A stretch of DNA of 64,000 nucleotides from Serinicoccus profundi. Lineage in GTDB: Bacteria; Actinomycetota; Actinomycetes; Actinomycetales; Dermatophilaceae. A model generated the notes under the pieces. That model saw nothing but the letters and a program-made list of their open reading frames with translations. It made no database searches and was not told the origin of the DNA. The stretch lies in assembly GCF_008001015.1 (NCBI RefSeq), contig NZ_CP042862.1, forward strand, positions 1,302,001 through 1,366,000, written 5' to 3'. Numbering within the stretch: the first letter of the stretch is position 1; each line of letters opens with the position of its first letter. Below are positions 1-64,000 of this stretch, in pieces. A program made the position numbers and the translations under genes.

Positions 1-129
1 CAGCAGGTGCGCGGCCCCTACCGCTTCGTCGAGCTGGACGCCGACCACTGGCTGCCCGAGCGCCGCCCCGACGACCTCGCCGGGGAGATCCTGCGGCAGG
101 TCGGCGCAGACCCGTCTCCACCCGCCTGA
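1..129 (+). CDS. alpha/beta hydrolase, C-terminal end only
   Basis: The window opens inside a gene. The first frame reads 42 codons to a TGA and contains the segment FVELDADHWLPERRPDDLA. This matches the last strand and helix of alpha/beta hydrolases (epoxide hydrolase or haloalkane dehalogenase type), where the His in DADHW is the catalytic histidine of the Ser/Asp-His triad. Nothing upstream is visible, so substrate and start cannot be given. The family call rests on this short motif alone. Confidence 0.6.
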   Translation, partial: QQVRGPYRFVELDADHWLPERRPDDLAGEILRQVGADPSPPA

Positions 130-207
130 CCTCGGCGTTCGACGTCGGCGCCCGCGACCCGTGGCGCCGCCTGTGGATGACGCCCGAGGACTGTCGGCGC
201 CGACGCG

Positions 208-219
208 TACCCTCGGTCC
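208..219 (+). promoter_or_regulatory. leaderless -10 box (TACCCT) of the SNF2 gene
   Basis: TACCCT at 208-213 is followed by exactly six bases and then the ATG. No Shine-Dalgarno sequence is present. This spacing puts the transcription start on the A of the start codon, the usual layout of leaderless actinobacterial genes. No clear -35 box is seen. Confidence 0.5.
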
Positions 220-3200
220 ATGTCGCCCAGCCTGTCCGCCGCCTCGTGGGTGCTGCGCGTCGCCGACGCCCACCTGCGGGCCGAGGTCGGCGAGCTGACC
301 CTGGCGCGGGGGCAGGGGTATGCCGAGGGCGGCCACGTCCGCACCCTGGTCACCGGCCCTGACGGGGCGGCGCTCGTCGGCACGGTAGTCGGCAGCGGTG
401 GCCGCGTCTACCAGACCGTCGTGCGCGTCCACGACCGTGACCTCGTCGTCTGGAGCGGCCAGTGCAGCTGCCCGGTGGGTCAGGACTGCAAGCACGCCGT
501 CGCGGTGCTCATCGCCGCCCGCTCGCGGCTGCGCTCCGCGGCACCCGAGGCCCCGGGTTGGGAGACCGCGCTGGCGCCGCTCGTGCGCACCGTGACCGCC
601 TCGGCCACCCGGCACCGGCTCGGCCTCCAGGTGTCCCTGACCCGCGGGCCCGGCGGCCGCGACGAGCGCGTCCGGGTGTCCCTGACCCCGGTGCGACCCG
701 GCAAGTCCAAGCCCTGGGTCGGTCAGGGCGTCGGGTGGGACGACCTCACCAACCGCTGGTCGACGACCGATGTCGACCCGGCGCACCGCGCCTTGCTGGG
801 CCAGCTCGCGGCGCTGGGCAAGAGCTCGGGCTTCGGCTACTTCTACTCCTCGGCCAAGGAGCTGCCGCTCGGGGAGATCGGCGCGGTCGCCTGGCCCGTG
901 CTCGCGCAGGTCGTGCAGGCAGGTGTCCCCCTCGTCGCCGGGCCGGGGCTCGAGGACGTCGGCCTGGGGGAGGGCAGCGCCTCGGCCGCCCTCGACATCG
1001 TCCGCCGCGACGACGGCGGGCTGACGGTGTCGGGCACGGTCGACGTCTCCGGCGACCTCCCGCTGCCCGGCACACCCTTCCTCCTCGGCCGACCGGCCCA
1101 CGGGCTGGGCTGGCTGGAGACCGAGCGCGACCGCCTCACGCTGTGGCCGCTGCGCGCTCAGGTGCCCGACGCCATCATCGGTCTGCTCGAGTCGGGCCGG
1201 GAGCTGGAGATCCCGCCGGACCAGGTCGCGCGCTTCCTCACCACCTACTACCCCGCGCTGGCCCGCCAGGTGGAGCTCACCTCCAGCGACGGCAGCGTCG
1301 TCACCCCCGCGGACCACCCGCCCCGGCTCCGGCTGGAGGTGACGCCCCAGCCCGGCCACGTGCTGCACCTGCGCTGGAGTGTCGCGTATGCCGTGCCGAC
1401 GGTCGGCGCCGAGCCGGACACCGTCGTCGTCGGGCTCGACGCCGGCCCGGAGGAGGTCGCCCGCGACGAGGAGGCCGAGCTCGCGTCGATGACGGCGGTG
1501 CTGCCGCTGCTCGAGGGCTGGCCGGGGCTGCTCGCGGCGGGTCGGTCGAGCTGCCCCCTGCGTGCCCACTCCACCCTGACCGGTCTCGCCACCGCCCGCT
1601 TCGCCGCGGAGGTGCTGCCGGCGCTGGAGGCGAGCCCGGACCTCGACGTGCTCGTCCACGGCGACCTCGCGTCCTACGAGGAGGCGGGGGAGGAGCCGGT
1701 CGTCCATCTCACGACCAGCGAGGCGGGGGAGGGCGACTGGTTCGACCTGCACGTGAGCGTGACGGTCGAGGGCCAGGTGATCCCCTTCGAGCAGCTCTTC
1801 GCGGCGCTCGCGACGGGCCAGGACGTCCTGCTGCTCGACTCCGGGCTCTGGCTGCGTCTCGACCAGCCCGAGCTGCTCACCCTGCGCCGGCTCATCGAGG
1901 AGGCGCGCGAGCTGGTCGACGACGACGACGATGACGACGCCGAGGCCGGGCAGCTGCGCCTGTCGCCCTACCAGGCGGGGTTGTGGGAGGAGCTGGTCGA
2001 GCTCGGGGTGGTCCACGACCAGCAGGGCCGCTGGCAGGAACGGGTCGAGGCGCTGCTCGCCCTGGGCGAGGGAGATCGCGGGTTGGTGCTGGCGCCGCCG
2101 GGTCTGGAGGCGACCTTGCGCCCCTACCAGCTGGAAGGGTACCGCTGGCTGGTCGGGCTCTGGGACGCCGGGCTCGGGGGCATCCTCGCCGACGACATGG
2201 GCCTGGGCAAGACGCTTCAGGCGCTGGCCATGGTGGTGCGGGCCGAGCATCGGGGCGACCTGGCGGAGGGGCCGGTGCTGGTGGTCGCCCCGACGAGCGT
2301 GGTCACCGCCTGGGCCGAGCAGGCGGAGCGGTTCGCCCCGCACCTGCGCACCGCCGCGGTCACCGCGACGAGGAAGCGCCGAGGCACGGACCTCGCGACC
2401 GCCATCGGGTCCGCCGACCTGGTCATCACGTCATACACCCTGCTGCGGCTCGAGGCCGACGACTACCACGCGCTGCCGTGGAGCGCCGCGATCCTCGACG
2501 AGGCGCAGGTCGTCAAGAACCGCCGGTCGGCGACCTACCACGCGGTGCGCAGCCTCGGGGCCGCCCGGACCATCGCCATGACGGGCACGCCGCTGGAGAA
2601 CACCCTCATGGACCTCTGGTCGATGACCTCGCTCGCCGCGCCGGGGCTCTTCCCGCGGCCGGAGACCTTCACCCAGCGCTACCGTCGGCCGATCGAGGCG
2701 GGGGAGGGTGGCTCCCTCGAGCAGCTGGAGCGGCTGCGCCGCAGGATCCGCCCGTTCATGCTGCGCCGCACCAAGGCGCAGGTGGCCGGGGAGCTGCCCG
2801 ACAAGATCGAGCAGACGTTGTCCATCGACCTGCACCCCGCCCACCGGCGGATCTACGACCAGCACCTGCAGCGGGAGCGCCAGCGGGTGCTGGGGCTGCT
2901 GGCCGACCTCGACAAGAACCGTTTCAAGATCTTCAGCGCGCTGACGACGCTGCGCCAGCTCTCGCTCGACCCAGCCCTGGTCGACGAGGGCCACGCCGGG
3001 CTCGGGACCTCGGCCAAGGTCACGGCGCTCGTGGAGCGGCTGAGCGCCATCGCTGCCGAGGGGCACCGGGCCCTGGTCTTCTCCAGCTTCACCAGCTATC
3101 TCGCCCTGGTCCGGGAGGCCCTCGATGCAGCCGGGATCGGGCATACCTATCTCGATGGCCGGACCCGCGACCGGGCGGCCCGCATCCAGGCCTTCCGCGA

Positions 3201-3516
3201 CGGCGACGACCCGGCCTTCCTCATCAGTCTCAAGGCCGGCGGGGTGGGGCTGACCCTCACGGAGGCGGACTACGTCTTCGTCCTCGACCCGTGGTGGAAC
3301 CCGGCCGCCGAGGCGCAGGCGGTGGACCGGACCCACCGGATCGGGCAGCACCGGACCGTCAACGTCTACCGCATGGTGTCCACCGGCACGATCGAGGAGA
3401 AGGTCGTCGCGCTGCAGGAGCGCAAGCGGCGACTCTTCACCAGCGTGGTCGACTCGGGGGAGTTCCAGTCCGGGTCCGTGAGCGCCGAGGACATCCGCGG
3501 GCTGCTGGAAGGGTGA
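220..3516 (+). CDS. SNF2-family DNA helicase/translocase with SWIM zinc finger
   Basis: This 1098-residue protein is a Swi2/Snf2-type ATPase that would translocate on double-stranded DNA in the cytoplasm, possibly in repair or transcription-linked remodelling; the partner is unknown. A SWIM zinc finger (CxCx6CxH in QCSCPVGQDCKH) lies near residues 81-93. A poly-aspartate run sits near residue 567. Next come Walker A in DDMGLGKTLQ (about 659), the Walker B variant DEAQ (about 760) and the second RecA lobe ending in the arginine-finger motif RTHRIGQ (about 1037). The order SWIM, long acidic middle, SNF2_N, Helicase_C and the length are normal for the bacterial family. The ATG is chosen because a -10 box stands six bases before it. 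The gene appears intact and monocistronic. Confidence 0.92.
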   Translation: MSPSLSAASWVLRVADAHLRAEVGELTLARGQGYAEGGHVRTLVTGPDGAALVGTVVGSGGRVYQTVVRVHDRDLVVWSGQCSCPVGQDCKHAVAVLIAARSRLRSAAPEAPGWETALAPLVRTVTASATRHRLGLQVSLTRGPGGRDERVRVSLTPVRPGKSKPWVGQGVGWDDLTNRWSTTDVDPAHRALLGQLAALGKSSGFGYFYSSAKELPLGEIGAVAWPVLAQVVQAGVPLVAGPGLEDVGLGEGSASAALDIVRRDDGGLTVSGTVDVSGDLPLPGTPFLLGRPAHGLGWLETERDRLTLWPLRAQVPDAIIGLLESGRELEIPPDQVARFLTTYYPALARQVELTSSDGSVVTPADHPPRLRLEVTPQPGHVLHLRWSVAYAVPTVGAEPDTVVVGLDAGPEEVARDEEAELASMTAVLPLLEGWPGLLAAGRSSCPLRAHSTLTGLATARFAAEVLPALEASPDLDVLVHGDLASYEEAGEEPVVHLTTSEAGEGDWFDLHVSVTVEGQVIPFEQLFAALATGQDVLLLDSGLWLRLDQPELLTLRRLIEEARELVDDDDDDDAEAGQLRLSPYQAGLWEELVELGVVHDQQGRWQERVEALLALGEGDRGLVLAPPGLEATLRPYQLEGYRWLVGLWDAGLGGILADDMGLGKTLQALAMVVRAEHRGDLAEGPVLVVAPTSVVTAWAEQAERFAPHLRTAAVTATRKRRGTDLATAIGSADLVITSYTLLRLEADDYHALPWSAAILDEAQVVKNRRSATYHAVRSLGAARTIAMTGTPLENTLMDLWSMTSLAAPGLFPRPETFTQRYRRPIEAGEGGSLEQLERLRRRIRPFMLRRTKAQVAGELPDKIEQTLSIDLHPAHRRIYDQHLQRERQRVLGLLADLDKNRFKIFSALTTLRQLSLDPALVDEGHAGLGTSAKVTALVERLSAIAAEGHRALVFSSFTSYLALVREALDAAGIGHTYLDGRTRDRAARIQAFRDGDDPAFLISLKAGGVGLTLTEADYVFVLDPWWNPAAEAQAVDRTHRIGQHRTVNVYRMVSTGTIEEKVVALQERKRRLFTSVVDSGEFQSGSVSAEDIRGLLEG

Positions 3517-3582
3517 GCGGCGACGGCCAGGGCAGGGGGAGGACGGCCCGACGGGGCCAAGAAGGCGTCGACCGACGGGCCG

Positions 3583-3595
3583 TAGACTCCGGCGG
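3583..3595 (+). promoter_or_regulatory. leaderless -10 box (TAGACT) of cysM
   Basis: TAGACT at 3583-3588 is followed by seven bases and GTG. The block TAGACTCC...GGGTGAGCAG recurs almost unchanged before the acyltransferase gene near 26.7 kb, which supports it as a promoter-start unit. Confidence 0.5.
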
Positions 3596-4510
3596 GTGAG
3601 CAGCCCTGGTCCCTACCCCACGATGGAGGACGTCATCGGCGGCACCCCACTGGTGCGTCTGCAGCGCCTCCCGGGGCCGGAGAACGAGCGCCGCGGCAAC
3701 GTGCTGCTCGCCAAGCTCGAGGGCAACAACCCGGCCGGGTCCGTCAAGGATCGGCCAGCGATCAGCATGATCCGGGGCGCCGAGGAGCGTGGGGAGATCT
3801 CCCCGGGCGACACCCTGCTCGAAGCCACGTCCGGCAACACCGGGATCGGCCTGGCGATGGCGGCGGCGATCAGCGGCTACCCACTGGTCATCGTCATGCC
3901 CGAGGACGCCTCCACCGAGCGGATCCAGACGATGAAGGCCTACGGGGCCGACCTGGTGCTCACCCCGGCGGCGGGCGGGATGGAAGAGGCGCGCGACGTC
4001 GTGACGCGGATGGAGCGGGAGGGCAGGGGCCGGGTCCTGGACCAGTTCGGCAACCCTGACAACCCCCGTGCCCACGAGAATGGCACGGGCCCGGAGCTGT
4101 GGGCTCAGACCGACGGACGGATCACCCACTTCGTGTCCGCCATGGGCACCACCGGCACGATCACCGGGGTCTCGCGGTTCCTCAAGTCGCGCGAACCTCG
4201 CGTCCAGATCGTCGGGGCACAGCCGGCGGAGGGCTCGAGGATCCCCGGGATCCGCGCGTGGCCGCCGGAGTACGTCCCGAGGATCTTCGATCCGTCAGCG
4301 GTGGACCGGACCGTCGAGGTCGCCCAGGGCGACGCCGAGGAGACGGCCCGCCGGCTGGCTCGCGCGGAGGGCATCTTGGGCGGGATCTCCGCAGGCGGCG
4401 CCTGCTGGAGCGCGCTGCAGGTGGCCGAAGAGGTCGAGGGGGCGACGATCGTCTTCGTGGTCTGCGACCGCGGCGACCGCTATCTCTCCAGCGGCGTGTT
4501 CCCCGCCTGA
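3596..4510 (+). CDS. cysM: cysteine synthase B (O-acetylserine sulfhydrylase)
   Basis: This PLP enzyme makes L-cysteine from O-acetylserine and sulfide (or thiosulfate) in the cytoplasm. The 304 residues align by eye along their whole length with E. coli CysM: the PLP lysine in NNPAGSVKDR (about K51), the phosphate-binding loop TSGNTGIGLA, the block ITHFVSAMGTTGTITGVSRF, and a C-terminus of CDRGDRYLSSGVF. It therefore resembles the enterobacterial CysM type rather than the CysO-dependent mycobacterial CysM. The GTG start fits the leaderless box and keeps the family N-terminus (TMEDVIGGTPLVRLQ). It is convergent with the interrupted gene that follows; their 3' ends are about 22 bases apart with a short hairpin (4524-4542, stem CGGTCGA) between them. 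Confidence 0.93.
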   Translation: MSSPGPYPTMEDVIGGTPLVRLQRLPGPENERRGNVLLAKLEGNNPAGSVKDRPAISMIRGAEERGEISPGDTLLEATSGNTGIGLAMAAAISGYPLVIVMPEDASTERIQTMKAYGADLVLTPAAGGMEEARDVVTRMEREGRGRVLDQFGNPDNPRAHENGTGPELWAQTDGRITHFVSAMGTTGTITGVSRFLKSREPRVQIVGAQPAEGSRIPGIRAWPPEYVPRIFDPSAVDRTVEVAQGDAEETARRLARAEGILGGISAGGACWSALQVAEEVEGATIVFVVCDRGDRYLSSGVFPA

Positions 4511-4532
4511 GGATCCCGGCCGACGGTCGACG

Positions 4533-5729
4533 TCATCGACCGGGCAGCGACGTCTCGGACGCCTCGTCGGCGGAGGAGAGAGTCTGCGTCCACCGGGCGA
4601 AGCCGTCCAGCAGCTCGTCGCGGTCACTGCCCAAGGCCTCGCGGTAGGCCTGCTCGATCTGGTCCGCGTCGTGGCGTTGGTCCAGGACGATCAACCGCCC
4701 CACGAGGTCGATGAGCCGGTCCGGGCCGTAGGTCTCCTCGAGGTAGTACGTCAGCGCGATCGACTCCAGCGTGTAGGCGTCGGCGGCGATCAGGTCCTCG
4801 GGGTCCATCGGCACGGTGGGGAGTGCCGTCGGGGGGCCTTGCCTCGCGAAGTGGTCTCCGGCGCTGAGCAGCAGGTGCTCGGCATACGCAGGGTCTTCCA
4901 CCGAGCTCCACCAGGAGGGCGGCCCCTCCAGGATCCAGTCCTCCGGCCAGGCCTCGACGTCCTCACCCGCAGTCGCGGAGGAGGCGGCCATGTAGCGCAG
5001 CTCGGTCTGCCCGCCCGGGCTCGGGCCGTACTCCTCCAGGTCGAGCAGCGCGAGGTCGAGGTCGAGGAAGAGATGTGCCTGGACGGGGGAGCGCATGCCG
5101 GTGAGCCGACCGGCGTCACGGGGGATCTCCTCGGGCTACACCTTGAGCGGAAGGGAGGACCCGCTGCTCTCCGGCCATCCGTGCTCCTCCAGCACCTCGG
5201 CGGGGACGAGCTGGACGACCAGCCGGTCACGTCCCTGGGCCAGCCACGACAGCTCGGTCAGACTGGTTTCCGCGGCCCGGTCGAGAGTGTCGAGGATGGT
5301 CTCGGCGTCCGCCATGCGGGACCGCTGGACGAGCACGTCGACGCGGTGACCGGTCAGGACGGCCAGCTCTTCACCCAGGTCCCACAGCTGCGGATGGCCG
5401 AAGAACTCCCCGTTGCGCCCGCGGCTGTCCACGAGCAGGGGCGGCCCTTGCTCGGTCGCGGCGAACACCCATCGGTACTGCTGCAGCACCGGCACCGGGT
5501 CCGCGCCGGAGAACTGGTGGCGTAGGCCCACGTGCGCCACGGTGCCCTCGGTCGGGGTGCGGGAGACCACGCCGTCCAGGCGGAGCTGGCGCATCTCCAG
5601 GGGCGCGGCGCTCACGCCGTCGAACCACGCGCGTTGCCGGTCCTGCAGCTCCGGGGCCACGTGCGCGAGGTATGCCTCGACAGCCCCCGCCTGCAGCGCG
5701 TCGTCCATCGCGAGCAGGACCTCGTGCAC
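4533..5729 (-). pseudogene. conserved hypothetical (peptidase MA-like), split by an in-frame TAG
   Basis: Two open stretches, 5729-5136 and 5096-4533, lie in the same frame. They are separated only by a TAG (5136-5138) and 13 further sense codons, so reading through gives one continuous coding region of about 398 codons. The N-terminal half has an association-domain look (EAYLAHVAPELQDRQRAWFD). The C-terminal half has SIALTYYLEETYGPDRLIDL, like the end of actinobacterial peptidase MA-type proteins, but no HExxH zinc motif is visible. The first codon, GTG, directly follows another in-frame TAG (5730-5732), and no signal peptide is left. The 5' end may therefore also be damaged. Family assignment is weak; the in-frame stop is read directly. 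Confidence 0.6.
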
Positions 5730-5879
5730 CTAGTCGTCGCTGACCTCCGTGCCCCGGTCTTCCGCAACACCGCTCGTGGACAGCGATTGCTCCATCGAGG
5801 AAGTGGCGACCTGCGCGTCGGTGGCGGGGGGGCCGGCAGCAACCGGCAAGATCTGGACCGGAGCGGTACGGTGATGCAC

Positions 5880-6194
5880 ATGACGACGCAGGGCCCGGGG
5901 GCTGGGGACGAGGGTGCCACCATCCTGAGCTTCCCGACAGGGCACGAGGCCCCCCGCAGCAGCGAGGTCGACCTCGAGGGTGAGCCGGTCACCGTCATCT
6001 ACCTCCCGTGGCCACACGTCGTCGACGGTGTTTCCCGACCAGCCGGCCTCTACTACCGCACCACCGACGCCTCCGGGTTCTACCCCGACCCTGCGGTGCG
6101 CGGGCTGGACGCGGTGCTCGATGAGGCCCGTCCTGTGCTGAAGCACCACCTGCGGCTCCTCCGCGAGCCCGGGCAGGGGCCTGCGGACGGGTGA
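5880..6194 (+). CDS. small hypothetical protein
   Basis: This 104-residue reading frame has no family I recognise. The sequence is soluble-looking and acidic, with a segment VTVIYLPWPHVVDGVSRPAGLYYRTTDA and a basic C-terminal helix. The start is put at the ATG preceded by TACGGT (5867-5872) with seven bases between, a leaderless arrangement; an ATG at 5874 is an alternative in the same frame. It runs head-to-head with the interrupted gene on its left and convergent with the MFS pseudogene on its right. Confidence 0.5.
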   Translation: MTTQGPGAGDEGATILSFPTGHEAPRSSEVDLEGEPVTVIYLPWPHVVDGVSRPAGLYYRTTDASGFYPDPAVRGLDAVLDEARPVLKHHLRLLREPGQGPADG

Positions 6195-6228
6195 TCTCCG
6201 GGCCCCTCGTCGTCGGCGCAACGCTGGG

Positions 6229-7213
6229 TCACTCCCAGGGCATGTCCCGCAGGATGTCCTGCGGGCTGGCCAGCACGGTGTAGAAGAACCACGATGCCGA
6301 GGCGCAGACGACCATGATGGCCGCCATGGGCACCGCCGAGTCGACCTCGAACAGTCCGCTCACCGGGGAGATGAGCGCGCCGAAGACGAAGTTCGTCGCC
6401 CCGAGCAGGGCAGCAGCCGCTCCGGCGCGTTCCCCGTGGTCGGCCAGCGCGATGCTCGGGCTGTTCGGCATGACGAAGCCCACCGAGCCCATCAGCAGGA
6501 CGATGCCGCCGACGATGGCCCACGCCGACGTAGCGTCGGTCCGCGAGCAGCACCCGGTAGCTGGCCCACAGGGTGCGCGGGCCGAAGTGGCGCCGTCGCT
6601 CCGGGGGCAGAGTCTCCTTGACCAGGACCAGCGCCAACACCGCCAGCAGCACACCGAAGGCTCCCAGCGCCCAGAAGATGGTCCGCCAGCTGCCGAAGAT
6701 GAGGAACTGGGCGCCCAGCGTCGGCGCCAGGATCGGGGCCACACCGACCACCAGGAAGAGGCGGGAGATGAAGCTCGCCATCCGGGAGCCGCTGTAGAGG
6801 TCGCGGACCATGGCCTGGGACAGCACCATCCCGGCCGCGCCGGTCAGGCCCTGCACGAAGCGCAGCAGCAGTAGCACCTCGATCGAGGACGACACGGCGA
6901 TCGCCGCCGACACCACGACATACAGGGTCAGCGACGCGATCAATGGTCGGCGTCGGCCGAAGGAGTCCGACAACGCCCCGATGAGGAGCTGGCCGGTGGC
7001 GAGACCGACGAGGGTCGCAGTCAGCGTCAGCTGCACCGTGGCCTCGGTCGTGGACAGGTCCTCCACGACGGCCGGGAAGGCGGCGAGGTACATGTCGATC
7101 GTCAGCGGACCGATCGCGACGAGCGCCCCGAACAGCAGCAGCCGACCCAGCGGGGAGGGTTCGGTGCGGGGCCGGGAGGATGCGGGAGGTGCTGCGAGGG
7201 GGACTGATCTCAC
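6229..7213 (-). pseudogene. MFS drug transporter (Bcr/CflA type), internal deletion and frameshift
   Basis: The first 230 codons from a GTG give a clean Bcr/CflA N-half: six membrane segments, the motif DSFGRRRPL between TM2 and TM3, and TAAGMVLSQAMVRDLYSG in TM4. At about 6505-6540 the frame changes. The other frame then reads AIVGGIVLLMGSVGFVMPNS and a tail that matches TM10-TM12 of the family (AGAAAALLGATNFVFGALIS). The TM7-TM9 region of roughly 80-100 residues is therefore missing as well as the frame being lost, so no functional 12-TM pump can be made. It would have been a proton-driven multidrug exporter in the plasma membrane. The loss of whole helices excludes a simple base-call error. 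Confidence 0.75.
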
Positions 7214-7385
7214 CCCGGGGCCAAGGTGGATGCTCTGCGTGATATTCCCCGCATCGGGCGCAGGGAGGGTGAGCCACCGGGCCGTCCCTCCGCCATCTCC
7301 ACCCGCGTTGTCGAGGTTCTGGCCCTAGCCGAAATGGTTCGTCGCGGTGGCCAGCGGCCCCGAGCGCCCCGCGGCAGTGCGCGAC

Positions 7386-7529
7386 TCAGGGCAGAAGGTC
7401 CCAGAACTGCCGACGGGCCGGCATCGCGTGCATGACCATCTCTTCGCCGCTGAGGGAGATGAGCACGACCGTCTCCAGCAACCTCGCCTGAAGCACTCCG
7501 TGCTTGAGCGCGCTGCAGTGGACCTTCAC
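7386..7529 (-). pseudogene. 47-residue shrunken toxin, coupled to the antitoxin gene
   Basis: The GTG start overlaps the TGA of the upstream ribbon-helix-helix gene (GTGA), a translational coupling typical of toxin-antitoxin operons. The 47 residues begin VKVHCSALKHGV and end GEEMVMHAMPARRQFWDLLP. Both ends line up by eye with the 78-residue toxin-like protein at 7865-8101 ([11 protein letters not shown] at its start; LLELV...[15 protein letters not shown] at its end), but about 30 central residues are absent. I read it as a paralogue of that toxin from which the middle was deleted in frame. It could be a tolerated inactive remnant or a micropeptide; function is unknown. Confidence 0.6.
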
Positions 7530-7774
7530 ACGGCGTAGCCGGCAAGCGCCCACCGGATTGCCTTGGAGCGAGACAGGTGCTCCCGGGCGGCATACGCGTT
7601 TAGCGCTGCGATCTCTTCGGCCGTGAGCCGCACGGCGATCACCTGGGTCGGTTCGGCCCCGCGCCCGGGACGACCCCGTCCGCGGCGCTTCAGCGTCTCG
7701 ACGTCATAGCCAGCCTCGGCCTCGTCAGCCCACTTCTGGATCTGCTCGTCGGTCACCTGATCGTCGCGTGCCAT
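7526..7774 (-). CDS. ribbon-helix-helix antitoxin-like DNA-binding protein
   Basis: This 82-residue protein opens with an acidic region (DEQIQKWADEAEAGYDVETLKRR). It then has a basic hinge RGRGRPGRGAEPTQ and a ribbon-helix-helix core, VIAVRLTAEEIAALNAYAAR followed by EHLSRSKAIRWAL. Proteins of this shape are common actinobacterial partners of small BrnT-like toxins and are expected to bind DNA as dimers and repress their own operon. The ATG has a TACGAT box (7781-7786) six bases upstream, so the message is probably leaderless. A 90-bp gap separates it from the divergent toxin-like gene, and the palindrome at 7844-7864 in that gap is the obvious candidate operator. Confidence 0.75.
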   Translation of the reverse strand: MARDDQVTDEQIQKWADEAEAGYDVETLKRRGRGRPGRGAEPTQVIAVRLTAEEIAALNAYAAREHLSRSKAIRWALAGYAV

Positions 7775-7780
7775 GGCAAT

Positions 7781-7786
7781 ATCGTA
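7781..7786 (-). promoter_or_regulatory. leaderless -10 box (TACGAT) of the antitoxin gene
   Basis: Read on the minus strand, TACGAT is followed by ATTGCC and then the ATG. The surrounding bases (TATACGATAT) are the most AT-rich stretch in this part of the window. Confidence 0.5.
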
Positions 7787-7843
7787 TAACGAAAACTTGA
7801 CGACGGGGAGAGGCCAGCAGTCACGACCGTGCGGCCTGAGCGT

Positions 7844-7864
7844 GCGTCAAGGTAACCTTGACGC
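7844..7864. promoter_or_regulatory. perfect 21-bp palindrome, candidate operator
   Basis: GCGTCAAGGT and its exact reverse complement ACCTTGACGC flank a single central A. The palindrome contains TAACCT (7853-7858), which lies six bases before the GTG of the toxin-like gene and can serve as a leaderless -10 box. A repressor bound here would cover both the -10 box and the start point. A partial half-site ACTTGACG sits at 7795-7802 near the antitoxin promoter. The ribbon-helix-helix protein encoded next to it is the likely ligand (inference). Confidence 0.6.
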
Positions 7865-8101
7865 GTGGAGATCCGAGATTCGGCGCGCAAGCGCGGGATC
7901 GTGGACGAGGAGATCGAGCACGCGTGGCTGAACGCGATGAGAGTGGTCGAATACGAGTACGCCGGTGAGGACCGGCTGCTGGTGATCGGAGCAGACCAGC
8001 ATGGCCACCTGCTTGAGCTCGTGGCAGTGCCCGCAGGTGAGCCGACCCGGATCATCCACGCAGATCGGCTGAGACCGAAGTTCTATGACTACCTGAGGTG
8101 A
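7865..8101 (+). CDS. small BrnT-like toxin-family protein
   Basis: The 78 residues start [12 protein letters not shown] and include [29 protein letters not shown] and a C-terminus [15 protein letters not shown]. This pattern (His in helix 1, central beta sheet with LLEL, C-terminal His-Ala-x-x-x-Arg) is that of small actinobacterial toxin-like proteins found beside ribbon-helix-helix genes; RNase activity of the BrnT fold is assumed, not shown. The GTG abuts the palindrome and has a -10 box six bases upstream. It is divergent from the antitoxin-like gene instead of in one operon with it, which is less common. Confidence 0.65.
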
Positions 8102-8110
8102 GGAGAAGCG

Positions 8111-8352
8111 ATGACTGTCACGAAGCACGATGACTCGACCGGGCTGGGCCAGGTTGAGGTTGACACGCACCCGGCTCGCGACGCGGTGCACTTCCGCCGG
8201 ATCCTTGCTGCCCGCAAGTCCATGGCGGATGCGGAGCAGGAGTTGCGAGACGCGGTCAAGGCGCACGCGAGGCGGGTGACTCCTGGACCATGATCGGCGC
8301 CGCGCTCGACACCACCCGCCAGGCCGCTTACCAGCGCTTCGGCCGAGACTGA
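8111..8352 (+). pseudogene. small helix-turn-helix protein, frameshifted
   Basis: The gene starts 9 bases after the toxin-like gene, with AGGAG before the ATG. It reads about 50 codons ending MADAEQELRDAVKAHARR. The expected continuation EAGDSWTMIGAALDTTRQAAYQRFGRD, a sigma-70 region-4/HTH-like ending common in such small proteins, is present in the next frame up to a TGA at 8350-8352. The shift lies near 8255-8275. As it stands the protein ends at 8293 without its HTH. The intact form may have been a third member of the toxin-antitoxin locus. Confidence 0.65.
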
Positions 8353-8369
8353 CCACACGAAGAGCGGCA

Positions 8370-8382
8370 TTATGCACGTGAT
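8370..8382 (+). repeat. left terminal inverted repeat of the recombinase element
   Basis: Exact 13-bp match to the right end in inverted orientation; contains the palindrome CACGTG. Confidence 0.8.
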
Positions 8383-8397
8383 GGGGGTGGGGGTGGT

Positions 8398-9693
8398 TCA
8401 TGATGCTTCGCCGTTCTCGAGGTTGTTCAGGAGCTGGGTGAAGAGCTGGGCTCGGTGGGTCTGGCCCTTGGCGTGGGCGTCGTCCTGCTGGGCCTGGAGA
8501 GTGGGGCGAAAGGCGATGGTGGTCTGGAAGAAGGTGCAGGTCTCGCAGATCGACTCGAAGGCGCAGTCGAGCTCGGGGGGCCTGGTGCAGTAGCCGTTGC
8601 CGAGCATTCGGGAGTGCTCGCGACGGAGGCGGGCCATGTTGGGTCCGAGGGCGTCGGCGGGCAGCTGGGCGGGGTCGTTGTAGAGGGCGTCGACCTTGTC
8701 GGTGACGGCGAAGTACTCCTCCGCGACGGTGCGGTTGGCGATGCGGGCGTAGCGCAGGGTCATGTCCATCGAGGAGTGGCCTAGCATCGCGGCGATGGCT
8801 TCCAGGGACATGCCGCGGTTGATGGCCTGGGTGGCCAGGGTGTGGCGCAGCTGGTGGGGGTGGATGTGGCCCAGCCCGGCGGCGGCGCCGGCCTTGTTGA
8901 TCATCCGGGTGACGGTGTGCCGGTCCAGCGCCCGGCCGTTCTCCCTGGGCAGCAGCAGCGGGTGGGTGGGGTCGACGTGGGTGGCCCGGTAGTCCTGGAT
9001 CAGAGTCACCACGTGCGGGTGCAGGGGCAGGTAGCGGTCCTGGTGCAGCTTGCCGACCGGGACGTGCAGCCAGGGTCCGGCGCCGATGTGCACGAGCGCG
9101 TCGGCGGGCAGCGCGGTGTACTCGCTGACCCGCAGACCGGTGCGCAGCAGCACCTCCACGGTCACGCGCAGCAGCATCCGGGGCTGGGCCTGGGCGGCGC
9201 GCAGCAGCCGGGCGGCGCTCGGGTCGTCCAGTGCTTTGGGCAGGGGCCGGTCCTGGCGGGGCAGGTCCCCGGAGAACATCGGCACCCGGGCCGGGGCGTC
9301 GTCCCAGTCCCACTCGGCGATCCGGATGAAGAACATCCGCAGCGTGCCGAGCCGGCCGGCGATGGTGGCCAGGCCCAGCGGGGCGCCGCCGCGGCCGGGG
9401 CGTGCGGCCAGCCACGGCTTGTAGGCCTCGATGGTGGACCGGTCGATGTCGGCCACGCAGGCCAGGGCCGGGGTGTGGGTGAGCAGGTAGGTGGCGAAGC
9501 AGCGCAGCGACTGGTCGGCGCCGTTGACGCTGCCCGGGCGCAGCACGCAGGCGATCTGGGTCAGGTAGGCCTGCATGGTGGCCGCGACCATGGGCAGCTC
9601 GGCGGCGATCTGGTCCCAGGTCGCGACCGGTGCGGCGCCGCCGCGCTGGTCCTGCCCGGGGTCGAACCGGACCGGCAGAGCGGTGGTGCTCAT
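8398..9693 (-). CDS. tyrosine recombinase, TnpB-like with C-terminal Cys cluster
   Basis: The protein has 431 residues. A core-binding domain occupies about residues 20-150. The catalytic domain has Arg in LLRTGLRVSEY, Lys in VGKLHQDRYLPL, HxxR in HQLRHTLATQ, His in MLGHSSMDM and the nucleophile Tyr in TLRYARIA. After it comes a C-terminal extension with a Cys cluster (CAFESICETCTFF), as in Tn554 TnpB-type enzymes; it may bind zinc. It would cut and rejoin DNA through a 3'-phosphotyrosine during movement of the surrounding element. Its ATG overlaps the stop of the upstream recombinase (ATGA), so both are made from one message and probably act as a heteromer. Confidence 0.88.
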   Translation of the reverse strand: MSTTALPVRFDPGQDQRGGAAPVATWDQIAAELPMVAATMQAYLTQIACVLRPGSVNGADQSLRCFATYLLTHTPALACVADIDRSTIEAYKPWLAARPGRGGAPLGLATIAGRLGTLRMFFIRIAEWDWDDAPARVPMFSGDLPRQDRPLPKALDDPSAARLLRAAQAQPRMLLRVTVEVLLRTGLRVSEYTALPADALVHIGAGPWLHVPVGKLHQDRYLPLHPHVVTLIQDYRATHVDPTHPLLLPRENGRALDRHTVTRMINKAGAAAGLGHIHPHQLRHTLATQAINRGMSLEAIAAMLGHSSMDMTLRYARIANRTVAEEYFAVTDKVDALYNDPAQLPADALGPNMARLRREHSRMLGNGYCTRPPELDCAFESICETCTFFQTTIAFRPTLQAQQDDAHAKGQTHRAQLFTQLLNNLENGEAS

Positions 9694-10796
9694 CGCAGCC
9701 TCCGGAACCCCGGCAGCGCCGGTCGCTCACCGGCGGGCGGTGTGAGGGTCGGGAGGGCGCCGGGGGTGCCGGCGAAGACCTGGGCGTCGATGACCTCGGC
9801 GGCCCTGCGGTACTGGGAGGCCAACCAGTCGTCGGCCAGGTGCAGGTAGATCCGGGTGGACTCGATCGAGGCGTGCCCGGCCTGTGCCTGGACGGCCTCC
9901 AGGGCCATCCCGGCCTCCCGCAGCCGGGTCAGGCAGGTGTGCCGCAGCTCGTGGCAGGTGCCGTGGGACAGGCCCGCGCGGGCCCGGGCACCGGTCAGGA
10001 CCTGGTCGATGCCGCGCACGGTCAGCGGTTGCCCGCGGGTGGGACCCTTGAGCACGACGAACAACCGGTCGGTCGCGGCGTCGGCGGGACGTTCGGTGGT
10101 CAGGTAGTCGGCGACCGCGGTGAAGAACCTGGCCGAGACGGGCACGATGCGTTGCCGTCCGCCCTTGCCCTCGGCGATGAACACCCGCCGTTCGGCGAGG
10201 CGCAGGTCTTCCAGGCGCAGGCCCAGGACCTCGCAGCGGCGCAGCCCGCCGAGCACCATCGCCGCGACCATGGCCCGGTCCCGGTGGGTGCGCAGGGCGC
10301 CGGTGAGGGCGTCGACCTCGGCTGGGGCCAGGATCTGCGGCAGGGACCGGACCCGCCTGGTCAACGGCACGCCCTGGGAGGGCCGGGATCTCTCCCGGCG
10401 GGTCGGCAGCCCCCGGGGAACCGGGTTGGTGACCACGTCCCCGCGGACCTGCAAGAAGGCGTAGAACCCGGAGATCGTGGAGACCCGCCGGGCGATCGTG
10501 GCCGGCCCGACCCCGCCACCACCGTGCCGGGGCAGGCCCTGGACGACGCCGGCGGGCCGGCCGGTGCGCTGGGCGGTGATGAAGGCGAGCACGTCGGCCG
10601 GGACCGCCTCGGTCGGGTCCTTGCCGAGCACGCCCAGGAAGATCCTCAGGTCGTACGCCGCGGCCAGGACCGTGTTCGGCCGGCACCGCCCGGACAGGAA
10701 GTCCAGGTAGTCGTCCGCGCAGGCGACCCCGACCCGCAGCAGCACCTCACCCGAGGGCCCTCGCGACCTGACCAGACACGGATCCAGACCCGACAT
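9690..10796 (-). CDS. tyrosine recombinase, TnpA/XerC-like
   Basis: The protein has 368 residues from the ATG that follows GGGAGG by eight bases; two farther upstream in-frame starts (up to 10832) lack such a site. A SAM-like core-binding domain (YLDFLSGRCRPNTVLAAAYD) precedes a catalytic domain with Arg in LGGLRRCEVLGL, Lys in EGKGGRQRIVP, HELRHTCLTRL, the His in QAGHASIES and Tyr in TRIYLHLA. All catalytic residues are present. It is the first gene of a coupled pair and would act on the inverted repeats at the ends of its element. Confidence 0.88.
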   Translation of the reverse strand: MSGLDPCLVRSRGPSGEVLLRVGVACADDYLDFLSGRCRPNTVLAAAYDLRIFLGVLGKDPTEAVPADVLAFITAQRTGRPAGVVQGLPRHGGGGVGPATIARRVSTISGFYAFLQVRGDVVTNPVPRGLPTRRERSRPSQGVPLTRRVRSLPQILAPAEVDALTGALRTHRDRAMVAAMVLGGLRRCEVLGLRLEDLRLAERRVFIAEGKGGRQRIVPVSARFFTAVADYLTTERPADAATDRLFVVLKGPTRGQPLTVRGIDQVLTGARARAGLSHGTCHELRHTCLTRLREAGMALEAVQAQAGHASIESTRIYLHLADDWLASQYRRAAEVIDAQVFAGTPGALPTLTPPAGERPALPGFRRLR

Positions 10797-10856
10797 GTCA
10801 CGACCTCCCGGTCCCTCGACCATCAGCCACACCGGCTGGTCGAAATCTCCCGGAAG

Positions 10857-10869
10857 ATCACGTGCATAA
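10857..10869 (-). repeat. right terminal inverted repeat of the recombinase element
   Basis: Exact reverse complement of the 13 bases at the left end of the element. Confidence 0.8.
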
Positions 10870-10921
10870 CAAGCAGATCCGGACGTTTCTCGCCTGCCCC
10901 GGGGAACAGGGTGAGTTCGTC

Positions 10922-11431
10922 ATGCGTCCGATTACCATGATCAGGACCCGTGTTCGCGTAGCCGCAACGATGTCGGTCACGGTGCTGTTGGTTGGGGGCT
11001 GCGGTGACGTCTCGCGGGAGGGAACCCCAGGTGTGTCGGCCCCACCTGGCACGGTCGTTCAGGTTCACAAGGACGTGGCGTTCTACCCGGCTTGCGGCAA
11101 CGAGGTGCTCAACTTGAATGGGACCAAGTGGTACCAGCTCCTTCCAGAAGAGCAGCGGGCATTGCGCGAGGACCCTGACGATGCGGACTCGATGGGTCCC
11201 GCTTTGCCGGAGGCGTTCATGATCGTCCGTAGCTCCGCGCCTCCGTTGCCAGGACCGCAGCGGACGCCGTCCCTCGGCATCCATGTTCCGGCTGTCGTTG
11301 CGCCCGGGAGAGGTGACGACATTGGTGACGTGACTGTCTTCGGCGACGGCCTCGCTCGCTTCGAGTCCGACAGCGGGGACCTGACGACTTGGCTAACCCG
11401 GGAGAAGCGCACCTACAACTGGGTCTGCTGA
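10922..11431 (+). CDS. hypothetical lipoprotein
   Basis: This 169-residue protein has a basic start (MRPITMIRTRVRV), a hydrophobic stretch and a lipobox LVGGC, so it should be lipid-anchored outside the membrane after about residue 27. The ATG has AGGGTGAG about seven bases upstream; an in-frame ATG at 10937 is an alternative. The mature part (CGNEVLNLNGTKWYQLLPEE) resembles no family I know. GC content is lower and the spelling less biased than in neighbouring genes, which fits its place between mobile elements. Confidence 0.65.
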   Translation: MRPITMIRTRVRVAATMSVTVLLVGGCGDVSREGTPGVSAPPGTVVQVHKDVAFYPACGNEVLNLNGTKWYQLLPEEQRALREDPDDADSMGPALPEAFMIVRSSAPPLPGPQRTPSLGIHVPAVVAPGRGDDIGDVTVFGDGLARFESDSGDLTTWLTREKRTYNWVC

Positions 11432-11570
11432 CCGCCTCAGGTCGACAGGCGCTTAAGTCCGTCGAGGAGCACCCCGCGGCATGCGGCAGTAGCGCGCACT
11501 GGATGAAGGCCCGCCGTGCCAGACTCGGGCATGCCTGACCAGCGCCTGCACACCCTTGTCGCCGTTAACG

Positions 11571-12221
11571 GGCTCTCCGCATTTGAGCGGGGCGTGTGCT
11601 GATTTCATGCTGCTGGTCTCTGCCCTCGGGTGAGGGCGATGTGGACCATGATGCGCCTTCGGTAGTTGTCCATGTTGGTGAAGCCGCATCCGACACGCTT
11701 GGTTTGCTTGATGATCCGGTTGAAGCCCTCGGTGCGGGCGTTGGTCACGTCCTCGGTGAGCGCGACGAGCACCGCTGGCCACCAGGTGTCGATCGTGGTC
11801 GCCAGGCGGCTGGTTTCCTCCATGTCGGCGCGGGCGGCGGCGTCGTAGAAGTCGTACAGCCTGCGCCGGATCTGGTGCGGCTGGTGTTCGGCCAGCAGCA
11901 GGCGCAGGCGTTCCTTGACGGCATGCGCGGCGGCGATCTCGTTGGTCGGATCCTCGGGGGCGAGGGCGGGGTTGAACCGGGCCTTTTGCTTGACGGTGAG
12001 GTGCTCGTAGCCGGTGAGCAGCAGTTGCCGGCTGGCCCAGACTTTGTCGGTGGCGGTGCCGCGGCGGCCGTGCAGTTGCCGGGTGATTCGTTGACGGACC
12101 TGGGTGACCATGAGGTTGGCGAGGGCGACGAGATGCCACTTGTCGACTGCGATCCGCGCGTCCGGCAGGGCGGTGCGGATCCCGTTCGACAGGTACAACA
12201 GCGCCCGCCCGGGGGGTGTCA
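11571..12221 (-). mobile_element. ISL3-family remnant, 5' part lost
   Basis: One end, GGCTCTCCGCATTTGAGCGG at 11571-11590, looks like an ISL3 terminal repeat. The transposase C-terminal part (11605 to about 12200) follows it. On the other side the element stops at the IS256 boundary near 12222, and no matching ISL3 sequence resumes beyond the IS256 copy at 13680. The rest was therefore deleted rather than merely split. Confidence 0.65.
11605..12221 (-). pseudogene. ISL3-family transposase, C-terminal fragment
   Basis: About 200 codons in one frame match the last part of the DDE transposase_12 domain: ALPDARIAVDKWHLVALANL, MVTQVRQRITRQ, then KERLRLLLAEHQP and a tail with TEGFNRIIKQTKRVGCGF, where the Glu is the last DDE residue. 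The N-terminal zinc-binding and first catalytic parts are missing. The frame runs on into the IS256 terminal repeat without a start, so it is not expressed as a functional enzyme. Confidence 0.75.
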
Positions 12222-12224
12222 GAT

Positions 12225-13676
12225 GGTCTGTGTAAGTGCCGGGTCTCCGACCGAGAAGGAGATTGACTGTGAGCATGACGCACGACGAGATGAGGGCCGA
12301 GGATCTGGACCAGGTCGAGGTGGAGCATCGGGCCGCGGCTGCGCGGCTGCGTGAGGAGTTCTTCGACGACGAGCTGGTCGACAAGTTGCTCGCGGCGACC
12401 GGTGAGCGCGGGGTGTCCTTGACCGGGGCCGGTGGCTTCCTGCCCGAGATGATCAAGACCGTCCTGGAGCGCGGCATGGGAGCCGAGCTGACCGACCACC
12501 TCGGGTACGCCAAGGGCGACGCGGCCGGCCGAGGTTCGGGGAACTCCCGCAACGGCACGACCCCCAAGACGGTGGGCACCGAGGTCGGTGACATCGCCCT
12601 GGACCAGCCGAGGGACCGCAACTCCACGTTCTCCTCGGCGCTGGTGCCCAAGGGCGCCCGCCGCCTCGGCGGGCTGGAGGACATGATCATCTCCCTGTAC
12701 GCCGGCGGGATGACCGTTCGCGACATCCAGCATCATCTGGGCGCGACGCTGGGCACCGAGCTGAGCCACGAGACGATCAGCAACGTCACCGACGCCGTGC
12801 TCGAGGAGGTCAAGGCCTGGCAGTCCCGCCCGCTGGAGGCGTTCTACCCGGTGATCTACCTCGACGCCCTGGTGGTCAAGGTCCGCGACGGGTCGCACGT
12901 GACCAACCGCTCGGCGCACGTGGCCGTCGGCGTCGACATGGACGGCGTCAAGCACGTCCTGGGCATTTGGGTCCAGGCCACCGAGGGCGCCAAGTTCTGG
13001 GCCGGCGTGTGCGCCCAGCTGGCCAACCGCGGCGTCAAGGACGTGCTCATCGTCTGCTGCGACGGGCTGACCGGCCTGGCCGAGGCGATCGAGGCGACCT
13101 GGCCGCACGCGATGGTGCAGACCTGCGTGGTGCACCTGATCCGGGCCTCGATGCGGTTCGTCTCCTACGCCGACCGCAAGGCCGTCGCCGCGATGCTGCG
13201 CCCGATCTACACCGCCGCTGACGAGGACGCAGCGCTCATGGCGCTGGCCGCCTTCGCCGACTCCAACCTGGGCAAGAAGTACCCCGCTGCGGTCGCCACC
13301 TGGGAGAACGCCTGGGACCGGTTCATCCCCTTCCTGGCGTTCGGGCCCGCGCTGCGCAAGGTCATCTACACGACCAACAGCATCGAGAGCCTGAACTACC
13401 AGCTGCGCAAGATCATCAAGAACCGCGGCCACTTCCCCAGCGACGAGGCCGTGATCAAGCTGCTCTGGCTGGCAATCATGAACATCGAGGACAAACGAGC
13501 CCGAGAACGAGCCAAGCAGGCCAGCAAGGGCAAAGACCGAAAGTCGGTGCCCCGCCTGATCGAAGGCGCCGCCGTCACCGGTTGGAAAGCCGCCCTTGGC
13601 GAGCTCGCCCTCGTCTACCCCGACCGCGTAAACGCCTACCTGTAAACCCAATGTGACCCACATCACTTACACAAAC
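12225..13676 (+). mobile_element. IS256-family insertion sequence
   Basis: The left end GGTCTGTGTAAGTG (12225-12238) and right end CACTTACACAAAC (13664-13676) form imperfect inverted repeats, with TCTGTGTAAGTG against TTTGTGTAAGTG. One intact transposase gene lies between them. The flanking bases do not give a clear 8-9 bp target duplication, in agreement with loss of DNA next to it. Confidence 0.8.
12269..13645 (+). CDS. IS256-family transposase (mutator type)
   Basis: This 458-residue DDE transposase has the catalytic Asp in VIYLDALVVKVRD, the second Asp in IVCCDGLTGLAEAI and the Glu in TTNSIESLNYQLRK. The N-terminal GAELTDHLGYAKGD is also characteristic of the family. GTG is taken as the start because AAGGAG lies eight bases before it; an ATG two codons later is possible. 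The gene is complete and the copy could be active. Its insertion cuts off the ISL3 remnant on its left. Confidence 0.93.
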   Translation: MSMTHDEMRAEDLDQVEVEHRAAAARLREEFFDDELVDKLLAATGERGVSLTGAGGFLPEMIKTVLERGMGAELTDHLGYAKGDAAGRGSGNSRNGTTPKTVGTEVGDIALDQPRDRNSTFSSALVPKGARRLGGLEDMIISLYAGGMTVRDIQHHLGATLGTELSHETISNVTDAVLEEVKAWQSRPLEAFYPVIYLDALVVKVRDGSHVTNRSAHVAVGVDMDGVKHVLGIWVQATEGAKFWAGVCAQLANRGVKDVLIVCCDGLTGLAEAIEATWPHAMVQTCVVHLIRASMRFVSYADRKAVAAMLRPIYTAADEDAALMALAAFADSNLGKKYPAAVATWENAWDRFIPFLAFGPALRKVIYTTNSIESLNYQLRKIIKNRGHFPSDEAVIKLLWLAIMNIEDKRARERAKQASKGKDRKSVPRLIEGAAVTGWKAALGELALVYPDRVNAYL

Positions 13677-13844
13677 ATCGTGACAAGCTCCCCGCCCGCA
13701 CACCCGCCTCGGCAACGCCCCACCCGCCGAGTACGAGGCAGCGCACTGCGCTGAGCCCACCAAGTCATCGCGACCGGCAATGACACCTGCATAGACGTGG
13801 CATCAACGCGTAGATGTTTCAGTTTCTTCTGTGCTGGAGCTGTG

Positions 13845-14936
13845 TCAGGTGCTGGACCGGGTGTAGGCAGCGGCGCGCACCACATCGTCGTCCTCCAGTC
13901 CAGCTCCTAGAGCTCCGCCCACGGTGGCCAGGCTGGCGGTGAGCCAGCTGATCTTCGCGTAGTCCAAAGCGTTCACTGGGTGACCGGCGACACCGGCCAG
14001 TACCTGCTCGTCGATGAGCAGCAGCGCGCCGCCCCAGGACAGGATGAATAAGCCGAGGTAGAACACCACAACCCCGATGGCCACGGTCGCGGTGGTGGCC
14101 AAATTGAACAGGATCACCTGCTCACGTTGGGCTCGCCGCCGTGGGCGCTCCCACAAGTCGGCTCCCAGGATCAGGGTGGCACTCACCGCCCCGATCGCCA
14201 TCACCGCCAGCAGGACCAAGCGCACCGGCCCGTAGGCCATGGCCAGTACCCATAGGTCCGAGGCCACCAATGTCAGCATGCCGGTGGCCGCTGCCACGAC
14301 CAGCGCCCGGGAGAGCCGGGCCACGAAGGCCCAAGGCTGGTTGGCGCGGATCATGCCCAGCAGCAACCGCACGTTGCCGCTCAGCACTCGGGCCGTGAAC
14401 TGCACGACGTTGTCGTCCGGGCGTTCGTCGAGATCGGTGGACAGCTGGTGGGCTCTTCGAGCAAGATCCCGCTGGGCGTTGCGGTCTTCGGCGTCGTAGC
14501 CCAGGAGCTGCCCGACCACGTGCACGGTGGTCTCTTGCACCTTCTGCCGCACGTGCACGGGTCCCAGGGTTGGGACGGAGACCAGTCCTACCCCGTGCAC
14601 GGGGCTGAGCTGGGTGAGCACCGGACGTCGGCCGGTCTTCAGGGGGATCTCGGTGAGCACCACGGCCAAATCCCAGTTCTCCTCCAGCACGCGGTTTCGG
14701 GCCGCCTCCAGCAGGTCCAAGGTCTCGGTGGGTGGATCGACCAGCCGGTCTTCGGCCATCTTCAGTTGCCAGCGCACTCCCGGATACCGCTGCACCAAAA
14801 TCTTGCGCACCGAGGTGGTGACATCGGGGCCGAGCATCGCAGTCAGGGATGGTGAGACCACCAGGCCGATGAGCAGCTCGGCATCGGAAAGGGGTTCGGC
14901 AGGATCGGCGGTGGATCGGCAACGCTCAGCAGTCAC
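13845..14936 (-). CDS. conserved membrane protein of unknown function
   Basis: The protein has about 363 residues. The soluble N-terminal 200 include LSDAELLIGLVVSP, RYPGVRWQLKMAEDRLV and NWDLAVVLTEIPL. Four or five membrane helices follow (ALVVAAATGMLTLVASDLW, LVLLAVMAIGAVSATLI, ATTATVAIGVVVFYLGLF) and a final loop LATVGGALGAGLEDDDVV. I believe this is a family conserved in actinobacteria without known function. The start is uncertain: the GTG at 14936 is close behind GGAGG, and an in-frame GTG at 15008 adds 24 residues. The 165 bases between its stop and IS256 hold nothing I recognise. Confidence 0.65.
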   Translation of the reverse strand: MTAERCRSTADPAEPLSDAELLIGLVVSPSLTAMLGPDVTTSVRKILVQRYPGVRWQLKMAEDRLVDPPTETLDLLEAARNRVLEENWDLAVVLTEIPLKTGRRPVLTQLSPVHGVGLVSVPTLGPVHVRQKVQETTVHVVGQLLGYDAEDRNAQRDLARRAHQLSTDLDERPDDNVVQFTARVLSGNVRLLLGMIRANQPWAFVARLSRALVVAAATGMLTLVASDLWVLAMAYGPVRLVLLAVMAIGAVSATLILGADLWERPRRRAQREQVILFNLATTATVAIGVVVFYLGLFILSWGGALLLIDEQVLAGVAGHPVNALDYAKISWLTASLATVGGALGAGLEDDDVVRAAAYTRSST

Positions 14937-15285
14937 CCCTCCATGGTGAGGCAACCACGGGTCGGATTGCCACTGGCTCGATGGAGCCCCCAAGGTTTCG
15001 TGCAGCACCGCGGGCCGGATTCGGTGGTCGCCTCGATCCCGGAAAGAACGGTGCTGCTCACTGCGAAATCCTCTCCCCGCCGACGCCGCCAGCGCGAAGA
15101 CATCACAGCCAGCGGGCCCGGGACCTGCCGGTGTCGAGGACGGCTTCTCGATGATGCTGCAGTGACGGATCGGTTGAAGTGCTTCGGCGGTGTGGGAGCA
15201 GTGATCCGCGTGGGGCCGGTCGATTCCGTTCGGACAGGTGATGCATCGACTGCCCAGCGGCAGAGGCGTGCGTCATCGATGGACG

Positions 15286-15855
15286 CTAGATCGGGGCAGC
15301 GATCGCGAGCCCCCCGGTTAGGAGCAACGCCACCCCGGTGAGTGCGCATACCCTGCCCGCGCCAGTAGTGCTCATGTCGTCCCCGTCTGCCGTGGGGCGG
15401 TCGGTGCCGTAGATGACGGCGAGGCCGAGCGCGAGAACGATGGGGAGCAGTATGTAGAGAAGGCTCTGGTAAAGCCACGCGTACGGTACGAAGTGCACTG
15501 CTCCGGCGAGGGAGAAGAGGAGCGGAACCAAGGTGTAGCGGCCTCGCACCGTCAGCACGATCAGCAGCGGCAGGACGAGTAGTTGAGAAACAGAAATCAG
15601 GATCCCTAGCTGGGTGATGAGCTCGCCACCCGGTCTTGTCTCGAACATCCCTAGCCAGGCCGAGATGCCGAGTGCGACGGGTAGGGCGACCATCCCCTGA
15701 AACAAGGTGGCCGTTACCGCCCGCTTGGGCTCGGTGGCGCGCCACAGTGCGGCGCAAGCCAGCCAGGTCGTGCCGTACGCGAGGAGGAAGACCGCCCCGC
15801 TGTAGTTGCTTCGCGCGAGATCGACCAGGGCTTCTTCGAGGCCAGACATGGACAT
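15286..15855 (-). CDS. hypothetical integral membrane protein
   Basis: 189 residues with five to six hydrophobic helices (SGAVFLLAYGTTWLACAALW, TLFQGMVALPVALGISAWLG, LVLPLLIVLTVRG, ILLPIVLALGLAVIYG and a C-terminal helix). The layout resembles DUF7010-type membrane proteins, but that is a weak match by memory. Two ATG codons (15855 and 15849) are possible starts; neither has a clear ribosome site. The 350 bases to the next gene on the left-hand side (14937-15285) show no convincing gene, RNA or repeat. Confidence 0.55.
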   Translation of the reverse strand: MSMSGLEEALVDLARSNYSGAVFLLAYGTTWLACAALWRATEPKRAVTATLFQGMVALPVALGISAWLGMFETRPGGELITQLGILISVSQLLVLPLLIVLTVRGRYTLVPLLFSLAGAVHFVPYAWLYQSLLYILLPIVLALGLAVIYGTDRPTADGDDMSTTGAGRVCALTGVALLLTGGLAIAAPI

Positions 15856-15915
15856 GAGTATTGCCGAACGGACGACGCAGACGTCCTGAGCGCGGCAAAG
15901 ATGCTCCTATTGGTG

Positions 15916-17124
15916 TCAAGCGGCGTTGAGCCATTCGCGGTAGGCCTGGGCGAGCTGGTCGTCGCGTCGTTTGCCGCGTTCGATCTGGGAGATGGCGGTG
16001 GGCCAGACGTGCAGGTCGGTGGCGGCGGCGGCCAGGGTGAGGTTCTTGGCGTGCCGGGCGGGGCGTAGGTCGCTGTAGTCGGGGACGGTGCTCCGGCCGA
16101 TCAGGGCCTGGTAGATCTCGCGGGCGACGGCGCGCTTGAGGGAGCGGTAGACGTCCTTCTTCGTCCAGTTCCGGGCCAGGTGGGTGTCGCGGTAGGCCCG
16201 GGTGCGGGCGTCGTTGGACATGCGGTTGTTCACGATCAGGTGCAGGGCGCTGTTGGCGGCGCGGTCCCCGCCGCGGGAGAGGCGGTGGCGGTCGGTGCGT
16301 CCGGAGCTGACCGGGACGGGCGCGGTCCCGCAGAGGGCGGCGAAGGAGGGCCCGGAGCGCAGCCGCTCGGGGTTGTTTCCGGCGGACAGCAGCAGCTGGG
16401 CGCCGATCACGGGGCCGACGCCTTTGATCGCGAGCAGTGCCGGGTTCGCCGCGGCCGCGCGGGCGCCGATCCGTGCGGTGAGGTCGGCGATCTCGGTGGT
16501 CAGGTGACGGTGGCGGCGGGCCAGGGTGCGCAGGGAGTAGAGGACGTCGGCGTGGTCGGCGTCGGCCACCTGCGCCGGCCGGCAGCCGGCGAGGGTGGCC
16601 AGCAGCCGGGCCGGTGGCAGGTCCCGGTGGGTGTCGCGGATCCTGGCGGGGGCGTTGATGAGCAGGGCGCCGATCTGCCGCCACGCGGCCTGCTGCGCCT
16701 TCAGCGCGGAGCGGCGGGCCACCATCAACGCGCGCAGCGACTCGATCGAGCCGTCCTTCGTAGGGGTGGTCGCCTCGCCGGAGAGGACCGAGCGGGCGGC
16801 CCGGTAGGCGTCGAGGCGGTCGCTCTTGCCGGCCCGTCGGCGCTCGGCCGGGCGGGTGCGGTTGACCTCCACGACCAGGATGCCGGCACCGGCCAGGGCG
16901 GTGGTCACGCCGCGGCCGTAGCTGCTGGTGCCCTCCACCCCGACCACGGCCACCGGTCCGTGGCCGGTCAGCCAGGCCACCGCGGCCCGGTACCCGGTGC
17001 CGGTGGTGGCGAACTCGTGGTCGGCGACGTCGCGGCCCAGGCCGTCGATGAGCGCGACGTGGATGGTGTCGGTGTGCGAGTCGATGCCACCGACCAGTCC
17101 TGCGTGCGGGGTGGGGTTTGTCAT
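15916..17124 (-). CDS. IS110-family transposase (DEDD/serine recombinase)
   Basis: The protein has 402 residues. The RuvC-like DEDD domain is complete: Asp in GGIDSHTDTIHVALID, Glu in VVGVEGTSSYGRG, and Asp pair in KSDRLDAYRAAR. The C-terminal Tnp20 domain contains GVGPVIGAQLLLSAG and PVSSGRTDRHRLSRGGDRAAN with the candidate catalytic serine. A helix-turn-helix-like tail (LHVWPTAISQIERGKRRDD) ends the protein. IS110 enzymes insert without terminal inverted repeats and are guided by a bridge RNA made from a non-coding end of the element; the candidate region lies upstream at 17125-17340. The gene is intact. Confidence 0.92.
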   Translation of the reverse strand: MTNPTPHAGLVGGIDSHTDTIHVALIDGLGRDVADHEFATTGTGYRAAVAWLTGHGPVAVVGVEGTSSYGRGVTTALAGAGILVVEVNRTRPAERRRAGKSDRLDAYRAARSVLSGEATTPTKDGSIESLRALMVARRSALKAQQAAWRQIGALLINAPARIRDTHRDLPPARLLATLAGCRPAQVADADHADVLYSLRTLARRHRHLTTEIADLTARIGARAAAANPALLAIKGVGPVIGAQLLLSAGNNPERLRSGPSFAALCGTAPVPVSSGRTDRHRLSRGGDRAANSALHLIVNNRMSNDARTRAYRDTHLARNWTKKDVYRSLKRAVAREIYQALIGRSTVPDYSDLRPARHAKNLTLAAAATDLHVWPTAISQIERGKRRDDQLAQAYREWLNAA

Positions 17125-17340
17125 GATGGGTGCTGCCCTTCGATCCGATGGGTAGGCACCGTCCGGACCGGGACAGACAGGACATACACCAGGCCCTGCA
17201 TCGGCCAGGCTCGTATTAGGTCATGACCCGCCCGGGCGGTGCCCAGGTGAGGCGCTCCGGCGGCCGGACCGATCTTTGCAAGGGCAACCCAGCAGGGCGC
17301 CAGTCAGACGACGAGTCACGACCACCGGAGCACTTGCCAT
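17125..17340 (-). other. candidate non-coding (bridge RNA) end of the IS110 element
   Basis: About 215 bases upstream of the IS110 transposase, on its strand, have no gene. They contain several self-complementary stretches (GTCCGGAC at 17160; GGCACC near 17153 with GGTGCC near 17239). In the IS110 family the guide RNA is encoded in this position. The exact ends and the loop guides cannot be set from one copy. Confidence 0.3.
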
Positions 17341-17348
17341 CATGTATG

Positions 17349-17416
17349 TCGGACGAGCGTAGCCGTCCTCCACGCGGCATGATCGGACGAGCGTAGCCGT
17401 CCTCAGCGCGGCATGA
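17349..17416. repeat. two adjacent 34-bp tandem repeats
   Basis: Units at 17349-17382 and 17383-17416 both begin TCGGACGAGCGTAGCCGTCC and end CGCGGCATGA; they differ at two positions. They lie directly outside the IS110 non-coding end. Confidence 0.85.
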
Positions 17417-17477
17417 GCGGTCTTGCGCGCCTTGCCGTCAGGGCGGCGAAATGAGTGCCAGGAGACGGGTCGCTCGA

Positions 17478-17490
17478 TAGCGTTGCTCTC
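17478..17490 (+). promoter_or_regulatory. leaderless -10 box (TAGCGT) of the VOC gene
   Basis: TAGCGT at 17478-17483, seven bases, then ATG; no Shine-Dalgarno sequence is present. Confidence 0.4.
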
Positions 17491-17823
17491 ATGACCACCG
17501 TCGTACCGATATTGCCTGTAGCTGACGCGGACAACGCTTTGTCGTGGTGGCGGCGCCTGGGGTTCGTCGAGAGCTTCCGGCACCAGTTTGAGACTGACTT
17601 CCCCCGATTCGTCGGGATCGAGCGGGACGGGTGCCAGATCTACCTCTCGGAGCACCAAGGTGATGCGTCGGGGCCAGGCCTGATCTATCTGTGGGTCAGC
17701 GATGTCGACGCAGTTGCAGCCGAGTTCGGCGCAGCCGTCGAGGACATGCCATGGGCGCGGGACTGCGAAATTAGTGACCCCGATGGCAACCGCGTGCGTG
17801 TCGCGACAACTGTTCCGGGCTAG
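17491..17823 (+). CDS. VOC/glyoxalase-fold protein (bleomycin-resistance type)
   Basis: 110 residues form two beta-alpha-beta-beta-beta units: VVPILPVADADNALSWWRRL with the typical aromatic helix, a central sheet QIYLSEHQGDA, and the closing motif ISDPDGNRVRV that is a hallmark of the family. Such proteins sequester bleomycin-like drugs or act as lyases or dioxygenases; substrate is unknown. ATG is chosen for the leaderless box in front of it. It is the first gene outside the IS-rich island. Confidence 0.8.
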   Translation: MTTVVPILPVADADNALSWWRRLGFVESFRHQFETDFPRFVGIERDGCQIYLSEHQGDASGPGLIYLWVSDVDAVAAEFGAAVEDMPWARDCEISDPDGNRVRVATTVPG

Positions 17824-18021
17824 GTGCGCGCTCATCGGCGTGAGGGTGATGTCACGACCCTCGACGCGAGGACTGTCTCGGCGAGCACACCGCGCGTTCG
17901 GTGGACCATCCGACTCTCGGCGGATCCGGTCTGTCACGATCATGGCCGTCTCGTCCGCCCCCATCCGCAGCGGGTACGGATCCCCCCGGGTCGCGGGCGT
18001 TCGACGCACCGTAGCGTTGAT

Positions 18022-18112
18022 GGCAACCATTGGCGACGCCCGGTGGGGTCCAGGGCAACCATCTGCGACGCTCGGTGGGGTTCAGGGCGACCATCGGCGA
18101 CGCTCGGTCGGA
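18022..18112. repeat. three 32-bp units of a dispersed intergenic repeat
   Basis: Units starting at 18022, 18054 and 18086 follow the pattern GGCRACCATYKGCGACGCYC then GGTGGGG. The same core returns in both orientations near 55.53 and 58.84 kb. They lie between convergent genes (the VOC gene and the ABC permease). The rest of 17824-18021 shows nothing else. Confidence 0.8.
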
Positions 18113-18125
18113 GGGGGGACGGGGG

Positions 18126-18959
18126 CTACTCGCTGATGCCGGTGCGCTCGACGCCCTGCACGATCCAGCGCTGGAGCAGCAGGAACATCAGCAGCAGGGG
18201 CAGGATGGCGACGAGGGCGGCGGCGAAGAGCAGGCTGACCTGGGAGGTCTGCGCGGTGAGGTAGGTCGACAGGGCGATCTGGACGGTCCACGAGTCGGGG
18301 GTGCGCCCGATGACCAGGGGCCACAGGAAGGCGTTCCACGACCCGATGAAGGTGATGGTGCCGATCGCCGCGGCGAAGCCGCCGGAGTTGGGGACGACCA
18401 CCCGCCAGAAGGTGCCCCACCACGAGAGCCCGTCGAGCGCGGCCGCCTCCTCGATCTCCTTGGGGAAGGAGAGGAAGAACTGCCGGAAGAGGAAGGTGGC
18501 CAGCGCCTGGAAGAGCCCGGGCACGATGAGGCCCCGCAGGGTCGAGATCCAGCCCAGGGTCGACACCAGGACGAAGCTGGGCACGAAGGTCACGGCCGCC
18601 GGGATGAGCAGGGTCACCGTGATGAGCCAGAACACCGCGTTGGACCAGCGGTAGGGGATCCGCGCCAGCCCGTAGCCGGCCATGCCCGACAGCACGAGCA
18701 CCCCGACGGTCTGGCTCACGGCGATGAGCGTGCTGTTGAGCAAGGCCCGGCCCATCGGGACGGTCGGGTTGTCGAAGACCGCCCGCAGGTTGCCCCACTC
18801 CCACGTGGGCGGCAGCCAGTGCCACGTGGCCGACGTGAGGTCGGCCTCGGTGCTGAACGCCCCGCGCACGAGCAGGTAGAAGGGCACGAGGAAGAGCAGC
18901 GTCCCGAGCCCAAGCAGGACCCGGCGGAGCACGGCATACCGACGACGTTCGTGCAGCAT
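18126..18959 (-). CDS. sugar ABC transporter permease, MalG-like
   Basis: 277 residues with six membrane helices and the cytoplasmic EAA loop EIEEAAALDGLSWWGTFWRV, which docks onto the ATPase. The protein is the second inner-membrane channel subunit of a CUT1-family importer for oligosaccharides. It starts two bases after the stop of the first permease gene, so the three genes form one operon. No ATPase gene is present; CUT1 systems of actinobacteria often share one MsiK-type ATPase encoded elsewhere. Confidence 0.9.
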   Translation of the reverse strand: MLHERRRYAVLRRVLLGLGTLLFLVPFYLLVRGAFSTEADLTSATWHWLPPTWEWGNLRAVFDNPTVPMGRALLNSTLIAVSQTVGVLVLSGMAGYGLARIPYRWSNAVFWLITVTLLIPAAVTFVPSFVLVSTLGWISTLRGLIVPGLFQALATFLFRQFFLSFPKEIEEAAALDGLSWWGTFWRVVVPNSGGFAAAIGTITFIGSWNAFLWPLVIGRTPDSWTVQIALSTYLTAQTSQVSLLFAAALVAILPLLLMFLLLQRWIVQGVERTGISE

Positions 18960-18961
18960 CC

Positions 18962-19870
18962 TCAGTCCCTCCCGCCGAGTCGCAGCAACCGGGTCTGGGC
19001 CAGCGCCAGCGCCGCGATGAGCACGGTGAGGATCACCGCGCCCGCGCTGCCGTCACCGAAGTTCTGCCCCGTCCCGAGCGCCGTGTAGTAGAGGTAGACG
19101 AGCGGGGGACGGGCGTAGGGCGGGTAGCCGCCGAAGCCGGACAGGATGTTGTAGAACTCGTCGAAGGCCTGGAAGGCATTGATGAGCAGCAGGAGCAGCA
19201 CGGCCGTCGACGCCGGGACGAGCTGCGGCCAGGTGATGTGGCGGAAGACCTGCCAGCCCTCGGCGCCGTCGATCGCGGCCGCCTCGTAGAGGTTCGTCGG
19301 GACCCGCTGGAGGGCGGCGAGGAAGAGGATCATGTAGAAGCCCACCTGCAGCCAGAGCCGGGCCGAGACGATGACGAGCCAGTACCACGGCGGGTCGGTG
19401 AGGGACAGCCACGGGATCGGGCTCGCGCCGACGAGGCCGAGGAGGGCGTTCGCGACGCCGGAGCGCATCCCCGAGAAGATCGACATCTTCCAGATCAGTG
19501 CCGCGACGACGTAGGAGCACGCCACGGGCAGGAAGAACACGGACCGGAAGAACGCCTGCATCACCCGGGTCCGCGCGACGAGCACGGCGGTGAGCAACGA
19601 CAGGGCGAAGGTCGTGGGGACGATGAAGGCCGCGAAGACGACGAAGGTGAGCAGCGAGTCGCGGAAGGCCCGGTCGGTGAGCATGTCGCGGTAGTTCGCC
19701 ATCCCGACGAACTCGGTCGGCGTCACCGTGTTGTAGGCCTCGAAGAAGGAGAGGTAGATGCTCCAGCCGATGGGCACATAGATGAAGAGCACCAGGCCGG
19801 CGAAGAACGGGCCGACGAAGACCCAGAACCACAGGTTGACGTCCTGGCGACCACGGAGCCGCGCGAGCAT
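18962..19870 (-). CDS. sugar ABC transporter permease, MalF-like
   Basis: 302 residues, six membrane helices, EAA loop NLYEAAAIDGAEGWQVFRHI. First channel subunit of the CUT1 importer. Its ATG shares one base with the stop of the binding-protein gene (TGATG), so translation is coupled. The first helix (FWVFVGPFFAGLVLFIYVPI) and the periplasmic loop with YNTVTPTEFVGMANY are typical for the family. Substrate cannot be told from the sequence. Confidence 0.9.
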   Translation of the reverse strand: MLARLRGRQDVNLWFWVFVGPFFAGLVLFIYVPIGWSIYLSFFEAYNTVTPTEFVGMANYRDMLTDRAFRDSLLTFVVFAAFIVPTTFALSLLTAVLVARTRVMQAFFRSVFFLPVACSYVVAALIWKMSIFSGMRSGVANALLGLVGASPIPWLSLTDPPWYWLVIVSARLWLQVGFYMILFLAALQRVPTNLYEAAAIDGAEGWQVFRHITWPQLVPASTAVLLLLLINAFQAFDEFYNILSGFGGYPPYARPPLVYLYYTALGTGQNFGDGSAGAVILTVLIAALALAQTRLLRLGGRD

Positions 19871-21174
19871 CAGCCGGTGACCCGCTCCAGCTCGTCCTCG
19901 ACGATCGGCACCAGCGCGTCCAGCTCGGACTGCGGGTCGGCACCGTCACGCACGATGCGGCTCATCATGTCGCTCCACGCGGTCGCGCTCCGGGGGGTCC
20001 ACAGCAGCGGGGTCTGGGCGTGGCCGAACTCCTTGACGTAGGACGCCGCGTCCGCAGCGGGCCCGGAGGACAGCACGTCGGCCTCGGGGATGAGGCTCAC
20101 CCGGGAGGGCACGTGGAAGCCGTAGGCGGTGGCGAAGTCGAGCTGCTTGTCGGTCTGCTCGATCCACAGCCACCGCACGAACGCCTTGGCCGCCTCCACG
20201 TCCGCCGCGCGGGTCGACACGCAGGCGCCGTAGGCCCCGACCGGGACCGAGGGTGCGCCGCCCTCCAGGACGGGCCAGGGGATCGCGCCGAAGTCGTCGC
20301 CGAGCGCCTCGCTGATGGCCGGGAAGGTCCACAGCCCGGTCCACTGCATCGCCGCCCGGCCGGAGATGAAGGCCTCCGCGTCGAACCAGTCCTTGGCCTC
20401 GCCGAGCAGCAGCGTCTCGTCGGTCCACAGGGTCCGCAGCGTCGACAGGGCCTCCGCGGCGCCGGCGTCCTGGAAGCCCACCCGGTCGCCGTCGAGGTAG
20501 TCCAGCCCGGCCGCCCAGAGCATCGGGCCACCGAGCAGGCCGGCCCCGCCGTCGTTGCCGAGGAAGAGCCCCTTGACGTCGCCGCGGGTCAGCTCCTGCG
20601 CCGCCGCCAGTAGCTCGGGGATCTGCTGCGGGGGCTGCACGCCGGCCTCCTCGAGCAGGCTCTTGCGGTAGACCAGCACCTGCATGTCGAGGACCTGGGG
20701 GACGGCCCAGATCCGGCCGTCGTAGCTCATCCGTTCGATGAGCGAGGGGGTGAAGTCGTCCAGGGTGTCCCCGAAGAGGTCGGTGAGGTCGGCGACCTGC
20801 TCGCCGCGGATCATGTCGATCGTCGGGCCGTTGCCGTACTCGAAGACATCCGGTCCGGAGTCGGTGAGCAGCGAGGCCGCGGTGGACTGGTCGTAGTCGC
20901 CGGGCTTCCACGAGACGGTGACGTCGGCGGCGTCGTACTCCGCGGCATACCGCTCGACGGCCTCCTGGGTGCCGGCCTCGCCGTACTGGTGGTACCACTG
21001 GGCGATGCTCGGGCGGCCTGCGCCGCTCGCGCTGCCACCGTCCGGGGTCGGGGTGCCGCCGCGGCCGGTGTTGTCGCCGCACGCCGCGAGGGTGGCGCCG
21101 AGCGCGCCCACGCCGCCGAGCGTGAGCAGGCGGCGACGGGACAGGGGTGGCATCGGGCGGTGGGGGCGGGCCAT
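19870..21174 (-). CDS. sugar ABC transporter substrate-binding lipoprotein
   Basis: 434 residues. The signal sequence carries a twin-arginine motif (LSRRRLLTLGG) and the lipobox TLAAC, so the folded lipoprotein is probably exported by Tat and anchored outside. The mature protein has the CUT1 extracellular binding fold (SIAQWYHQYGEAGTQEAVER, AVPQVLDMQVLVYRKSLLEE, FISGRAAMQWTGLWTFPA). ATG is chosen because AGGAGG stands in front of it; an upstream in-frame start has no such site. First gene of a three-gene importer operon without ATPase. No glycosidase lies nearby to hint at the sugar. Confidence 0.9.
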   Translation of the reverse strand: MARPHRPMPPLSRRRLLTLGGVGALGATLAACGDNTGRGGTPTPDGGSASGAGRPSIAQWYHQYGEAGTQEAVERYAAEYDAADVTVSWKPGDYDQSTAASLLTDSGPDVFEYGNGPTIDMIRGEQVADLTDLFGDTLDDFTPSLIERMSYDGRIWAVPQVLDMQVLVYRKSLLEEAGVQPPQQIPELLAAAQELTRGDVKGLFLGNDGGAGLLGGPMLWAAGLDYLDGDRVGFQDAGAAEALSTLRTLWTDETLLLGEAKDWFDAEAFISGRAAMQWTGLWTFPAISEALGDDFGAIPWPVLEGGAPSVPVGAYGACVSTRAADVEAAKAFVRWLWIEQTDKQLDFATAYGFHVPSRVSLIPEADVLSSGPAADAASYVKEFGHAQTPLLWTPRSATAWSDMMSRIVRDGADPQSELDALVPIVEDELERVTG

Positions 21175-21206
21175 CGTGGTCCTCCTGGTGCGGGTGCGGT
21201 GGCAAC

Positions 21207-21226
21207 CTGACGTGAGTGTCAGCATA
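21207..21226 (-). promoter_or_regulatory. promoter with inverted repeat of the sugar importer operon
   Basis: On the minus strand TATGCT (21221-21226) can serve as the -10 box, about 45 bases before the ATG. It overlaps an inverted repeat CTGAC-6-GTCAG (21207-21222) that would cover the start point, so it may be an operator for a local or distant repressor. No regulator gene is next to the operon. Confidence 0.35.
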
Positions 21227-21354
21227 TTCCGCGACGCGGCCGCCGGGATCACCGTGACGGGTGAGGTCACGATTCGGCAACATCGGGAGGGGCGGGCAAC
21301 GTCGGCGCAGGCCGGTCGCGTCTACTGGTGAGGAATCCGACGAAGGGGAGCACG

Positions 21355-22200
21355 ATGAGCAGGCAGAGGTATGCCGTCATGACCGGGCGGCTCCGGGGAG
21401 CACCATTGCCTCGGCGCGCCCTGGTCAAGGGCGGTGCGGGGCTGATGGCCGGGGCTGTCGTCGGTGGACTGCAGGACGACGGGGGTCTCTTCCTGGTGCC
21501 GCCGGAGCCCGAGCCAGAGCCGGAGCCCGTCGAGCCGGAGCCGGAGCCGGAACCTGTCGAGCCCGAGCCGGAGCCGGAGCCCGAGCCCGTCGAGCCGCCC
21601 CCGCCGCCGGTGCTGGAGCGGGGCAGCGGGGGAGAGGCCGTCTGGCTGCTCCAGGAGGAGCTCAACGCCGCGGGCTACTGGTGCGGGCCCCCCGACGGAG
21701 GGTTCGGCCACCTCACCCAGCAGGCCGTGTGGGCCGTGCAGAAGGCGCACGGCCTGTGGCGCGACGGCGTCGTCGGTCCCGGCACCCGGGCGGCCCTGGC
21801 CACCGGCTACCGGCCGGCGCCGGCCTACGGCGGCGACCACGTCGAGGTCCACCTGGCCTCCCAGCTGCTGCTCGTCGTGCGCGGCGGGGCCACGCTCATG
21901 ACGCTCAACACCTCCACCGGCAACGGTGAGTCCTACACCTTCAAGGACAAGGACTACGACGCCAAGACCCCGACGGGCGACTACACCGTCTGGCTGACCC
22001 ACAGCAAGGGCTGGCAGGACGGCGAGCTGGGGGAGATGTACCGCCCGATGTACTACTCCGGCAACTACGCCATCCACGGCTCGGAGTCCATCCCGCCGGT
22101 CCCCGCGTCGCACGGGTGCGCGCGCATCTCGGTGCCCGCGATGGAGATGTTCTGGTCGCAGGGCCTGCTCGCCAAGGGCCACCGCGTCATCGTCCTCTGA
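21355..22200 (+). CDS. L,D-transpeptidase with peptidoglycan-binding domain
   Basis: 281 residues. After a basic, twin-arginine-like start (LPRRALVKGGAGLMAGAVVG) comes a Pro-Glu repeat linker (PEPEPEPVEPEP, about 55 residues), then a PG_binding_1 domain (GEAVWLLQEELNAAGYWCGP, TQQAVWAVQKAHGL) and a YkuD domain. Its catalytic block is YAIHGSESIPP...ASHGCARIS, where the Cys attacks peptidoglycan stem peptides to make 3-3 cross-links. It acts outside the membrane. GGGAG before the ATG supports the start. The linker probably spans the wall. The next gene follows after 15 bases. Confidence 0.9.
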   Translation: MSRQRYAVMTGRLRGAPLPRRALVKGGAGLMAGAVVGGLQDDGGLFLVPPEPEPEPEPVEPEPEPEPVEPEPEPEPEPVEPPPPPVLERGSGGEAVWLLQEELNAAGYWCGPPDGGFGHLTQQAVWAVQKAHGLWRDGVVGPGTRAALATGYRPAPAYGGDHVEVHLASQLLLVVRGGATLMTLNTSTGNGESYTFKDKDYDAKTPTGDYTVWLTHSKGWQDGELGEMYRPMYYSGNYAIHGSESIPPVPASHGCARISVPAMEMFWSQGLLAKGHRVIVL

Positions 22201-22215
22201 CCACGGGCGCCTCGC

Positions 22216-22911
22216 GTGGGTGACTTCCTCGACCCCGAACCGGGCTGGATCACCATCGGGGGACGCGAGCACCTCGTCTACGTCCTCGGGCTCGTCGTGC
22301 TGGCGCTCGCCCTCGTCTGCGGCCGTCGGGTCGTCCGGGAGCACGCGGTCGGGGTCCGGGCGGCCCTCGCGGTGGTCGTGGTCGCCCAGCAGGTCGCTCT
22401 CTACGGTCTCTACCTCGCGACCGGCTGGGACCCGGCCGAGACGCTGCCCCTGCACATCTCTCGGGTCTCGGCACTGCTCGGCCTCGGCTACCTCCTCACC
22501 GGCAGCAGGCGGGTCATGGACGTGCTGTTCTACTTCGGTCTCTGGGCGTGGGCGAGCTTCGCCTACCCCCAGCAGATCCAGCCGCCGACGACCCTGCTGG
22601 GCGTGAGCTTCTTCGTCAACCACGCGATCACGCTGCTCCTGCCCGCCCTCGCCTGGATCACCACCGACTGGCGACCCAGCATCCGAGCCCTGTGGCGGGC
22701 GCTCGGCTGGTTCGGCGTCTACCTCGGCGTGGCGGTCATGGCCAACCGCGCCTTCGGCGGCAACTACTTCTACCAGCGCGAGCGACCGCTGCTGCCGTGG
22801 CTCGAGCAGCCGTGGTACCTCCTGGTCTCGGTGCTGGCCACGGTCGCGCTCTTCTGGCTCGGGTATGCCGTGAGCCGGCTCGCTCAGTTGCCGGCGCGCC
22901 GCTTGTTGTAG
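22216..22911 (+). CDS. YwaF/TMEM164-family integral membrane protein
   Basis: 231 residues with six to seven membrane helices. The signature is LPLHISRVSALLGLGYLL, VNHAITLLLPALAW and the conserved NYFYQRERPLLPWL near the end, as in TIGR02206 proteins such as B. subtilis YwaF. The related animal protein TMEM164 is an acyltransferase; whether the bacterial members act on lipids is not established. GTG start. Its last 28 bases overlap the 3' end of the permease gene on the other strand. Confidence 0.8.
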   Translation: MGDFLDPEPGWITIGGREHLVYVLGLVVLALALVCGRRVVREHAVGVRAALAVVVVAQQVALYGLYLATGWDPAETLPLHISRVSALLGLGYLLTGSRRVMDVLFYFGLWAWASFAYPQQIQPPTTLLGVSFFVNHAITLLLPALAWITTDWRPSIRALWRALGWFGVYLGVAVMANRAFGGNYFYQRERPLLPWLEQPWYLLVSVLATVALFWLGYAVSRLAQLPARRLL

Positions 22912-24051
22912 ACGTCGAAGGCGACGGCGAGCAGGAGCACCAGGCCCTTGACGACCTGCTGGATGGACTGGTCGACACCCATGAGCTGCATGCCGTTGCT
23001 CATGACGGCCATGATGAGGCCGCCGATCATCGCTCCCGTCACCCGGCCCACGCTGCCGGTCACGGCGGCGCCGCCGATGAAGCAGGCCGCGATGGCGTCC
23101 AGCTCGAACATGTTTCCCGCGCCCGGCTGGGCGTCGTTCATCCGTGAGGAGAAGACGATGCCGGCGATCGCGGACAGCAGGCCCATGTTGACGAAGATGA
23201 GGAAGTTGACCTTGCGCACCTTGACGCCCGAGAGCCGGGCCGCGGTGAGGTTGCCACCGATGGCGTAGACGTTGCGGCCGAAGACCGTCTTCTGGGTGAT
23301 GAGGGCGTAGATGAGGATGAGCACCGCCAGCAGCACCAGGACGTTGGGCAGCCCGCGGCTCTGGGCCAGCTGGTAGCCGAACCACATCACGACACCGGCG
23401 ACCGCCAGCACCTTGAGGGCGAAGAGCGGCATCGCCTCGACCTCTTGCTTGTCGGCGACGGCGGCCTGACGCTGCCGCCAGGCGTTCACGGCATACCCCA
23501 CGACGGCGATGCCGAAGATCACCAGGGTGAAGACGTCCACGCCATAGCCGCCGAGCAGGCCGTTCTGGAAGCCGTTGGCGATCTCGTAGTAGGTCCCGCC
23601 GAAGGGGGAGAGCGAGATGTTGTCCAGCACCTGGAAGGTCAGCCCGCGGAGGATGAGCATGCCGGCCAGCGTCACGATGAAGGCCGGGATCCCGACGTAG
23701 GCGACCCAGAAGCCCTGCCAGCACCCCGCGAGCAGCCCGACGGCCAGCGCGGCGAGCGCACCGACCCACCACGGCTGACCCGACCGGATCGAGACGACCG
23801 CGGCGGTGGCGCCGGTCAGCGCCACGAGGGAGCCGACCGAGAGGTCGATGTGCCCACCGATGATGACGATGATCATGCCGATGGCCAGGATGAGGATGTA
23901 GGAGTACTGCAGGACGATGTTGGTGAGGTTGCCCGGGAGAGGAAGTTCGGGTGCAGCACCGAGAAGAGCGCCACGATGGCCACGAAGGCGACGAAGATGC
24001 CGCTCTGGCGCAGGTTGCTGGTGAGCAGCTCCTTGAGGTTCATGGTCCCGG

Positions 24052-24055
<4 letters not shown>
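22884..24055 (-). pseudogene. multiple-sugar ABC permease (GguB/MmsB/XylH-like), one-base frameshift
   Basis: The start (ATG at 24055, ATGA overlap with the ATPase stop) reads [20 protein letters not shown]...HPNFLS and then falls out of frame. Adding one C in the run at about 23936-23940 (CTCTCCCGGGC) restores PGNLTNIVLQYSYILILAIG and joins the frame that goes on to the end (GGHIDLSVGSLVALTGATAA, GRNVYAIGGNLTAARLSGVK). The whole protein would be about 390 residues with ten helices, the channel of a CUT2 importer. The break could be a real mutation or a base-call error in a C run; other damage in this operon favours decay. Confidence 0.8.
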
Positions 24056-25587
<1,532 letters not shown>

Positions 25588-25628
25588 CGTTGCCTCCACG
25601 TCGGGTCGGACCGGGTATGCCGTGCCTG

Positions 25629-25675
25629 CCCGCCGCGGCCGCCCGCGCCGGTCGGGCGCGGGCGGCTGCGGCGGG
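25629..25675 (-). terminator. strong intercistronic hairpin
   Basis: A 21-bp GC stem (25629-25649 with 25655-25675, one mismatch) and a 5-base loop lie between the stop of the binding-protein gene and the ATPase gene. No U run follows. Such hairpins often lower expression of transport subunits relative to the binding protein, by termination or by mRNA protection. Confidence 0.6.
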
Positions 25676-25682
25676 GCGGGGC

Positions 25683-26040
25683 TCACTCGGCGACGCCGGC
25701 GTCGACCTCCTCCTGGGTCCAGTAGCCGGAGTCGATGAGCATCTCGGTGATGCCGTCCTGGTAGACGACGTCGGACTCGAGGAGGAACGACGGGACGACC
25801 TTGACGCCGTTGTCGTAGCTCTCGGTGTCGCTGGCCTCCGGCTCGCTGCCGTCGAGGTAGGCCTCGACGCTGACGATCGCCTGCTCGGCCAGCTTGCGGG
25901 TGTCCTTGAAGATCGTGGCGTACTGCACGTCGTCGTTGATGAGCTTGACCGAGGCGATCTCGGCGTCCTGGCCGGACACGATGGGCAGCCCCTCCTCGAC
26001 GGTCGGGCCCATGCCCGCGTTCTGCAGCGCCGCGACGTGG
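25683..26040 (-). pseudogene. sugar-binding protein (ChvE-like), C-terminal third only
   Basis: About 118 codons remain: [60 protein letters not shown] and the end [20 protein letters not shown]. They match the last third of CUT2 multiple-sugar binding proteins. The signal peptide and first two thirds are gone. To the right of about 26040 the DNA belongs to a LacI-type gene on the other strand, so the loss is a deletion junction and not a frame error. The gene stood at the head of the gguA-gguB operon. Confidence 0.8.
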
Positions 26041-26711
26041 AAGGGCTGGCGGTCATCGCGCCCACCGACGGGCAGGCCGAGATGGTCGCCGGGCTGGTCG
26101 GGCAGCTCCCGGTGGTGGCGGTCGAGGGGCGCCTGGCCGACGAGGTCCCCTTCGTGTCCAGCGACAACGAGGCGGGCGGCCGGATGGTCGCCGACCACCT
26201 GCTCGAGCACGGGCACCGGGTCATCGCCCACGTGAGCGGCCCGGAGGACTGGGGCGAGGCGCGCCAGCGCAGCGCCGGGTGGGCCCGGCGGTTGGACGAG
26301 GCCGGGGCCGAGCCCGGCCCCCGGTGGGCCGGGGACTGGGGCCCCGGCTCGGGCTACCGGGCCGGGCAGGAGCTGCTGGCGCACCCGCGCTGGCCGGAGG
26401 TGACCGCGGTCTTCGCGGCGAACGACTCGATGGCGCTCGGGCTCATGGCCGCGCTGCACCAGAGGAGGGTGGAGGTGCCGCAGCGGGTCAGCGTCATGGG
26501 CTATGACAACACCCCGGAGAGCGGCTGGTTCTTCCCGGCGCTCAGCACCGTCGAGCAGCAGTTCGACGCAGTCGGAGCGGCGGCCGTGGAGCGGCTCGTG
26601 GCCCTGCTGGAGGGAGGGGCGGAGTCGGAGGACCTCCTCGTGCCGCCACGGCTCGTCTCCCGGTCCAGCGTGGCCAGGGAGGGCAGCAGGTCACTAGACT
26701 CCGCGGGGTGA
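26035..26711 (+). pseudogene. LacI-family regulator, C-terminal part only
   Basis: From about [19 protein letters not shown] onward this is the effector domain of a LacI repressor: VVAVEGRLADEVPFVSSDNE, AGGRMVADHLLEHGHRVIAH, AVFAANDSMALGLMAALHQR and VMGYDNTPESGWFFPALSTV. The DNA-binding HTH and the start of the effector domain, some 125 residues, are missing, and there is no plausible start codon. It was most likely the divergent regulator of the sugar operon on its left. Its stop overlaps the GTG of the next gene, and it now carries that gene's promoter. Confidence 0.8.
26695..26707 (+). promoter_or_regulatory. leaderless -10 box (TAGACT) of the acyltransferase gene
   Basis: TAGACT at 26695-26700, seven bases, GTG. 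The block is nearly identical to that before cysM. Confidence 0.5.
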
Positions 26712-28942
26712 GCAGGGTCGTCGGTCGCCGTCCTCGGCCCGGTTTCCGACCTGACATCGAGGCGATGCGCGCCATCGCGGTCCTGCTCGTCCTGCTGTAC
26801 CACGCCGGGGTGCCCTGGCTGCCCGGTGGCTTCTCCGGGGTCGACGTCTTCTTCGTCGTCTCCGGCTATGTCATCACCGCTTTGCTCGTGGGCGAGGTGC
26901 GCCGGACCGGATCGGTCGACCTCCCCCGCTTCTGGGCCCGCCGGGCCCGGCGCCTGCTCCCCGCCTCCGCCCTCGTGCTGGCGACGACGGTGCTGCTGAC
27001 GCTGGCGTGGGTGCCCCAGGTCAGGTGGCGCGAGATCGGCTGGGACGTCGTGGCCTCCGGCCTCTACGTCATCAACTGGCGCCTGGCCGACCGGTCCGTG
27101 GACTACCTGGCCGAGGACTCGGTGGCCTCACCGGTCCAGCACTACTGGTCGCTGGCGGTCGAGGAGCAGTTCTACCTCCTCTGGCCGGTGCTGCTCCTGG
27201 CGGCCGCGTGGCTGGCGCGCAGGCTCGGGCGCGACGTCGTGGCGGTGACCGCCCTCGTGCTCGCCGTGGCGGTCGTGCTCCCCTCCTTCGGCTGGGCGCT
27301 GCACCTCACCGCCGTGAGCCCGGACGAGGCCTACTTCGTCACCCCCACCCGGCTGTGGCAGCTCGGTGCGGGGGCGCTGGTCGCCCTCGGGGGTGCGTGG
27401 TGGGCCAGGGTCCCGGTGCCGCTGGCCACCGGGCTCGCCTGGGCCGGACCGGTCGCGGTGTTCGCCGCCGGCGTGCTGGTCGACGCGCAGACCCCGTGGC
27501 CCGGGTGGGCGACCCTCGTCCCGACCCTCGGCGTCGCGGCGATGCTCGTCGGTGGTGTCCGGGCCTCCGCCGCCCTGGGCCCGGCCCGGCTCTACGCCTG
27601 GCCCGTGCTGCAGTGGATCGGCGCCCTGTCCTACTCGCTCTACCTCTGGCACTGGCCGCTGATCGTCCTGGCGGAGGCGCGCTGGGGAGAGCTGTCGGTC
27701 TGGGCCGGCCTCGGGGTGGTGGTCCTCAGCGCGGTCCCGGCCACGCTGGGCTACCTGCTGGTGGAGCAACCCGTGCGCCACGCCTGGGGTCGGTGGGCCC
27801 TGCCCCGCACCGGTCTCGCGATCGGCCTCGTGTGCACGCTGCTCGCGGCCGGCTCCGGCGGCCTTCTCGTGCGCGAGATCGACCGGCAGGTCCGCGCCAA
27901 CGAGGCCGTCGCGGGCGAGGCGGACGGGGCCGGGGCGCTGACCGGTGAGCGCGCGCCCTCGCCGAGCACCCCGGCCGGCGCGCGCAGCGGCAGCCGCGCG
28001 GGCGAGCAGGTCGGAGGACTGGACGAGCAGACCGACGGTGGCGGCGACGAGGCTGGGGACGGGACGCAGGAGGAGCCCGAGGAGCGCCAAGTGCCCGGCG
28101 GCACGGCCGGTGCCCCCTCACCGGACCTCGGTGGGCTGGACCTCTCACCGGAGGCGATCACCCCGGACCCGCTGGAGGCTACCCGCGACCTGCCCTCCCT
28201 CTACGACGAGGGCTGCGACGCCACGGACGAGGAAGTGGTGCGCTGCGACTACGGCGACCGCGACGGCGACCTGCACGTCGCCGTCGTCGGTGACTCCAAG
28301 ATCGCCCAGTGGGCCAGCGCGCTGGACCTCGCGGGCCAGGAGCGCGGCTGGCGGGTTGACGTCTACTACCGCTCGGCCTGCCCGTGGTCGGCCACCCTCG
28401 TGCAGGTCGCGGACGAGGAGGCCGCGCAGGCGTGCCGACGGTGGGGCGCCGAGGTGGGGCAACGGCTGCTGGAGGAACCGCCCGACGTCGTTCTGACCTC
28501 CTCCGTCAAGTCCCGCGGCGTCGGCGCCGACGGCGAGCTGTCGGGGCGGGCGCTGGCCGACGGTATGGCGCAGCGCTGGCAGGAGATCGGGAGCGCCGGC
28601 ATACCCGTCGTCGCCCTGGCGGACACCCCCCAGCCGAGGATGCAGGTCTACGCCTGCGTGGCCGACCACCGCGACGACCTCGGCCGGTGCGCCATCGACT
28701 ACAACCGGGGCAGCGGCACCGGCCCCCTCCTGCGGGCCGTCGAGGCGGTCCCCACATCGAGCTTCGTCACGATGAACGACTGGGTGTGCCCGGGTCAGGA
28801 CCGGTGCCCACCGGTCGTCGGTGGTGTGCTGGTCTACCGCCAGGGGAGCCACATCACGGACACCTATGCCCGCTCCCTGACCGACGTGCTCGCGGACCGG
28901 CTCGAGGCGGCCTTCGCCGAGCTGGGGGTCGAGGCCGCCTGA
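26708..28942 (+). CDS. OafA-type acyltransferase with C-terminal SGNH domain
   Basis: 744 residues. Residues 15-390 form an acyltransferase_3 domain of ten to eleven helices with the family His in VLLLYHAGVPW, FSGVDVFFVVSGYVIT, FWARRARRLLP, and YWSLAVEEQFYLLWP. A low-complexity hydrophilic linker (about 400-480, rich in Gly, Glu, Ser) leads to an external SGNH esterase-like domain with the Ser block VAVVGDSKIAQW (about 527) and SACPWSATL. Such proteins move acetyl groups across the membrane onto cell-surface polysaccharide or peptidoglycan sugars. The intact length is normal for the fused type. Confidence 0.9.
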   Translation: MSRVVGRRPRPGFRPDIEAMRAIAVLLVLLYHAGVPWLPGGFSGVDVFFVVSGYVITALLVGEVRRTGSVDLPRFWARRARRLLPASALVLATTVLLTLAWVPQVRWREIGWDVVASGLYVINWRLADRSVDYLAEDSVASPVQHYWSLAVEEQFYLLWPVLLLAAAWLARRLGRDVVAVTALVLAVAVVLPSFGWALHLTAVSPDEAYFVTPTRLWQLGAGALVALGGAWWARVPVPLATGLAWAGPVAVFAAGVLVDAQTPWPGWATLVPTLGVAAMLVGGVRASAALGPARLYAWPVLQWIGALSYSLYLWHWPLIVLAEARWGELSVWAGLGVVVLSAVPATLGYLLVEQPVRHAWGRWALPRTGLAIGLVCTLLAAGSGGLLVREIDRQVRANEAVAGEADGAGALTGERAPSPSTPAGARSGSRAGEQVGGLDEQTDGGGDEAGDGTQEEPEERQVPGGTAGAPSPDLGGLDLSPEAITPDPLEATRDLPSLYDEGCDATDEEVVRCDYGDRDGDLHVAVVGDSKIAQWASALDLAGQERGWRVDVYYRSACPWSATLVQVADEEAAQACRRWGAEVGQRLLEEPPDVVLTSSVKSRGVGADGELSGRALADGMAQRWQEIGSAGIPVVALADTPQPRMQVYACVADHRDDLGRCAIDYNRGSGTGPLLRAVEAVPTSSFVTMNDWVCPGQDRCPPVVGGVLVYRQGSHITDTYARSLTDVLADRLEAAFAELGVEAA

Positions 28943-28975
28943 GGGGTCTCGCGTCGTCGTGGGCGGCCCGGCGTT

Positions 28976-30154
28976 CTAGCGGTAGGTCTGCTCGCCGGTG
29001 AGCGCCTGCCCCACGACGAGGGTGTGCATCTCGGCCGTGCCCTCGTAGGTGAGGACCGACTCCAGGTTGGCCGCGTGCCGCATGATCGGGTAGTCGCCGG
29101 AGATGCCGTTGGCCCCGAGGATCGTGCGCGCCGTCCGGCAGATCTCCAGCGCCGCCCCGACATTGTTGAGCTTGCCGACGCTGACCTGCTCCGGCCGCAG
29201 CCCGGCGCGGTCCTTGAGCCGCCCGAGGTGCAGCGCGAGCAGCATCCCGGTGGCCCACGACTGGTGCATCTGCGCCAGCTTGGCCTGGGTGAGCTGGAAG
29301 GCGCTGATCGGGCGGTCGAACTGCTCGCGGGTGCCGGCATACTCCAGCGCGGTGAGCAGGGCCGAGCGGGCGGCGCCCATCGCGCCCCAGACGATGCCGT
29401 AGCGCGCCTCGGACAGGCAGGACAGCGGACCCTTGAGCCCCCGCACGCCCGGCAGGACGGCGTCCTGCGGCAGCCGGACCCGCTCCAGCACGATCTCCCC
29501 GGTGACCGAGGCCCGCAGCGACATCTTGCGGTGGATGGTCGGCGTGCTCACCCCCGGGGTCGAGGTCGGGACGACGAAGCCGCGGATGCCGTCGTCCGTG
29601 CGTGCCCAGACCACGGCGACCTCGGCGAGTGGGGCGTTGGTGATCCAGGTCTTGGCGCCGTCGAGGACCCAGTCGGTGCCGTCGCGACGGGCGCGGGTGG
29701 TCATCGAGCCCGGGTCCGACCCATGGTCTGGCTCGGTCAGGCCGAAGCAGCCGATCGCCTCGCCGCGAGCCATCGGGGGCAGCCATGACTGCTTCTGGTC
29801 CTCGCTGCCGTAGGCGTGGATCGCGTGCATCGCCAGGGAGCCCTGCACCGAGACGAGGGAGCGGATACCGGAGTCGGCGGCCTCCAGCTCGGTGCACGCG
29901 ACGCCGTAGTCGACCGCGCTCATCCCGGCGCAGCCGTAGCCCTCGAGGTGCATCCCGAGCACCCCGAGGCGGCCGAACTCCAGGGCCAGCTCGCGAACCT
30001 GCTCCGGGGCCAGGTCACCGGCCTCGTACCACCCGGCGACGTGCGGGAGGACGAGCTCCGCGCAGGCGGCGCGGACCGAGTCGCGCACGGCGCGCTCGTC
30101 GTCGTCGAGCAGCGAGTCCAGGTCGAGCAGGTCCAGGGAGGGGGCAGCAGGCAT
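28976..30154 (-). CDS. acyl-CoA dehydrogenase, glutaryl-CoA dehydrogenase-like
   Basis: 392 residues of an FAD enzyme that desaturates acyl-CoA thioesters. The FAD/substrate block is CFGLTEPDHGSDPGSM, then KTWITNAPLAEVAVVWARTD, and the catalytic Glu is in LTYEGTAEMHTLVVGQALTG. The last motif and the RRDSGIRS-like early block (LEAADSGIRSLVSVQGSLAM) are closest to the GcdH group, which decarboxylates glutaryl-CoA to crotonyl-CoA in lysine and tryptophan breakdown; the specificity is inferred. The ATG lies within GGTATGCC and has no Shine-Dalgarno sequence. It is divergent from the molybdenum hydroxylase gene across 51 bases. Confidence 0.85.
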   Translation of the reverse strand: MPAAPSLDLLDLDSLLDDDERAVRDSVRAACAELVLPHVAGWYEAGDLAPEQVRELALEFGRLGVLGMHLEGYGCAGMSAVDYGVACTELEAADSGIRSLVSVQGSLAMHAIHAYGSEDQKQSWLPPMARGEAIGCFGLTEPDHGSDPGSMTTRARRDGTDWVLDGAKTWITNAPLAEVAVVWARTDDGIRGFVVPTSTPGVSTPTIHRKMSLRASVTGEIVLERVRLPQDAVLPGVRGLKGPLSCLSEARYGIVWGAMGAARSALLTALEYAGTREQFDRPISAFQLTQAKLAQMHQSWATGMLLALHLGRLKDRAGLRPEQVSVGKLNNVGAALEICRTARTILGANGISGDYPIMRHAANLESVLTYEGTAEMHTLVVGQALTGEQTYR

Positions 30155-30208
30155 ACCCCCATCATGCCGGTCGCCGACAGCTCGCGCGGGAGGCAGGATG
30201 GGGGCATG
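30152..30208. promoter_or_regulatory. mirrored divergent start region
   Basis: The left arm CATACCCCCATCATGCC (30152-30168) and the right arm GGCAGGATGGGGGCATG (30192-30208) are inverted copies with 15 of 17 positions matching. Each arm contains the start codon of its gene and, six bases before it, a -10-like hexamer (CATGAT and CAGGAT) with the key A and T. Both genes are probably leaderless and controlled together. Confidence 0.5.
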
Positions 30209-32605
30209 AGCGAACTCCTGCGCGGGACCTCCATCCTCGGCACCGAGGTGCGCCGGGTGGAGGACCCGGACCTGCTCCGCGGCCGCGGCACCTTCGTCGG
30301 GGACCTCGACCTGGACGACCCCGACGTGCTGCACGCCGTGTTCGTCCGCAGCCCCGTGGCGCACGCCCGGATCGCCGGGATCGACGCCGCGGAGGCCGTC
30401 GCGGCCGACGGTGTCGTCGGCGTCTTCACCGCCGACGACCTGGGCTCGGACCCGGTGCCGCCCTTCGCCCAGATTCATGACCGGGTGGCGCGCACCGCGC
30501 TCGCGGTGGACCGGGTGCGCTTCGTCGGCGACCCGGTCGCTCTCGTCGTGGCGCGGTCCCGGGCGGCGGCCGTGGACGCGGCCGACCTGGTGGACGTGGA
30601 CTACGACGAGCTCGAGGTCGTGGTCGATCTCGAGGACGCGCTCGACCAGGACGCCGTGCAGCAGTTCCCCGAGCTCGGGACCAATGTCGTGCTCGCGGTC
30701 AAGGACCCCGACGGCGAGCCGGACGTGCTCGCCGGGGCGCACCGGGTGGCGCGGCTGCGGATGGAGAACAACCGGATGGCGACGAGCCCGATCGAGGGCC
30801 ACGGCATCCTCGGCCGGCCGACCGCCAGCGGCGGCGCGGCGGACGACGCCGACGCAGAGGTGACCGGTCTCGACGTCGCCCTCGCGACGCAGCACCCGCA
30901 CCTGGCGCACCGGCTGCTCGTCCGGTGGACCGGGCTCTCCCGCGAGGCGGTGCGGGTGCGCGCCCCGCACGTCGGGGGCGCCTTCGGCGGCAAGGCCGGG
31001 ATCATCCCCGAGCACGCGGCCGTGGTGCGCGCCAGCTGTCAGCTGGGGCGTCCGGTCCGCTGGGTGGAGACCCGCAGCGAGACGATGCTGTCGATGACCA
31101 GCCGCGGCCAGGTGCAGTACGTCGAGGTCGGGCTGGACGAGGACGGCACGATCACCGGGATGCGGGCCCGCCTGGTGGGGGACTGCGGCGCCTACGCCGG
31201 CTTCGGTGGATCCTTCGCCAGCGGGTCGACCCGGACGATGTCGGAGGGGTCCTACGTCATCCCGGCGCTGCGCTACGAGGCGGTGTCGGTCATGACCAAC
31301 ACCGCGCCCACCGGCGCCTTCCGCGGGGCCGGGCGACCGGAGGCGGCGGCCATGGTGGAGCGCGCGATGGACCACGCCGCGCGGGTGAGCGGACTGACCC
31401 CGGAGGAGTTCCGCCGGCGCAACTTCGTCGCCGCGGACGCCTTCCCCCGCACCACGAAGTTCGGCGCGCGCTACGACACGGGGGACTACGCCAAGGCCCT
31501 CGACGCGGCGCTCGAGGCGGCCGGCGTCGAGGAGCTGCGCGCGGAGCAGGCTCGGCGTCGGCAGGAGGGGAGTGCCTGGCAGCTCGGCATCGGCATCGCC
31601 AGCTATGTCGAGATCACCGGCTTCGGCGGCTCGGAGTATGCCGGGATCCGGGTGGACCGGGACGGCTCCCTGACCGTCATGGCCGGCACGTCGGCCCACG
31701 GGCAGGGGCACGCCACGGCCTTCTCCATGCTCGTCGCCGACCAGCTCGGGGTGCCGCTGGAGCGGGTGAGGTACGTCCAGTCGGACACCGCCCTGGTGCG
31801 CTCCGGCGGCGGCACGGGGGGTGCGCGCTCGCTGCAGCTGGGCGGTAGCGCGGTGCTGGGCGCGGCGGTCGAGCTGCGCGAGCAGGCGACCCGTCTGGCC
31901 GCCGAGCTCCTCGAGGTCGCCGACGCCGACGTGGAGCTGGTGGAGGGCAGCTTCGGTGTGCGCGGGGTCCCCGGTGCGTCGCTTACCTGGGAGGAGGTCG
32001 CGGCGCACGCCCACGACCAGGGTGAGGGCCTCGTCGTCGACCACGACTTCACGCAGGACGGCTCGACGTTCCCCTTCGGCACCCACGTGAGCGTCGTGGA
32101 GGTCGACGTCGAGACCGGTGCGGTCCGGTTGCTGCGGCACATCGCGGTCGACGACTGCGGCACTGTGGTCAACCCGCTGCTGGTCCGCGGCCAGCAGCAC
32201 GGTGGCTGCGTGCAGGGCATTGCGCAGGCGCTCTTCGAGGAGTTCCGCTACGACGAGTGGGGCAACCCGATCACCGGGACCTTCGCCGACTACACCCTGC
32301 CCACGGCGGTCGACGTGGTGCAGCTCGAGACGAGCCTGACCACCACCCCGACCGACCGCAACCCGCTCGGGGCCAAGGGCATCGGCGAGGCCGCGACCGT
32401 GGGGTCGACGCCGGCGGTGCAGAACGCCGTCGTCGATGCGGTCGCTCACCTGGGGGTGCGTCACGTCGACCTACCGTGCACCCCGGAGCGGGTGTTCCGG
32501 GCGATCCAGGAGGGGGTGGGCGGGGAGCAGGACCCGTGGCGCGAGCCGCCTGCGATCTTCGACGACCTGCCCGACCTGAACGCGGTGGACGACGTCGAGG
32601 TCTGA
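30206..32605 (+). CDS. xanthine dehydrogenase/CO dehydrogenase-type molybdopterin subunit
   Basis: 799 residues of the large Mo-MCD-binding subunit family. The N-terminal domain starts LGTEVRRVEDPDLLRGRGTF. The cofactor domain has HVGGAFGGKAGIIPEHAAVV, the loop TGAFRGAGRPEAAAM, TSAHGQGHATAFSM and NPLGAKGIGEAATVGSTPAV with the catalytic Glu in KGIGEA. The loop reads FRGAGR, not the Cys-containing CSFR loop of true form I CO dehydrogenase, so CO oxidation is unlikely. The small [2Fe-2S] and medium FAD subunits are not encoded next to it, so partners must lie elsewhere or it is an orphan. Substrate unknown. Confidence 0.88.
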   Translation: MSELLRGTSILGTEVRRVEDPDLLRGRGTFVGDLDLDDPDVLHAVFVRSPVAHARIAGIDAAEAVAADGVVGVFTADDLGSDPVPPFAQIHDRVARTALAVDRVRFVGDPVALVVARSRAAAVDAADLVDVDYDELEVVVDLEDALDQDAVQQFPELGTNVVLAVKDPDGEPDVLAGAHRVARLRMENNRMATSPIEGHGILGRPTASGGAADDADAEVTGLDVALATQHPHLAHRLLVRWTGLSREAVRVRAPHVGGAFGGKAGIIPEHAAVVRASCQLGRPVRWVETRSETMLSMTSRGQVQYVEVGLDEDGTITGMRARLVGDCGAYAGFGGSFASGSTRTMSEGSYVIPALRYEAVSVMTNTAPTGAFRGAGRPEAAAMVERAMDHAARVSGLTPEEFRRRNFVAADAFPRTTKFGARYDTGDYAKALDAALEAAGVEELRAEQARRRQEGSAWQLGIGIASYVEITGFGGSEYAGIRVDRDGSLTVMAGTSAHGQGHATAFSMLVADQLGVPLERVRYVQSDTALVRSGGGTGGARSLQLGGSAVLGAAVELREQATRLAAELLEVADADVELVEGSFGVRGVPGASLTWEEVAAHAHDQGEGLVVDHDFTQDGSTFPFGTHVSVVEVDVETGAVRLLRHIAVDDCGTVVNPLLVRGQQHGGCVQGIAQALFEEFRYDEWGNPITGTFADYTLPTAVDVVQLETSLTTTPTDRNPLGAKGIGEAATVGSTPAVQNAVVDAVAHLGVRHVDLPCTPERVFRAIQEGVGGEQDPWREPPAIFDDLPDLNAVDDVEV

Positions 32606-32648
32606 CCTCGGCCCGGCTGGCCGATGGGGGTCGCGGCGAGCGGCCGGG

Positions 32649-32840
32649 TCAGTGGCCCTCGCGGCGCGGCGCTCTCGCTCCAGGCCTGATGGCCTTGTGG
32701 GACAGGCACTTTCGACGGGCGGTGCGCAGGGTGGCGGTCAGCGGCCCTCGCGGCGCAGCGATCTCGCGACAGGCCCGATGGCCTTGTGGGACAAGCATCT
32801 TCGCCGGGCGGTGCGCAGGGTGGCGGTCAGCGGCCGTCGC
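32649..32840. repeat. 89-bp tandem repeat, about 2.2 copies
   Basis: GATGGCCTTGTGGGACARGC occurs at 32688 and 32777; GTCAGYGGCCSTCGCGG occurs three times (about 32648, 32737, 32826). The last copy reaches into the stop codon of the gene at 32827. Apart from this the gap 32606-32826 is empty. Confidence 0.8.
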
Positions 32841-33492
32841 GGAGGTGCGTCGGCCCGCCGTCCGGGCCGGTCACCCCGGTGTCGTCCGCGCGGGTGACCA
32901 GGCTGCCGTCCGGGAGCACGGGCTCCAGACCGGGGACGCGGGGGACGTCCCAGCGCGCCTCGCCCGATGCCGGACCGGCCCACTCGGCGGCCAGTGCCTC
33001 GGCGTCGGCCGCCACCGCCTCGAGGGCGTGGGTCCGGCTGCCGACCTCGAGCCGCGCGTCCTCCTGCACCTCTCTCGCGCGCGCGTGCTCGCGGCGCACC
33101 TCCTCGGCCACGTCGTCGTCCGGAAGCTCGAGGTGGACCTGGCCCTCGCGCCGACGGACGCTCAGCGCGAGCGCGCCGACCCGCGCGAAGGACGCGTCGA
33201 GGTCGCGCTGGGTCGAGGCGGTGAGGTCGTGCAGCGCGTGGAGCTGGGTGATGACGGCCTGCGACATGCCGTGCACCATCTCCAGGGCGCGCACCAGGGT
33301 CGGGGCGTAGGCGAGGTAGGAGTCGGCGCGGGCACCCTCCCACGCCTGGGACACCTGGGTGACCAGGTCGGATGCGTCGGCGCCGGCGTTGCCCGTGGCG
33401 TCCCGGATCCCGCCCCAGGCACGGATGGCGTCCTGGACGCAGCCGCTCTCGGCCTCGAGGTGCCACACGTCGTCCAGGCTCAGGGTGCTCAT
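32827..33492 (-). CDS. WXG-like helical protein, possible type VII substrate
   Basis: 221 residues, mostly helix. Residues 1-110 look like a WXG100-type hairpin with the turn AWEGARADSYLAYAPTLVRA and HGMSQAVITQLHALHDLTAS. A long helix follows (EEVRREHARAREVQEDARLE) and then a Pro/Gly-rich tail (VPRVPGLEPVLPDG). No catalytic domain is visible. It overlaps by four bases with the repeat-bearing protein before it, so the two are co-translated. Its stop codon lies in the last copy of the intergenic 89-bp repeat. The secretion role is inferred from shape only; no ESX ATPase gene is nearby. Confidence 0.55.
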   Translation of the reverse strand: MSTLSLDDVWHLEAESGCVQDAIRAWGGIRDATGNAGADASDLVTQVSQAWEGARADSYLAYAPTLVRALEMVHGMSQAVITQLHALHDLTASTQRDLDASFARVGALALSVRRREGQVHLELPDDDVAEEVRREHARAREVQEDARLEVGSRTHALEAVAADAEALAAEWAGPASGEARWDVPRVPGLEPVLPDGSLVTRADDTGVTGPDGGPTHLRDGR

Positions 33493-34133
33493 GAGTCCTC
33501 CGTCCCGGGCGTCTCGTCGGTGATGGTGGGGCCGCGGTGGTAGGGGTCGGCGTGCCCCATGACGGGGGTGGAGGGTTCGTCGGTGATGGTGGGGCCGCGG
33601 TGGTAGGGGTCGGCGTGCCCCATGACGGGGGTGGAGGGTTCGTCGGTGATGGTAGGGCCGCGGTGGTAGGGGTCGGCGTGCCCCATGACGGGGGTGGAGG
33701 GTTCGTCGGTGATGGTAGGGCCGCGGTGGTAGGGATCGGCGTGCCCCATGACCGGGGCGCTGGGCTGCAGGTCGATGGACGGCCCGCGACGGTGAGGCTC
33801 GGCCCGGCCGAGCACCGGCCCGACGACTCGACCGCGCTCGACCGGCTCGATGGTGCCCGGCTGGGGCGCGGCCTGCAGGTCGGAGGCCGCTTGCTGCAGG
33901 TGGCGACCGTCGTGCCTCGCGGTCTGCGCGACATTCCCGGCCGCCGCGTCGACGGCGGCGAGCACCCGGTCGAGGACCCCCACGATGCGGGTGTCCGCCG
34001 TCATCGTGCCGAGGTCTCTCGGGCTCAGTTGTGCCCCGGCCACGAGGCGGCGCCGCCCCTCGTCGACCGCTCGGGAGATGCCGACCAGGTCATGTCCGTA
34101 TCGGATCAGGTCGTCTGGACGTCCGCCGACCAT
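33489..34133 (-). CDS. EspC-like protein with 21-residue repeats
   Basis: 214 residues. The first 95 are helical (DDLIRYGHDLVGISRAVDEG, LDRVLAAVDAAAGNVAQTAR) and resemble ESX-associated EspC-type proteins. The second half is built of four near-identical 21-residue units, PVMGHADPYHRGPTITDEPS, preceded by a worn fifth unit (PVLGRAEPHRRGPSIDLQPS). The unit DPYHRGPTITDE is hydrophilic and of unknown use; it may be a spacer or ligand-binding repeat. It is the first gene of a coupled two-gene operon. Not matched to any characterised protein. Confidence 0.55.
   Translation of the reverse strand: MVGGRPDDLIRYGHDLVGISRAVDEGRRRLVAGAQLSPRDLGTMTADTRIVGVLDRVLAAVDAAAGNVAQTARHDGRHLQQAASDLQAAPQPGTIEPVERGRVVGPVLGRAEPHRRGPSIDLQPSAPVMGHADPYHRGPTITDEPSTPVMGHADPYHRGPTITDEPSTPVMGHADPYHRGPTITDEPSTPVMGHADPYHRGPTITDETPGTEDS
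33520..33771. repeat. four 63-bp coding tandem repeats
   Basis: Units begin at 33520, 33583, 33646 and 33709 (GTGATGGTRGGGCCGCGGTG). They differ at only a few positions at DNA level, which points to recent expansion or ongoing homogenisation. Confidence 0.9.
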
Positions 34134-34224
34134 CAGGAGCCCCCTTCGCTCTGCTCGCCTCTCGGTCCGTCGCCAGCATAGTCAGCACGACGCGCGGTCG
34201 CCAGGGCTGGACCGCCCGCACGCC

Positions 34225-35169
34225 TCAGAAGGTCGAGGACGCGGCGTCCAGCTCGGCGCGGTCCTGGTCGTCCAGCTCGAGCCGGGTGGCCGCCATGAGC
34301 GGCTCCAGCTGCTCGGGGCGTGAGGCCGAGGCGATGGGGGCGGTGACACCGCGATCGAGGAGCCAGGCCAGCGCCACCGAGGCGGGATCCACGCCGTGCC
34401 GCCCGGCGACCGTCACGAGGGCGTCGACGACCGCGAACCCGCCGGCCTCGGCATACCTCCGGGCCGCGCCGCCGCGCGCGTTGCCGGCGAAGTCCGCCTC
34501 CGTGCGGTACTTCCCGGTGAGGAAGCCGGAGGCCAGGGCGGGGTAGGAGAAGACCGCCAGGCCGAACTCGGCGACGAGCGGGGCGAGGTCGGTCTCGTAG
34601 GCGGACCGGGAGACCAGGCTGTAGCGCGGCTGGATCGCGGTCGGGAGGACCGCGCCCTGCGCCGCGGCGGTCTCCATGAAGGCTCGCAGGCGATCGGGGG
34701 AGTAGTTCGACAGGCCGATGGCGCGCACCCGGCCGCTGCGGGCCACCTCGTCGAAGGTCGCGACCTGGTCCTCGATGGCCACCTGCTCGTCGTCGGCGTG
34801 CGCGTAGTAGAGGTCGAGGTAGTCGGTCTGCAGCCGCTCGAGCGACTCCTCCAGCGCCGCGAGGACGGAGTCGTGCGCCAGGCCCTCCCGGCCCGGCTTC
34901 TTCCCGACCTTGGTGGCAACCAGGACCTGGTCGCGGTTGCCGCGGTCGGCCATCCACTGCCCGAGGATTGGCTCGGACTCCCCGCCCTCGTGGCCCTCCG
35001 CCCAGGCGGAGTAGGCGTCGGCGGTGTCGACGAAGGACCCACCTGCGGCGAGGAAGGCATCGAGGACGGCCTCGCTGGACTCCCGAGAGGAGGTCCAGCC
35101 GAAGGGGTTGCCGCCGAGGTTGATCGGCGCGAAGGGGCGGTCGGTGCCGGGGAAGGTGGGGGTCTGCAT
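34225..35169 (-). CDS. aldo/keto reductase
   Basis: 314 residues of an NADPH-dependent TIM barrel. The catalytic Asp/Tyr are in FVDTADAYSAWA, the Lys in VLVATKVGKKPG and the His in LYYAHADD. GLSNYSPDRLRAF and the cofactor block IASASRPEQLEPLM complete the family pattern. The ATG follows TAGGGT by eight bases, so the message has little or no leader. Single gene; substrate not predictable. Confidence 0.9.
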   Translation of the reverse strand: MQTPTFPGTDRPFAPINLGGNPFGWTSSRESSEAVLDAFLAAGGSFVDTADAYSAWAEGHEGGESEPILGQWMADRGNRDQVLVATKVGKKPGREGLAHDSVLAALEESLERLQTDYLDLYYAHADDEQVAIEDQVATFDEVARSGRVRAIGLSNYSPDRLRAFMETAAAQGAVLPTAIQPRYSLVSRSAYETDLAPLVAEFGLAVFSYPALASGFLTGKYRTEADFAGNARGGAARRYAEAGGFAVVDALVTVAGRHGVDPASVALAWLLDRGVTAPIASASRPEQLEPLMAATRLELDDQDRAELDAASSTF

Positions 35170-35326
35170 GGTCTCCGACCCTACAAGTCGGGCGGGCTCC
35201 GCGGCGGTCGGGGAGGGGTCATGGCGAGGGCGCAGGTCGTCGACGTGGCGCGCTGTCGACGCTCGTGGGATAGTGCTGATGTCAAGTCTTTGTTCACTGT
35301 CTGTCGTAGGTATGTGAGGTGAGCCG

Positions 35327-36193
35327 GTGATCGGTCGGGTGCAGACCGCCCTGGGCTCGGCGCTGCGCTCCCGAGTCGCCGGGGACGACGCCCGGGAGCG
35401 CGCCGCGCTCATCTGGGACACCCCGGGGGCACGCTGGTTCACCCCGGAGGACCCGGTATGGCGGGTGCACGCCGACGCCTCGATGTTCCCGGGCGGCGTC
35501 GCGGCCCTGCTGCTGCAGATGCTGCACCCGATGGCCATGGCCGGCGTGGCGGGTCACTCGGGCTACAAGGGGGACCCGTGGGGGCGGCTGCAGCGCACGA
35601 GCACCTACCTCGCCGCGACGACCTTCGGCACGATCGAGCACGCCCTGGACACCATCGGCCACGTCCGCTCGATCCACGAACGGGTCCGTGGCAAGGACGC
35701 CTTCGGGCGCCCCTACCGCGCCTCCGACCCCCACCTGCTCACCTGGGTGCACGTCGCGGAGGCGGTGTCCTTCCTCGACGCCTACCAGGCCTTCTCCGGT
35801 TCGCCCCTGACCGAGGAGGAGGCCGACCGCTACGTCGCCCAGGCCGGGGTCTCGGCCGGCCACCTCGGCGTGCCCGACCCGCCCTCCTCGGTGCGTGAGC
35901 TGCGGGACGTGCTCGAGGCATACCGGCCGGAGCTGGAGGCGACCGACGCGGCCCGGGAGGCCGCCCGCTTCCTCCTCGCGGACCCTCCGCTGCCGGTGGT
36001 CTCCCGGCCCGGCTACTGGGCGATCGCGGCGGGTGGGGTCGCCCTGCTCCCGCCGTGGTCGCGTTCCGAGCTGGGGCTGCCGGCCTCACCGGTGCTCTCC
36101 CGCGTGGTGCTCTCACCGCTCGGGCGGGTCAGCACCTCGACGGTGCGCTGGGCCATGGCCGGTGTCGAGCGGGCCGAGACCGAGGCCGCGTGA
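35327..36193 (+). CDS. MpaB-family oxygenase (DUF2236)
   Basis: 288 residues. The family core is present: WRVHADASMFPGGVAALLLQ, LHPMAMAGVAGHSGYKGDPW, and LQRTSTYLAATTFGTIEHAL, followed by the His in LLTWVHVAEAVSFLDAY. These histidines bind heme b in relatives such as fungal MpaB and latex-clearing protein. The bacterial substrate is unknown, probably a lipid or isoprenoid. GTG start with GAGGTGAG before it. The gene heads a three-gene operon in which each stop overlaps the next start. Confidence 0.85.
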   Translation: MIGRVQTALGSALRSRVAGDDARERAALIWDTPGARWFTPEDPVWRVHADASMFPGGVAALLLQMLHPMAMAGVAGHSGYKGDPWGRLQRTSTYLAATTFGTIEHALDTIGHVRSIHERVRGKDAFGRPYRASDPHLLTWVHVAEAVSFLDAYQAFSGSPLTEEEADRYVAQAGVSAGHLGVPDPPSSVRELRDVLEAYRPELEATDAAREAARFLLADPPLPVVSRPGYWAIAAGGVALLPPWSRSELGLPASPVLSRVVLSPLGRVSTSTVRWAMAGVERAETEAA

Positions 36194-36732
36194 GCCCCTC
36201 CCACGCCCTCGAGCTCGTCCTCACCCCGGCGGACGACGCGCAGGTGCGCTCACGCTGGGGCGCGCTCGAGGCCGCGGGGGTGGCCTCGCTCGCCCGGCAC
36301 CGTGGGTCGACGCACCGCCCGCACCTCACCGTCGCCTCCTCGCCGCACGCTCCGGGCGAGCAGGTGCTCGCCGCCGCGCTCGAGCTGTGGGCGCCGTTGC
36401 TCCCCCTGCCCCTTGAGGTGTCCGGGCTCGTCCTGCTCGGAGGGCGCCGGCTGACCATCGCCGAGCTCGTGGCGGCGCCTTTGTCGGCCCGGCGTGCCCA
36501 GGCCGTGCTCGCGCAGCAGTGGGAGGGCGCCGACCAGCGACCCTGGGTGCCGCACGTCAGCCTGGCGGCGCGGCTGACGGTGGACGACGCCGGAGCGGCG
36601 CTGTCGGCGCTCGCCGACGACCGGTGGGCCAGCCCGGCCGTCGAGGGAGGCCGCACGCTCACCGTGCGGGGCCTGCGGTGGTGGGACCCGCAGGTGCAGT
36701 CCGTCTCCGCGGTGGTCGGGGCTGCGGCGTGA
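36190..36732 (+). CDS. 2'-5' RNA ligase-superfamily protein
   Basis: 180 residues of the 2H phosphoesterase fold. The two HxTx-type motifs are RPHLTVASSP and VPHVSLAARL; the second has Ser in place of Thr, which is allowed. Such enzymes hydrolyse or ligate 2',5' or cyclic phosphates in RNA or nucleotides. The GTG overlaps the upstream TGA (GTGA), and the next GTG overlaps this stop, so expression is tied to the MpaB and photolyase genes. Confidence 0.8.
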   Translation: MSPSHALELVLTPADDAQVRSRWGALEAAGVASLARHRGSTHRPHLTVASSPHAPGEQVLAAALELWAPLLPLPLEVSGLVLLGGRRLTIAELVAAPLSARRAQAVLAQQWEGADQRPWVPHVSLAARLTVDDAGAALSALADDRWASPAVEGGRTLTVRGLRWWDPQVQSVSAVVGAAA

Positions 36733-38216
36733 GTCGGACGACCGAGGTCCGGCTGGTCTACCCGCACCAGCTGCACAGCGCGCAGCTCGAGGTCCCGGAC
36801 GGCACCGTCCTCGTCGTCGTCGAGGACGACCTGCTCTACCGGCAGCTTCCCTTCCACGCCCACAAGCTCGTGCTCCACCGCGCCGCCGTGCGGCGATTCG
36901 TCGACCGGGCGCAGGAGAGGTCCTTCGACGTGGAGGTCGTCGAGTCGTCGCCCGAGCGGACGAGTGGCTCGGGCCTCGTCGAGCTCGTGCACCGGCTGCG
37001 ACCGAGCCGGGTCAGCGTCCTGGACGTCGCGGACGACTGGCTGGGCAGGGACTGCCGCGACCAGCTGCGAGAGGGTGGCTACGAGCTGCGGCCCGAGGAC
37101 GTGCTGGACACCCCGGCCTTCCTCACGACCCGGCGGCAGATCAAGGATCACTTCTCCGCCGGTGGGGCGCGGATGCAGCACTTCTACGCCTGGCAGCGCC
37201 GCCGGCTGGACGTGCTCATGGAGGGTGACCAGCCGGTCGGCGGCCGGTGGTCGTTCGACACCGAGAACCGCAAGAAGCTGCCTGCCGGCCACCCGGTCCC
37301 GGAACCCGCGCTCGGGCCGGTGCGACGGCATACCCACGTCACCGAGGCGATCGCGTGGGTGGCCGAGCAGTTCCCCGACGCCCCGGGAGACCCCGAGACG
37401 TTCTGCTGGGCGACGTCGCCGGGGGAGGCGGACGCCGCCCTGAGACGGTTCCTCGATGAGCGGTTCAGCCAGTTCGGACCCTACGAGGACGCCATCAGCA
37501 CCGAGCACCCCGTGCTCTTCCACGCCGCGCTGACCCCGGCGCTCAACTGCGGCCTCATCGAGCCCGAGCAGGTGCTGGAGCGGGCGCTGGTGGCCGCCGA
37601 CGACCATGACGTCGACCTGCCCAGTCTCGAGGGCTTCGTGCGGCAGCTCATCGGCTGGCGCGAGTACATGCGGGCGACCTATCGGCTCTGGGGGCGCCGC
37701 ATGCGCACGAGCAACGTGCTCGAGCACGGCCGGTCGATGCCCGCGTCGTGGTGGACCGGCGACACGGGCCTCGAGCCGGTCGACCTGGTCATCCGCAGGG
37801 TGCTCGAGCGGGGGTATGCGCACCACATCGAGCGGCTCATGGTGCTCGGCAACGCGCTGTGCCTGCTCCGGGTGCACCCGGATGAGGTGTACCGGTGGTT
37901 CATGGCGATGTTTGTCGACGCCTACGACTGGGTGATGGTGCCGAATGTGTATGCCATGAGCCAGTTCGCCGCCGGGGAGGCGATCACGACCAAGCCCTAC
38001 GTGTCCGGCAGCAACTACCTGCGGAAGATGTCCGACCTGCCGCCAGGGGAGTGGCGGCAGGCCTGGGACGGGCTCTACTGGACCTTCGTCGAGGACCATC
38101 GGGAGGTCTTCGAGGCCAACAGCCGCTCGGGCTTCGCGGTGCGCAGCTGGGACGGGATGGCGTCGGACAAGCAGCGGGCCCACCGCGACGCGGCAGCACC
38201 CTGGTTGGGCAGGTAA
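36729..38216 (+). CDS. cryptochrome/photolyase of the FeS-BCP group, cluster cysteines missing
   Basis: 495 residues. It resembles PhrB-type (6-4) photolyases over its length: RLVYPHQLHSAQLEV start, EDDLLYRQLPFHAHKLVLHR, IKDHFSAGGARMQHFYAWQR, the FAD block EGFVRQLIGWREYMRATYRL, and DAYDWVMVPNVYAMSQFA. In PhrB three of four [4Fe-4S] cysteines follow the Met-Ser-Asp of the YINRMSDYC-type segment. Here the same place reads YLRKMSDLPPGEWRQAWDGL, a shorter loop without Cys. Only the first Cys (ALNCGLIEP) is kept. The protein should bind FAD but not the cluster. Role: light-driven DNA repair or blue-light sensing. Confidence 0.85.
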   Translation: MSRTTEVRLVYPHQLHSAQLEVPDGTVLVVVEDDLLYRQLPFHAHKLVLHRAAVRRFVDRAQERSFDVEVVESSPERTSGSGLVELVHRLRPSRVSVLDVADDWLGRDCRDQLREGGYELRPEDVLDTPAFLTTRRQIKDHFSAGGARMQHFYAWQRRRLDVLMEGDQPVGGRWSFDTENRKKLPAGHPVPEPALGPVRRHTHVTEAIAWVAEQFPDAPGDPETFCWATSPGEADAALRRFLDERFSQFGPYEDAISTEHPVLFHAALTPALNCGLIEPEQVLERALVAADDHDVDLPSLEGFVRQLIGWREYMRATYRLWGRRMRTSNVLEHGRSMPASWWTGDTGLEPVDLVIRRVLERGYAHHIERLMVLGNALCLLRVHPDEVYRWFMAMFVDAYDWVMVPNVYAMSQFAAGEAITTKPYVSGSNYLRKMSDLPPGEWRQAWDGLYWTFVEDHREVFEANSRSGFAVRSWDGMASDKQRAHRDAAAPWLGR

Positions 38217-38260
38217 CCCTGCCTCGGCCCCGCGATTCAGCTCGTCGTTGGGGTGTGCAC

Positions 38261-38373
38261 GGTCACGAGCCGGGTTGCTGGCGTCGTGCTACTTCCTGGC
38301 GTGTCGATGCCTTCGCCTCAGGGGTGCGTCACGAGTCGGTGCGTAGGCCTCTGGCGAAGGCGTCACGAGTCGG
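38261..38373. repeat. intergenic direct repeats with inverted pair
   Basis: GTCACGAGYCGG occurs three times (about 38262, 38328, 38362), the last one containing the stop codon of the next gene. GCCTTCGCC (38309-38317) pairs with GGCGAAGGC (38353-38361). This is the only structure in the gap between the convergent photolyase and PPOX genes, and may end transcription from both sides. Confidence 0.6.
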
Positions 38374-38848
38374 GGTGCTGGCCCGCCTCGGAGAGGCGCG
38401 CGGGGAAGCCGCCGGTCGCGATGGGCGACCACCGCGTCGGGGTGACGCGGATGAGGGACTTGCCCTGGTCGCGCATGGCCTGGCGGTACTCGTCCCAGTC
38501 GGGGTGCTCACCGGAGATGCACCGGAAGTAGTCGACGAGCGGCTCGACCGCGTCCTCCCCGTCGAGCACCTCGCAGGAGCCGTCGACCTGCACCCACGCG
38601 TCGCCGAAGTCGTCGGACAGGACGAGCACGCTGACCTCGGGGTGACGTCGCGCATTGGCGGTCTTGGCGCGCTCGGGGTAGGTCGAGATGACGAGCCGCC
38701 CCTCGTCGTCCACACCGCCGGTGACGGGAGAGGCCTGCGGGTTCCCGTCCTGCCGTTGCGTGATGAGGACGAGGTTGTGCCGGGTCCTGGCGAAGTCCAG
38801 GAGCTGCTCGAGCTCGACATCGGTCGTGGTCGCGATGGTGCGTGGCAT
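38363..38848 (-). CDS. PPOX-class F420-dependent oxidoreductase family protein
   Basis: 161 residues of a split-barrel flavin/deazaflavin protein: HNLVLITQRQDGNPQASPVT at the start, the block LVISTYPERAKTANARRHPE with the Lys that meets the cofactor phosphate, VSVLVLSDDFGDAWVQVDGS, and a C-terminal RVTPTRWSPIATGGFPARL. This is the TIGR03618 pattern of actinobacterial F420 enzymes. Reaction partner unknown. ATG chosen by family start. The 197 bases between it and the HNH pseudogene (38849-39045) hold nothing recognisable. Confidence 0.85.
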   Translation of the reverse strand: MPRTIATTTDVELEQLLDFARTRHNLVLITQRQDGNPQASPVTGGVDDEGRLVISTYPERAKTANARRHPEVSVLVLSDDFGDAWVQVDGSCEVLDGEDAVEPLVDYFRCISGEHPDWDEYRQAMRDQGKSLIRVTPTRWSPIATGGFPARLSEAGQHPDS

Positions 38849-39045
38849 GTCACCACTGTGCCATCGGAGGTGGCGCGGGTGGCGAAGTGCGGGGTCAACC
38901 TGTCTGGCTGGTGAGGGGTAGGCCCCAGCGGCGGCGTCGAAGGCGATGCTATCGACGGCGACGATCATGCAGGCGACGCGGGCGGGGCCGGAGGTGTCGA
39001 CGGGCCCCACCGCTCAGGATCGGCGGGACCGGTCGGAGCTGAGCC

Positions 39046-41498
39046 TCAGAACGGCGGTGGTTCGTCCCGTGGCTCACGCCAGGGCGGGGTCGACTCCGCG
39101 GTGTCGTGGCCCCGCTTCATGTCGCGCCTGTCGGCTGACGCGTCGGAGGCGTCGGAGGCGTCGGCGACCGTCGGCGAGCTGAAGCCCAACAGGCTGGCCA
39201 CCGTCGCCAGATCCTCCGGCGCGCCTCCCCGTCGCTGCCCGTCCTGTCCGCGGTGCGTCAGCGTGATCCAGCCGGTCAGTCTCGGGTCGTGGTCAGTCGC
39301 TCCGTCGGCGTCGTCGGGATCGGCGAGGAGAGCACCCACGCCGCGGTGGGCGAGCGCGGAGTAGAGGGCGCGGCAGGCGAGGTCCAGGTCGTCCTCCGGG
39401 GTCGGACGCCCGGGCTCGTCAACGGCGTCAAGAGCGGAAGGCGCGGCCGGGTCGGTGACCGCGGCGTCGGGATGCGTCCCGTCGCGCGGGTCCGACGTGG
39501 TGACGGTCGTGGTGACGCCCGTGGTGCGCGCCGACGGGAGGTACTGGCGGTAGTCGTGGCCGCGGGTCTGCTCGATCTGACCGAGGATCGTCTCCCAGGT
39601 GAGGTCGCGTCGCGGAGCCAGGGCGCTGCTCCACCATCCCTCGGTCTTGAACTGGTGGCTGCGGACGTCCTTGAGGGCGAGGTTGCTCTCACGGGTGGGA
39701 CCGCCGGACCCGAAGGGCTGCTCGTGGTCGATCTCGCACGCGACAGCGGGTGCTCTGCTGCCAGGAGCCCGGGAGTAGACGTCGGCTGCCACGATCTGCC
39801 GGCGCATGGCGGCGTCGGGGCGGTAAGCCGCGATGCTGCGCTCGATCAACCGGCCGTCGGCAGGATCGACCAGCAGCCGGGACAGGGTCGTGCCGGGGGC
39901 GAGCGCCAGCTCACGCAGGTGTCCTGGGGTGAGGAAGGCAGGGTGTCGTCCGAGGACTTCCCCGACTGCACCCCGTCCCGGCGGGGAGGTGCTGGGTCCT
40001 GTCCGTGGGTGGTGCGTGGGGGCGCGGCCGCTGACGAAGTCTCCGGGTGTGTGGTGGGTAGCGCCACGGGTTGTAAGTGATTCTTTGGACGTGGAGTGGG
40101 CGGCGGGAGAGGCGGCTCGGCGCCCGTCGGTGGCACGGCGTTTGGTCCCAGGAGAGCCGGTTGCCCTGTGCCGCCGGCGACGGGCGCCGGCGGGGGCGCG
40201 CTGCGTGGCGGGTCGTCGGCGGCGCGGTCATCGGGCTGCTCCTGCGGCTCCTCGGGGCGGGAGGCGCATCAGGTGCAGGCGGGCTGCCCGGTGAGCGCGT
40301 CGAAGGGGACCACGACCTCCAGGGTGATGGAGGGCTGGGCCGTGACGATCTGCGCGACCGCCTCGCTCTCCGCCGGGGTGAGCAGCGGGTCCCCGGTGGG
40401 CCCGGTGGGCAGGGTGCGCCCGGTCGGCGGGGTCGTCAGGGTGCCCTCTGCGCGACCGGGCAGGTCGAGGCGGCCGTGCAGGAGCAGCGTCTGGGCCACG
40501 TCCGAGCGCAGCTGGGCGAGGGTGCGCTCGTCACCGCTCTTGCGCAGGGCCTTGGCGCAGGCATCGATCCGCTGCGAGATGGCGCACACGCTCGTCAGTG
40601 GACCGGTGACCGCCAGGGTGGCCGTCGAGTCGTCGTCCACCCGCATCCAGACACGACGCTCGGCACGTGCCCGATGGCGGCGCTCCCGCTCTGCGAGCAC
40701 GTCCTGTCCCTCGACCCGGACCGCCTCGCGCTCCAGGGCTGCCCAGAACTCCGCCTGGTGCCAGGGCCGGTCGAGGAGCGTCCCGTCGGGCGCCAGGCGC
40801 TCCGGCACGGCGAGGTCAGGATCCGCACCGAAGAGTGACTCAGAGACCAGGGGCGCCTCGTCGGCCGGAAGCGTCCCGCACCGCTCCCAGAAGGCACGGA
40901 CGTGCCCCCACGACGCGAGCCCGGTCTCCAGCGCCTCAGCCACCACGGTGCGCACGGGTGCGGGAGCGCAGGCCACGCCGACGAGCTGTCGTGCCTCACG
41001 GACCCCGAGCCCGAGCGCGACCTGCAGCTCTGCACACGCCAGTCTCTTGGTCTCGGCCCACTTCCGGCGGCGTGCGGGCGTCAGCTCGTCGACGTCGGCA
41101 TACCCCTTGTCCGCCAGTAAGGCTGCACCGATCTCCGCCGTGAGGTCCTGAGCTGCTCCCAGGAGCCGTGCCTCCATCGCGGAGCGCTGATGGGCGATGG
41201 AGCGCACCCGCTGCACGGCGTCGCAGGGAGGCTGCCTCGGCGTCGGATCGGCGCTCGTCGAGGGCCGCGCCTCGTCGTCGGGAGGACGTGCCTCGTCGTC
41301 GGGAGGACGTGCGTCGTCGACGGGAAAGGGTGGCGCGCTCACGTCCGGTTGGAGTCCGGGCACGGTCAGGGTGAGACCGAAGGGGCGCAGGTCGACGCAG
41401 TGAACCCCGTGTGCGAGCTCCAGCGCGCGGTGTGCGCAGAGCTCGGCCAGCCGATACTCGAGCACTGAGCCGACGTGCGGTCTGTCCAGCATGTCCAT
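39046..41498 (-). pseudogene. DUF222/HNH endonuclease (13E12-repeat type), stop plus frameshift
   Basis: The N-part (41498-40272, from an ATG behind GGGGGG) is a DUF222 domain: AMEARLLGAAQDLTAEIGAA, RRRKWAETKRLACAELQVAL, ISQRIDACAKALRKSGDERT, VVPFDALTGQPACT, then TGA (40269-40271). The same frame stays open as a Pro-rich linker. Near 39960 the coding moves to another frame, which reads VGEVLGRHPAFLTPGHLREL and an HNH domain (EIDHEQPFGSGGPTRESNLA, HDYRQYLP). A CGA-to-TGA change plus one indel would explain both lesions. The family is multi-copy and often decayed in actinobacteria. A 21-bp repeat (PPDDEAR twice) sits near residue 75. Confidence 0.8.
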
Positions 41499-41514
41499 CC
41501 CCCCTTCTACGACG

Positions 41515-41534
41515 ATAGTAGCACATACGTTCGA
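41515..41534 (-). promoter_or_regulatory. promoter with LexA-like box of the DUF222/HNH gene
   Basis: On the minus strand TACTAT (41515-41520) is a good -10 box. Directly upstream and overlapping it by two bases, TCGAAC-GTAT-GTGCTA (41519-41534) matches the actinobacterial SOS box TCGAAC-N4-GTTCGA at 10 of 12 positions. Mycobacterial 13E12 genes are known LexA targets, so DNA-damage induction is plausible for the original gene. Confidence 0.45.
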
Positions 41535-41566
41535 AAGAGGCAAGGGTTGGGTCGCGAACGTCGGTG

Positions 41567-41619
41567 ATGCGTCAGGACACCGATGGCGGTGATCTCCGTC
41601 AGGACTGACGGTGACGCAT
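41567..41619. terminator. nested hairpin after the M20 peptidase gene
   Basis: ATGCGTCA (41567-41574) pairs with TGACGCAT (41612-41619). Inside, CCGTCA-GGAC-TGACGG (41596-41611) is a perfect small hairpin. GTCAGGAC recurs three times. No U run is present. The rest of 41544-41771 shows only GC-rich sequence without a gene. Confidence 0.5.
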
Positions 41620-41771
41620 GACGTGTCAGGACATGGGTGACGGTCGGCCGTTGCGGGGTCGTGGGCCGGTGGGACCGGTCGGTCGTGTGCCAGCCTGCCG
41701 GTGGGGCCGGTGGCCAGGTGGGTCCGTTGCCGAGGCGCCGATGACCGGGAGATCGGGTGCCGGCCTGTCGG

Positions 41772-42932
41772 TCAGCCGCGGCCCAGGAGTTCCACGAGCC
41801 CCGCCATGAGGGCGGTCTGCCGAGGGATCCCGCTGACGAGGATGTGCTCGTGCCGGGCGTGCGGGCCGGCGCCGATGCCGCCGAGGCCGTCGAGCACCGG
41901 CAGGCCGAGAGCGGCGATGAAGTTGCCGTCGCTCGCGCCGCCCACCGCCTCGTCGCCGACGTCCACCCCGAGGTCGTCGCCGACCGTGCGCACGAGCTCC
42001 AGGAGCCGGGCGGTGTGCGGCGTGGGGTTCATCGGAGGCCGGTTGCGGTCGATGTCGACCTCGAGGCGACACCGTTCGTCCGACACGTGCAGGGCTTCCA
42101 GCGCCCCGACGACGCGGTCCTCCTCGGCGGGTTCCTGGATCCGCACGTCGACCTCGCAGGTCGCCCGTCCGGCCACGACGTTGCGCCCGGACCCACCGGT
42201 GATCGTGCCGACGTTGACGGTCGTCTCCCGCTCTCGGTCCGCGAGCGCCACGAGCTGCGGCACCAGCCCGGCCAGCTCGTGCACCGCGCTCGCGCCAGCC
42301 TCCGGGTCGAGCCCCGCGTGCGACTCGACCCCGTGCACGGTGACGTCCGCGAACACCATGCCCTTGCGCCGGGTCTTCACCGCCCCGGCCGCGCTCGGCT
42401 CGGTGATGAGGGTGGCGAGCGCGTCCGACGCCGCGGCCTCCAGGTGCGCCCGCCCGGCGCGGGAGCCGATCTCCTCGTCAGGGGTGAGCAGGAGCCGCAC
42501 GTCCGGGTGCGGCACGCCGAGCCTGCGTAGGGCCAGGAGCATCCAGACCGTCTGGACGATGCCGACCTTCATGTCGAGCACGCCCGGGCCGGTGAGCACG
42601 TCCCCGTCGCGCGTCAGCGGCCACCCGTCCAGGGTCCCTTCCGGCCAAACGGTGTCGTAGTGCGCGAGGAACAGCACCTCGCCCCGAGCGCCCACCCCCG
42701 GCCACGTCAGGTCGAGCACGTCGCCGAACTCGCCGCCGTCGTGCTGGACGCGACGGCTCGGCTCACCCAGTCGCTGCACGAGGTATGCCTCGATCCGGGG
42801 CAGCGCGACCTCCAGCAGGTCGCGGCGTCGGCTCGGCGTCTCCAGGCCGACGAGCAGCTCCAGGTCGCCGAGCACCTCCTCCAGGTGCTCCTCGACGACG
42901 GTCCGGACGGCGCTCGCGTGAGTGGTCGGCAT
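41772..42932 (-). CDS. M20 metallopeptidase, carboxypeptidase G2-like
   Basis: 386 residues. The di-zinc site is complete: His in FLAHYDTVWPEG, the bridging Asp in GPGVLDMKVG, the general-base Glu pair in LLTPDEEIGS, Glu/Asp in LITEPSAAG and the last His in GPHARHEHILVSG. GGASDGNFIAALGLPVLDG is typical of the CPG2/glutamate carboxypeptidase branch, which removes C-terminal Glu or other amino acids. It would act in the cytoplasm. The ATG is inside GGTATGCC and only 11 bases from the start of the divergent amidohydrolase; the -10 box TACGGT stands six bases upstream. Confidence 0.9.
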   Translation of the reverse strand: MPTTHASAVRTVVEEHLEEVLGDLELLVGLETPSRRRDLLEVALPRIEAYLVQRLGEPSRRVQHDGGEFGDVLDLTWPGVGARGEVLFLAHYDTVWPEGTLDGWPLTRDGDVLTGPGVLDMKVGIVQTVWMLLALRRLGVPHPDVRLLLTPDEEIGSRAGRAHLEAAASDALATLITEPSAAGAVKTRRKGMVFADVTVHGVESHAGLDPEAGASAVHELAGLVPQLVALADRERETTVNVGTITGGSGRNVVAGRATCEVDVRIQEPAEEDRVVGALEALHVSDERCRLEVDIDRNRPPMNPTPHTARLLELVRTVGDDLGVDVGDEAVGGASDGNFIAALGLPVLDGLGGIGAGPHARHEHILVSGIPRQTALMAGLVELLGRG

Positions 42933-42944
42933 ACCCTCACCGTA
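42932..42944. promoter_or_regulatory. back-to-back leaderless promoters in an 11-bp gap
   Basis: On the plus strand TACCCT (42932-42937) is followed by six bases and ATG. On the minus strand TACGGT (42944-42939) is followed by GAGGGT and ATG. Each -10 box begins at the start codon of the other gene. The unit CATAC-7-GTATG is symmetric. Confidence 0.55.
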
Positions 42945-44191
42945 TGTCGCAGACCACGAGCATCCTGGAGTCAGCAGAGCACGCCGACCTGCGCGAGTCG
43001 CTGCACGAGCTCTACCGCCACCTCCATGCCCACCCCGAGCTGTCGATGCAGGAGGAGGCCACCGCCGCCCTCATCGAGGAGCGGATGGGCGGGCTGGGCT
43101 ACGACGTCTTCCGCTGCGGCGGCACCGGCGTCGTGGCCACGCTGCGCAACGGCGAGGGCCCGGTCGTGGGGTTCCGCGCGGACACCGACGCGCTGCCCGT
43201 GGAGGAGGACACCGGCCTGGAGTATGCCTCGACCGCCCGCGGCACCATGCCCGACGGCACGGACGTGCCCGTCATGCACGCGTGCGGCCACGACATGCAC
43301 GTCACGGCGGCGATCGGGGCTGCCACGCTGCTCGCGGGGGACCGGGAGGCGTGGTCGGGCACGGTCGTCTTCCTCTTCCAGCCGGGGGAGGAGACCGCGC
43401 AGGGGGCGGTCTCGATGCTCGACGACGGGCTGTGGGAGCGCGCCGAGCGCCCCGAGGTGATCTACGGGCAGCACGTCTGGCCGGGCATCACGGGAACCAT
43501 CGACGTCACGCCCGGGCCGGCGATGACCTTCTCCGACGCCTGGCGGGTGACCGTCCGGGGGCGTGGTGGCCACGGGTCGCAGCCGGAGTCGACCATCGAC
43601 CCGGTCGTGCTGGCCGCGCACATGATCGTGCGCATCCAGAGCCTCAAGAGCCGCGAGGTGCCGGCGCAGAAGGCCGCCGTCATCACGATCGCGACGATCC
43701 ATGCCGGCCTCAAGGAGAACATCATCCCGGCGACGGCCGAGTTCACCGTCAACATGCGCAACCTGGACGCCGACGTGCGCGAGCACCTGCTGGGTGCGCT
43801 GCGCCGGGTCATCCTCGCCGAGGCCATGGCCTCCGACGCCCCCGAGCCGGTCATCGAGGAGATCTACACCTTCCCCCTGCTCGTCAATGACGAGGAGGAG
43901 ACCGCGCGGGTCATCGAGGTGTTGCGCGGCGCGATCGGCGAGGAGCAGGTCAACGAGATCCCGGCGGTCATGGGCAGCGAGGACTTCGGCGCGCTGCCGG
44001 ACGCGATCGGGGTGCCGGGCGTCTACTGGTTCTTCGGCGGCCTCACCCGCGAGGAGGTCGAGGGGGAGGAGCCGACGGTGACCAACCACTCGCCGCACTT
44101 CGGCCCGCAGCTCGAGCCCACGCTGGGCATCGGGGTCTCCGCCGCCTACGCCGTCCTCACCTCCCGCCTGCGCCCCGGCGGGGTCGGCTGA
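42944..44191 (+). CDS. M20D amidohydrolase (hippurate/IAA-amino acid hydrolase type)
   Basis: 415 residues. It begins with the family helix LHELYRHLHAHPELSMQEEA and has the metal ligands VMHACGHDMHVTAAIG (Cys and His), the Glu pair FLFQPGEETAQGA, His in VIYGQHVWPGITG and the last His in TNHSPHFGPQLE. These enzymes split amide bonds of N-acyl amino acids such as hippurate or N-acetyl amino acids. Start fixed by the need for the N-terminal helix and by the leaderless box. Paired with a second M20 enzyme in divergent orientation. Confidence 0.92.
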   Translation: MSQTTSILESAEHADLRESLHELYRHLHAHPELSMQEEATAALIEERMGGLGYDVFRCGGTGVVATLRNGEGPVVGFRADTDALPVEEDTGLEYASTARGTMPDGTDVPVMHACGHDMHVTAAIGAATLLAGDREAWSGTVVFLFQPGEETAQGAVSMLDDGLWERAERPEVIYGQHVWPGITGTIDVTPGPAMTFSDAWRVTVRGRGGHGSQPESTIDPVVLAAHMIVRIQSLKSREVPAQKAAVITIATIHAGLKENIIPATAEFTVNMRNLDADVREHLLGALRRVILAEAMASDAPEPVIEEIYTFPLLVNDEEETARVIEVLRGAIGEEQVNEIPAVMGSEDFGALPDAIGVPGVYWFFGGLTREEVEGEEPTVTNHSPHFGPQLEPTLGIGVSAAYAVLTSRLRPGGVG

Positions 44192-44237
44192 CCGGGGGCG
44201 TAGCTTGGGCGTGTTCTGACCGATGCGAGGAGACGTT

Positions 44238-45312
44238 GTGCCCACCGAGGAGCCGACCGAGAGTCCTGAGCGCGCCGAGAGCCCGGGGCATACCGAGCGT
44301 GCGAGTGGTGCCGGGGACGCCAGGGGCCGTGACGACGCAGGCCATCCCGTCCCCGCCGAGGGCGACGAGGCGTCGGGCGGCGTCGACCGGCGCGTCCTCA
44401 TGCTGTCCAACTCCGACGCCGGGTCCTCCGAGGACGACGTGGTCGAGCAGGTATGCCGTGAGCTCGACTCCTGCTCCACCGCAGGTCTGGAGATCCTCAC
44501 CCCCGAGGACGACGAGGAGTATGCCGCGGCCGTCGCCTCCGCGGTGGCCGCGACGTCGTAGTCATGGGCGGCGACGGGTCCATCCACCGTTTCCTGCAGG
44601 TCGTGCAGGACCAGGGACTGCTGGGGCGCATCGGGACGGTCGGCGTCGTGCCGCTGGGCACCGGCAACGACCTGGTGCGCGGGGCCGGGATCCCGCTCGA
44701 CCCCCAGGAGGCCGCGCGGGTCGCGGTCGCCGGCGCCACGACCGAGCGCGGCCTCATGGTGGACGACACCGGCTCGGTCGTCGTCAACGTCGTGCACGCC
44801 GGGGTCGCGGCCGAGGCGACGGCGCACGCGGGCGAGGTCAAGGGTGTGCTCGGCAAGGCGGCCTACGCCTGGGGTGCCCTGCGGGCGGGGCTGACCTCCA
44901 AGGGCTGGCACCTGCGGGTCAGCGTGGACGGCGAGGGGATCGCCGACGACGACCGGCCCGCGCTCATGGTCACCCTCGCGCTGGGCAGCTCGGTCGGCGG
45001 TGGAACCCCGGTCGCCCCGCACGCGCGGGCGGACGACGGCCAGGTCGAGGTGGTCGTCGCGCACGGCGTGGGTCCGCTGCCCGGGTCCGTTTCGCGCTGG
45101 ACCTGCGCAAGGGGCGGCACGTGGAGCGCGAGGACGTCACCCTCACCTCGGGCCGGGAGGTCGTGGTGCGCGCCGACCGCGAGCAGGACGCCTTCCGGGT
45201 CAACACCGACGGCGAGGTCGAGGACGAGCGGGTGATGCGCCGCTCGTGGCGGCTCCTGGACCAGGGGTGGACGCTGCGGGTCCACGAGGGCTCGGCCGAC
45301 CGACAGGGCTGA
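44238..45312 (+). pseudogene. diacylglycerol/lipid kinase, two frameshifts
   Basis: GTG start behind GAGGAG. Frame 1 reads RRVLMLSNSDAGSSEDDVVE to AAVASAVAATS and stops at TAG (44559-44561). One base over, the frame reads DVVVMGGDGSIHRFLQVV and continues through VVPLGTGNDLVRGAGIP to GVGPLPG near 45090. A second shift of the same sign is then needed to reach RVRFALDLRKGRHVERED and the end EDERVMRRSWRLLDQGWTL. Intact, it would be a DAGK_cat lipid kinase of the membrane face (GGDGS and GTGND motifs). Two shifts make a base-call explanation less likely. Confidence 0.8.
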
Positions 45313-45342
45313 ACCTCGAAGGCACCCGCGACCGCCGCTGCC

Positions 45343-46074
45343 TCAGGTGCCTGGGACCGCCCGGGGCTCGGCATACCCGAAGAGCTCTCCATCGGCGAGC
45401 GCGTTGCGGTCGTTGCCGTAGGTCGGCAGGCCGCCGGCCTCCTTGAGCAGGTGCGCGGTGTGCATGAGGTTCCAGCTCATGATCGTGGCGTTGCGGCGGG
45501 TGAAGTCGTTGTCGAAGCCCACCGGGGGCTTGCCCTCGCGCGGGTCGCCGTAGGAGGGCCCCGGACCGATCTCGCCGAGCCATCCGCAGTCGGCCTGCGG
45601 CGGGATGACCAGGCCGAGGTGCTGCATCGCGAAGAGCAGGGACATCGAGGTGTGCTTGACGCCGTCCTCGTTGCCGGTGATGACGGCACCGCCGACCTTG
45701 CCGTAGTAGATCGACTGGCCGCGCTCGTTGAGCATCGCCGACATGGCGTAGAGGCGTTCGATGAGGACCCGGCAGACCGAGGACTCCTCGCCGAGCCACA
45801 GCGGCGTGCCGATGACGAGGATGTCAGCCGCCTCGACGCGGGGCCACAGGTCCGGCCAGTCGTCATGGTCCCAGCCGTGCTCGCGCATGTCGGGCTGGAC
45901 ACCCGGGGCGATCTGGTGCTCGACGAGGTGCAGCCGGTCGACCTCGACCCCGGCGCCGCTCATGAGGTGGTCGACGACGTCCAGCAGCCGGCCGGTGTGC
46001 GACGTCTCGGCGTCGGGCGTGAGTGAGCAGTTGACGAGCAGGGCTCGCAGGCCTGCGTAGTTCGGTGCCTCCAC
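45343..46074 (-). CDS. flavodoxin-family NAD(P)H-dependent oxidoreductase
   Basis: 243 residues. The FMN-reductase fold is seen in ALLVNCSLTPDAETSHTGRL (phosphate loop), ADILVIGTPLWLGEESSVCR (ring-binding loop) and YYGKVGGAVITGNEDGVKHT. ATIMSWNLMHTAHLLKEAGG ends the domain. It probably reduces quinones or other electrophiles in the cytoplasm with FMN. ATG lies after a gap with a small G-rich stretch; no clear promoter. Convergent with the lipid-kinase pseudogene, 31 bases apart. Confidence 0.85.
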   Translation of the reverse strand: MEAPNYAGLRALLVNCSLTPDAETSHTGRLLDVVDHLMSGAGVEVDRLHLVEHQIAPGVQPDMREHGWDHDDWPDLWPRVEAADILVIGTPLWLGEESSVCRVLIERLYAMSAMLNERGQSIYYGKVGGAVITGNEDGVKHTSMSLLFAMQHLGLVIPPQADCGWLGEIGPGPSYGDPREGKPPVGFDNDFTRRNATIMSWNLMHTAHLLKEAGGLPTYGNDRNALADGELFGYAEPRAVPGT

Positions 46075-46210
46075 GGGGGCCTCCTGGGTGCGGGTCGGAG
46101 TCAGATCAGGGTCAGATCGACGCAGAGGTCAGCCTGCCACGCCGCCGATCGTCGCGCCCGGTGTGGGCTGGGAGCGAGGGCCGGGCCGATGCGCCCATGG
46201 GCCACGTCCA

Positions 46211-46346
46211 CCCGTCCACGCCTTCACCGTGGTGGGTGTGGGTCGTCAGGGCGACCCGTAGCCACCACGCGGACGAGGCGCGGGCCCGTTCACGCCCTCC
46301 ACCGTGGTGGGTGTGGGTCGTCAGGGCGACCTGGAGCCACCACGTA
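46211..46346. repeat. two 75-bp repeats, each a nested stem-loop
   Basis: ACCGTGGTGGGTGTGGGTCG starts at 46226 and 46301. In each copy GTGGTGG pairs with CCACCAC; in the first copy GGGTCG also pairs with CGACCC inside it. The repeats lie between the 3' end of the enoyl-CoA hydratase gene and the 5' end of the flavodoxin gene. No gene is seen in 46075-46364. Confidence 0.75.
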
Positions 46347-46364
46347 GAGCGTCAGCGGCGCGGG

Positions 46365-47183
46365 TCAGGGCGGGCCGGTCTGAAGCGCGGCGAGCATAGG
46401 GGCGCCCGCGCGTCGCGCCGCACCGGCCAGGGTCTCGCCGGGCCGGAGGTATGCCGGTGCTCCCGTCGCGTCGTCCGTTCCACGGCCCGTCGCGTCGTCC
46501 GTTCCACGGCCCGTCGCGTCGCCCCTCCCGTCGCCGGGGTGCGATCGGTCGAGGGCGAGGCCGACGGCGGGCCCGGAGGAGGTGGGCAGGGCCGCGTCGG
46601 GCGGGGAGCCATCGAACAGCCCCAGCTCGCGGGCCTCCTCGGCGCCGACCACGTGGTGGCCGTCGACCAGCCGCTGCGCCGTCGAGGAGCCGACGAGCAG
46701 GTCGAGCCGCCACCGGGTGAAGTCGTCGAGCGTCATCCCGTGGCGGCCGAAGGGGAAGACGAGGGTGGGCGCGCCGAGCGCCACCCTGGAGTCGCAGGCT
46801 GCCATGATCTCGACCCCACCGCCGGCAGCGCCGCCCTCGACCAGAGCCACGACAGGCCGGGACGAGACGTGGATCGTCAGCAGGGCCGTGACGACCGCGT
46901 CGACGAACTCCGCCGCGTGCGCGGGGTCCTCGCGGGCCCAGGCCAAGGTGTCGAGGTCGGCGCCGGAACAGAAGTAGCCGCCGGCACCGGTGATGACCAG
47001 CGCGTCCGGACGCTCCCCACCGACGGGGTCCTGCGGCCCGCCCTGATCGGCCACGACCTCGGCGAGCTGGCGCCACATCGGCAGGGTGAGGGCGTTGCGG
47101 CGGGCCGGGCGGTCCAGCACCACGGTGGTGCCCCGCTCGCCCTCGACGACGCGCACGGTGCCGTCGGTCGGTGGGGAGGCCAT
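46365..47183 (-). CDS. enoyl-CoA hydratase/isomerase family protein
   Basis: 272 residues of the crotonase fold: TTVVLDRPARRNALTLPMWR, the oxyanion block ALVITGAGGYFCSGADLDTL, and SSRPVVALVEGGAAGGGVEI with the second oxyanion Gly. The usual catalytic Glu positions are less clear. Near residues 215-240 it carries a duplicated 24-bp unit (GDATGRGTDDATGRGTDDAT), unusual inside this fold and likely a surface loop. It should act on acyl-CoA in fatty-acid or amino-acid breakdown. The ATG follows TAGAGT by six bases (leaderless). Confidence 0.85.
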   Translation of the reverse strand: MASPPTDGTVRVVEGERGTTVVLDRPARRNALTLPMWRQLAEVVADQGGPQDPVGGERPDALVITGAGGYFCSGADLDTLAWAREDPAHAAEFVDAVVTALLTIHVSSRPVVALVEGGAAGGGVEIMAACDSRVALGAPTLVFPFGRHGMTLDDFTRWRLDLLVGSSTAQRLVDGHHVVGAEEARELGLFDGSPPDAALPTSSGPAVGLALDRSHPGDGRGDATGRGTDDATGRGTDDATGAPAYLRPGETLAGAARRAGAPMLAALQTGPP

Positions 47184-47189
47184 GCGGGC

Positions 47190-47195
47190 ACTCTA
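47190..47195 (-). promoter_or_regulatory. leaderless -10 box (TAGAGT) of the enoyl-CoA hydratase gene
   Basis: Minus-strand TAGAGT, then GCCCGC, then ATG. Confidence 0.45.
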
Positions 47196-47282
47196 GGTCG
47201 GGTTACCCGGAAGTCTTCACCTTCCCTAGAGCAAACGGCACGTAGCGTGAGCAGGTCCCATGCTCTCGACGAGGAGGCATCA

Positions 47283-47914
47283 TGCCGCATACCCAGTTGT
47301 CCCGCCGTTCCCTGCTCGGTTGGGGGAGCCTGGCCGCCATCGGCGCGTCCGTGACCGGCGCCGGCGCCGCGCAGGCCGACGCGCAGTTCCCCAACCCCGG
47401 CAAGGAGACGCCGCTGGCGGCGATCCGCTCCTACGGCGACATGATCACCCAGCTGGAGCGCCTGGCGAGCGGCAGCCGCTACCCCGTGACCGTCCGCACC
47501 CTGTCGCAGGTCGGCACGGCGGAGGCGCTGAGTGAGCAGGGTCGTGAGCTGTATGTCGCGACCGTCGGCACCGGCCCGACCCCTGCCGGACAGCCGTACT
47601 TCTGCAGCGAGTACGGCGGGATCTGGTGGGTGCCGGAGTCGGCCCGCTCCGGGGCCGACTCGGTCAACGACTCCGGTGAGTCCTGGGGCTACGGCGACCG
47701 GGTGCGCGACGAGGAGGAGTTCTACGCCCGGGCCGAGGGCCTCACCCGGGTGCTCGACCAGGACCCGCTGATGTTCGGCTACTGCTACACCCAGCTCACC
47801 GATGTCTTCCAGGAGAAGAACGGGATCTACGGCTCCGACCGGAGCGAGAAGTTCGACCCGGCCCGGATCCGCGCGATCTTCGGTGCCGAGGCCGCCTACG
47901 AGCGGGGTGACTGA
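47283..47914 (+). CDS. chimeric protein: M14 carboxypeptidase N-end fused to GH2 glycosidase C-end
   Basis: 210 residues. Residues 1-100 are a Tat signal (QLSRRSLLGWGSLAAIGAS) and the start of a secreted M14 zinc carboxypeptidase (AIRSYGDMITQLERLASGSR, VRTLSQVGTAEALSEQGREL, YVATVGTGPT). From about residue 101 it is the end of a family 2 glycosidase (PYFCSEYGGIWWVP, WGYGDRVRDEEEFYARAEGL, MFGYCYTQLTDVFQEKNGIY). Neither zinc ligands nor the GH2 acid/base are kept, so no enzyme activity is expected. GAGGAGG before the ATG means it can still be translated and exported. I read it as an in-frame deletion fusion of two neighbouring genes. Confidence 0.75.
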
Positions 47915-47915
47915 C

Positions 47916-47928
47916 TAGGCTTGCGCGG
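47916..47928 (+). promoter_or_regulatory. leaderless -10 box (TAGGCT) of the kinase gene
   Basis: TAGGCT at 47916-47921, seven bases, GTG. Confidence 0.45.
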
Positions 47929-48639
47929 GTGGCTCGACAACTCGCGGTGGCGCTCACCGGTGCTCCCGGGCCTGCACACCGGGTCACCCTCTCGGAGGTC
48001 GTGGCCCAAGCGAGCGCGCTGGCCGTGTCCGGAACCCGCACCCTGCTCGGCATCAGCGGGGCGCCGGGGGCGGGCAAGTCGACGGTCGTCGAGGCGATCC
48101 TCGCCGAGCTCGGCCCGCGCGCGGCGTGGGTCCCCATGGACGGCTTCCACCTCGACAACGGGGTGCTGGAAGGTCTGGGGCGGCGCGGACGCAAGGGCGC
48201 CTGGGACACCTTCGACGTCGAGGGGTATGTCGCGCTCCTGCAGCGGGTGCGCGACCTGCCCGCCGCGGACGCCGTGGTCTACGCCCCGGCCTTAGACCGG
48301 TCCCTCGAGACGGCCGTCGCCGCGGCGATCCCGGTGCCCGCGGAGGCCTCCCTCGTGCTCACCGAGGGCAACTACCTGCTCCACGACGCCGGCGGCTGGG
48401 AGCAGGTCCGCCCGCTGCTCGACCAGGTGTGGTTCCTCGAGGTGCCTGAGCAGGAGCGGGTCCGGCGACTGCTCGGGCGGCGCACGCAGGACGGCGAGGC
48501 GCTCGAGCAGGCTCGGGCGTGGGTCCACGACGTCAACCAGGTCAACGCCGGGCTGGTGCTGGCCGACGCCCACCGGGCCGACCTGCGGCTCCGCCTGACC
48601 ACCCGCGGCGACGACAGCGCCGGGGGGAGCGGGCGATGA
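47929..48639 (+). CDS. P-loop nucleoside/fructose kinase-family protein (FrcK/YggC-like)
   Basis: 236 residues. Walker A is LLGISGAPGAGKSTVVEAIL, the substrate block is WVPMDGFHLDNGVLEGLG, then RRGRKGAWDTFDVEGYVALL and LVLTEGNYLLHDAGGWEQVR. The family holds fructose and uridine-type kinases related to PanK and PRK. Its GTG has a leaderless box. The stop overlaps the ATG of an AGE-family isomerase (ATGA); together they could isomerise an aldose to a ketose and phosphorylate it. The substrate is inferred only. Confidence 0.8.
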   Translation: MARQLAVALTGAPGPAHRVTLSEVVAQASALAVSGTRTLLGISGAPGAGKSTVVEAILAELGPRAAWVPMDGFHLDNGVLEGLGRRGRKGAWDTFDVEGYVALLQRVRDLPAADAVVYAPALDRSLETAVAAAIPVPAEASLVLTEGNYLLHDAGGWEQVRPLLDQVWFLEVPEQERVRRLLGRRTQDGEALEQARAWVHDVNQVNAGLVLADAHRADLRLRLTTRGDDSAGGSGR

Positions 48640-49910
48640 GCGGTGAGCGGACGGCATACCCCGGCGGTCAGGCGTACCGCCGGGCGCGCCGGGTCGAGCT
48701 GCTGCGTTTCGCGCAGGCCTCGCGGGTCGCCGACGGCTTCGGCTACCTCGACGACGGCGGGACGGTGGACCCCAGCCATCCGGTCGAGCTCTACGTCACC
48801 TGTCGGATGACCCACGTCTTCGGCCTCGGGCTGCTGGTCGGCGACCCGCCGGCGCCCGGCGGGCCGGGGGGGGGGCGGGAGCTGACCGAGTTGGCCACCC
48901 ACGGGGTGACGGCGCTGCTCGACGGTCCGCTGAGCGACACCGAGCACGGCGGGTGGTTCGCCTCCGTGCGGGAGGGTGCCGTCGACGTCGCGACCAAGCA
49001 GGCGTATGCCCATGCCTTCGTCGTGCTCGCCGCCAGCACCGCCCGCACCGCCGGGATCCCGCGTGCCGAGGAACTGCTGGAGGAGGCGCTCGCTGTCCAG
49101 GAGGCGCACTTCTGGGACGAGGAGGCGGGCATGGTCGTCGAGGAGTGGGACGCGAGCTTCACCGACCTCGACCCCTACCGCGGCCTCAACTCGGCGATGC
49201 ACACGGTCGAGGACTATCTCGCCGCCTGGGACGCCGGGGCGGGTGCGCAGTGGCGGGAGCGCGCGCTGCGGATCGCCACGCGGGTCATCGGCTGGGCGGG
49301 GGAGAACTCCTGGCGCATCCCCGAGCACTTCGACGCCGACTGGCGACCGCTGCCGGAGCACAACGCCGACCGGCCGGCCGACCCCTTCCGGCCCTACGGC
49401 GCGACGGTGGGGCACGGGCTGGAGTGGGCCCGACTGCTGCTGACCCTGGCGACCACCGGCGACGGCTCCGCACCTCCGGCGGGGCTCGCGACGCCGGCCC
49501 GCCTGGTGGAGGCCGGCACCCGGCTCGCGGAGCGGGCGATCAGAGACGGCTGGACGGCGGACGGCCAGGACGGCTTCGTCTACACCACCGACTGGGAGGG
49601 CCGGCCGGTCGTGCGCGAGCGCATGCACTGGGTCCTCACCGAGGCGATCGCCACCTCGACCGTGCTGCACCAGGTCACCGGTGGGGCTAGGCACGCCGAC
49701 GACGTGGAGCGCTGGTGGGCGTATGCCGACCGCCACCTCATCGACCCCGACGGCCTCTCCTGGCGGCACGAGCTGGATCAGGACAACGCCCCCAGCGCCC
49801 GCACCTGGCCGGGGCGGCCGGACGCCTACCACGCCTACCAGGCCGCCCTGGTCGCCGACATCCCCGGCGCGGCGTCCTTCGCCGGGGGAGTGGCCGCCTG
49901 GTCGACATGA
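48636..49910 (+). CDS. AGE-family sugar epimerase/isomerase
   Basis: 424 residues of an (alpha/alpha)6 barrel. Key blocks: RMTHVFGLGLLVGD, VDVATKQAYAHAFVVLAAST, YRGLNSAMHTVEDYLAAWDA with the family His, WRIPEHFDADWRPLPEHN, YGATVGHGLEWARLLL and HWVLTEAIATSTVL with the catalytic His. The pattern fits mannose or sulfoquinovose isomerases of the YihS type more than true GlcNAc 2-epimerases. Cytoplasmic. Translationally coupled to the kinase before it; no transporter is adjacent. Confidence 0.88.
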   Translation: MSGERTAYPGGQAYRRARRVELLRFAQASRVADGFGYLDDGGTVDPSHPVELYVTCRMTHVFGLGLLVGDPPAPGGPGGGRELTELATHGVTALLDGPLSDTEHGGWFASVREGAVDVATKQAYAHAFVVLAASTARTAGIPRAEELLEEALAVQEAHFWDEEAGMVVEEWDASFTDLDPYRGLNSAMHTVEDYLAAWDAGAGAQWRERALRIATRVIGWAGENSWRIPEHFDADWRPLPEHNADRPADPFRPYGATVGHGLEWARLLLTLATTGDGSAPPAGLATPARLVEAGTRLAERAIRDGWTADGQDGFVYTTDWEGRPVVRERMHWVLTEAIATSTVLHQVTGGARHADDVERWWAYADRHLIDPDGLSWRHELDQDNAPSARTWPGRPDAYHAYQAALVADIPGAASFAGGVAAWST

Positions 49911-49941
49911 CGTCGGTGGCGTCCCGGGTGACGATGGGGGC

Positions 49942-51207
49942 GTGACACGCGACCTCGACATCACCCTCTTCGGAGCGACCGGATTCGTCGGACGGCTGGT
50001 GGCCGAGCACCTGGTGCAGGCCGCCCCGGAGGGGGTGGTGGTCGCCCTCGCCGGCCGGTCGCGGGAGCGCCTCGCCACGGTCCGGGACGAGCTCGGCCCG
50101 GCGGCGTCGGGCTGGCCGCTCATGGTGGCCGACTCCACCGACGCCGCCTCGCTGCGCTCCCTCGCGGCCCGCTCGCGCGTCGTCATCAGCACGGTCGGGC
50201 CCTACCAGCGGCACGGCATACCCCTCGTCGAGGCGTGCGCGCAGGAGGGGACGGACTACTGCGACCTCACCGGTGAGGTGCTCTTCGTGCGCGAGGCGAT
50301 CGAGCGCTGCCACGAGCAGGCCCGGGCCAGCGGGGCCCGGATCGTCGTCTCCTGCGGCTTCGACTCGGTGCCCTCCGACCTCGGGGTCCACCTGCTGCGC
50401 CGGGCGGCGGAGGCGGACGGAGCCGGCGGTCTGACCGACACCACGATGTGGGTGCGGGAGGCGCGAGGAGGGATCAGCGGGGGCACGATCGACTCGATGC
50501 GGGTCCAGCTGGAACGGATGCGTGACGAGCCTGCCCTGCGGCGGGTGGTGGGTGACCCCTTCGCCCTCACCGGTGGCCGCCAGGGTGCCTCGGGCCAGCG
50601 TGAGCACTGGCGACCCTTCGTCGAGGAGGGGAGCGGCCGCTGGGCTGTGCCGTTCTTCATGGCGCCCTACAACACCCGCCTGGTGCGCCGCTCGGACGCC
50701 CTGCTCGACGGCGCCTCCGGTCCGCGCTTCCGCTACCGCGAGCTCGTGAGCACCGGCCGCGGCCTGCGTGGAGGGCTGCGGGCCCGCGCCCTGGTCGCGG
50801 GAATGGGCGCCCTCCTCGGGGCCATGGCGACGCCGGGGCTGCGCTCCCTGGTGGACCGGGCACTGCCGTCACCGGGGGAGGGACCGGACCGCGCACGCCG
50901 CGAGGCCGGGTCGTTCCGCACCGAGACCCTCACCACGACCGAGGACGGCAGCAGATATGCCGCGACCATCGCCGGTCGAGGTGACCCCGGCTATGCCGCG
51001 ACCTCCGTCGAGCTGGGCCAGGCGGCGCTCGTCCTGCTCGCCACCCGGGGGAGGCCGGGCCGGGAGGGAGGCGTGCTCACGCCCGCCATGGCCCTCGGTG
51101 ACGACCTCGTCGAGGCGCTGCGCGCCCAGGGCTTCACCCTCGCGGTGGAGCGCAGGGACGCCGCCGACGCTGCCCCGGGCGCTGCGACCGGGGCCGGTCG
51201 GGGGTGA
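49942..51207 (+). CDS. saccharopine dehydrogenase-like / trans-acting enoyl reductase family protein
   Basis: 421 residues. It has an N-terminal Rossmann fold (DITLFGATGFVGRLVAEHL, VVVALAGRSRERLATVRDEL), then VVISTVGPYQRHGIPLVEAC, GTDYCDLTGEVLFVREAIER, and IVVSCGFDSVPSDLGVHLLR. The domain AALVLLATRGRPGREGGVLT closes the protein. These features are those of the mycobacterial trans-acting enoyl reductase group involved in lipid (phthiocerol) synthesis, but here no polyketide synthase is near, so the role is open. GTG start with GGGGG before it. A four-base overlap follows. Confidence 0.85.
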   Translation: MTRDLDITLFGATGFVGRLVAEHLVQAAPEGVVVALAGRSRERLATVRDELGPAASGWPLMVADSTDAASLRSLAARSRVVISTVGPYQRHGIPLVEACAQEGTDYCDLTGEVLFVREAIERCHEQARASGARIVVSCGFDSVPSDLGVHLLRRAAEADGAGGLTDTTMWVREARGGISGGTIDSMRVQLERMRDEPALRRVVGDPFALTGGRQGASGQREHWRPFVEEGSGRWAVPFFMAPYNTRLVRRSDALLDGASGPRFRYRELVSTGRGLRGGLRARALVAGMGALLGAMATPGLRSLVDRALPSPGEGPDRARREAGSFRTETLTTTEDGSRYAATIAGRGDPGYAATSVELGQAALVLLATRGRPGREGGVLTPAMALGDDLVEALRAQGFTLAVERRDAADAAPGAATGAGRG

Positions 51208-51584
51208 CCGGGACAGAGGGGGCACCCGACCAGGCCGGTGACGACGTAAGCGGTGAGGCGGGTGAGGGCTCGGAGGCGGTGGACGACGAGCGCTGGCTGG
51301 TCGTCAAGGGCCGCCGGTGGCGCAGGCAGGATCCGTCCCTGCCCGAGGAGGTCGCCGCACGGCTGCTGTCCCACCTCGGCCGTGGCCGCTCCACGGTGGG
51401 CGCCCTGACGCGTCGCGGCGAGGACCCGGCACCCGCCCGCCGCCGGGTCGACCTGGCCAAGCACGGGCTCGGAGAGCGGGGCGAGCCGTGGTGGGAGCAG
51501 GACGAGACGCAGCGCCGTCATCGCTGGGAGGCGGCCCTGCGAGACCTCGACGCGCTGGACGAGGCCGGCGACCCGCCGCATTGA
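51204..51584 (+). CDS. conserved hypothetical protein
   Basis: 126 residues. It has an acidic, disordered N-terminus and a conserved core DDERWLVVKGRRWRRQDPSL, VDLAKHGLGERGEPWWEQDE. Proteins with this core are widespread in actinobacteria and are sometimes named biopolymer transporter Tol, without evidence. GTG start inside the preceding gene (GTGA overlap), so it is co-translated with the dehydrogenase-like protein. Confidence 0.65.
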   Translation: MTGTEGAPDQAGDDVSGEAGEGSEAVDDERWLVVKGRRWRRQDPSLPEEVAARLLSHLGRGRSTVGALTRRGEDPAPARRRVDLAKHGLGERGEPWWEQDETQRRHRWEAALRDLDALDEAGDPPH

Positions 51585-51613
51585 CGGACCGTCCGGGCGC
51601 AGCGTCTCGACGA

Positions 51614-51674
51614 GGTGCCGTGCCGCGGGCCCACTCTCGTCCCCGGTGCCGTGCCGCGGGCCCACTCTCGTCCG
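51614..51674. repeat. two 31-bp direct repeats
   Basis: GGTGCCGTGCCGCGGGCCCA begins at 51614 and 51645. They lie immediately before the long hairpin in the gap between two convergent genes. Confidence 0.8.
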
Positions 51675-51676
51675 CC

Positions 51677-51718
51677 ATGTCATGTGTCAGCCCCCTCGAG
51701 GAGGCTGACACATGACAT
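51677..51718. terminator. 42-bp near-perfect palindrome
   Basis: ATGTCATGTGTCAGCC and its exact reverse complement GGCTGACACATGACAT flank the inner palindrome CCTCGAGG; only one inner pair is mismatched. Placed between convergent genes it can form a long hairpin on both strands and could end transcription from either side. It has no U run. Confidence 0.7.
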
Positions 51719-51722
51719 CGAG

Positions 51723-51790
51723 GCTGAGGGATGACGAGGGGGCTGAGGGATGGCGAAGGGGCTGAGGGATGGCGAAGGAGCTGAGGGCCG
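51723..51790. repeat. 19-bp tandem repeat, about 3.5 copies
   Basis: GGCTGAGGGATGRCGARGG is repeated with few changes directly after the palindrome and shares GGCTGA with its arm. Confidence 0.75.
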
Positions 51791-51826
51791 AGTAGGCCTC
51801 CGAGGGGGAGGCCGCCTCTGCGCCGG

Positions 51827-53218
51827 TCAGTGCCGCCCGACGAGCCAGGCGAGCAGCGAGGGTCGCTGCTGCTGGGGCACGGCGTCCTGGACCGACGCCG
51901 GAGCCTGAGCCTCCTCGCGGGCGAGGGCGGCGGCATACTGCGCCTGGGCGCCGGCGACGTATCCCTCCGGTGTGGTGAAGGGGATGTCGTCGACGCCGAC
52001 GTCCCCGCTGCGCAGGTCCACCTGCTCGCTGAGGTAGCGCAGCGCGACGACGAAGGTCGCGGCGAAGGGCACCGCGAGGAAGGCGCCGATGATGCCGAAG
52101 AGCGTGCTGCCACCCGCCACCGCGAGCAGGACGATGCCCGGGTGCATCTGCATGCTGCGGCCCTGGAGCATCGGCTGCAGGACGTTGCCCTCGATCTGCT
52201 GGACGGCCAGCACGATGCCCAGGACCCACAGGGCGGCCGTGAGGCCCTGGGTGACGAGGGCGACGAGCACGGCGATGCCACCGGCGATGACCGCGCCGAC
52301 GATGGGGATGAAGCCGCCGATGAAGGTGAGGACGGCGAGGGTGAGCGCCAGCGGCACCTGGAGGACGAGCAGGCCGATGCCGATGAGGACGGCGTCGACG
52401 GCGCTGACGATGGCCTGGGTGCGGATGAAGCCGCCGAGCGTGGTCCACATACGGGTCAGCGCCTCGGTGAGGTGCCGGCCGACGGTGCGACCCGTGGTGC
52501 GCCGCAGCCAGGGGAGGAACTTCGGCCCGTCCTTGAGGAAGAAGAAGAGCAGCACGACCATGAGGCCGAGCGTGACCAGCGCCGAGCCGACCGCACCGAG
52601 ACCGGAGGCAAGGGCACCGGCGGCCTCACCGCTGCGTCCCTGGAGCCAGCTGATAGCGGTGTTGAGGTATTCGTCGACCTGGGCGTTGTCGAGGTTGAGC
52701 GGTGGCCCGCTGATCCACTGGCGGACCTGACCGACACCCTCCGTGGCCTGGTCGAAGATCTCCCGCGACTGGCTGGAGATGGAGGGCACCAGGCCGGCGA
52801 AGACACCGACGACGAGGCCGAAGGACAGGAGAAGGGTCAGGATCGTCGACAACGCCGCGGGGAGCCCGAGGCGGCGACCCAGGGCGACGACCGGCGCCAG
52901 CATCGTCGCGACGATGAGCGCCAGCAGGATCGGCAACACCCCGAACCACACCATCTGGAGGACCCACCACAGCAGCCACAGCGCGGCGGCCACGACGATG
53001 AGGCGCAGCGACCACGCGGTGAGCCACATGAAGCCCTCGCCGACGACCTTCATCCGGTCGGTGCCCACGTTGGTCGTGGGGGCGGGTGCCCCACCGGGGC
53101 GGTGCCGGGCTCCCGGGACGGTGGGTGGGCGGTGACCCGGCTCGTCGGCCGGCTCCTCGGCGGTCACGTGCAGTGACGCGACGGCGCGGGCCTCATCGGG
53201 CAGGTCGTTGAGGGGCAT
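51827..53218 (-). CDS. AI-2E family transporter (PerM/YdiK type)
   Basis: 463 residues. The first 85 are soluble (LNDLPDEARAVASLHVTAEE). Eight membrane helices follow, with the family loops: VGVFAGLVPSISSQSREIFD, LMVVLLFFFLKDGPKFLPWL, FIRTQAIVSAVDAVLIGIGL, FIGGFIPIVGAVIAGGIAVL, and QQIEGNVLQPMLQGRSMQMH (the conserved QQxExNxxxP). The C-terminus is a soluble tail of about 70 residues. Despite the name, most members do not carry autoinducer-2; sodium/proton exchange has been shown for some. ATG chosen behind AGGAG. Confidence 0.9.
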   Translation of the reverse strand: MPLNDLPDEARAVASLHVTAEEPADEPGHRPPTVPGARHRPGGAPAPTTNVGTDRMKVVGEGFMWLTAWSLRLIVVAAALWLLWWVLQMVWFGVLPILLALIVATMLAPVVALGRRLGLPAALSTILTLLLSFGLVVGVFAGLVPSISSQSREIFDQATEGVGQVRQWISGPPLNLDNAQVDEYLNTAISWLQGRSGEAAGALASGLGAVGSALVTLGLMVVLLFFFLKDGPKFLPWLRRTTGRTVGRHLTEALTRMWTTLGGFIRTQAIVSAVDAVLIGIGLLVLQVPLALTLAVLTFIGGFIPIVGAVIAGGIAVLVALVTQGLTAALWVLGIVLAVQQIEGNVLQPMLQGRSMQMHPGIVLLAVAGGSTLFGIIGAFLAVPFAATFVVALRYLSEQVDLRSGDVGVDDIPFTTPEGYVAGAQAQYAAALAREEAQAPASVQDAVPQQQRPSLLAWLVGRH

Positions 53219-53349
53219 GTCACTCCTGGTCGGCTGCGGTCGGGGGGCTGACCTGTCGGCACACCGCAGCGACGAGTCGCCCGATGCTCGAGGTCCCCCA
53301 CCTCGGGGTCGAAGAGGAAGCATAGGCCTCCCCGCTGGGGTCGGGCAGC

Positions 53350-53387
53350 GTGAAGGGCCCGGTGCCGGGTGGCGCCGGGCCCTTCAC
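53350..53387. terminator. hairpin with perfect 13-bp stem
   Basis: GTGAAGGGCCCGG and CCGGGCCCTTCAC are separated by 12 bases. It stands 8 bases after the stop codon of the LVIVD/DUF305 gene (minus strand). It is a strong stem without a clear U run. The remaining gap 53219-53349 shows nothing else. Confidence 0.75.
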
Positions 53388-53394
53388 GGTGGGC

Positions 53395-55396
53395 TCACTG
53401 TGCGGAGACGAGCCGCTCCATCTGGTCGATCTGCACGCCCTGGGTGACGAGCATGTCGGTCGCCAGCTGCTGGACGGTGACGTCCGAGCCGTTGACGATC
53501 TCGTCCACGGCCATGTCGATCGCGCCCTCGTGGTGCGGCACCATGAGCTCGACGAAGAGGGCGTCGAACTCCGCGCCCTGCGCCGCCTCGAGCTGCGCCA
53601 TCTCCTCGGCCGACGCCATACCCATCTCCTCGAGGTGCTGCGGGTGACCGAGCATCTCCTGGTATGCCGTGACCTCGTCGGTCACCGGGTGGCCGTTGGC
53701 GCCCTGCCAGCCCTGCATGACGCCGATCTCGAGCTGCTGCTCCAGGAGCATCCGGTCGGCGAGCGCCGCGAGCTGCGGGTCGGCCATCCGGTCCTCGGCG
53801 AGCTGGGACATGAGGATCGCCTGGTAGTGGTGCGGGATCATCATCGACATGAACATCGCGTCGGCCTCGGCGGACAGCGCCGTGGCCTCCTGGCGGCTCT
53901 GAGCCGTCATCCGCTCGGCCTGCGCTGCGGAGACGACCTCGGCGCGCTCACCCGGAGCGGCCGGCACGATCGCCGACGTCGTGTCCTTGCCGTCGAGCCC
54001 GGGGGCGTCGCCGGCGCGGCTGCCGGAGCGGCCCGGGGTGAACGCGTACTGCGTCTGGGCGTTGAGGAAGTCCATCTTCGCCCGGTTGTCACCCTTGGTG
54101 CCGCGCACCTTGAGGACGTCCAGCCCCTGGGTGATGTCGCTGGAGTAGATGTGGCCGTTGTAGTAGTACGCCGACCAGGAGCCGCCGACGACGAGGCTGT
54201 CGTCGTCGATCGGGCCACGGTCGAAGTAGGCGATCCTCGGCGGCGTCGGAGTCGGTGAAGTCGAAGACCGACACCCCGCCCTGGTACCACGCCTGGACCA
54301 TGACGTCACCGTCGACGACCGGCACGATCGAGCCGTTGTGGGCCACGCAGTTCTCGGTGTCCTGCTGGTGTCGCGGGATCTTGTAGTAGCTGCGGAAGTC
54401 CAGCGCCGGGGCGCCGGTGTAGTCCACGTCGAAGATCGCGTTGGCGCCACGGTTGGGGCCGACCGCCTCGTTGCACGTGGCCGCGCCGCCGCCGCCGAGC
54501 TCGTCGGTGAAGATCACCTTCGACCCGTCGTTGTTGAAGGTCGCCGAGTGCCAGAAGGCGAAGTTGGAGTCCTGGACCTGCTCGGTGACGACCGGGTTCA
54601 CCGGGTCGGAGATGTCCATGAGGATGCCGTCACCCATGCAGGCGCCGGCGGCCAGGTCACGCTCGGGGTATGCCGTGATGTCGTGGCACCCGCTCGTGCG
54701 CGGCCCGCCGCCCTCGGGGAAGAGGACCGGCTCGGAGACGACCGCGGCCGACGCCGGGTCGTCCGTGGGCACCTCGATGACCGAGATCCCGTCGTGCGGC
54801 GGCTGGCAGTGGGGGAAGAGCGCGTTCGGCCCGTAGGAGGAGACGTAGAGGTAGTTGGTGCCGGAGTCCTCACCCGGGACGAGCGTGTGGGTGTGCGAGC
54901 CGCAGTCGGTGCGCACGGCGCCCGCGTAGTCCGGGCTCTCCAGGTCGGAGATGTCGAAGATCCGCATCCCCTCCCAGCCGTCGGGGTTCGCTGTGCTCGT
55001 CGGCGAGCTGGAGCAGGTGTCGTCGGTGCGGGCGTAGTCGACCGACATGAAGAGCAGCGAGCCGTCCTCGGAGACCGACACGTCACCCTGACCACCGGGG
55101 CACAGCACCTGGCTGACGAGCTCGGGGTCCTTGGGCTTGGAGATGTCCCAGATGCGGAACCCGTCGTAGTTGCCTTGGAAGGCGTAGTCACCCCAGAAGG
55201 AGATGTCGGAGTTGAAGGCCTCCAGCGGCGCCTGCTTGGGGGTGTTGCTCAGCAGCGTCATGTTGTCGCTGATGTCGATGTCGTCCGGGTCGGCCTGGAC
55301 GGCTCCCGGCAGGTACGCGACGCTCAGGGTGGTCGCGAGGGCGGCCGTCGCTGCGGTGCGCAGCAGACGGCCTGCCCGGTTCGTGGTGTCTGCCAT
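53395..55396 (-). pseudogene. secreted LVIVD-repeat / DUF305 protein, one-base frameshift
   Basis: ATG followed by a signal peptide (LLRTAATAALATTLSVAYLP, cut after AVQA). A beta-propeller-like LVIVD region follows: YAFQGNYDGFRIWDISKPKD, GMRIFDISDLESPDYAGAVR, GGVSVFDFTDSDA. At about 54240-54247 one base too many (GACGCCGCCGAGG) shifts the frame; the next frame goes on RIAYFDRGPIDDDSLVVGGS. It ends in a DUF305 domain with two His pairs (MFMSMMIPHHYQAILMSQLA; LMVPHHEGAIDMAVDEI) likely to bind metal. Whole length would be about 667 residues, outside the cell. As the rest is well kept, this may be a base-call error or a very young mutation. Confidence 0.8.
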
Positions 55397-55534
55397 GACA
55401 GCCACCTCCAGTCGTGAGGGGATGCCCTCGACCCTAGGCAGGTGACCCCGCGTCAGACGGCCGACTTGACCAAATCTTGGGGCAAACTTTGCCCTCTCCT
55501 GGGGCCGCGCGATCAGATCCCTGGGCTCTCTCTC

Positions 55535-55630
55535 CCACCGGGCGTCGCAGATGGTCGTGTGTGGGCCGACCGGGCGTCGCGGATGGTCGTCCCTGAAACG
55601 GCCCCGCAACCATTCACCACGCTCGGGGCC
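55535..55630. repeat. three units of the dispersed intergenic repeat
   Basis: Two units read CCGGGCGTCGCRGATGGTCG (55538 and 55570) and one in the opposite direction reads GCAACCATTCACCACGCTCG (55606). They belong to the same family as the units at 18.0 and 58.8 kb. Otherwise 55397-55678 shows no gene. Confidence 0.75.
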
Positions 55631-55678
55631 AAGAGGTCACGGGCCGTTGGCATACGAGATCTGGAATGCCCGAAGAGG

Positions 55679-58582
55679 TCAGGCCTGGCTGGCCTCCGCG
55701 AGCAGCTCGAGCACGTGCCGGTAGGGGTGTCCTGTGGCTCGGCTCATCCCGATCTCGCAGGTCCGGTTGGAGGAGACGAAGGCTGGCTGGCTCAGCGGTG
55801 TCGCGGCGGCGTTGCGATGCGGGTGGTTCTCGGAGCCTCGGCCTGCCAGTGCTCCCGCGGTGATCGCCGCAACCTCAGCCGCCTCTGCAGCGGTGGCCGA
55901 AGCCGTGAGCTCGGGGTGGAGCAGCCCTCGGTCGCCAGCGAAGGCGCAACAACCCCAGTCCGTCGGCACCACGACGTCCGTGGCGACCGCACGTGCCAGC
56001 GCGATGAGCGCCGGGGTACTGCCGGCCCGCTCGGAGGAGCAGGTCGGGTGGACCACCACCGTCCGATCACCACGCCGCACCCGCAGTCGGGGCAGGACCG
56101 TCTGGTGCACGAAGTCGAGGGCGTCCACCACGCGGAGATCCGGTGCGTGCTCGGCCAGCATCACCATGAGGCCCTCAACGCACGAAGACGCCTCAACGAC
56201 GATCGGCAGGCGCCCTTGCTCGGTCGCCCGCCGCAGCGCGGTGACCACCCGATCGGTCATTACGGCATACCCGGAAGTCATGCCCTTCGACTTCCATGGG
56301 GTCCCGCAGCAGAGGCCCCCGAGCCCTTCGGGGGTTCGCAGCGGGATGTCGGCGCGCACACACAGGTCGACCAGTGCTCCGGCCGCCCCGGAGCCGAGGT
56401 CACCGGTGTGCCCGCCGGGCTCGGTGCCGAACATCTCGCCGATGCAGGTGCTGAAGAGCACCGCCGCGGGAGAGTCCGGGTCCAGCTCCTGGCGCCGGGT
56501 GCCGCCCCCGGGCAGCCGGCCGTCGTAGAGCGGCACGGTGTCGGTGCCGGCCACCGCCCGCACCACCCGGGTGGCGGCCACCGGGAGCCCCGAGGGCAGC
56601 AGTTTCGCGGTGCTCAGCGCCAGCCCGCCGAGCGGGCCGACGGTGCCCCAGGCCCGGGCCGCCCCGGCCCAGGCGGCGTCCACGACCCGCCCCGCGGACT
56701 CGCGGCGCAGCCGGCGGGTCAGGTCACCGGTGTCGATGAGGACCGGGCACGCGCTCTGGCACATCCCGTCCACGGCGCAGGTCTGGTTGCCGTCGTAGTC
56801 GTAGTCGCGTTCCAGGGAGTCGGCGAGGGCGTGGTCGCCGGCCTCCCGCGCGGTCTGGATGTCGCGGCGCACCACGATCCGCTGCCGCGGGGTGAGGGTC
56901 AGGTCCTTCGACGGGCAGACCGGCTCGCAGTAGCCGCACTCCACGCAGCGGTCGACCTCCTCCTCGACCCGGGGGGAGGGTTTGAGGTCCTGCAGGTATG
57001 ACGTCGGCTCGTCCGAGAGCACGGCCGCCGGGTTGAGCAGGCCGCGTGGGTCGATGAGCCGCTTGAGCTCCCACATGACGGCGTAGAGCTCGTCCCCGTA
57101 CTGGCGGCGCACGAAGGGGGCCATGATCCGGCCGGTGCCGTGCTCGGCCTTGAGCGAGCCGCCCCGGCCGAGAACCAGGTCGACCATGTCCTCGGTGAAG
57201 GCCTCGTAGCGGCGCATCGAGGCCGGGTCGTCGAAGCGCTCGTTGAGCATGAAGTGCACGTTGCCGTCGCGGGCGTGCCCGAAGATCACCGACTCCTGAT
57301 AGTCGTGCGCGGCGAACAGCTCGGTGAGCGCCACGCACGTCTCGCCGAGCACGTCGACGCCCACGACCACGTCCTCCAGCAGGGCGTTGGTCCCCGCCGG
57401 GCGGGCACCGGCCACCGCCGAGAAGAGTCCCTTGCGGACCTTCCACAGTCCGGCCCGCTGACCGGTGTCTCGGGTGAGCCGGGCCGGGGCGGTCAGCGGC
57501 AGCAGGTCCAGGGTGGGGGCGGCCGCGGCCAGCGCGGCGTCCAGCTCGTCGCCGGTGCCGCCCTGCCACTCGACCAGCAGCGCGGCGTGCTCGTCCACGC
57601 CCAGCGCGGCGATCTGCGGTGGGCACCGGGGGTCCTGCTGGGCCACCCGCAGCGAGGCCGCGTCGAGCAGTTCGGCGGTCGCCACGTCGGTGCCGGCCAG
57701 CGCGGGCACGGAGCCGGTGGCCTCGCCGATGGTGTCGAAGACGAGCAGCCCGGTGGCGACCTCCGGGTGCACCGGGACGGTCGCCAGCACGGCGGACGCG
57801 ACGAACCCGAGGGTGCCCTCGCTGCCGATCATGAGGTGTACCAGCATGTCGAGCGGGCTCTCGAAGTCGAGGAGCGCGTTGATCCCGTAGCCCATGGTGT
57901 TCTTCATCGAGAACAACCGCTCGATGGTGGCCACCGACGTCGGGTCGGCGAGCACCCGGCGGCGCAGCGCCAGCAGCCCGGCCACCAGCTCCGGCTCCCG
58001 GGCCGCCAGCTCGGCCTCGGCGTCCGGGGCGCCCGAGTCGATGACGGTGCCCGAGGGCAGCACGAAGGTCATCGACTCCAGGGTGGCGTAGGTGTTGAGC
58101 TCGGTGCCGCAGTGCATACCGCTGGAGTTGTTGGCGATGACGCCGCCGAGCGTGCAGGCGCCCTCGCTCGCCGGGTCCGGCCCGAGCTTGCGGTGGTAGG
58201 GCGCGAGCCGGGCGTTCACCGCACGGACCGTCACCCCCGGCTGGACCAGGACCCGCGCCCCGCCGTCCAGGACCTGGACGTCGGTGAAGTGGCGGCGGGT
58301 GTCGACCAGCACCGCGTCCGTGATCGCCTGCCCGGACAGGCTGGTGCCCCCGGAGCGGAAGGTGATCGGCGCACCGACCCGGTCACAGGCGGCCATCACC
58401 GCGGCCACCTGGGCGGTCGAGGTGGGGCGGACCAGCAGCTCCGGTGTCAGCAGGTAGTGCGAGGCGTCGTGCGACAGCGCGTGCAGGTCCAGCGGGCGCC
58501 GGCTGACGGTGCCCGCCCCCAGCTCCGAGGCAAGGGAGCTCTCGAGTCGGCTCCAGGGGATCTCCAGGGTCGTCCGCGGCAC
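55679..58582 (-). CDS. FAD/Fe-S D-lactate (or glycolate) dehydrogenase, Dld/GlcD-GlcF fusion type
   Basis: 967 residues. An N-terminal VAO-type FAD domain (PITFRSGGTSLSGQAITDAV, GVIANNSSGMHCGTELNTYA) is followed by an FAD-oxidase C domain (IFGHARDGNVHFMLNERFDD, LKAEHGTGRIMAPFV). Two [4Fe-4S] motifs come next (CVECGYCEPVCPSKDL; CAVDGMCQSACPV), then two CCG-type domains (LGGLCCGTPWKSKG; DWGCCAFAGDRGLL). It oxidises a 2-hydroxy acid, probably D-lactate, and passes electrons to the quinone pool at the membrane. GTG is preceded by TAGGCT with seven bases between (58590-58595), a leaderless start. The frame is intact. Confidence 0.9.
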   Translation of the reverse strand: MPRTTLEIPWSRLESSLASELGAGTVSRRPLDLHALSHDASHYLLTPELLVRPTSTAQVAAVMAACDRVGAPITFRSGGTSLSGQAITDAVLVDTRRHFTDVQVLDGGARVLVQPGVTVRAVNARLAPYHRKLGPDPASEGACTLGGVIANNSSGMHCGTELNTYATLESMTFVLPSGTVIDSGAPDAEAELAAREPELVAGLLALRRRVLADPTSVATIERLFSMKNTMGYGINALLDFESPLDMLVHLMIGSEGTLGFVASAVLATVPVHPEVATGLLVFDTIGEATGSVPALAGTDVATAELLDAASLRVAQQDPRCPPQIAALGVDEHAALLVEWQGGTGDELDAALAAAAPTLDLLPLTAPARLTRDTGQRAGLWKVRKGLFSAVAGARPAGTNALLEDVVVGVDVLGETCVALTELFAAHDYQESVIFGHARDGNVHFMLNERFDDPASMRRYEAFTEDMVDLVLGRGGSLKAEHGTGRIMAPFVRRQYGDELYAVMWELKRLIDPRGLLNPAAVLSDEPTSYLQDLKPSPRVEEEVDRCVECGYCEPVCPSKDLTLTPRQRIVVRRDIQTAREAGDHALADSLERDYDYDGNQTCAVDGMCQSACPVLIDTGDLTRRLRRESAGRVVDAAWAGAARAWGTVGPLGGLALSTAKLLPSGLPVAATRVVRAVAGTDTVPLYDGRLPGGGTRRQELDPDSPAAVLFSTCIGEMFGTEPGGHTGDLGSGAAGALVDLCVRADIPLRTPEGLGGLCCGTPWKSKGMTSGYAVMTDRVVTALRRATEQGRLPIVVEASSCVEGLMVMLAEHAPDLRVVDALDFVHQTVLPRLRVRRGDRTVVVHPTCSSERAGSTPALIALARAVATDVVVPTDWGCCAFAGDRGLLHPELTASATAAEAAEVAAITAGALAGRGSENHPHRNAAATPLSQPAFVSSNRTCEIGMSRATGHPYRHVLELLAEASQA

Positions 58583-58587
58583 GCTGG

Positions 58588-58790
58588 TCAGCCTAGCGCG
58601 GCGCCGCCGCAGACCCGCAGCACCTGGCCGGTTACGTAGCCGGCACCGGGGGAGGCCAGGTAGGCGACCGCCGCACCGATCTCCTCGGGACGTCCCATCC
58701 GGGGCAGCACCTGCTGGCTGAAGTCGTAGCTGACGGTCTCCGTGAGCGGCGTGGCGATCGGTCCGGGGGCGACCGAGCTGCTGCGGGACG
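58588..58790 (-). pseudogene. short-chain dehydrogenase, C-terminal remnant
   Basis: About 65 codons match the end of SDR enzymes: SVAPGPIATPLTETVSYDFS, then LPRMGRPEEIGAAVAYLAS and GAGYVTGQVLRVCGG. The Rossmann part and the Tyr-x-x-x-Lys active site are gone. Upstream the sequence passes straight into the dispersed intergenic repeats, so recombination at these repeats may have removed the rest. The remnant ends five bases from the next gene start and overlaps its -10 box. Confidence 0.8.
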
Positions 58791-58834
58791 CCCGCGCGTT
58801 CGAGGGTGACGAGGTATGCCGTGGCCTCCCGGCA

Positions 58835-58980
58835 CTCGCGACCCACCGGGCGTCGCACATGGTTGTCTCGCGACCCACCGGGCGTCGCACAGGGTTGCGC
58901 CGGCCCGACCCCGGCAACCATTCGCGGCGCTCGGTGGTGGTGAGGGCGACCATTCGCGGCGCTCGGTGGGTGGTGGAGGG
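58835..58980. repeat. four units of the dispersed intergenic repeat, two in each direction
   Basis: CACCGGGCGTCGCACATGGT and CACCGGGCGTCGCACAGGGT (about 58838 and 58874) point one way. GGCAACCATTCGCGGCGCTC and GGCGACCATTCGCGGCGCTC (about 58912 and 58944) are their reverse-complement type. The array is a large imperfect palindrome between the SDR remnant and betT. Confidence 0.85.
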
Positions 58981-58986
58981 CTGGGC

Positions 58987-61032
58987 TCAGACGGTGCGCA
59001 GGAACTCCAGGTGACGCTCGTAGGCGTCCAGGCAGTCGTGGATGACCTGGGCCCGGGTGTAGCCCATGACGTCGTAGTCCTGCCCGCCCTCGGCCAGGTG
59101 CACCTCGAGCCGGGCGTAGCGGTCGCGGTTGCCGATCATCCGACCGCCGTAGGTCGGGACGGGGTGCAGGCCGACACGGACGCGGTAGACGAAGGGGTGC
59201 TCGGCCTCGACGGTCCGCAGCTCGACGAACTCCCCGCCCTCGGGGTCCTCGTCGTCCGGCGGCGCGATGCCGCGCGTCGTCTCGGCGTCGACCCCGCGCG
59301 TCCGCAGCTCGGCGGCCACATCGGTGAGCGCCGGCTCGACCACGGAGGCGAGGTAGGCCTCGGCGTCGTCGGTGTCGACGAAGTTGGTGGCCCGGGCGAC
59401 GCGCGCCTTCCACGTCTCCTTGTCGCCGCGGCCCTCGCCCACGGCATACGGGACCGCGTGCGTGCCGCTGCCCGACTCGACGCGGCGCATCTCGGTGCGC
59501 AACGCCTTGAGCAGGCCCCACATGACGAGGACGAGGACGATCGCGAAGGGCAGCCCCATGATGACCGTGGCGTACTGCAGGGCGTAGATCCCGCCGACGG
59601 CGAGGACGGCGATCGTCAGCAGGCCGGTAGCCGCCGCCCAGACGATCCGCAGCCACGGCGCGCAGTCCTCCTGGACCGAGCGCAGCTCGGAGCACAGGTT
59701 GCCCATGACCAGAGCGCCGGAGTCCGCGGAGGTGACGTAGAAGAGCAGCCCGACCGTGGTGGCGACCAGCACGAGCAGCCCCGCGGCGGGGTAGTCCTGG
59801 AGCAGCATGAAGAAGCCGCGCCCGTCGTACTCCTGCGCGGCGGCGGCGAAGTCGGCATCACCTCCGCGCACCCGGTCCAGCGCGGCGTTGCCGAAGATCG
59901 AGACCCACATGACGATGTAGGCGAAGGGGATGACCATCGTGCCGGCGACGAACTGCCGGATCGTCCGCCCCCGGGAGATGCGGGCGAGGAAGAGACCGAC
60001 GAAGGAGGCCCAGGCGACCCACCAGGCCCAGAAGAAGAGGGTCCAGAGGTTCATCCACTCGTTGGCCCCGTCGTAGGCCATGGTGTCCATCGTCATCGTG
60101 GGGAAGCGCCCGACGAAGTCGCCGACGTTCATCACGACGCCCTCGAGGAGCAGCTGGGTCCTGCCGGTGATGAGCACCCAGGCCGCCAGGCCCAGGGCGA
60201 GTATGACGTTGAGCTGGGACAGGAAGCGGATGCCCTTGTCGACGCCGGTGGTCGCCGAGATCGCGGCGATGGTGACGGCGAGGACGACCAGGCCGATCTG
60301 GGCGGCCAGCCCCTGCTGGACGCCGAAGAGCTCGCCGAGACCGAAGTTGAGGAACACCACACCGATGCCCAGGCTGGTGGCGACGCCGAAGATCGTCCCG
60401 AGGATCGCGGCAGTGTCGACGGTATGCCCGAGCGCGCCGTCGATGCGCCGCCCGAAGATCGGGGCGAGCGCGGAGCGGACCGCCAGCGGGTAGTTGAGGC
60501 GGTAGGCGAAGAATCCGAGCGCCATGCCCATGAGGGCATACATGCCCCATCCGGTGATGCCGTAGTGGAAGAGCGTCCAGACGGTCGCCTCCCGGGCGGC
60601 CTGCACCGTCTCGCCCTCGATGACCGGGGGCGCGATGTACTGCGTCACCGGCTCGACGACGGAGAAGAACATCACGTCGGTGCCGATGCCGGCGGCGAAG
60701 AGCATCGAGGCCCAGGCGAAGGTGGAGAACTCCGGCCGGGAGTGCGCCGGGCCGAGCCGGAGGGTGCCGTAGCGGGAGATGCCGAGGTAGAGCACGAAGA
60801 CGAGGATCACCGTGCCCAGCGCGATGTAGAACCAGCCGAAGGCGCCGCCGACCCACTCGGTCCAGGAGTAGATCGTGTTGTAGGCCTGCTCCGGCATGGC
60901 GATGGCCCAGATCGCGAAGAGCACGACGCCGACTAGGGAGGCGACGAAGACGGGCATCCGCACCGGTGGGGAGCCGGTCGGTTTGGCGGGTGGGGTCGGG
61001 GTGGGGGTGGCCTTCTCGGTGGTGGCGCTCAT
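58987..61032 (-). CDS. betT: BCCT-family choline transporter
   Basis: 681 residues. Twelve membrane helices carry the BCCT signatures: WASMLFAAGIGTDVMFFSVV (here GIGTD, where many members have GIGxG), NLWTLFFWAWWVAWASFVGL, FLARISRGRTIRQFVAG, and VTSADSGALVMGNL. A long hydrophilic C-terminal domain of about 170 residues (FVELRTVEAEHPFVYRVRVG, AQVIHDCLDAYERHLEFL) is like that of proton-driven, osmotically regulated BetT. It imports choline for betaine synthesis. The ATG shares one base with the betA stop (TGATG). Last gene of the visible bet operon. Confidence 0.93.
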   Translation of the reverse strand: MSATTEKATPTPTPPAKPTGSPPVRMPVFVASLVGVVLFAIWAIAMPEQAYNTIYSWTEWVGGAFGWFYIALGTVILVFVLYLGISRYGTLRLGPAHSRPEFSTFAWASMLFAAGIGTDVMFFSVVEPVTQYIAPPVIEGETVQAAREATVWTLFHYGITGWGMYALMGMALGFFAYRLNYPLAVRSALAPIFGRRIDGALGHTVDTAAILGTIFGVATSLGIGVVFLNFGLGELFGVQQGLAAQIGLVVLAVTIAAISATTGVDKGIRFLSQLNVILALGLAAWVLITGRTQLLLEGVVMNVGDFVGRFPTMTMDTMAYDGANEWMNLWTLFFWAWWVAWASFVGLFLARISRGRTIRQFVAGTMVIPFAYIVMWVSIFGNAALDRVRGGDADFAAAAQEYDGRGFFMLLQDYPAAGLLVLVATTVGLLFYVTSADSGALVMGNLCSELRSVQEDCAPWLRIVWAAATGLLTIAVLAVGGIYALQYATVIMGLPFAIVLVLVMWGLLKALRTEMRRVESGSGTHAVPYAVGEGRGDKETWKARVARATNFVDTDDAEAYLASVVEPALTDVAAELRTRGVDAETTRGIAPPDDEDPEGGEFVELRTVEAEHPFVYRVRVGLHPVPTYGGRMIGNRDRYARLEVHLAEGGQDYDVMGYTRAQVIHDCLDAYERHLEFLRTV

Positions 61033-62828
61033 CACGGGTTCCTCTCGCTGGTGGACCCGGCCGCCCGTCGGAGCCGCTCGGCCGATGGCGGGTCCGTGAT
61101 CGCGTTCCACGCGGCGTTGCGCGGATCGCCCGGCGGGTAGAGGGGCTGCCCGGCGCCGTGGCGGTACCACGGCACGTCGGCGGCAGGCAGCGGGGTATGA
61201 CCCGCGATGAGGTCGGCGGCCTTCTCGGCCACCATCATCACCGGCGCGTAGATGTTGCCGTTGGTGACGAAGGGGAAGACCGAGGCGTCGACCACCGACA
61301 GGCCCTGCGTGCCGTGGACGCGCATCGAGGAGGGGTCCACGACGGCATACTCGTCGTCGGCGCTGCCCATCTTCGTCGTGCACGAGGGGTGCAGCGCGGT
61401 CTCGGCGTCGGCGCGCACCCAGTCGAGGATCTGCTCGTCGGTCTCGACCTGCGGCCCGGGGGAGATCTCGCCGCCGCTGAACGGCGCGAAGGCCGGCTGG
61501 CCGAGGATGTCGCGGGCGGCGCGCACCACCTCGACCCACTCGCGGCGGTCGGTGTCGGTCGACAGGTAGTTGAACAGGATCGAGGGCCGCTGGCTCGGGT
61601 CGGCCGAGCGGATGTGCACGTGGCCGCGGGTGTCGGCATACATCGGGCCGATGTGCACCTGGTAGCCGTGGAGGCCGTGCTCGGTCTCGGCGGGCTTGCT
61701 GCCGTCGTAGCGGATGGCGATCGGCAGGAAGTGGAACATGAGGTTGGGCCACTCGACCTGGTCGTTGGACCGGATGAAGCCGCCGGCCTCAAAGTGGTTG
61801 CTCGCGCCGACCCCGCGACGGCCGAAGAGCCACTCGGCACCGATGCGCGGCTTGTGGTGGTGGGCGAGCCACGGCGCGATGGACACCGGCTGGGTCGAGG
61901 AGTGCTGGAGGTAGACCTCGAGGTGGTCCTGCAGGTTGGCACCCACGCCGGGCAGCGCCACCCGGGTCTGGACGCCGGCCGCGCGCAGCACCTCGGGGTC
62001 GCCGATGCCGGCCAGCTGGAGCAGCTGGGGGGAGGCGAAGGCGCCGCCGCAGAGGATGACCTCGCCGGCCCGGACGCTGCGCTTGAGCCGACCGCCGCGC
62101 ACGTAGTCGACACCGGTGCAGCGGGTGCCCTCCATCGTCAGCCCGGTGACGGTGGCGAGGGTCTCGATGCGCAGGTTGCGCCGGTGCTCGACGGGGTGGA
62201 GGTATGCCCTCGCGGCCGAGAGGCGACGGCCGCGGTGGACGTTGCGGTCGAACTTGGCGAAGCCCTCCTGGCGGTAGCCGTTGACGTCGTCGGTGAGGGG
62301 GTAGCCGGCCTGCTGGGCAGCCTCGAAGAAGGCGCCGAAGAGGGGCGAGCTGGCGGGGCCGCGCTCGAGGACCAGCGGACCCGACCCTCCGCGCCAGTCG
62401 TCGGCGCCGGTGCGGCCGTCCTCCAGGAGGACGGTCTCCATCCGCTTGAAGTAGGGCAGGCAGTGGGCGTAGTCCCAGTGGTCCATCCCCGGCTCGGCCG
62501 CCCAGCGCTGGTAGTCCAGCGGGTTGCCGCGCTGGAAGATCATGCCGTTGATGGAGGAGGAGCCGCCGAGGACCTTGCCCCGGGCGTGGTAGACGCGGCG
62601 CCCGCCCATCGCGGGCTCGGGGTCGCTCTCGTACTTCCAGTCGTAGAAGCGGCTGCCGATCGGGTAGGGCAGCGCCGCCGGCATGTGGATGAAGGGGTCG
62701 ATGCGGAAGTCGCTGCGGCCGGCCTCGAGGACGAGCACCTTCGTGGAGGGGTCGCTGCTCAGCCGGTTGCCGAGGGCGGATCCGGCCGAGCCGCCACCGA
62801 CGATGACGTAGTCGTAGTGGTCGCTCAC
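61032..62828 (-). CDS. betA: choline dehydrogenase
   Basis: 598 residues of a GMC flavoprotein that oxidises choline to betaine aldehyde at the membrane. FAD motif: [23 protein letters not shown] signature 1: [20 protein letters not shown]. Signature 2: [20 protein letters not shown]. Active-site region: [20 protein letters not shown] and [20 protein letters not shown]. The C-terminal 45 residues extend beyond the usual end. GTG start overlaps the stop of betB (GTGA), so the genes are coupled. Confidence 0.94.
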
Positions 62829-64000
62829 CGGGTCTCCTGCGGGGTGGTGGTGTCTGCTGCACTCTCGCGCCGGTCGGCGAACCACCCGGCGGGGGCGGGA
62901 CGGGTGTTGTGCCAGATGTGCTTGGTCTCGCGGTACTCCTCCAGCCCTGCGCGACCGAGCTCGCGGCCGATCCCGGACTGCTTGAAGCCGCCCCATTCCG
63001 CACCGGGGACGTAGGGGTGGTAGTCGTTGATCCAGATCGTGCCGTGGCGCAGCCGTCCGGCGACGCGCTCGGCGCGACCGGCGTTCTGGGTCCACACGGC
63101 ACCGGCGAGGCCGTAGATCGTGTCGTTGGCGATCGCCACCGCGGCGTCCTCCGCGGCGTCCGCGTCGGCGCCGGAGAAGGTCTCGACGGTGAGGACGGGG
63201 CCGAAGGACTCGTCGTGCACGCAGCGCATGTCCCGCGTGCACCCGTCCAGGATGGTGGGGGAGTAGAACCAGCCGTCGGCGAGGTCGAGGTCCTCCGGTG
63301 CGCCACCGCCGCAGCGCAGCACGGCGCCGTCCTCGAGGGCGGCCTCGACGTAGGCGGCGACCTTGGCGCGGTGCCCCTCGCTGATGAGCGGCCCGGCCTC
63401 TGCCGCCTCCTCGAAGGGTCCGCCGAGCCGGAGCTGCCGTGCTCGCTCGACCAGGGTGTCCACCACCTCGTCGTGCACCGACTCCTCCACGACGAGCCGG
63501 GCGCCGGCACTGCATACCTGCCCGGAGTCGAGGAAGACCGCGGTGAGCGCGTTGTCGATCGCGGCCGGCAGGTCGGCGTCGGCGAAGATGACGTTGGGGT
63601 TCTTGCCGCCCAGCTCGAGGGCGACCCGCTTCACCGTCGGCGCCGCCGCCGCCATGATCGTGCGGCCCGTCTCCACCCCACCGGTGAAGGAGACGAGGTC
63701 GACGGCCTCGTGCGAGGTGAGCGGCGGACCGACCGTGGCCCCCGCGCCCAGGACGAGGTTGGCGACGCCCGCCGGGAGCCCGGCGTCGGTGAGCGCGTGC
63801 ATGAGCCAGATCGAGGTGTGCGGCGTGAGCTCGCTGGGCTTGAGGACGAAGGTGTTGCCTGCGGCCAGGGCGGGCGCGACCTTCCAGCTCGTCTGGAGCA
63901 AGGGGTAGTTCCACGGCGTGATGAGGCTGCAGACGCCGACCGGCTCGTGGACGACCTTGCTGGCGACCTGCGGCTGGCCGGTGTCGACGACGCGTCCGCC
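62825..64000 (-). CDS. betB: betaine aldehyde dehydrogenase, 5' end outside the window
   Basis: 391 codons are visible, to the right-hand edge; about 100 N-terminal residues are missing only because the window ends. The ALDH catalytic Cys is in [20 protein letters not shown], the Glu in [15 protein letters not shown], and the NAD block in [20 protein letters not shown]. It oxidises betaine aldehyde to the osmoprotectant glycine betaine with NAD(P). First of three coupled bet genes in view; the promoter and any BetI-like regulator lie outside. Confidence 0.93.

What the first reader, a model, noticed from the sequence alone, without database searches (positions are those of the whole stretch)
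317..62208. GGTATGCC/GGCATACC is a strongly over-represented DNA word, missing from the accessory island
I read 29 exact copies, starting at 317, 3140, 5669, 18933, 20942, 21368, 22862, 23490, 25614, 28598, 30150, 34450, 35917, 37327, 41097, 42782, 42928, 44287, 44450, 45370, 46448, 48653, 50215, 53661, 54668, 56264, 58813, 60421 and 62201. At this base composition only two or three are expected. Copies occur on both strands and in all codon phases, forcing rare codons (ATA Ile in AGIPVV near 28598 and HGIPL near 50215; TAT Tyr; CAT His), so the DNA word and not the protein is selected. None lies between 5676 and 18933, the stretch that holds the IS/recombinase island. It could be an uptake, repair, methylation or nucleoid-protein site typical of this lineage.
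Basis: partly seen in the sequence, partly recalled or inferred. Interest (0 to 1): 0.75.

Follow-up and report, generated by a model that had tools for sequence, protein, structure and literature searches.

The report
Uptake-like DNA word in actinobacteria
Most members of one actinobacterial family carry the same short DNA word hundreds to thousands of times per chromosome, most likely a tag by which cells recognise DNA of their own kind, a kind of tag best known from two groups of Gram-negative bacteria.

Summary
All 29 GGTATGCC copies are there (0.70 expected); the genome has 1695 (reversed word 24). Codons and protein do not explain it: 176 in genes v 15 after synonymous shuffling. The core is GTATGCC(G). 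At over 100 per Mb it marks 51 of 71 genomes of the family (Dermatophilaceae; e.g. Ornithinimicrobium, Serinicoccus, Knoellia, Humibacillus), 0 of 46 others of the order and 0 of 290 non-family genomes of the class. Some word-poor genera carry GGATGCCG or perhaps CGAAGGGG instead. There is no leading-strand bias (177 of 340), and acquired DNA has few copies. New: same-orientation copies avoid each other within 0.5-1 kb, opposite ones do not (76 v 241 pairs within 500 bp); gonococcal uptake sequences lack this at 100-800 bp. RecBCD-Chi and a PF01555 methylase are excluded. Best reading: a DNA-uptake tag read with strand polarity (0.55). comEC, comEA, dprA and Flp-pilus genes are present but do not separate word-rich from word-poor genomes; three word-rich genomes have a damaged comEC; no receptor or transformation was shown.

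The parts
317..324 (+). GGTATGCC copy
3140..3147 (-). GGTATGCC copy
5669..5676 (+). GGTATGCC copy, last before the island
5677..18932 (.). stretch without the octamer (one core 7-mer at 7589); holds two tyrosine integrases (8398-9693, 9690-10832), Mutator transposase (12236-13645), IS110-type transposase (15916-17124)
18933..18940 (-). GGTATGCC copy, first after the island
20944..20951 (-). GGTATGCC copy
21368..21375 (+). GGTATGCC copy
22862..22869 (+). GGTATGCC copy
23490..23497 (-). GGTATGCC copy
25614..25621 (+). GGTATGCC copy
28598..28605 (-). GGTATGCC copy
30150..30157 (-). GGTATGCC copy
34450..34457 (-). GGTATGCC copy
35917..35924 (-). GGTATGCC copy
37327..37334 (-). GGTATGCC copy
41097..41104 (-). 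GGTATGCC copy
42782..42789 (+). GGTATGCC copy, convergent pair with 42928
42928..42935 (-). GGTATGCC copy, convergent pair with 42782
44287..44294 (-). GGTATGCC copy, divergent pair with 44450
44450..44457 (+). GGTATGCC copy, divergent pair with 44287
45370..45377 (-). GGTATGCC copy
46448..46455 (+). GGTATGCC copy
48653..48660 (-). GGTATGCC copy
50215..50222 (-). GGTATGCC copy
53661..53668 (+). GGTATGCC copy
54667..54674 (+). GGTATGCC copy
56264..56271 (-). GGTATGCC copy
58813..58820 (+). GGTATGCC copy
60421..60428 (+). GGTATGCC copy
62201..62208 (+). GGTATGCC copy; outside every gene called by the script
1386..1392 (+). core GTATGCC without the 5' G
4881..4887 (-). core GTATGCC without the 5' G
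7589..7595 (-). core GTATGCC without the 5' G, the only one in the island stretch
29336..29342 (-). core GTATGCC without the 5' G
31636..31642 (+). core GTATGCC without the 5' G
37949..37955 (+). core GTATGCC without the 5' G
43222..43228 (+). core GTATGCC without the 5' G
44519..44525 (+). core GTATGCC without the 5' G
49004..49010 (+). core GTATGCC without the 5' G
49721..49727 (+). core GTATGCC without the 5' G
51932..51938 (-). core GTATGCC without the 5' G
55649..55655 (-). core GTATGCC without the 5' G
59443..59449 (-). core GTATGCC without the 5' G
60535..60541 (-). core GTATGCC without the 5' G
61344..61350 (-). core GTATGCC without the 5' G
61635..61641 (-). core GTATGCC without the 5' G

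Best explanation
The word (core GTATGCCG; in this genome most often GGTATGCC) is most likely a self-recognition tag for natural transformation, working like the DUS of Neisseriaceae and the USS of Pasteurellaceae, but in a monoderm actinobacterial family. A surface protein (not found here) would bind the word on incoming DNA and favour its passage through ComEA/ComEC. Recombination of preferred fragments over long times would build up and keep the word across the core genome, leave it scarce in newly acquired DNA, and let it change by dialect or decay when specificity or competence is lost. Same-orientation copies exclude each other over about 0.5-1 kb and opposite copies do not. I therefore propose that the tag is read with polarity: its orientation fixes which flank or strand is threaded into ComEC, so a second copy in the same orientation nearby is redundant while an opposite one is not. 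Shown here: the over-representation, its independence of protein and codons, strand symmetry, family restriction, repeated loss or change, scarcity in acquired DNA (two stretches), partial site conservation, the orientation-specific spacing, and presence of comEC, comEA, dprA and Flp-pilus genes. Inferred: the binding, the uptake, the receptor, the polarity.
For: Density like published uptake sequences: 1901 GTATGCCG in G000, up to 4724 in G037, against 943 to 5918 DUS per genome in Neisseriaceae (PMC3630211, section read). No leading-strand bias: 177 of 340. Not protein- or codon-driven. Family-restricted: over 100 per Mb in 51 of 71 family genomes and 0 of 46 others of the order, 0 of 290 non-family genomes of the class, 10 of which are among the 46. 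Patchy: 9 changes of the label 'word-rich' on a ComEC tree, with word-rich and word-poor sisters, e.g. G014/G022, which suits an accessory trait such as competence. A one-base variant in word-poor relatives: GGATGCCG in G056 (62 v 12.6), G046 (26 v 6.5), G031 (30 v 9.8). Scarce in acquired DNA: window island 1 core in 13.3 kb v 44 in 50.7 kb; insert in comEC of G002 2 in about 20 kb v 8 in about 20 kb of flanks. Sense orientation favoured in genes, 437 v 290; van Passel reports a preferred orientation in genes for known uptake sequences (PMC2346458). Denser in short intergenic gaps than in genes, except divergent gaps in G000 and G007. Uptake kit: ComEC 109 of 117, ComEA beside it by tblastn in 54 of 55 comEC loci, 7 of them outside the family, DprA 69 of 69 examined, 43 of them of the family, TadE 116 of 117. 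The one genome without TadE, G036, is word-poor. Flp-pilus-dependent transformation is known in Micrococcus luteus (PMC4322843, title and start of abstract in the listing).
Against: No machinery gene tested separates word-rich from word-poor genomes: all 20 word-poor family genomes have a ComEC match. Conversely three word-rich genomes have a damaged comEC: G002 and G017 split by about 40 kb, G014 with residues about 398-533 of the alignment missing and its two parts in different frames; recent loss could explain these, but it was not shown. No receptor candidate was found. The T4a pilus gene pilM is absent from G000 (4 of 71 family genomes match, one below cut-off), so a ComP-like minor pilin of such a pilus is unlikely. 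Gonococcal DUS do not show the orientation-specific exclusion overall: 97 same v 97 opposite at 100-800 bp, though 4 v 14 in the 200-300 bp step; their many hairpin pairs could mask such an effect. GGATGCCG, the supposed dialect, has only a weak orientation signal: 36 v 29 at 100-800 bp over three genomes, p = 0.46; 40 v 23 within 800 bp for GGATGCC in G056 alone. I know of no report of natural transformation in this family (recall; not searched by genus).
Confidence: 0.55

Rival explanations
1. A Chi-like recombination hotspot read by an AdnAB-type helicase-nuclease (not RecBCD). The enzyme would recognise the word from one side only, so copies in the two orientations serve the two ends of a break.
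For: Orientation-specific redundancy over about 0.5-1 kb is what a one-sided signal would give. PDDEXK_1 proteins in open frames of about 1050-1160 residues, compatible with AdnAB, occur widely (PF12705 in 115 of 117 genomes).
Against: 18 of the 51 word-rich family genomes have no RecC match, 14 of them at least 95% complete (counted), so it is not RecBCD. No leading-strand bias, 177 of 340, unlike Chi (recall). PF12705 is found in word-poor genomes too. Chi-type words are enriched only a few-fold (recall).
Confidence: 0.15
2. A chromosome-upkeep site outside uptake: a strand-discrimination, nicking or one-strand methylation site for mismatch repair, needed on each strand every kilobase or so.
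For: Equal numbers on both strands, genome-wide coverage and orientation-specific redundancy fit a site that must lie on each strand near any error.
Against: PF01555 methylases have no match in G000 and 30 other of the 51 word-rich genomes; other methylase families were not tested. Loss of the word in 20 of 71 relatives fits poorly with a basic repair need.
Confidence: 0.12
3. A nucleoid-organising protein site or a HIP1-like iterated word of unknown role, kept by protein binding.
For: Genome-wide spread and family restriction do not by themselves exclude it.
Against: The word is not a palindrome. Convergent and divergent pairs are about equally common beyond 100 bp, apart from 35 v 19 in the 500-600 bp step. 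A one-base variant and losses among relatives are harder to explain.
Confidence: 0.1
4. By-product of codon usage, codon-pair bias or protein composition (Tyr-Ala).
For: Frames are uneven; 63 of 87 same-strand octamers in genes read xGG-TAT-GCC.
Against: Synonymous shuffling gives 15.1 (sd 3.5) v 176 in genes; TAT:TAC before GCC flips with the preceding base (63:3 after GG, 1:38 after TC); copies outside called genes are as dense or denser.
Confidence: 0.01

Closest known systems
DNA uptake sequence (DUS) of Neisseriaceae, ATGCCGTCTGAA
   Same: Non-palindromic, of the order of 1 per kb, equal on both strands, related dialects, excess of very close opposite pairs. By chance or not, GGTATGCCGT shares ATGCCGT with DUS12 (sequence as given in PMC2346458).
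   Different: Another phylum, monoderm, pilM absent from G000, no CTG core. Same-orientation exclusion to 0.5-1 kb is not seen in gonococcus at 100-800 bp.
Uptake signal sequence (USS) of Pasteurellaceae, AAAGTGCGGT
   Same: Hundreds to thousands of copies, a second motif in a subclade, preferred orientation inside genes (PMC2346458).
   Different: Unrelated word; no clear gene-end bias by quintile here, and there the reverse complement is the favoured orientation; spacing by orientation in USS genomes was not tested.
Flp-pilus-dependent natural transformation of Micrococcus luteus (PMC4322843, title and start of abstract seen)
   Same: An actinobacterium whose transformation needs Flp pili; comEC, comEA and Flp-pilus genes are found here too.
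   Different: The terms 'uptake sequence', 'uptake signal', 'homologous DNA' and 'heterologous' were not found in that paper's main text, nor 'uptake sequence', 'DUS', 'uptake signal' or 'heterologous' in PMC8467076.
Chi sites (RecBCD/AddAB)
   Same: Short oriented non-palindromic word in excess in the core genome.
   Different: No RecC match in 18 of 51 word-rich genomes; no leading-strand bias.
HIP1 of cyanobacteria (GCGATCGC, recall)
   Same: Genome-wide octamer typical of a lineage.
   Different: HIP1 is a palindrome; this word is not.

Membership tests
DUS/USS uptake sequences | short non-palindromic word in large genome-wide excess, both strands alike | tested here: met
DUS/USS uptake sequences | excess not due to protein or codon usage | tested here: met
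DUS/USS uptake sequences | one word or related dialects along the phylogeny of a family | tested here: met
   GGATGCCG firm in G056, weaker in G046 and G031; CGAAGGGG only a possible dialect
DUS/USS uptake sequences | scarce in recently acquired DNA | tested here: met
   two stretches only
DUS/USS uptake sequences | carrier has the DNA-uptake gene kit | tested here: met
   but word-poor genomes have it too, and G002, G014, G017 have a damaged comEC
DUS/USS uptake sequences | word-bearing DNA is taken up or transforms better | not testable with these tools
   needs an assay
DUS/USS uptake sequences | receptor is a type IV minor pilin (ComP; ComN predicted) | tested here: inconclusive
   pilM absent from G000; Flp pilins and other surface proteins not examined
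Chi | RecBCD (RecC reads Chi) | tested here: not met
   no RecC match in 18 of 51 word-rich genomes; G000 itself has RecC
Chi | excess on the leading strand | tested here: not met
   177 of 340 in G000, ori taken at coordinate 1
KOPS/AIMS-type polar words | orientation switches at ori and ter | tested here: not met
   first half 94/90, second half 73/83
Target of a conserved PF01555 DNA methylase | methylase present in all carriers | tested here: not met
   no match in G000 and 30 other word-rich genomes
HIP1-type iterated palindrome | palindromic octamer | tested here: not met
   sequence itself

The most novel reading that the evidence does not exclude
The first uptake-specificity sequence in Actinomycetota, and the first read with strand polarity: because a monoderm threads DNA straight into ComEC, the tag's orientation decides which flank enters, which leaves a same-orientation exclusion zone of 0.5-1 kb in the genome. 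Related words mark some relatives as separate dialects.
Probability: 0.35. Interest if true: 0.88.

Novelty: new variant of a known kind. Interest (0 to 1): 0.72.

Why it matters
Uptake sequences are documented in two Gram-negative families. A third, independent case in monoderm actinobacteria would show that the trait arises repeatedly, give a word with which to seek natural transformation in a family for which I know of no such report, and allow gene-word co-evolution across 71 genomes with about 9 changes on the tree to find the receptor. The orientation-specific spacing is a genomic trace of a directional process that can be tested directly.

Tried and rejected
RecBCD-Chi: rejected, no RecC match in 18 of 51 word-rich genomes (that answer lists 20 of the 56 genomes without a match, the others are those absent from its list of matches; 4 of the 18 are under 90% complete). 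KOPS/Chi strand skew: none. PF01555 methylase: not required. Tyr-Ala codon pair: rejected. T4a pilus (pilM): 4 of 71 family genomes match. Presence or absence of T2SSE ATPases, TadE and PF12705 across 117 genomes, and of DprA across 69: no separation of word-rich from word-poor, except that G036 lacks TadE and has only one weak T2SSE match. CGTACGCC as a dialect of G054 and G070: withdrawn after background checks, Nocardioides has a like excess of GTACGCCG. CGAAGGGG of G067 and G068: an excess in genes (50 v 8.4; 23 v 4.2) and 45 opposite v 14 same pairs at 100-800 bp, which is the signature of the main word; but below 100 bp it is 10 v 14, with hairpins and same-strand clusters, so kinship with GTATGCCG stays unproven. 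G022, G036, G038, G039, G040, G043, G058, G066: no GTATGCCG-like replacement in 34-89 kb of coding sequence each; other words rank first there, the strongest GGAGCCGG in G036 (37 v 8.6), not followed. G053 showed only GTAC words; G044 gave too little coding sequence (7.9 kb); G032 gave only 1.5 kb and was not analysed; G049 and G050 were not fetched. Paper search for the letters GGTATGCC: 400 papers, 20 listed, none on this by title. Literature: judged by titles and abstract starts, searches listed no report of an uptake sequence or iterated word in this family or in Actinobacteria (one search lists 15 of 3,103 papers, 10 of 12); the library lacks most subscription papers.

Limits of the counts: gene calls are a home-made GC3 method. 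The 100-per-Mb line is mine; below it G046, G049 and G050 still show a mild excess (G046 GTATGCCG 235 v 47 reversed; G049 GGTATGCC 300 v 61, G050 198 v 29), and G045 above it has a high reversed-word count (1142 v 453). Pair counts are not fully independent, and share the G000 sample and parts of G007 and G069. Site conservation sums 7 comparisons: 44 of 72 core sites kept (61%), 51 of 123 for pooled control words (41%), 26-46% for random 7-mers; the reverse of the first comparison (9 of 14) is left out, and only 21.7 kb of the window could be aligned with G021. In the ComEC tree L056, L062, L089 and L090 were dropped beforehand (part copies or duplicates), and named rows were called word-rich or word-poor from their 3-22 kb locus alone.
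Full report
What was checked. The octamer GGTATGCC occurs 29 times in the window; dinucleotide shuffles give 0.70 on average and never more than 6. The window lies at 1,302,001-1,366,000 of a one-contig 3,475,711-bp genome (G000), which has 858 forward and 837 reverse copies; the reversed word has 24. In 464 kb of this genome (window plus twenty 20-kb stretches) forms of this word rank first among 7- to 11-mers. The core is GTATGCCG (257 v 9.8 expected), often preceded by G and followed by T.

It is the DNA word that is kept. With synonymous codons shuffled inside each gene, 15.1 (sd 3.5) copies are expected and 176 are seen. Tyrosine is written TAT in 14% of cases overall, but before GCC in 63 of 66 cases after xGG, 27 of 29 after xCG and 29 of 30 after xTG; after xTC, xAC, xCC and xGC it is 1 of 39, 0 of 28, 8 of 47 and 4 of 19. 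The odd one is xAG, 15 of 29. Copies outside called genes are as dense or denser than inside (0.62 v 0.47 per kb for the octamer; 0.77 v 0.72, 1.00 v 0.83 and 0.67 v 0.56 for the core in G000, G007, G069).

Who carries it. ComEC of this genome is closest to Serinicoccus chungangensis (72% identity) and Ornithinimicrobium tianjinense (58%) among 80 named loci, so the host belongs to the Ornithinimicrobium/Serinicoccus group of the family that GTDB calls Dermatophilaceae (name by recall). Counting GTATGCCG in 117 genomes, I put the line at 100 per Mb. 51 of 71 family genomes lie above it (the lowest about 140 per Mb, the highest G037 with 4724 copies in 4.2 Mb), 20 lie below 85 per Mb, and 0 of 46 genomes of other families of the order reach it (at most about 64). 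Three of the 20 (G046, G049, G050) keep a mild excess of the word. In a class-wide draw of 296 genomes, 6 are of the family; none of the other 290 exceeds about 55 per Mb (10 of them are among the 46). A ComEC tree of 51 rows shows word-rich and word-poor members interleaved, with 9 changes for 'word-rich' (rows of named loci were labelled from one locus each). The single word-poor genome of the genus, G022, is sister to a word-rich one, G014.

Dialects. In 17 word-poor relatives I looked for other words against the same synonymous-shuffle null. GGATGCCG, one base from GTATGCCG, ranks first in G056 (62 v 12.6) and G046 (26 v 6.5) and is raised in G031 (30 v 9.8; third there); Nocardioides has 19 v 12.6 and Streptomyces 16 v 11.7. 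CGAAGGGG ranks first in G067 (50 v 8.4) and G068 (23 v 4.2); set beside the family word, CGTATGCCG / CGGATGCCG / CGAAGGGGG share five of nine positions. CGAAGGGG pairs at 100-800 bp are 45 opposite v 14 same, as for the main word, but below 100 bp 10 v 14, with hairpins and same-strand clusters, so I count it as possible only. CGTACGCC in G054 and G070 looked like a dialect at first but GTACGCCG is in like excess in Nocardioides, so I withdrew it. Eight word-poor genomes gave no related replacement word in the DNA examined; an unrelated one, GGAGCCGG in G036 (37 v 8.6), was not followed.

Strand and spacing. Orientation does not follow replication: 94/90 in the first half of the chromosome and 73/83 in the second, i.e. 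177 of 340 core copies on the leading strand (ori placed near coordinate 1 because a gyrB-like frame lies at 6.4-8.6 kb). Inside genes the sense orientation is favoured, 437 v 290. Against this, neighbouring copies tend to alternate. In G000, G007 and G069 together (1026 core copies), pairs in the same orientation occur at 0.18, 0.21, 0.62, 0.42 and 0.55 of the random level in successive 100-bp steps to 500 bp, about 0.8 to 1 kb, and 0.9-1.3 beyond. Pairs in opposite orientation occur at 1.0 to 1.5 in those steps (76 same v 241 opposite to 500 bp). One search gives within 800 bp 114 opposite v 49 same in G000, 49 v 17 in 11 stretches of other genus members and 174 v 76 in 24 of other word-rich family members (partly the same DNA), while eight control words in G000 lean the other way or are balanced or too rare. 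I read this as the trace of a directional process. As a yardstick, 409 gonococcal DUS10 copies in 500 kb show strong opposite pairing below 50 bp (91 v 1) but no overall orientation effect at 100-800 bp (97 v 97; 4 same v 14 opposite in the 200-300 bp step); the hairpin pairs there could blur such an effect.

Acquired DNA and turnover. The island 5677-18932 has one core copy in 13.3 kb, the rest of the window 44 in 50.7 kb; its genes include two tyrosine integrases, a Mutator-family and an IS110-type transposase. In G002 an element with a serine integrase splits comEC; about 20 kb of it has 2 core copies, about 20 kb of flanks 8. Between relatives at 79-87% identity, 44 of 72 aligned core copies are unchanged (61%), against 51 of 123 copies of control words (41%) and 26-46% of random 7-mers: sites are kept better than chance, with turnover, on small numbers.

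Mechanism. A directional, strand-symmetric, family-specific word that is scarce in acquired DNA, and that is lost or altered again and again, fits a recognition tag for DNA uptake. The kit is present: ComEC 109 of 117, ComEA beside it in 54 of the 55 loci examined, the miss being the second half of the split locus of G002, DprA in 69 of 69, TadE in 116 of 117. Flp-pilus-dependent transformation is known in an actinobacterium, Micrococcus luteus (PMC4322843: title and start of abstract; find). But the kit is present in word-poor genomes too, and comEC is damaged in the word-rich G002, G014 and G017, so these genes are at most part of the story. pilM is absent from G000, so the receptor is not likely to be a minor pilin of a T4a pilus. 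That the tag is read with polarity at the ComEC gate is my inference.

Rivals. Chi read by RecBCD is excluded: 18 of 51 word-rich genomes have no RecC match. Chi read by AdnAB is not excluded; PDDEXK_1 matches are nearly universal, but the lack of leading-strand bias speaks against it. A methylation site served by a PF01555 enzyme is excluded for G000 and 30 other word-rich genomes; other methylase families were not tested. A strand-discrimination site for mismatch repair is a live but speculative rival.

Comparison with the known. Dialects and copy numbers of DUS are from PMC3630211 (abstract, outline, section 'DUS dialects'); orientation preference in genes and the DUS12/USS words from PMC2346458 (first of three parts read); the USS receptor prediction from PMC12616744 (start of abstract and passages); Chi motifs from PMC8022716 (abstract and outline). 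The shared string ATGCCGT between DUS12 and GGTATGCCGT may be chance. I file the word as working like an uptake sequence; membership is not shown, because the uptake test itself could not be made.

Noticed in passing
G002 (L056 from 10.2 kb, L057 to 10.3 kb) and G017 C46:68443-109701: comEC is split by about 40 kb in two genomes of the genus. In G002 the insert ends in a serine integrase (Resolvase + Recombinase domains) and holds a Gp3-like recombination directionality factor, with GGCAGCAACGTC at both junctions; the G017 insert was not read. comEC looks like an attachment site of an integrase element, as comK is in Listeria (recall).
   Followed up: partly
G014, L055 9083-11035: comEC of this word-rich genome looks damaged: residues about 398-533 of the alignment are missing and the two aligned parts overlap in different frames.
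   Followed up: no
G067 and G068, e.g. L168 17302, L169 18662, L168 14240-14332: CGAAGGGGG is strongly over-represented, as hairpin arms and as same-strand clusters; role unknown, possible distant dialect.
   Followed up: partly
G036: A family genome without a TadE match and with a single weak T2SSE match: apparently no Flp pilus, and word-poor. GGAGCCGG is in excess there (37 v 8.6).
   Followed up: no
G000 genes (window + L034-L053): AG-TAT-GCC is not favoured over AG-TAC-GCC (15:14) although GG, CG and TG are (63:3, 27:2, 29:1): the base two before the T of TAT matters.
   Followed up: no
G000 sample: Some one-mismatch neighbours of the word are below expectation (GGCATGCC 20 v 53, GGTACGCC 11 v 30), as if near-misses were converted or avoided.
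   Followed up: no
Nocardioides and Dermatophilaceae loci: GTAC-containing words are 3-5 times above a synonymous null in Nocardioides (GTACGCCG 57 v 16, CGACGTAC 51 v 12), G054 and G070, but GTACGCCG is not in Streptomyces (23 v 24) or G000 (8 v 43).
   Followed up: partly
family-wide: RecC (RecBCD) is patchy: 44 of 71 family genomes; outside the genus 10 of 14 RecC carriers are word-poor or dialect genomes.
   Followed up: no
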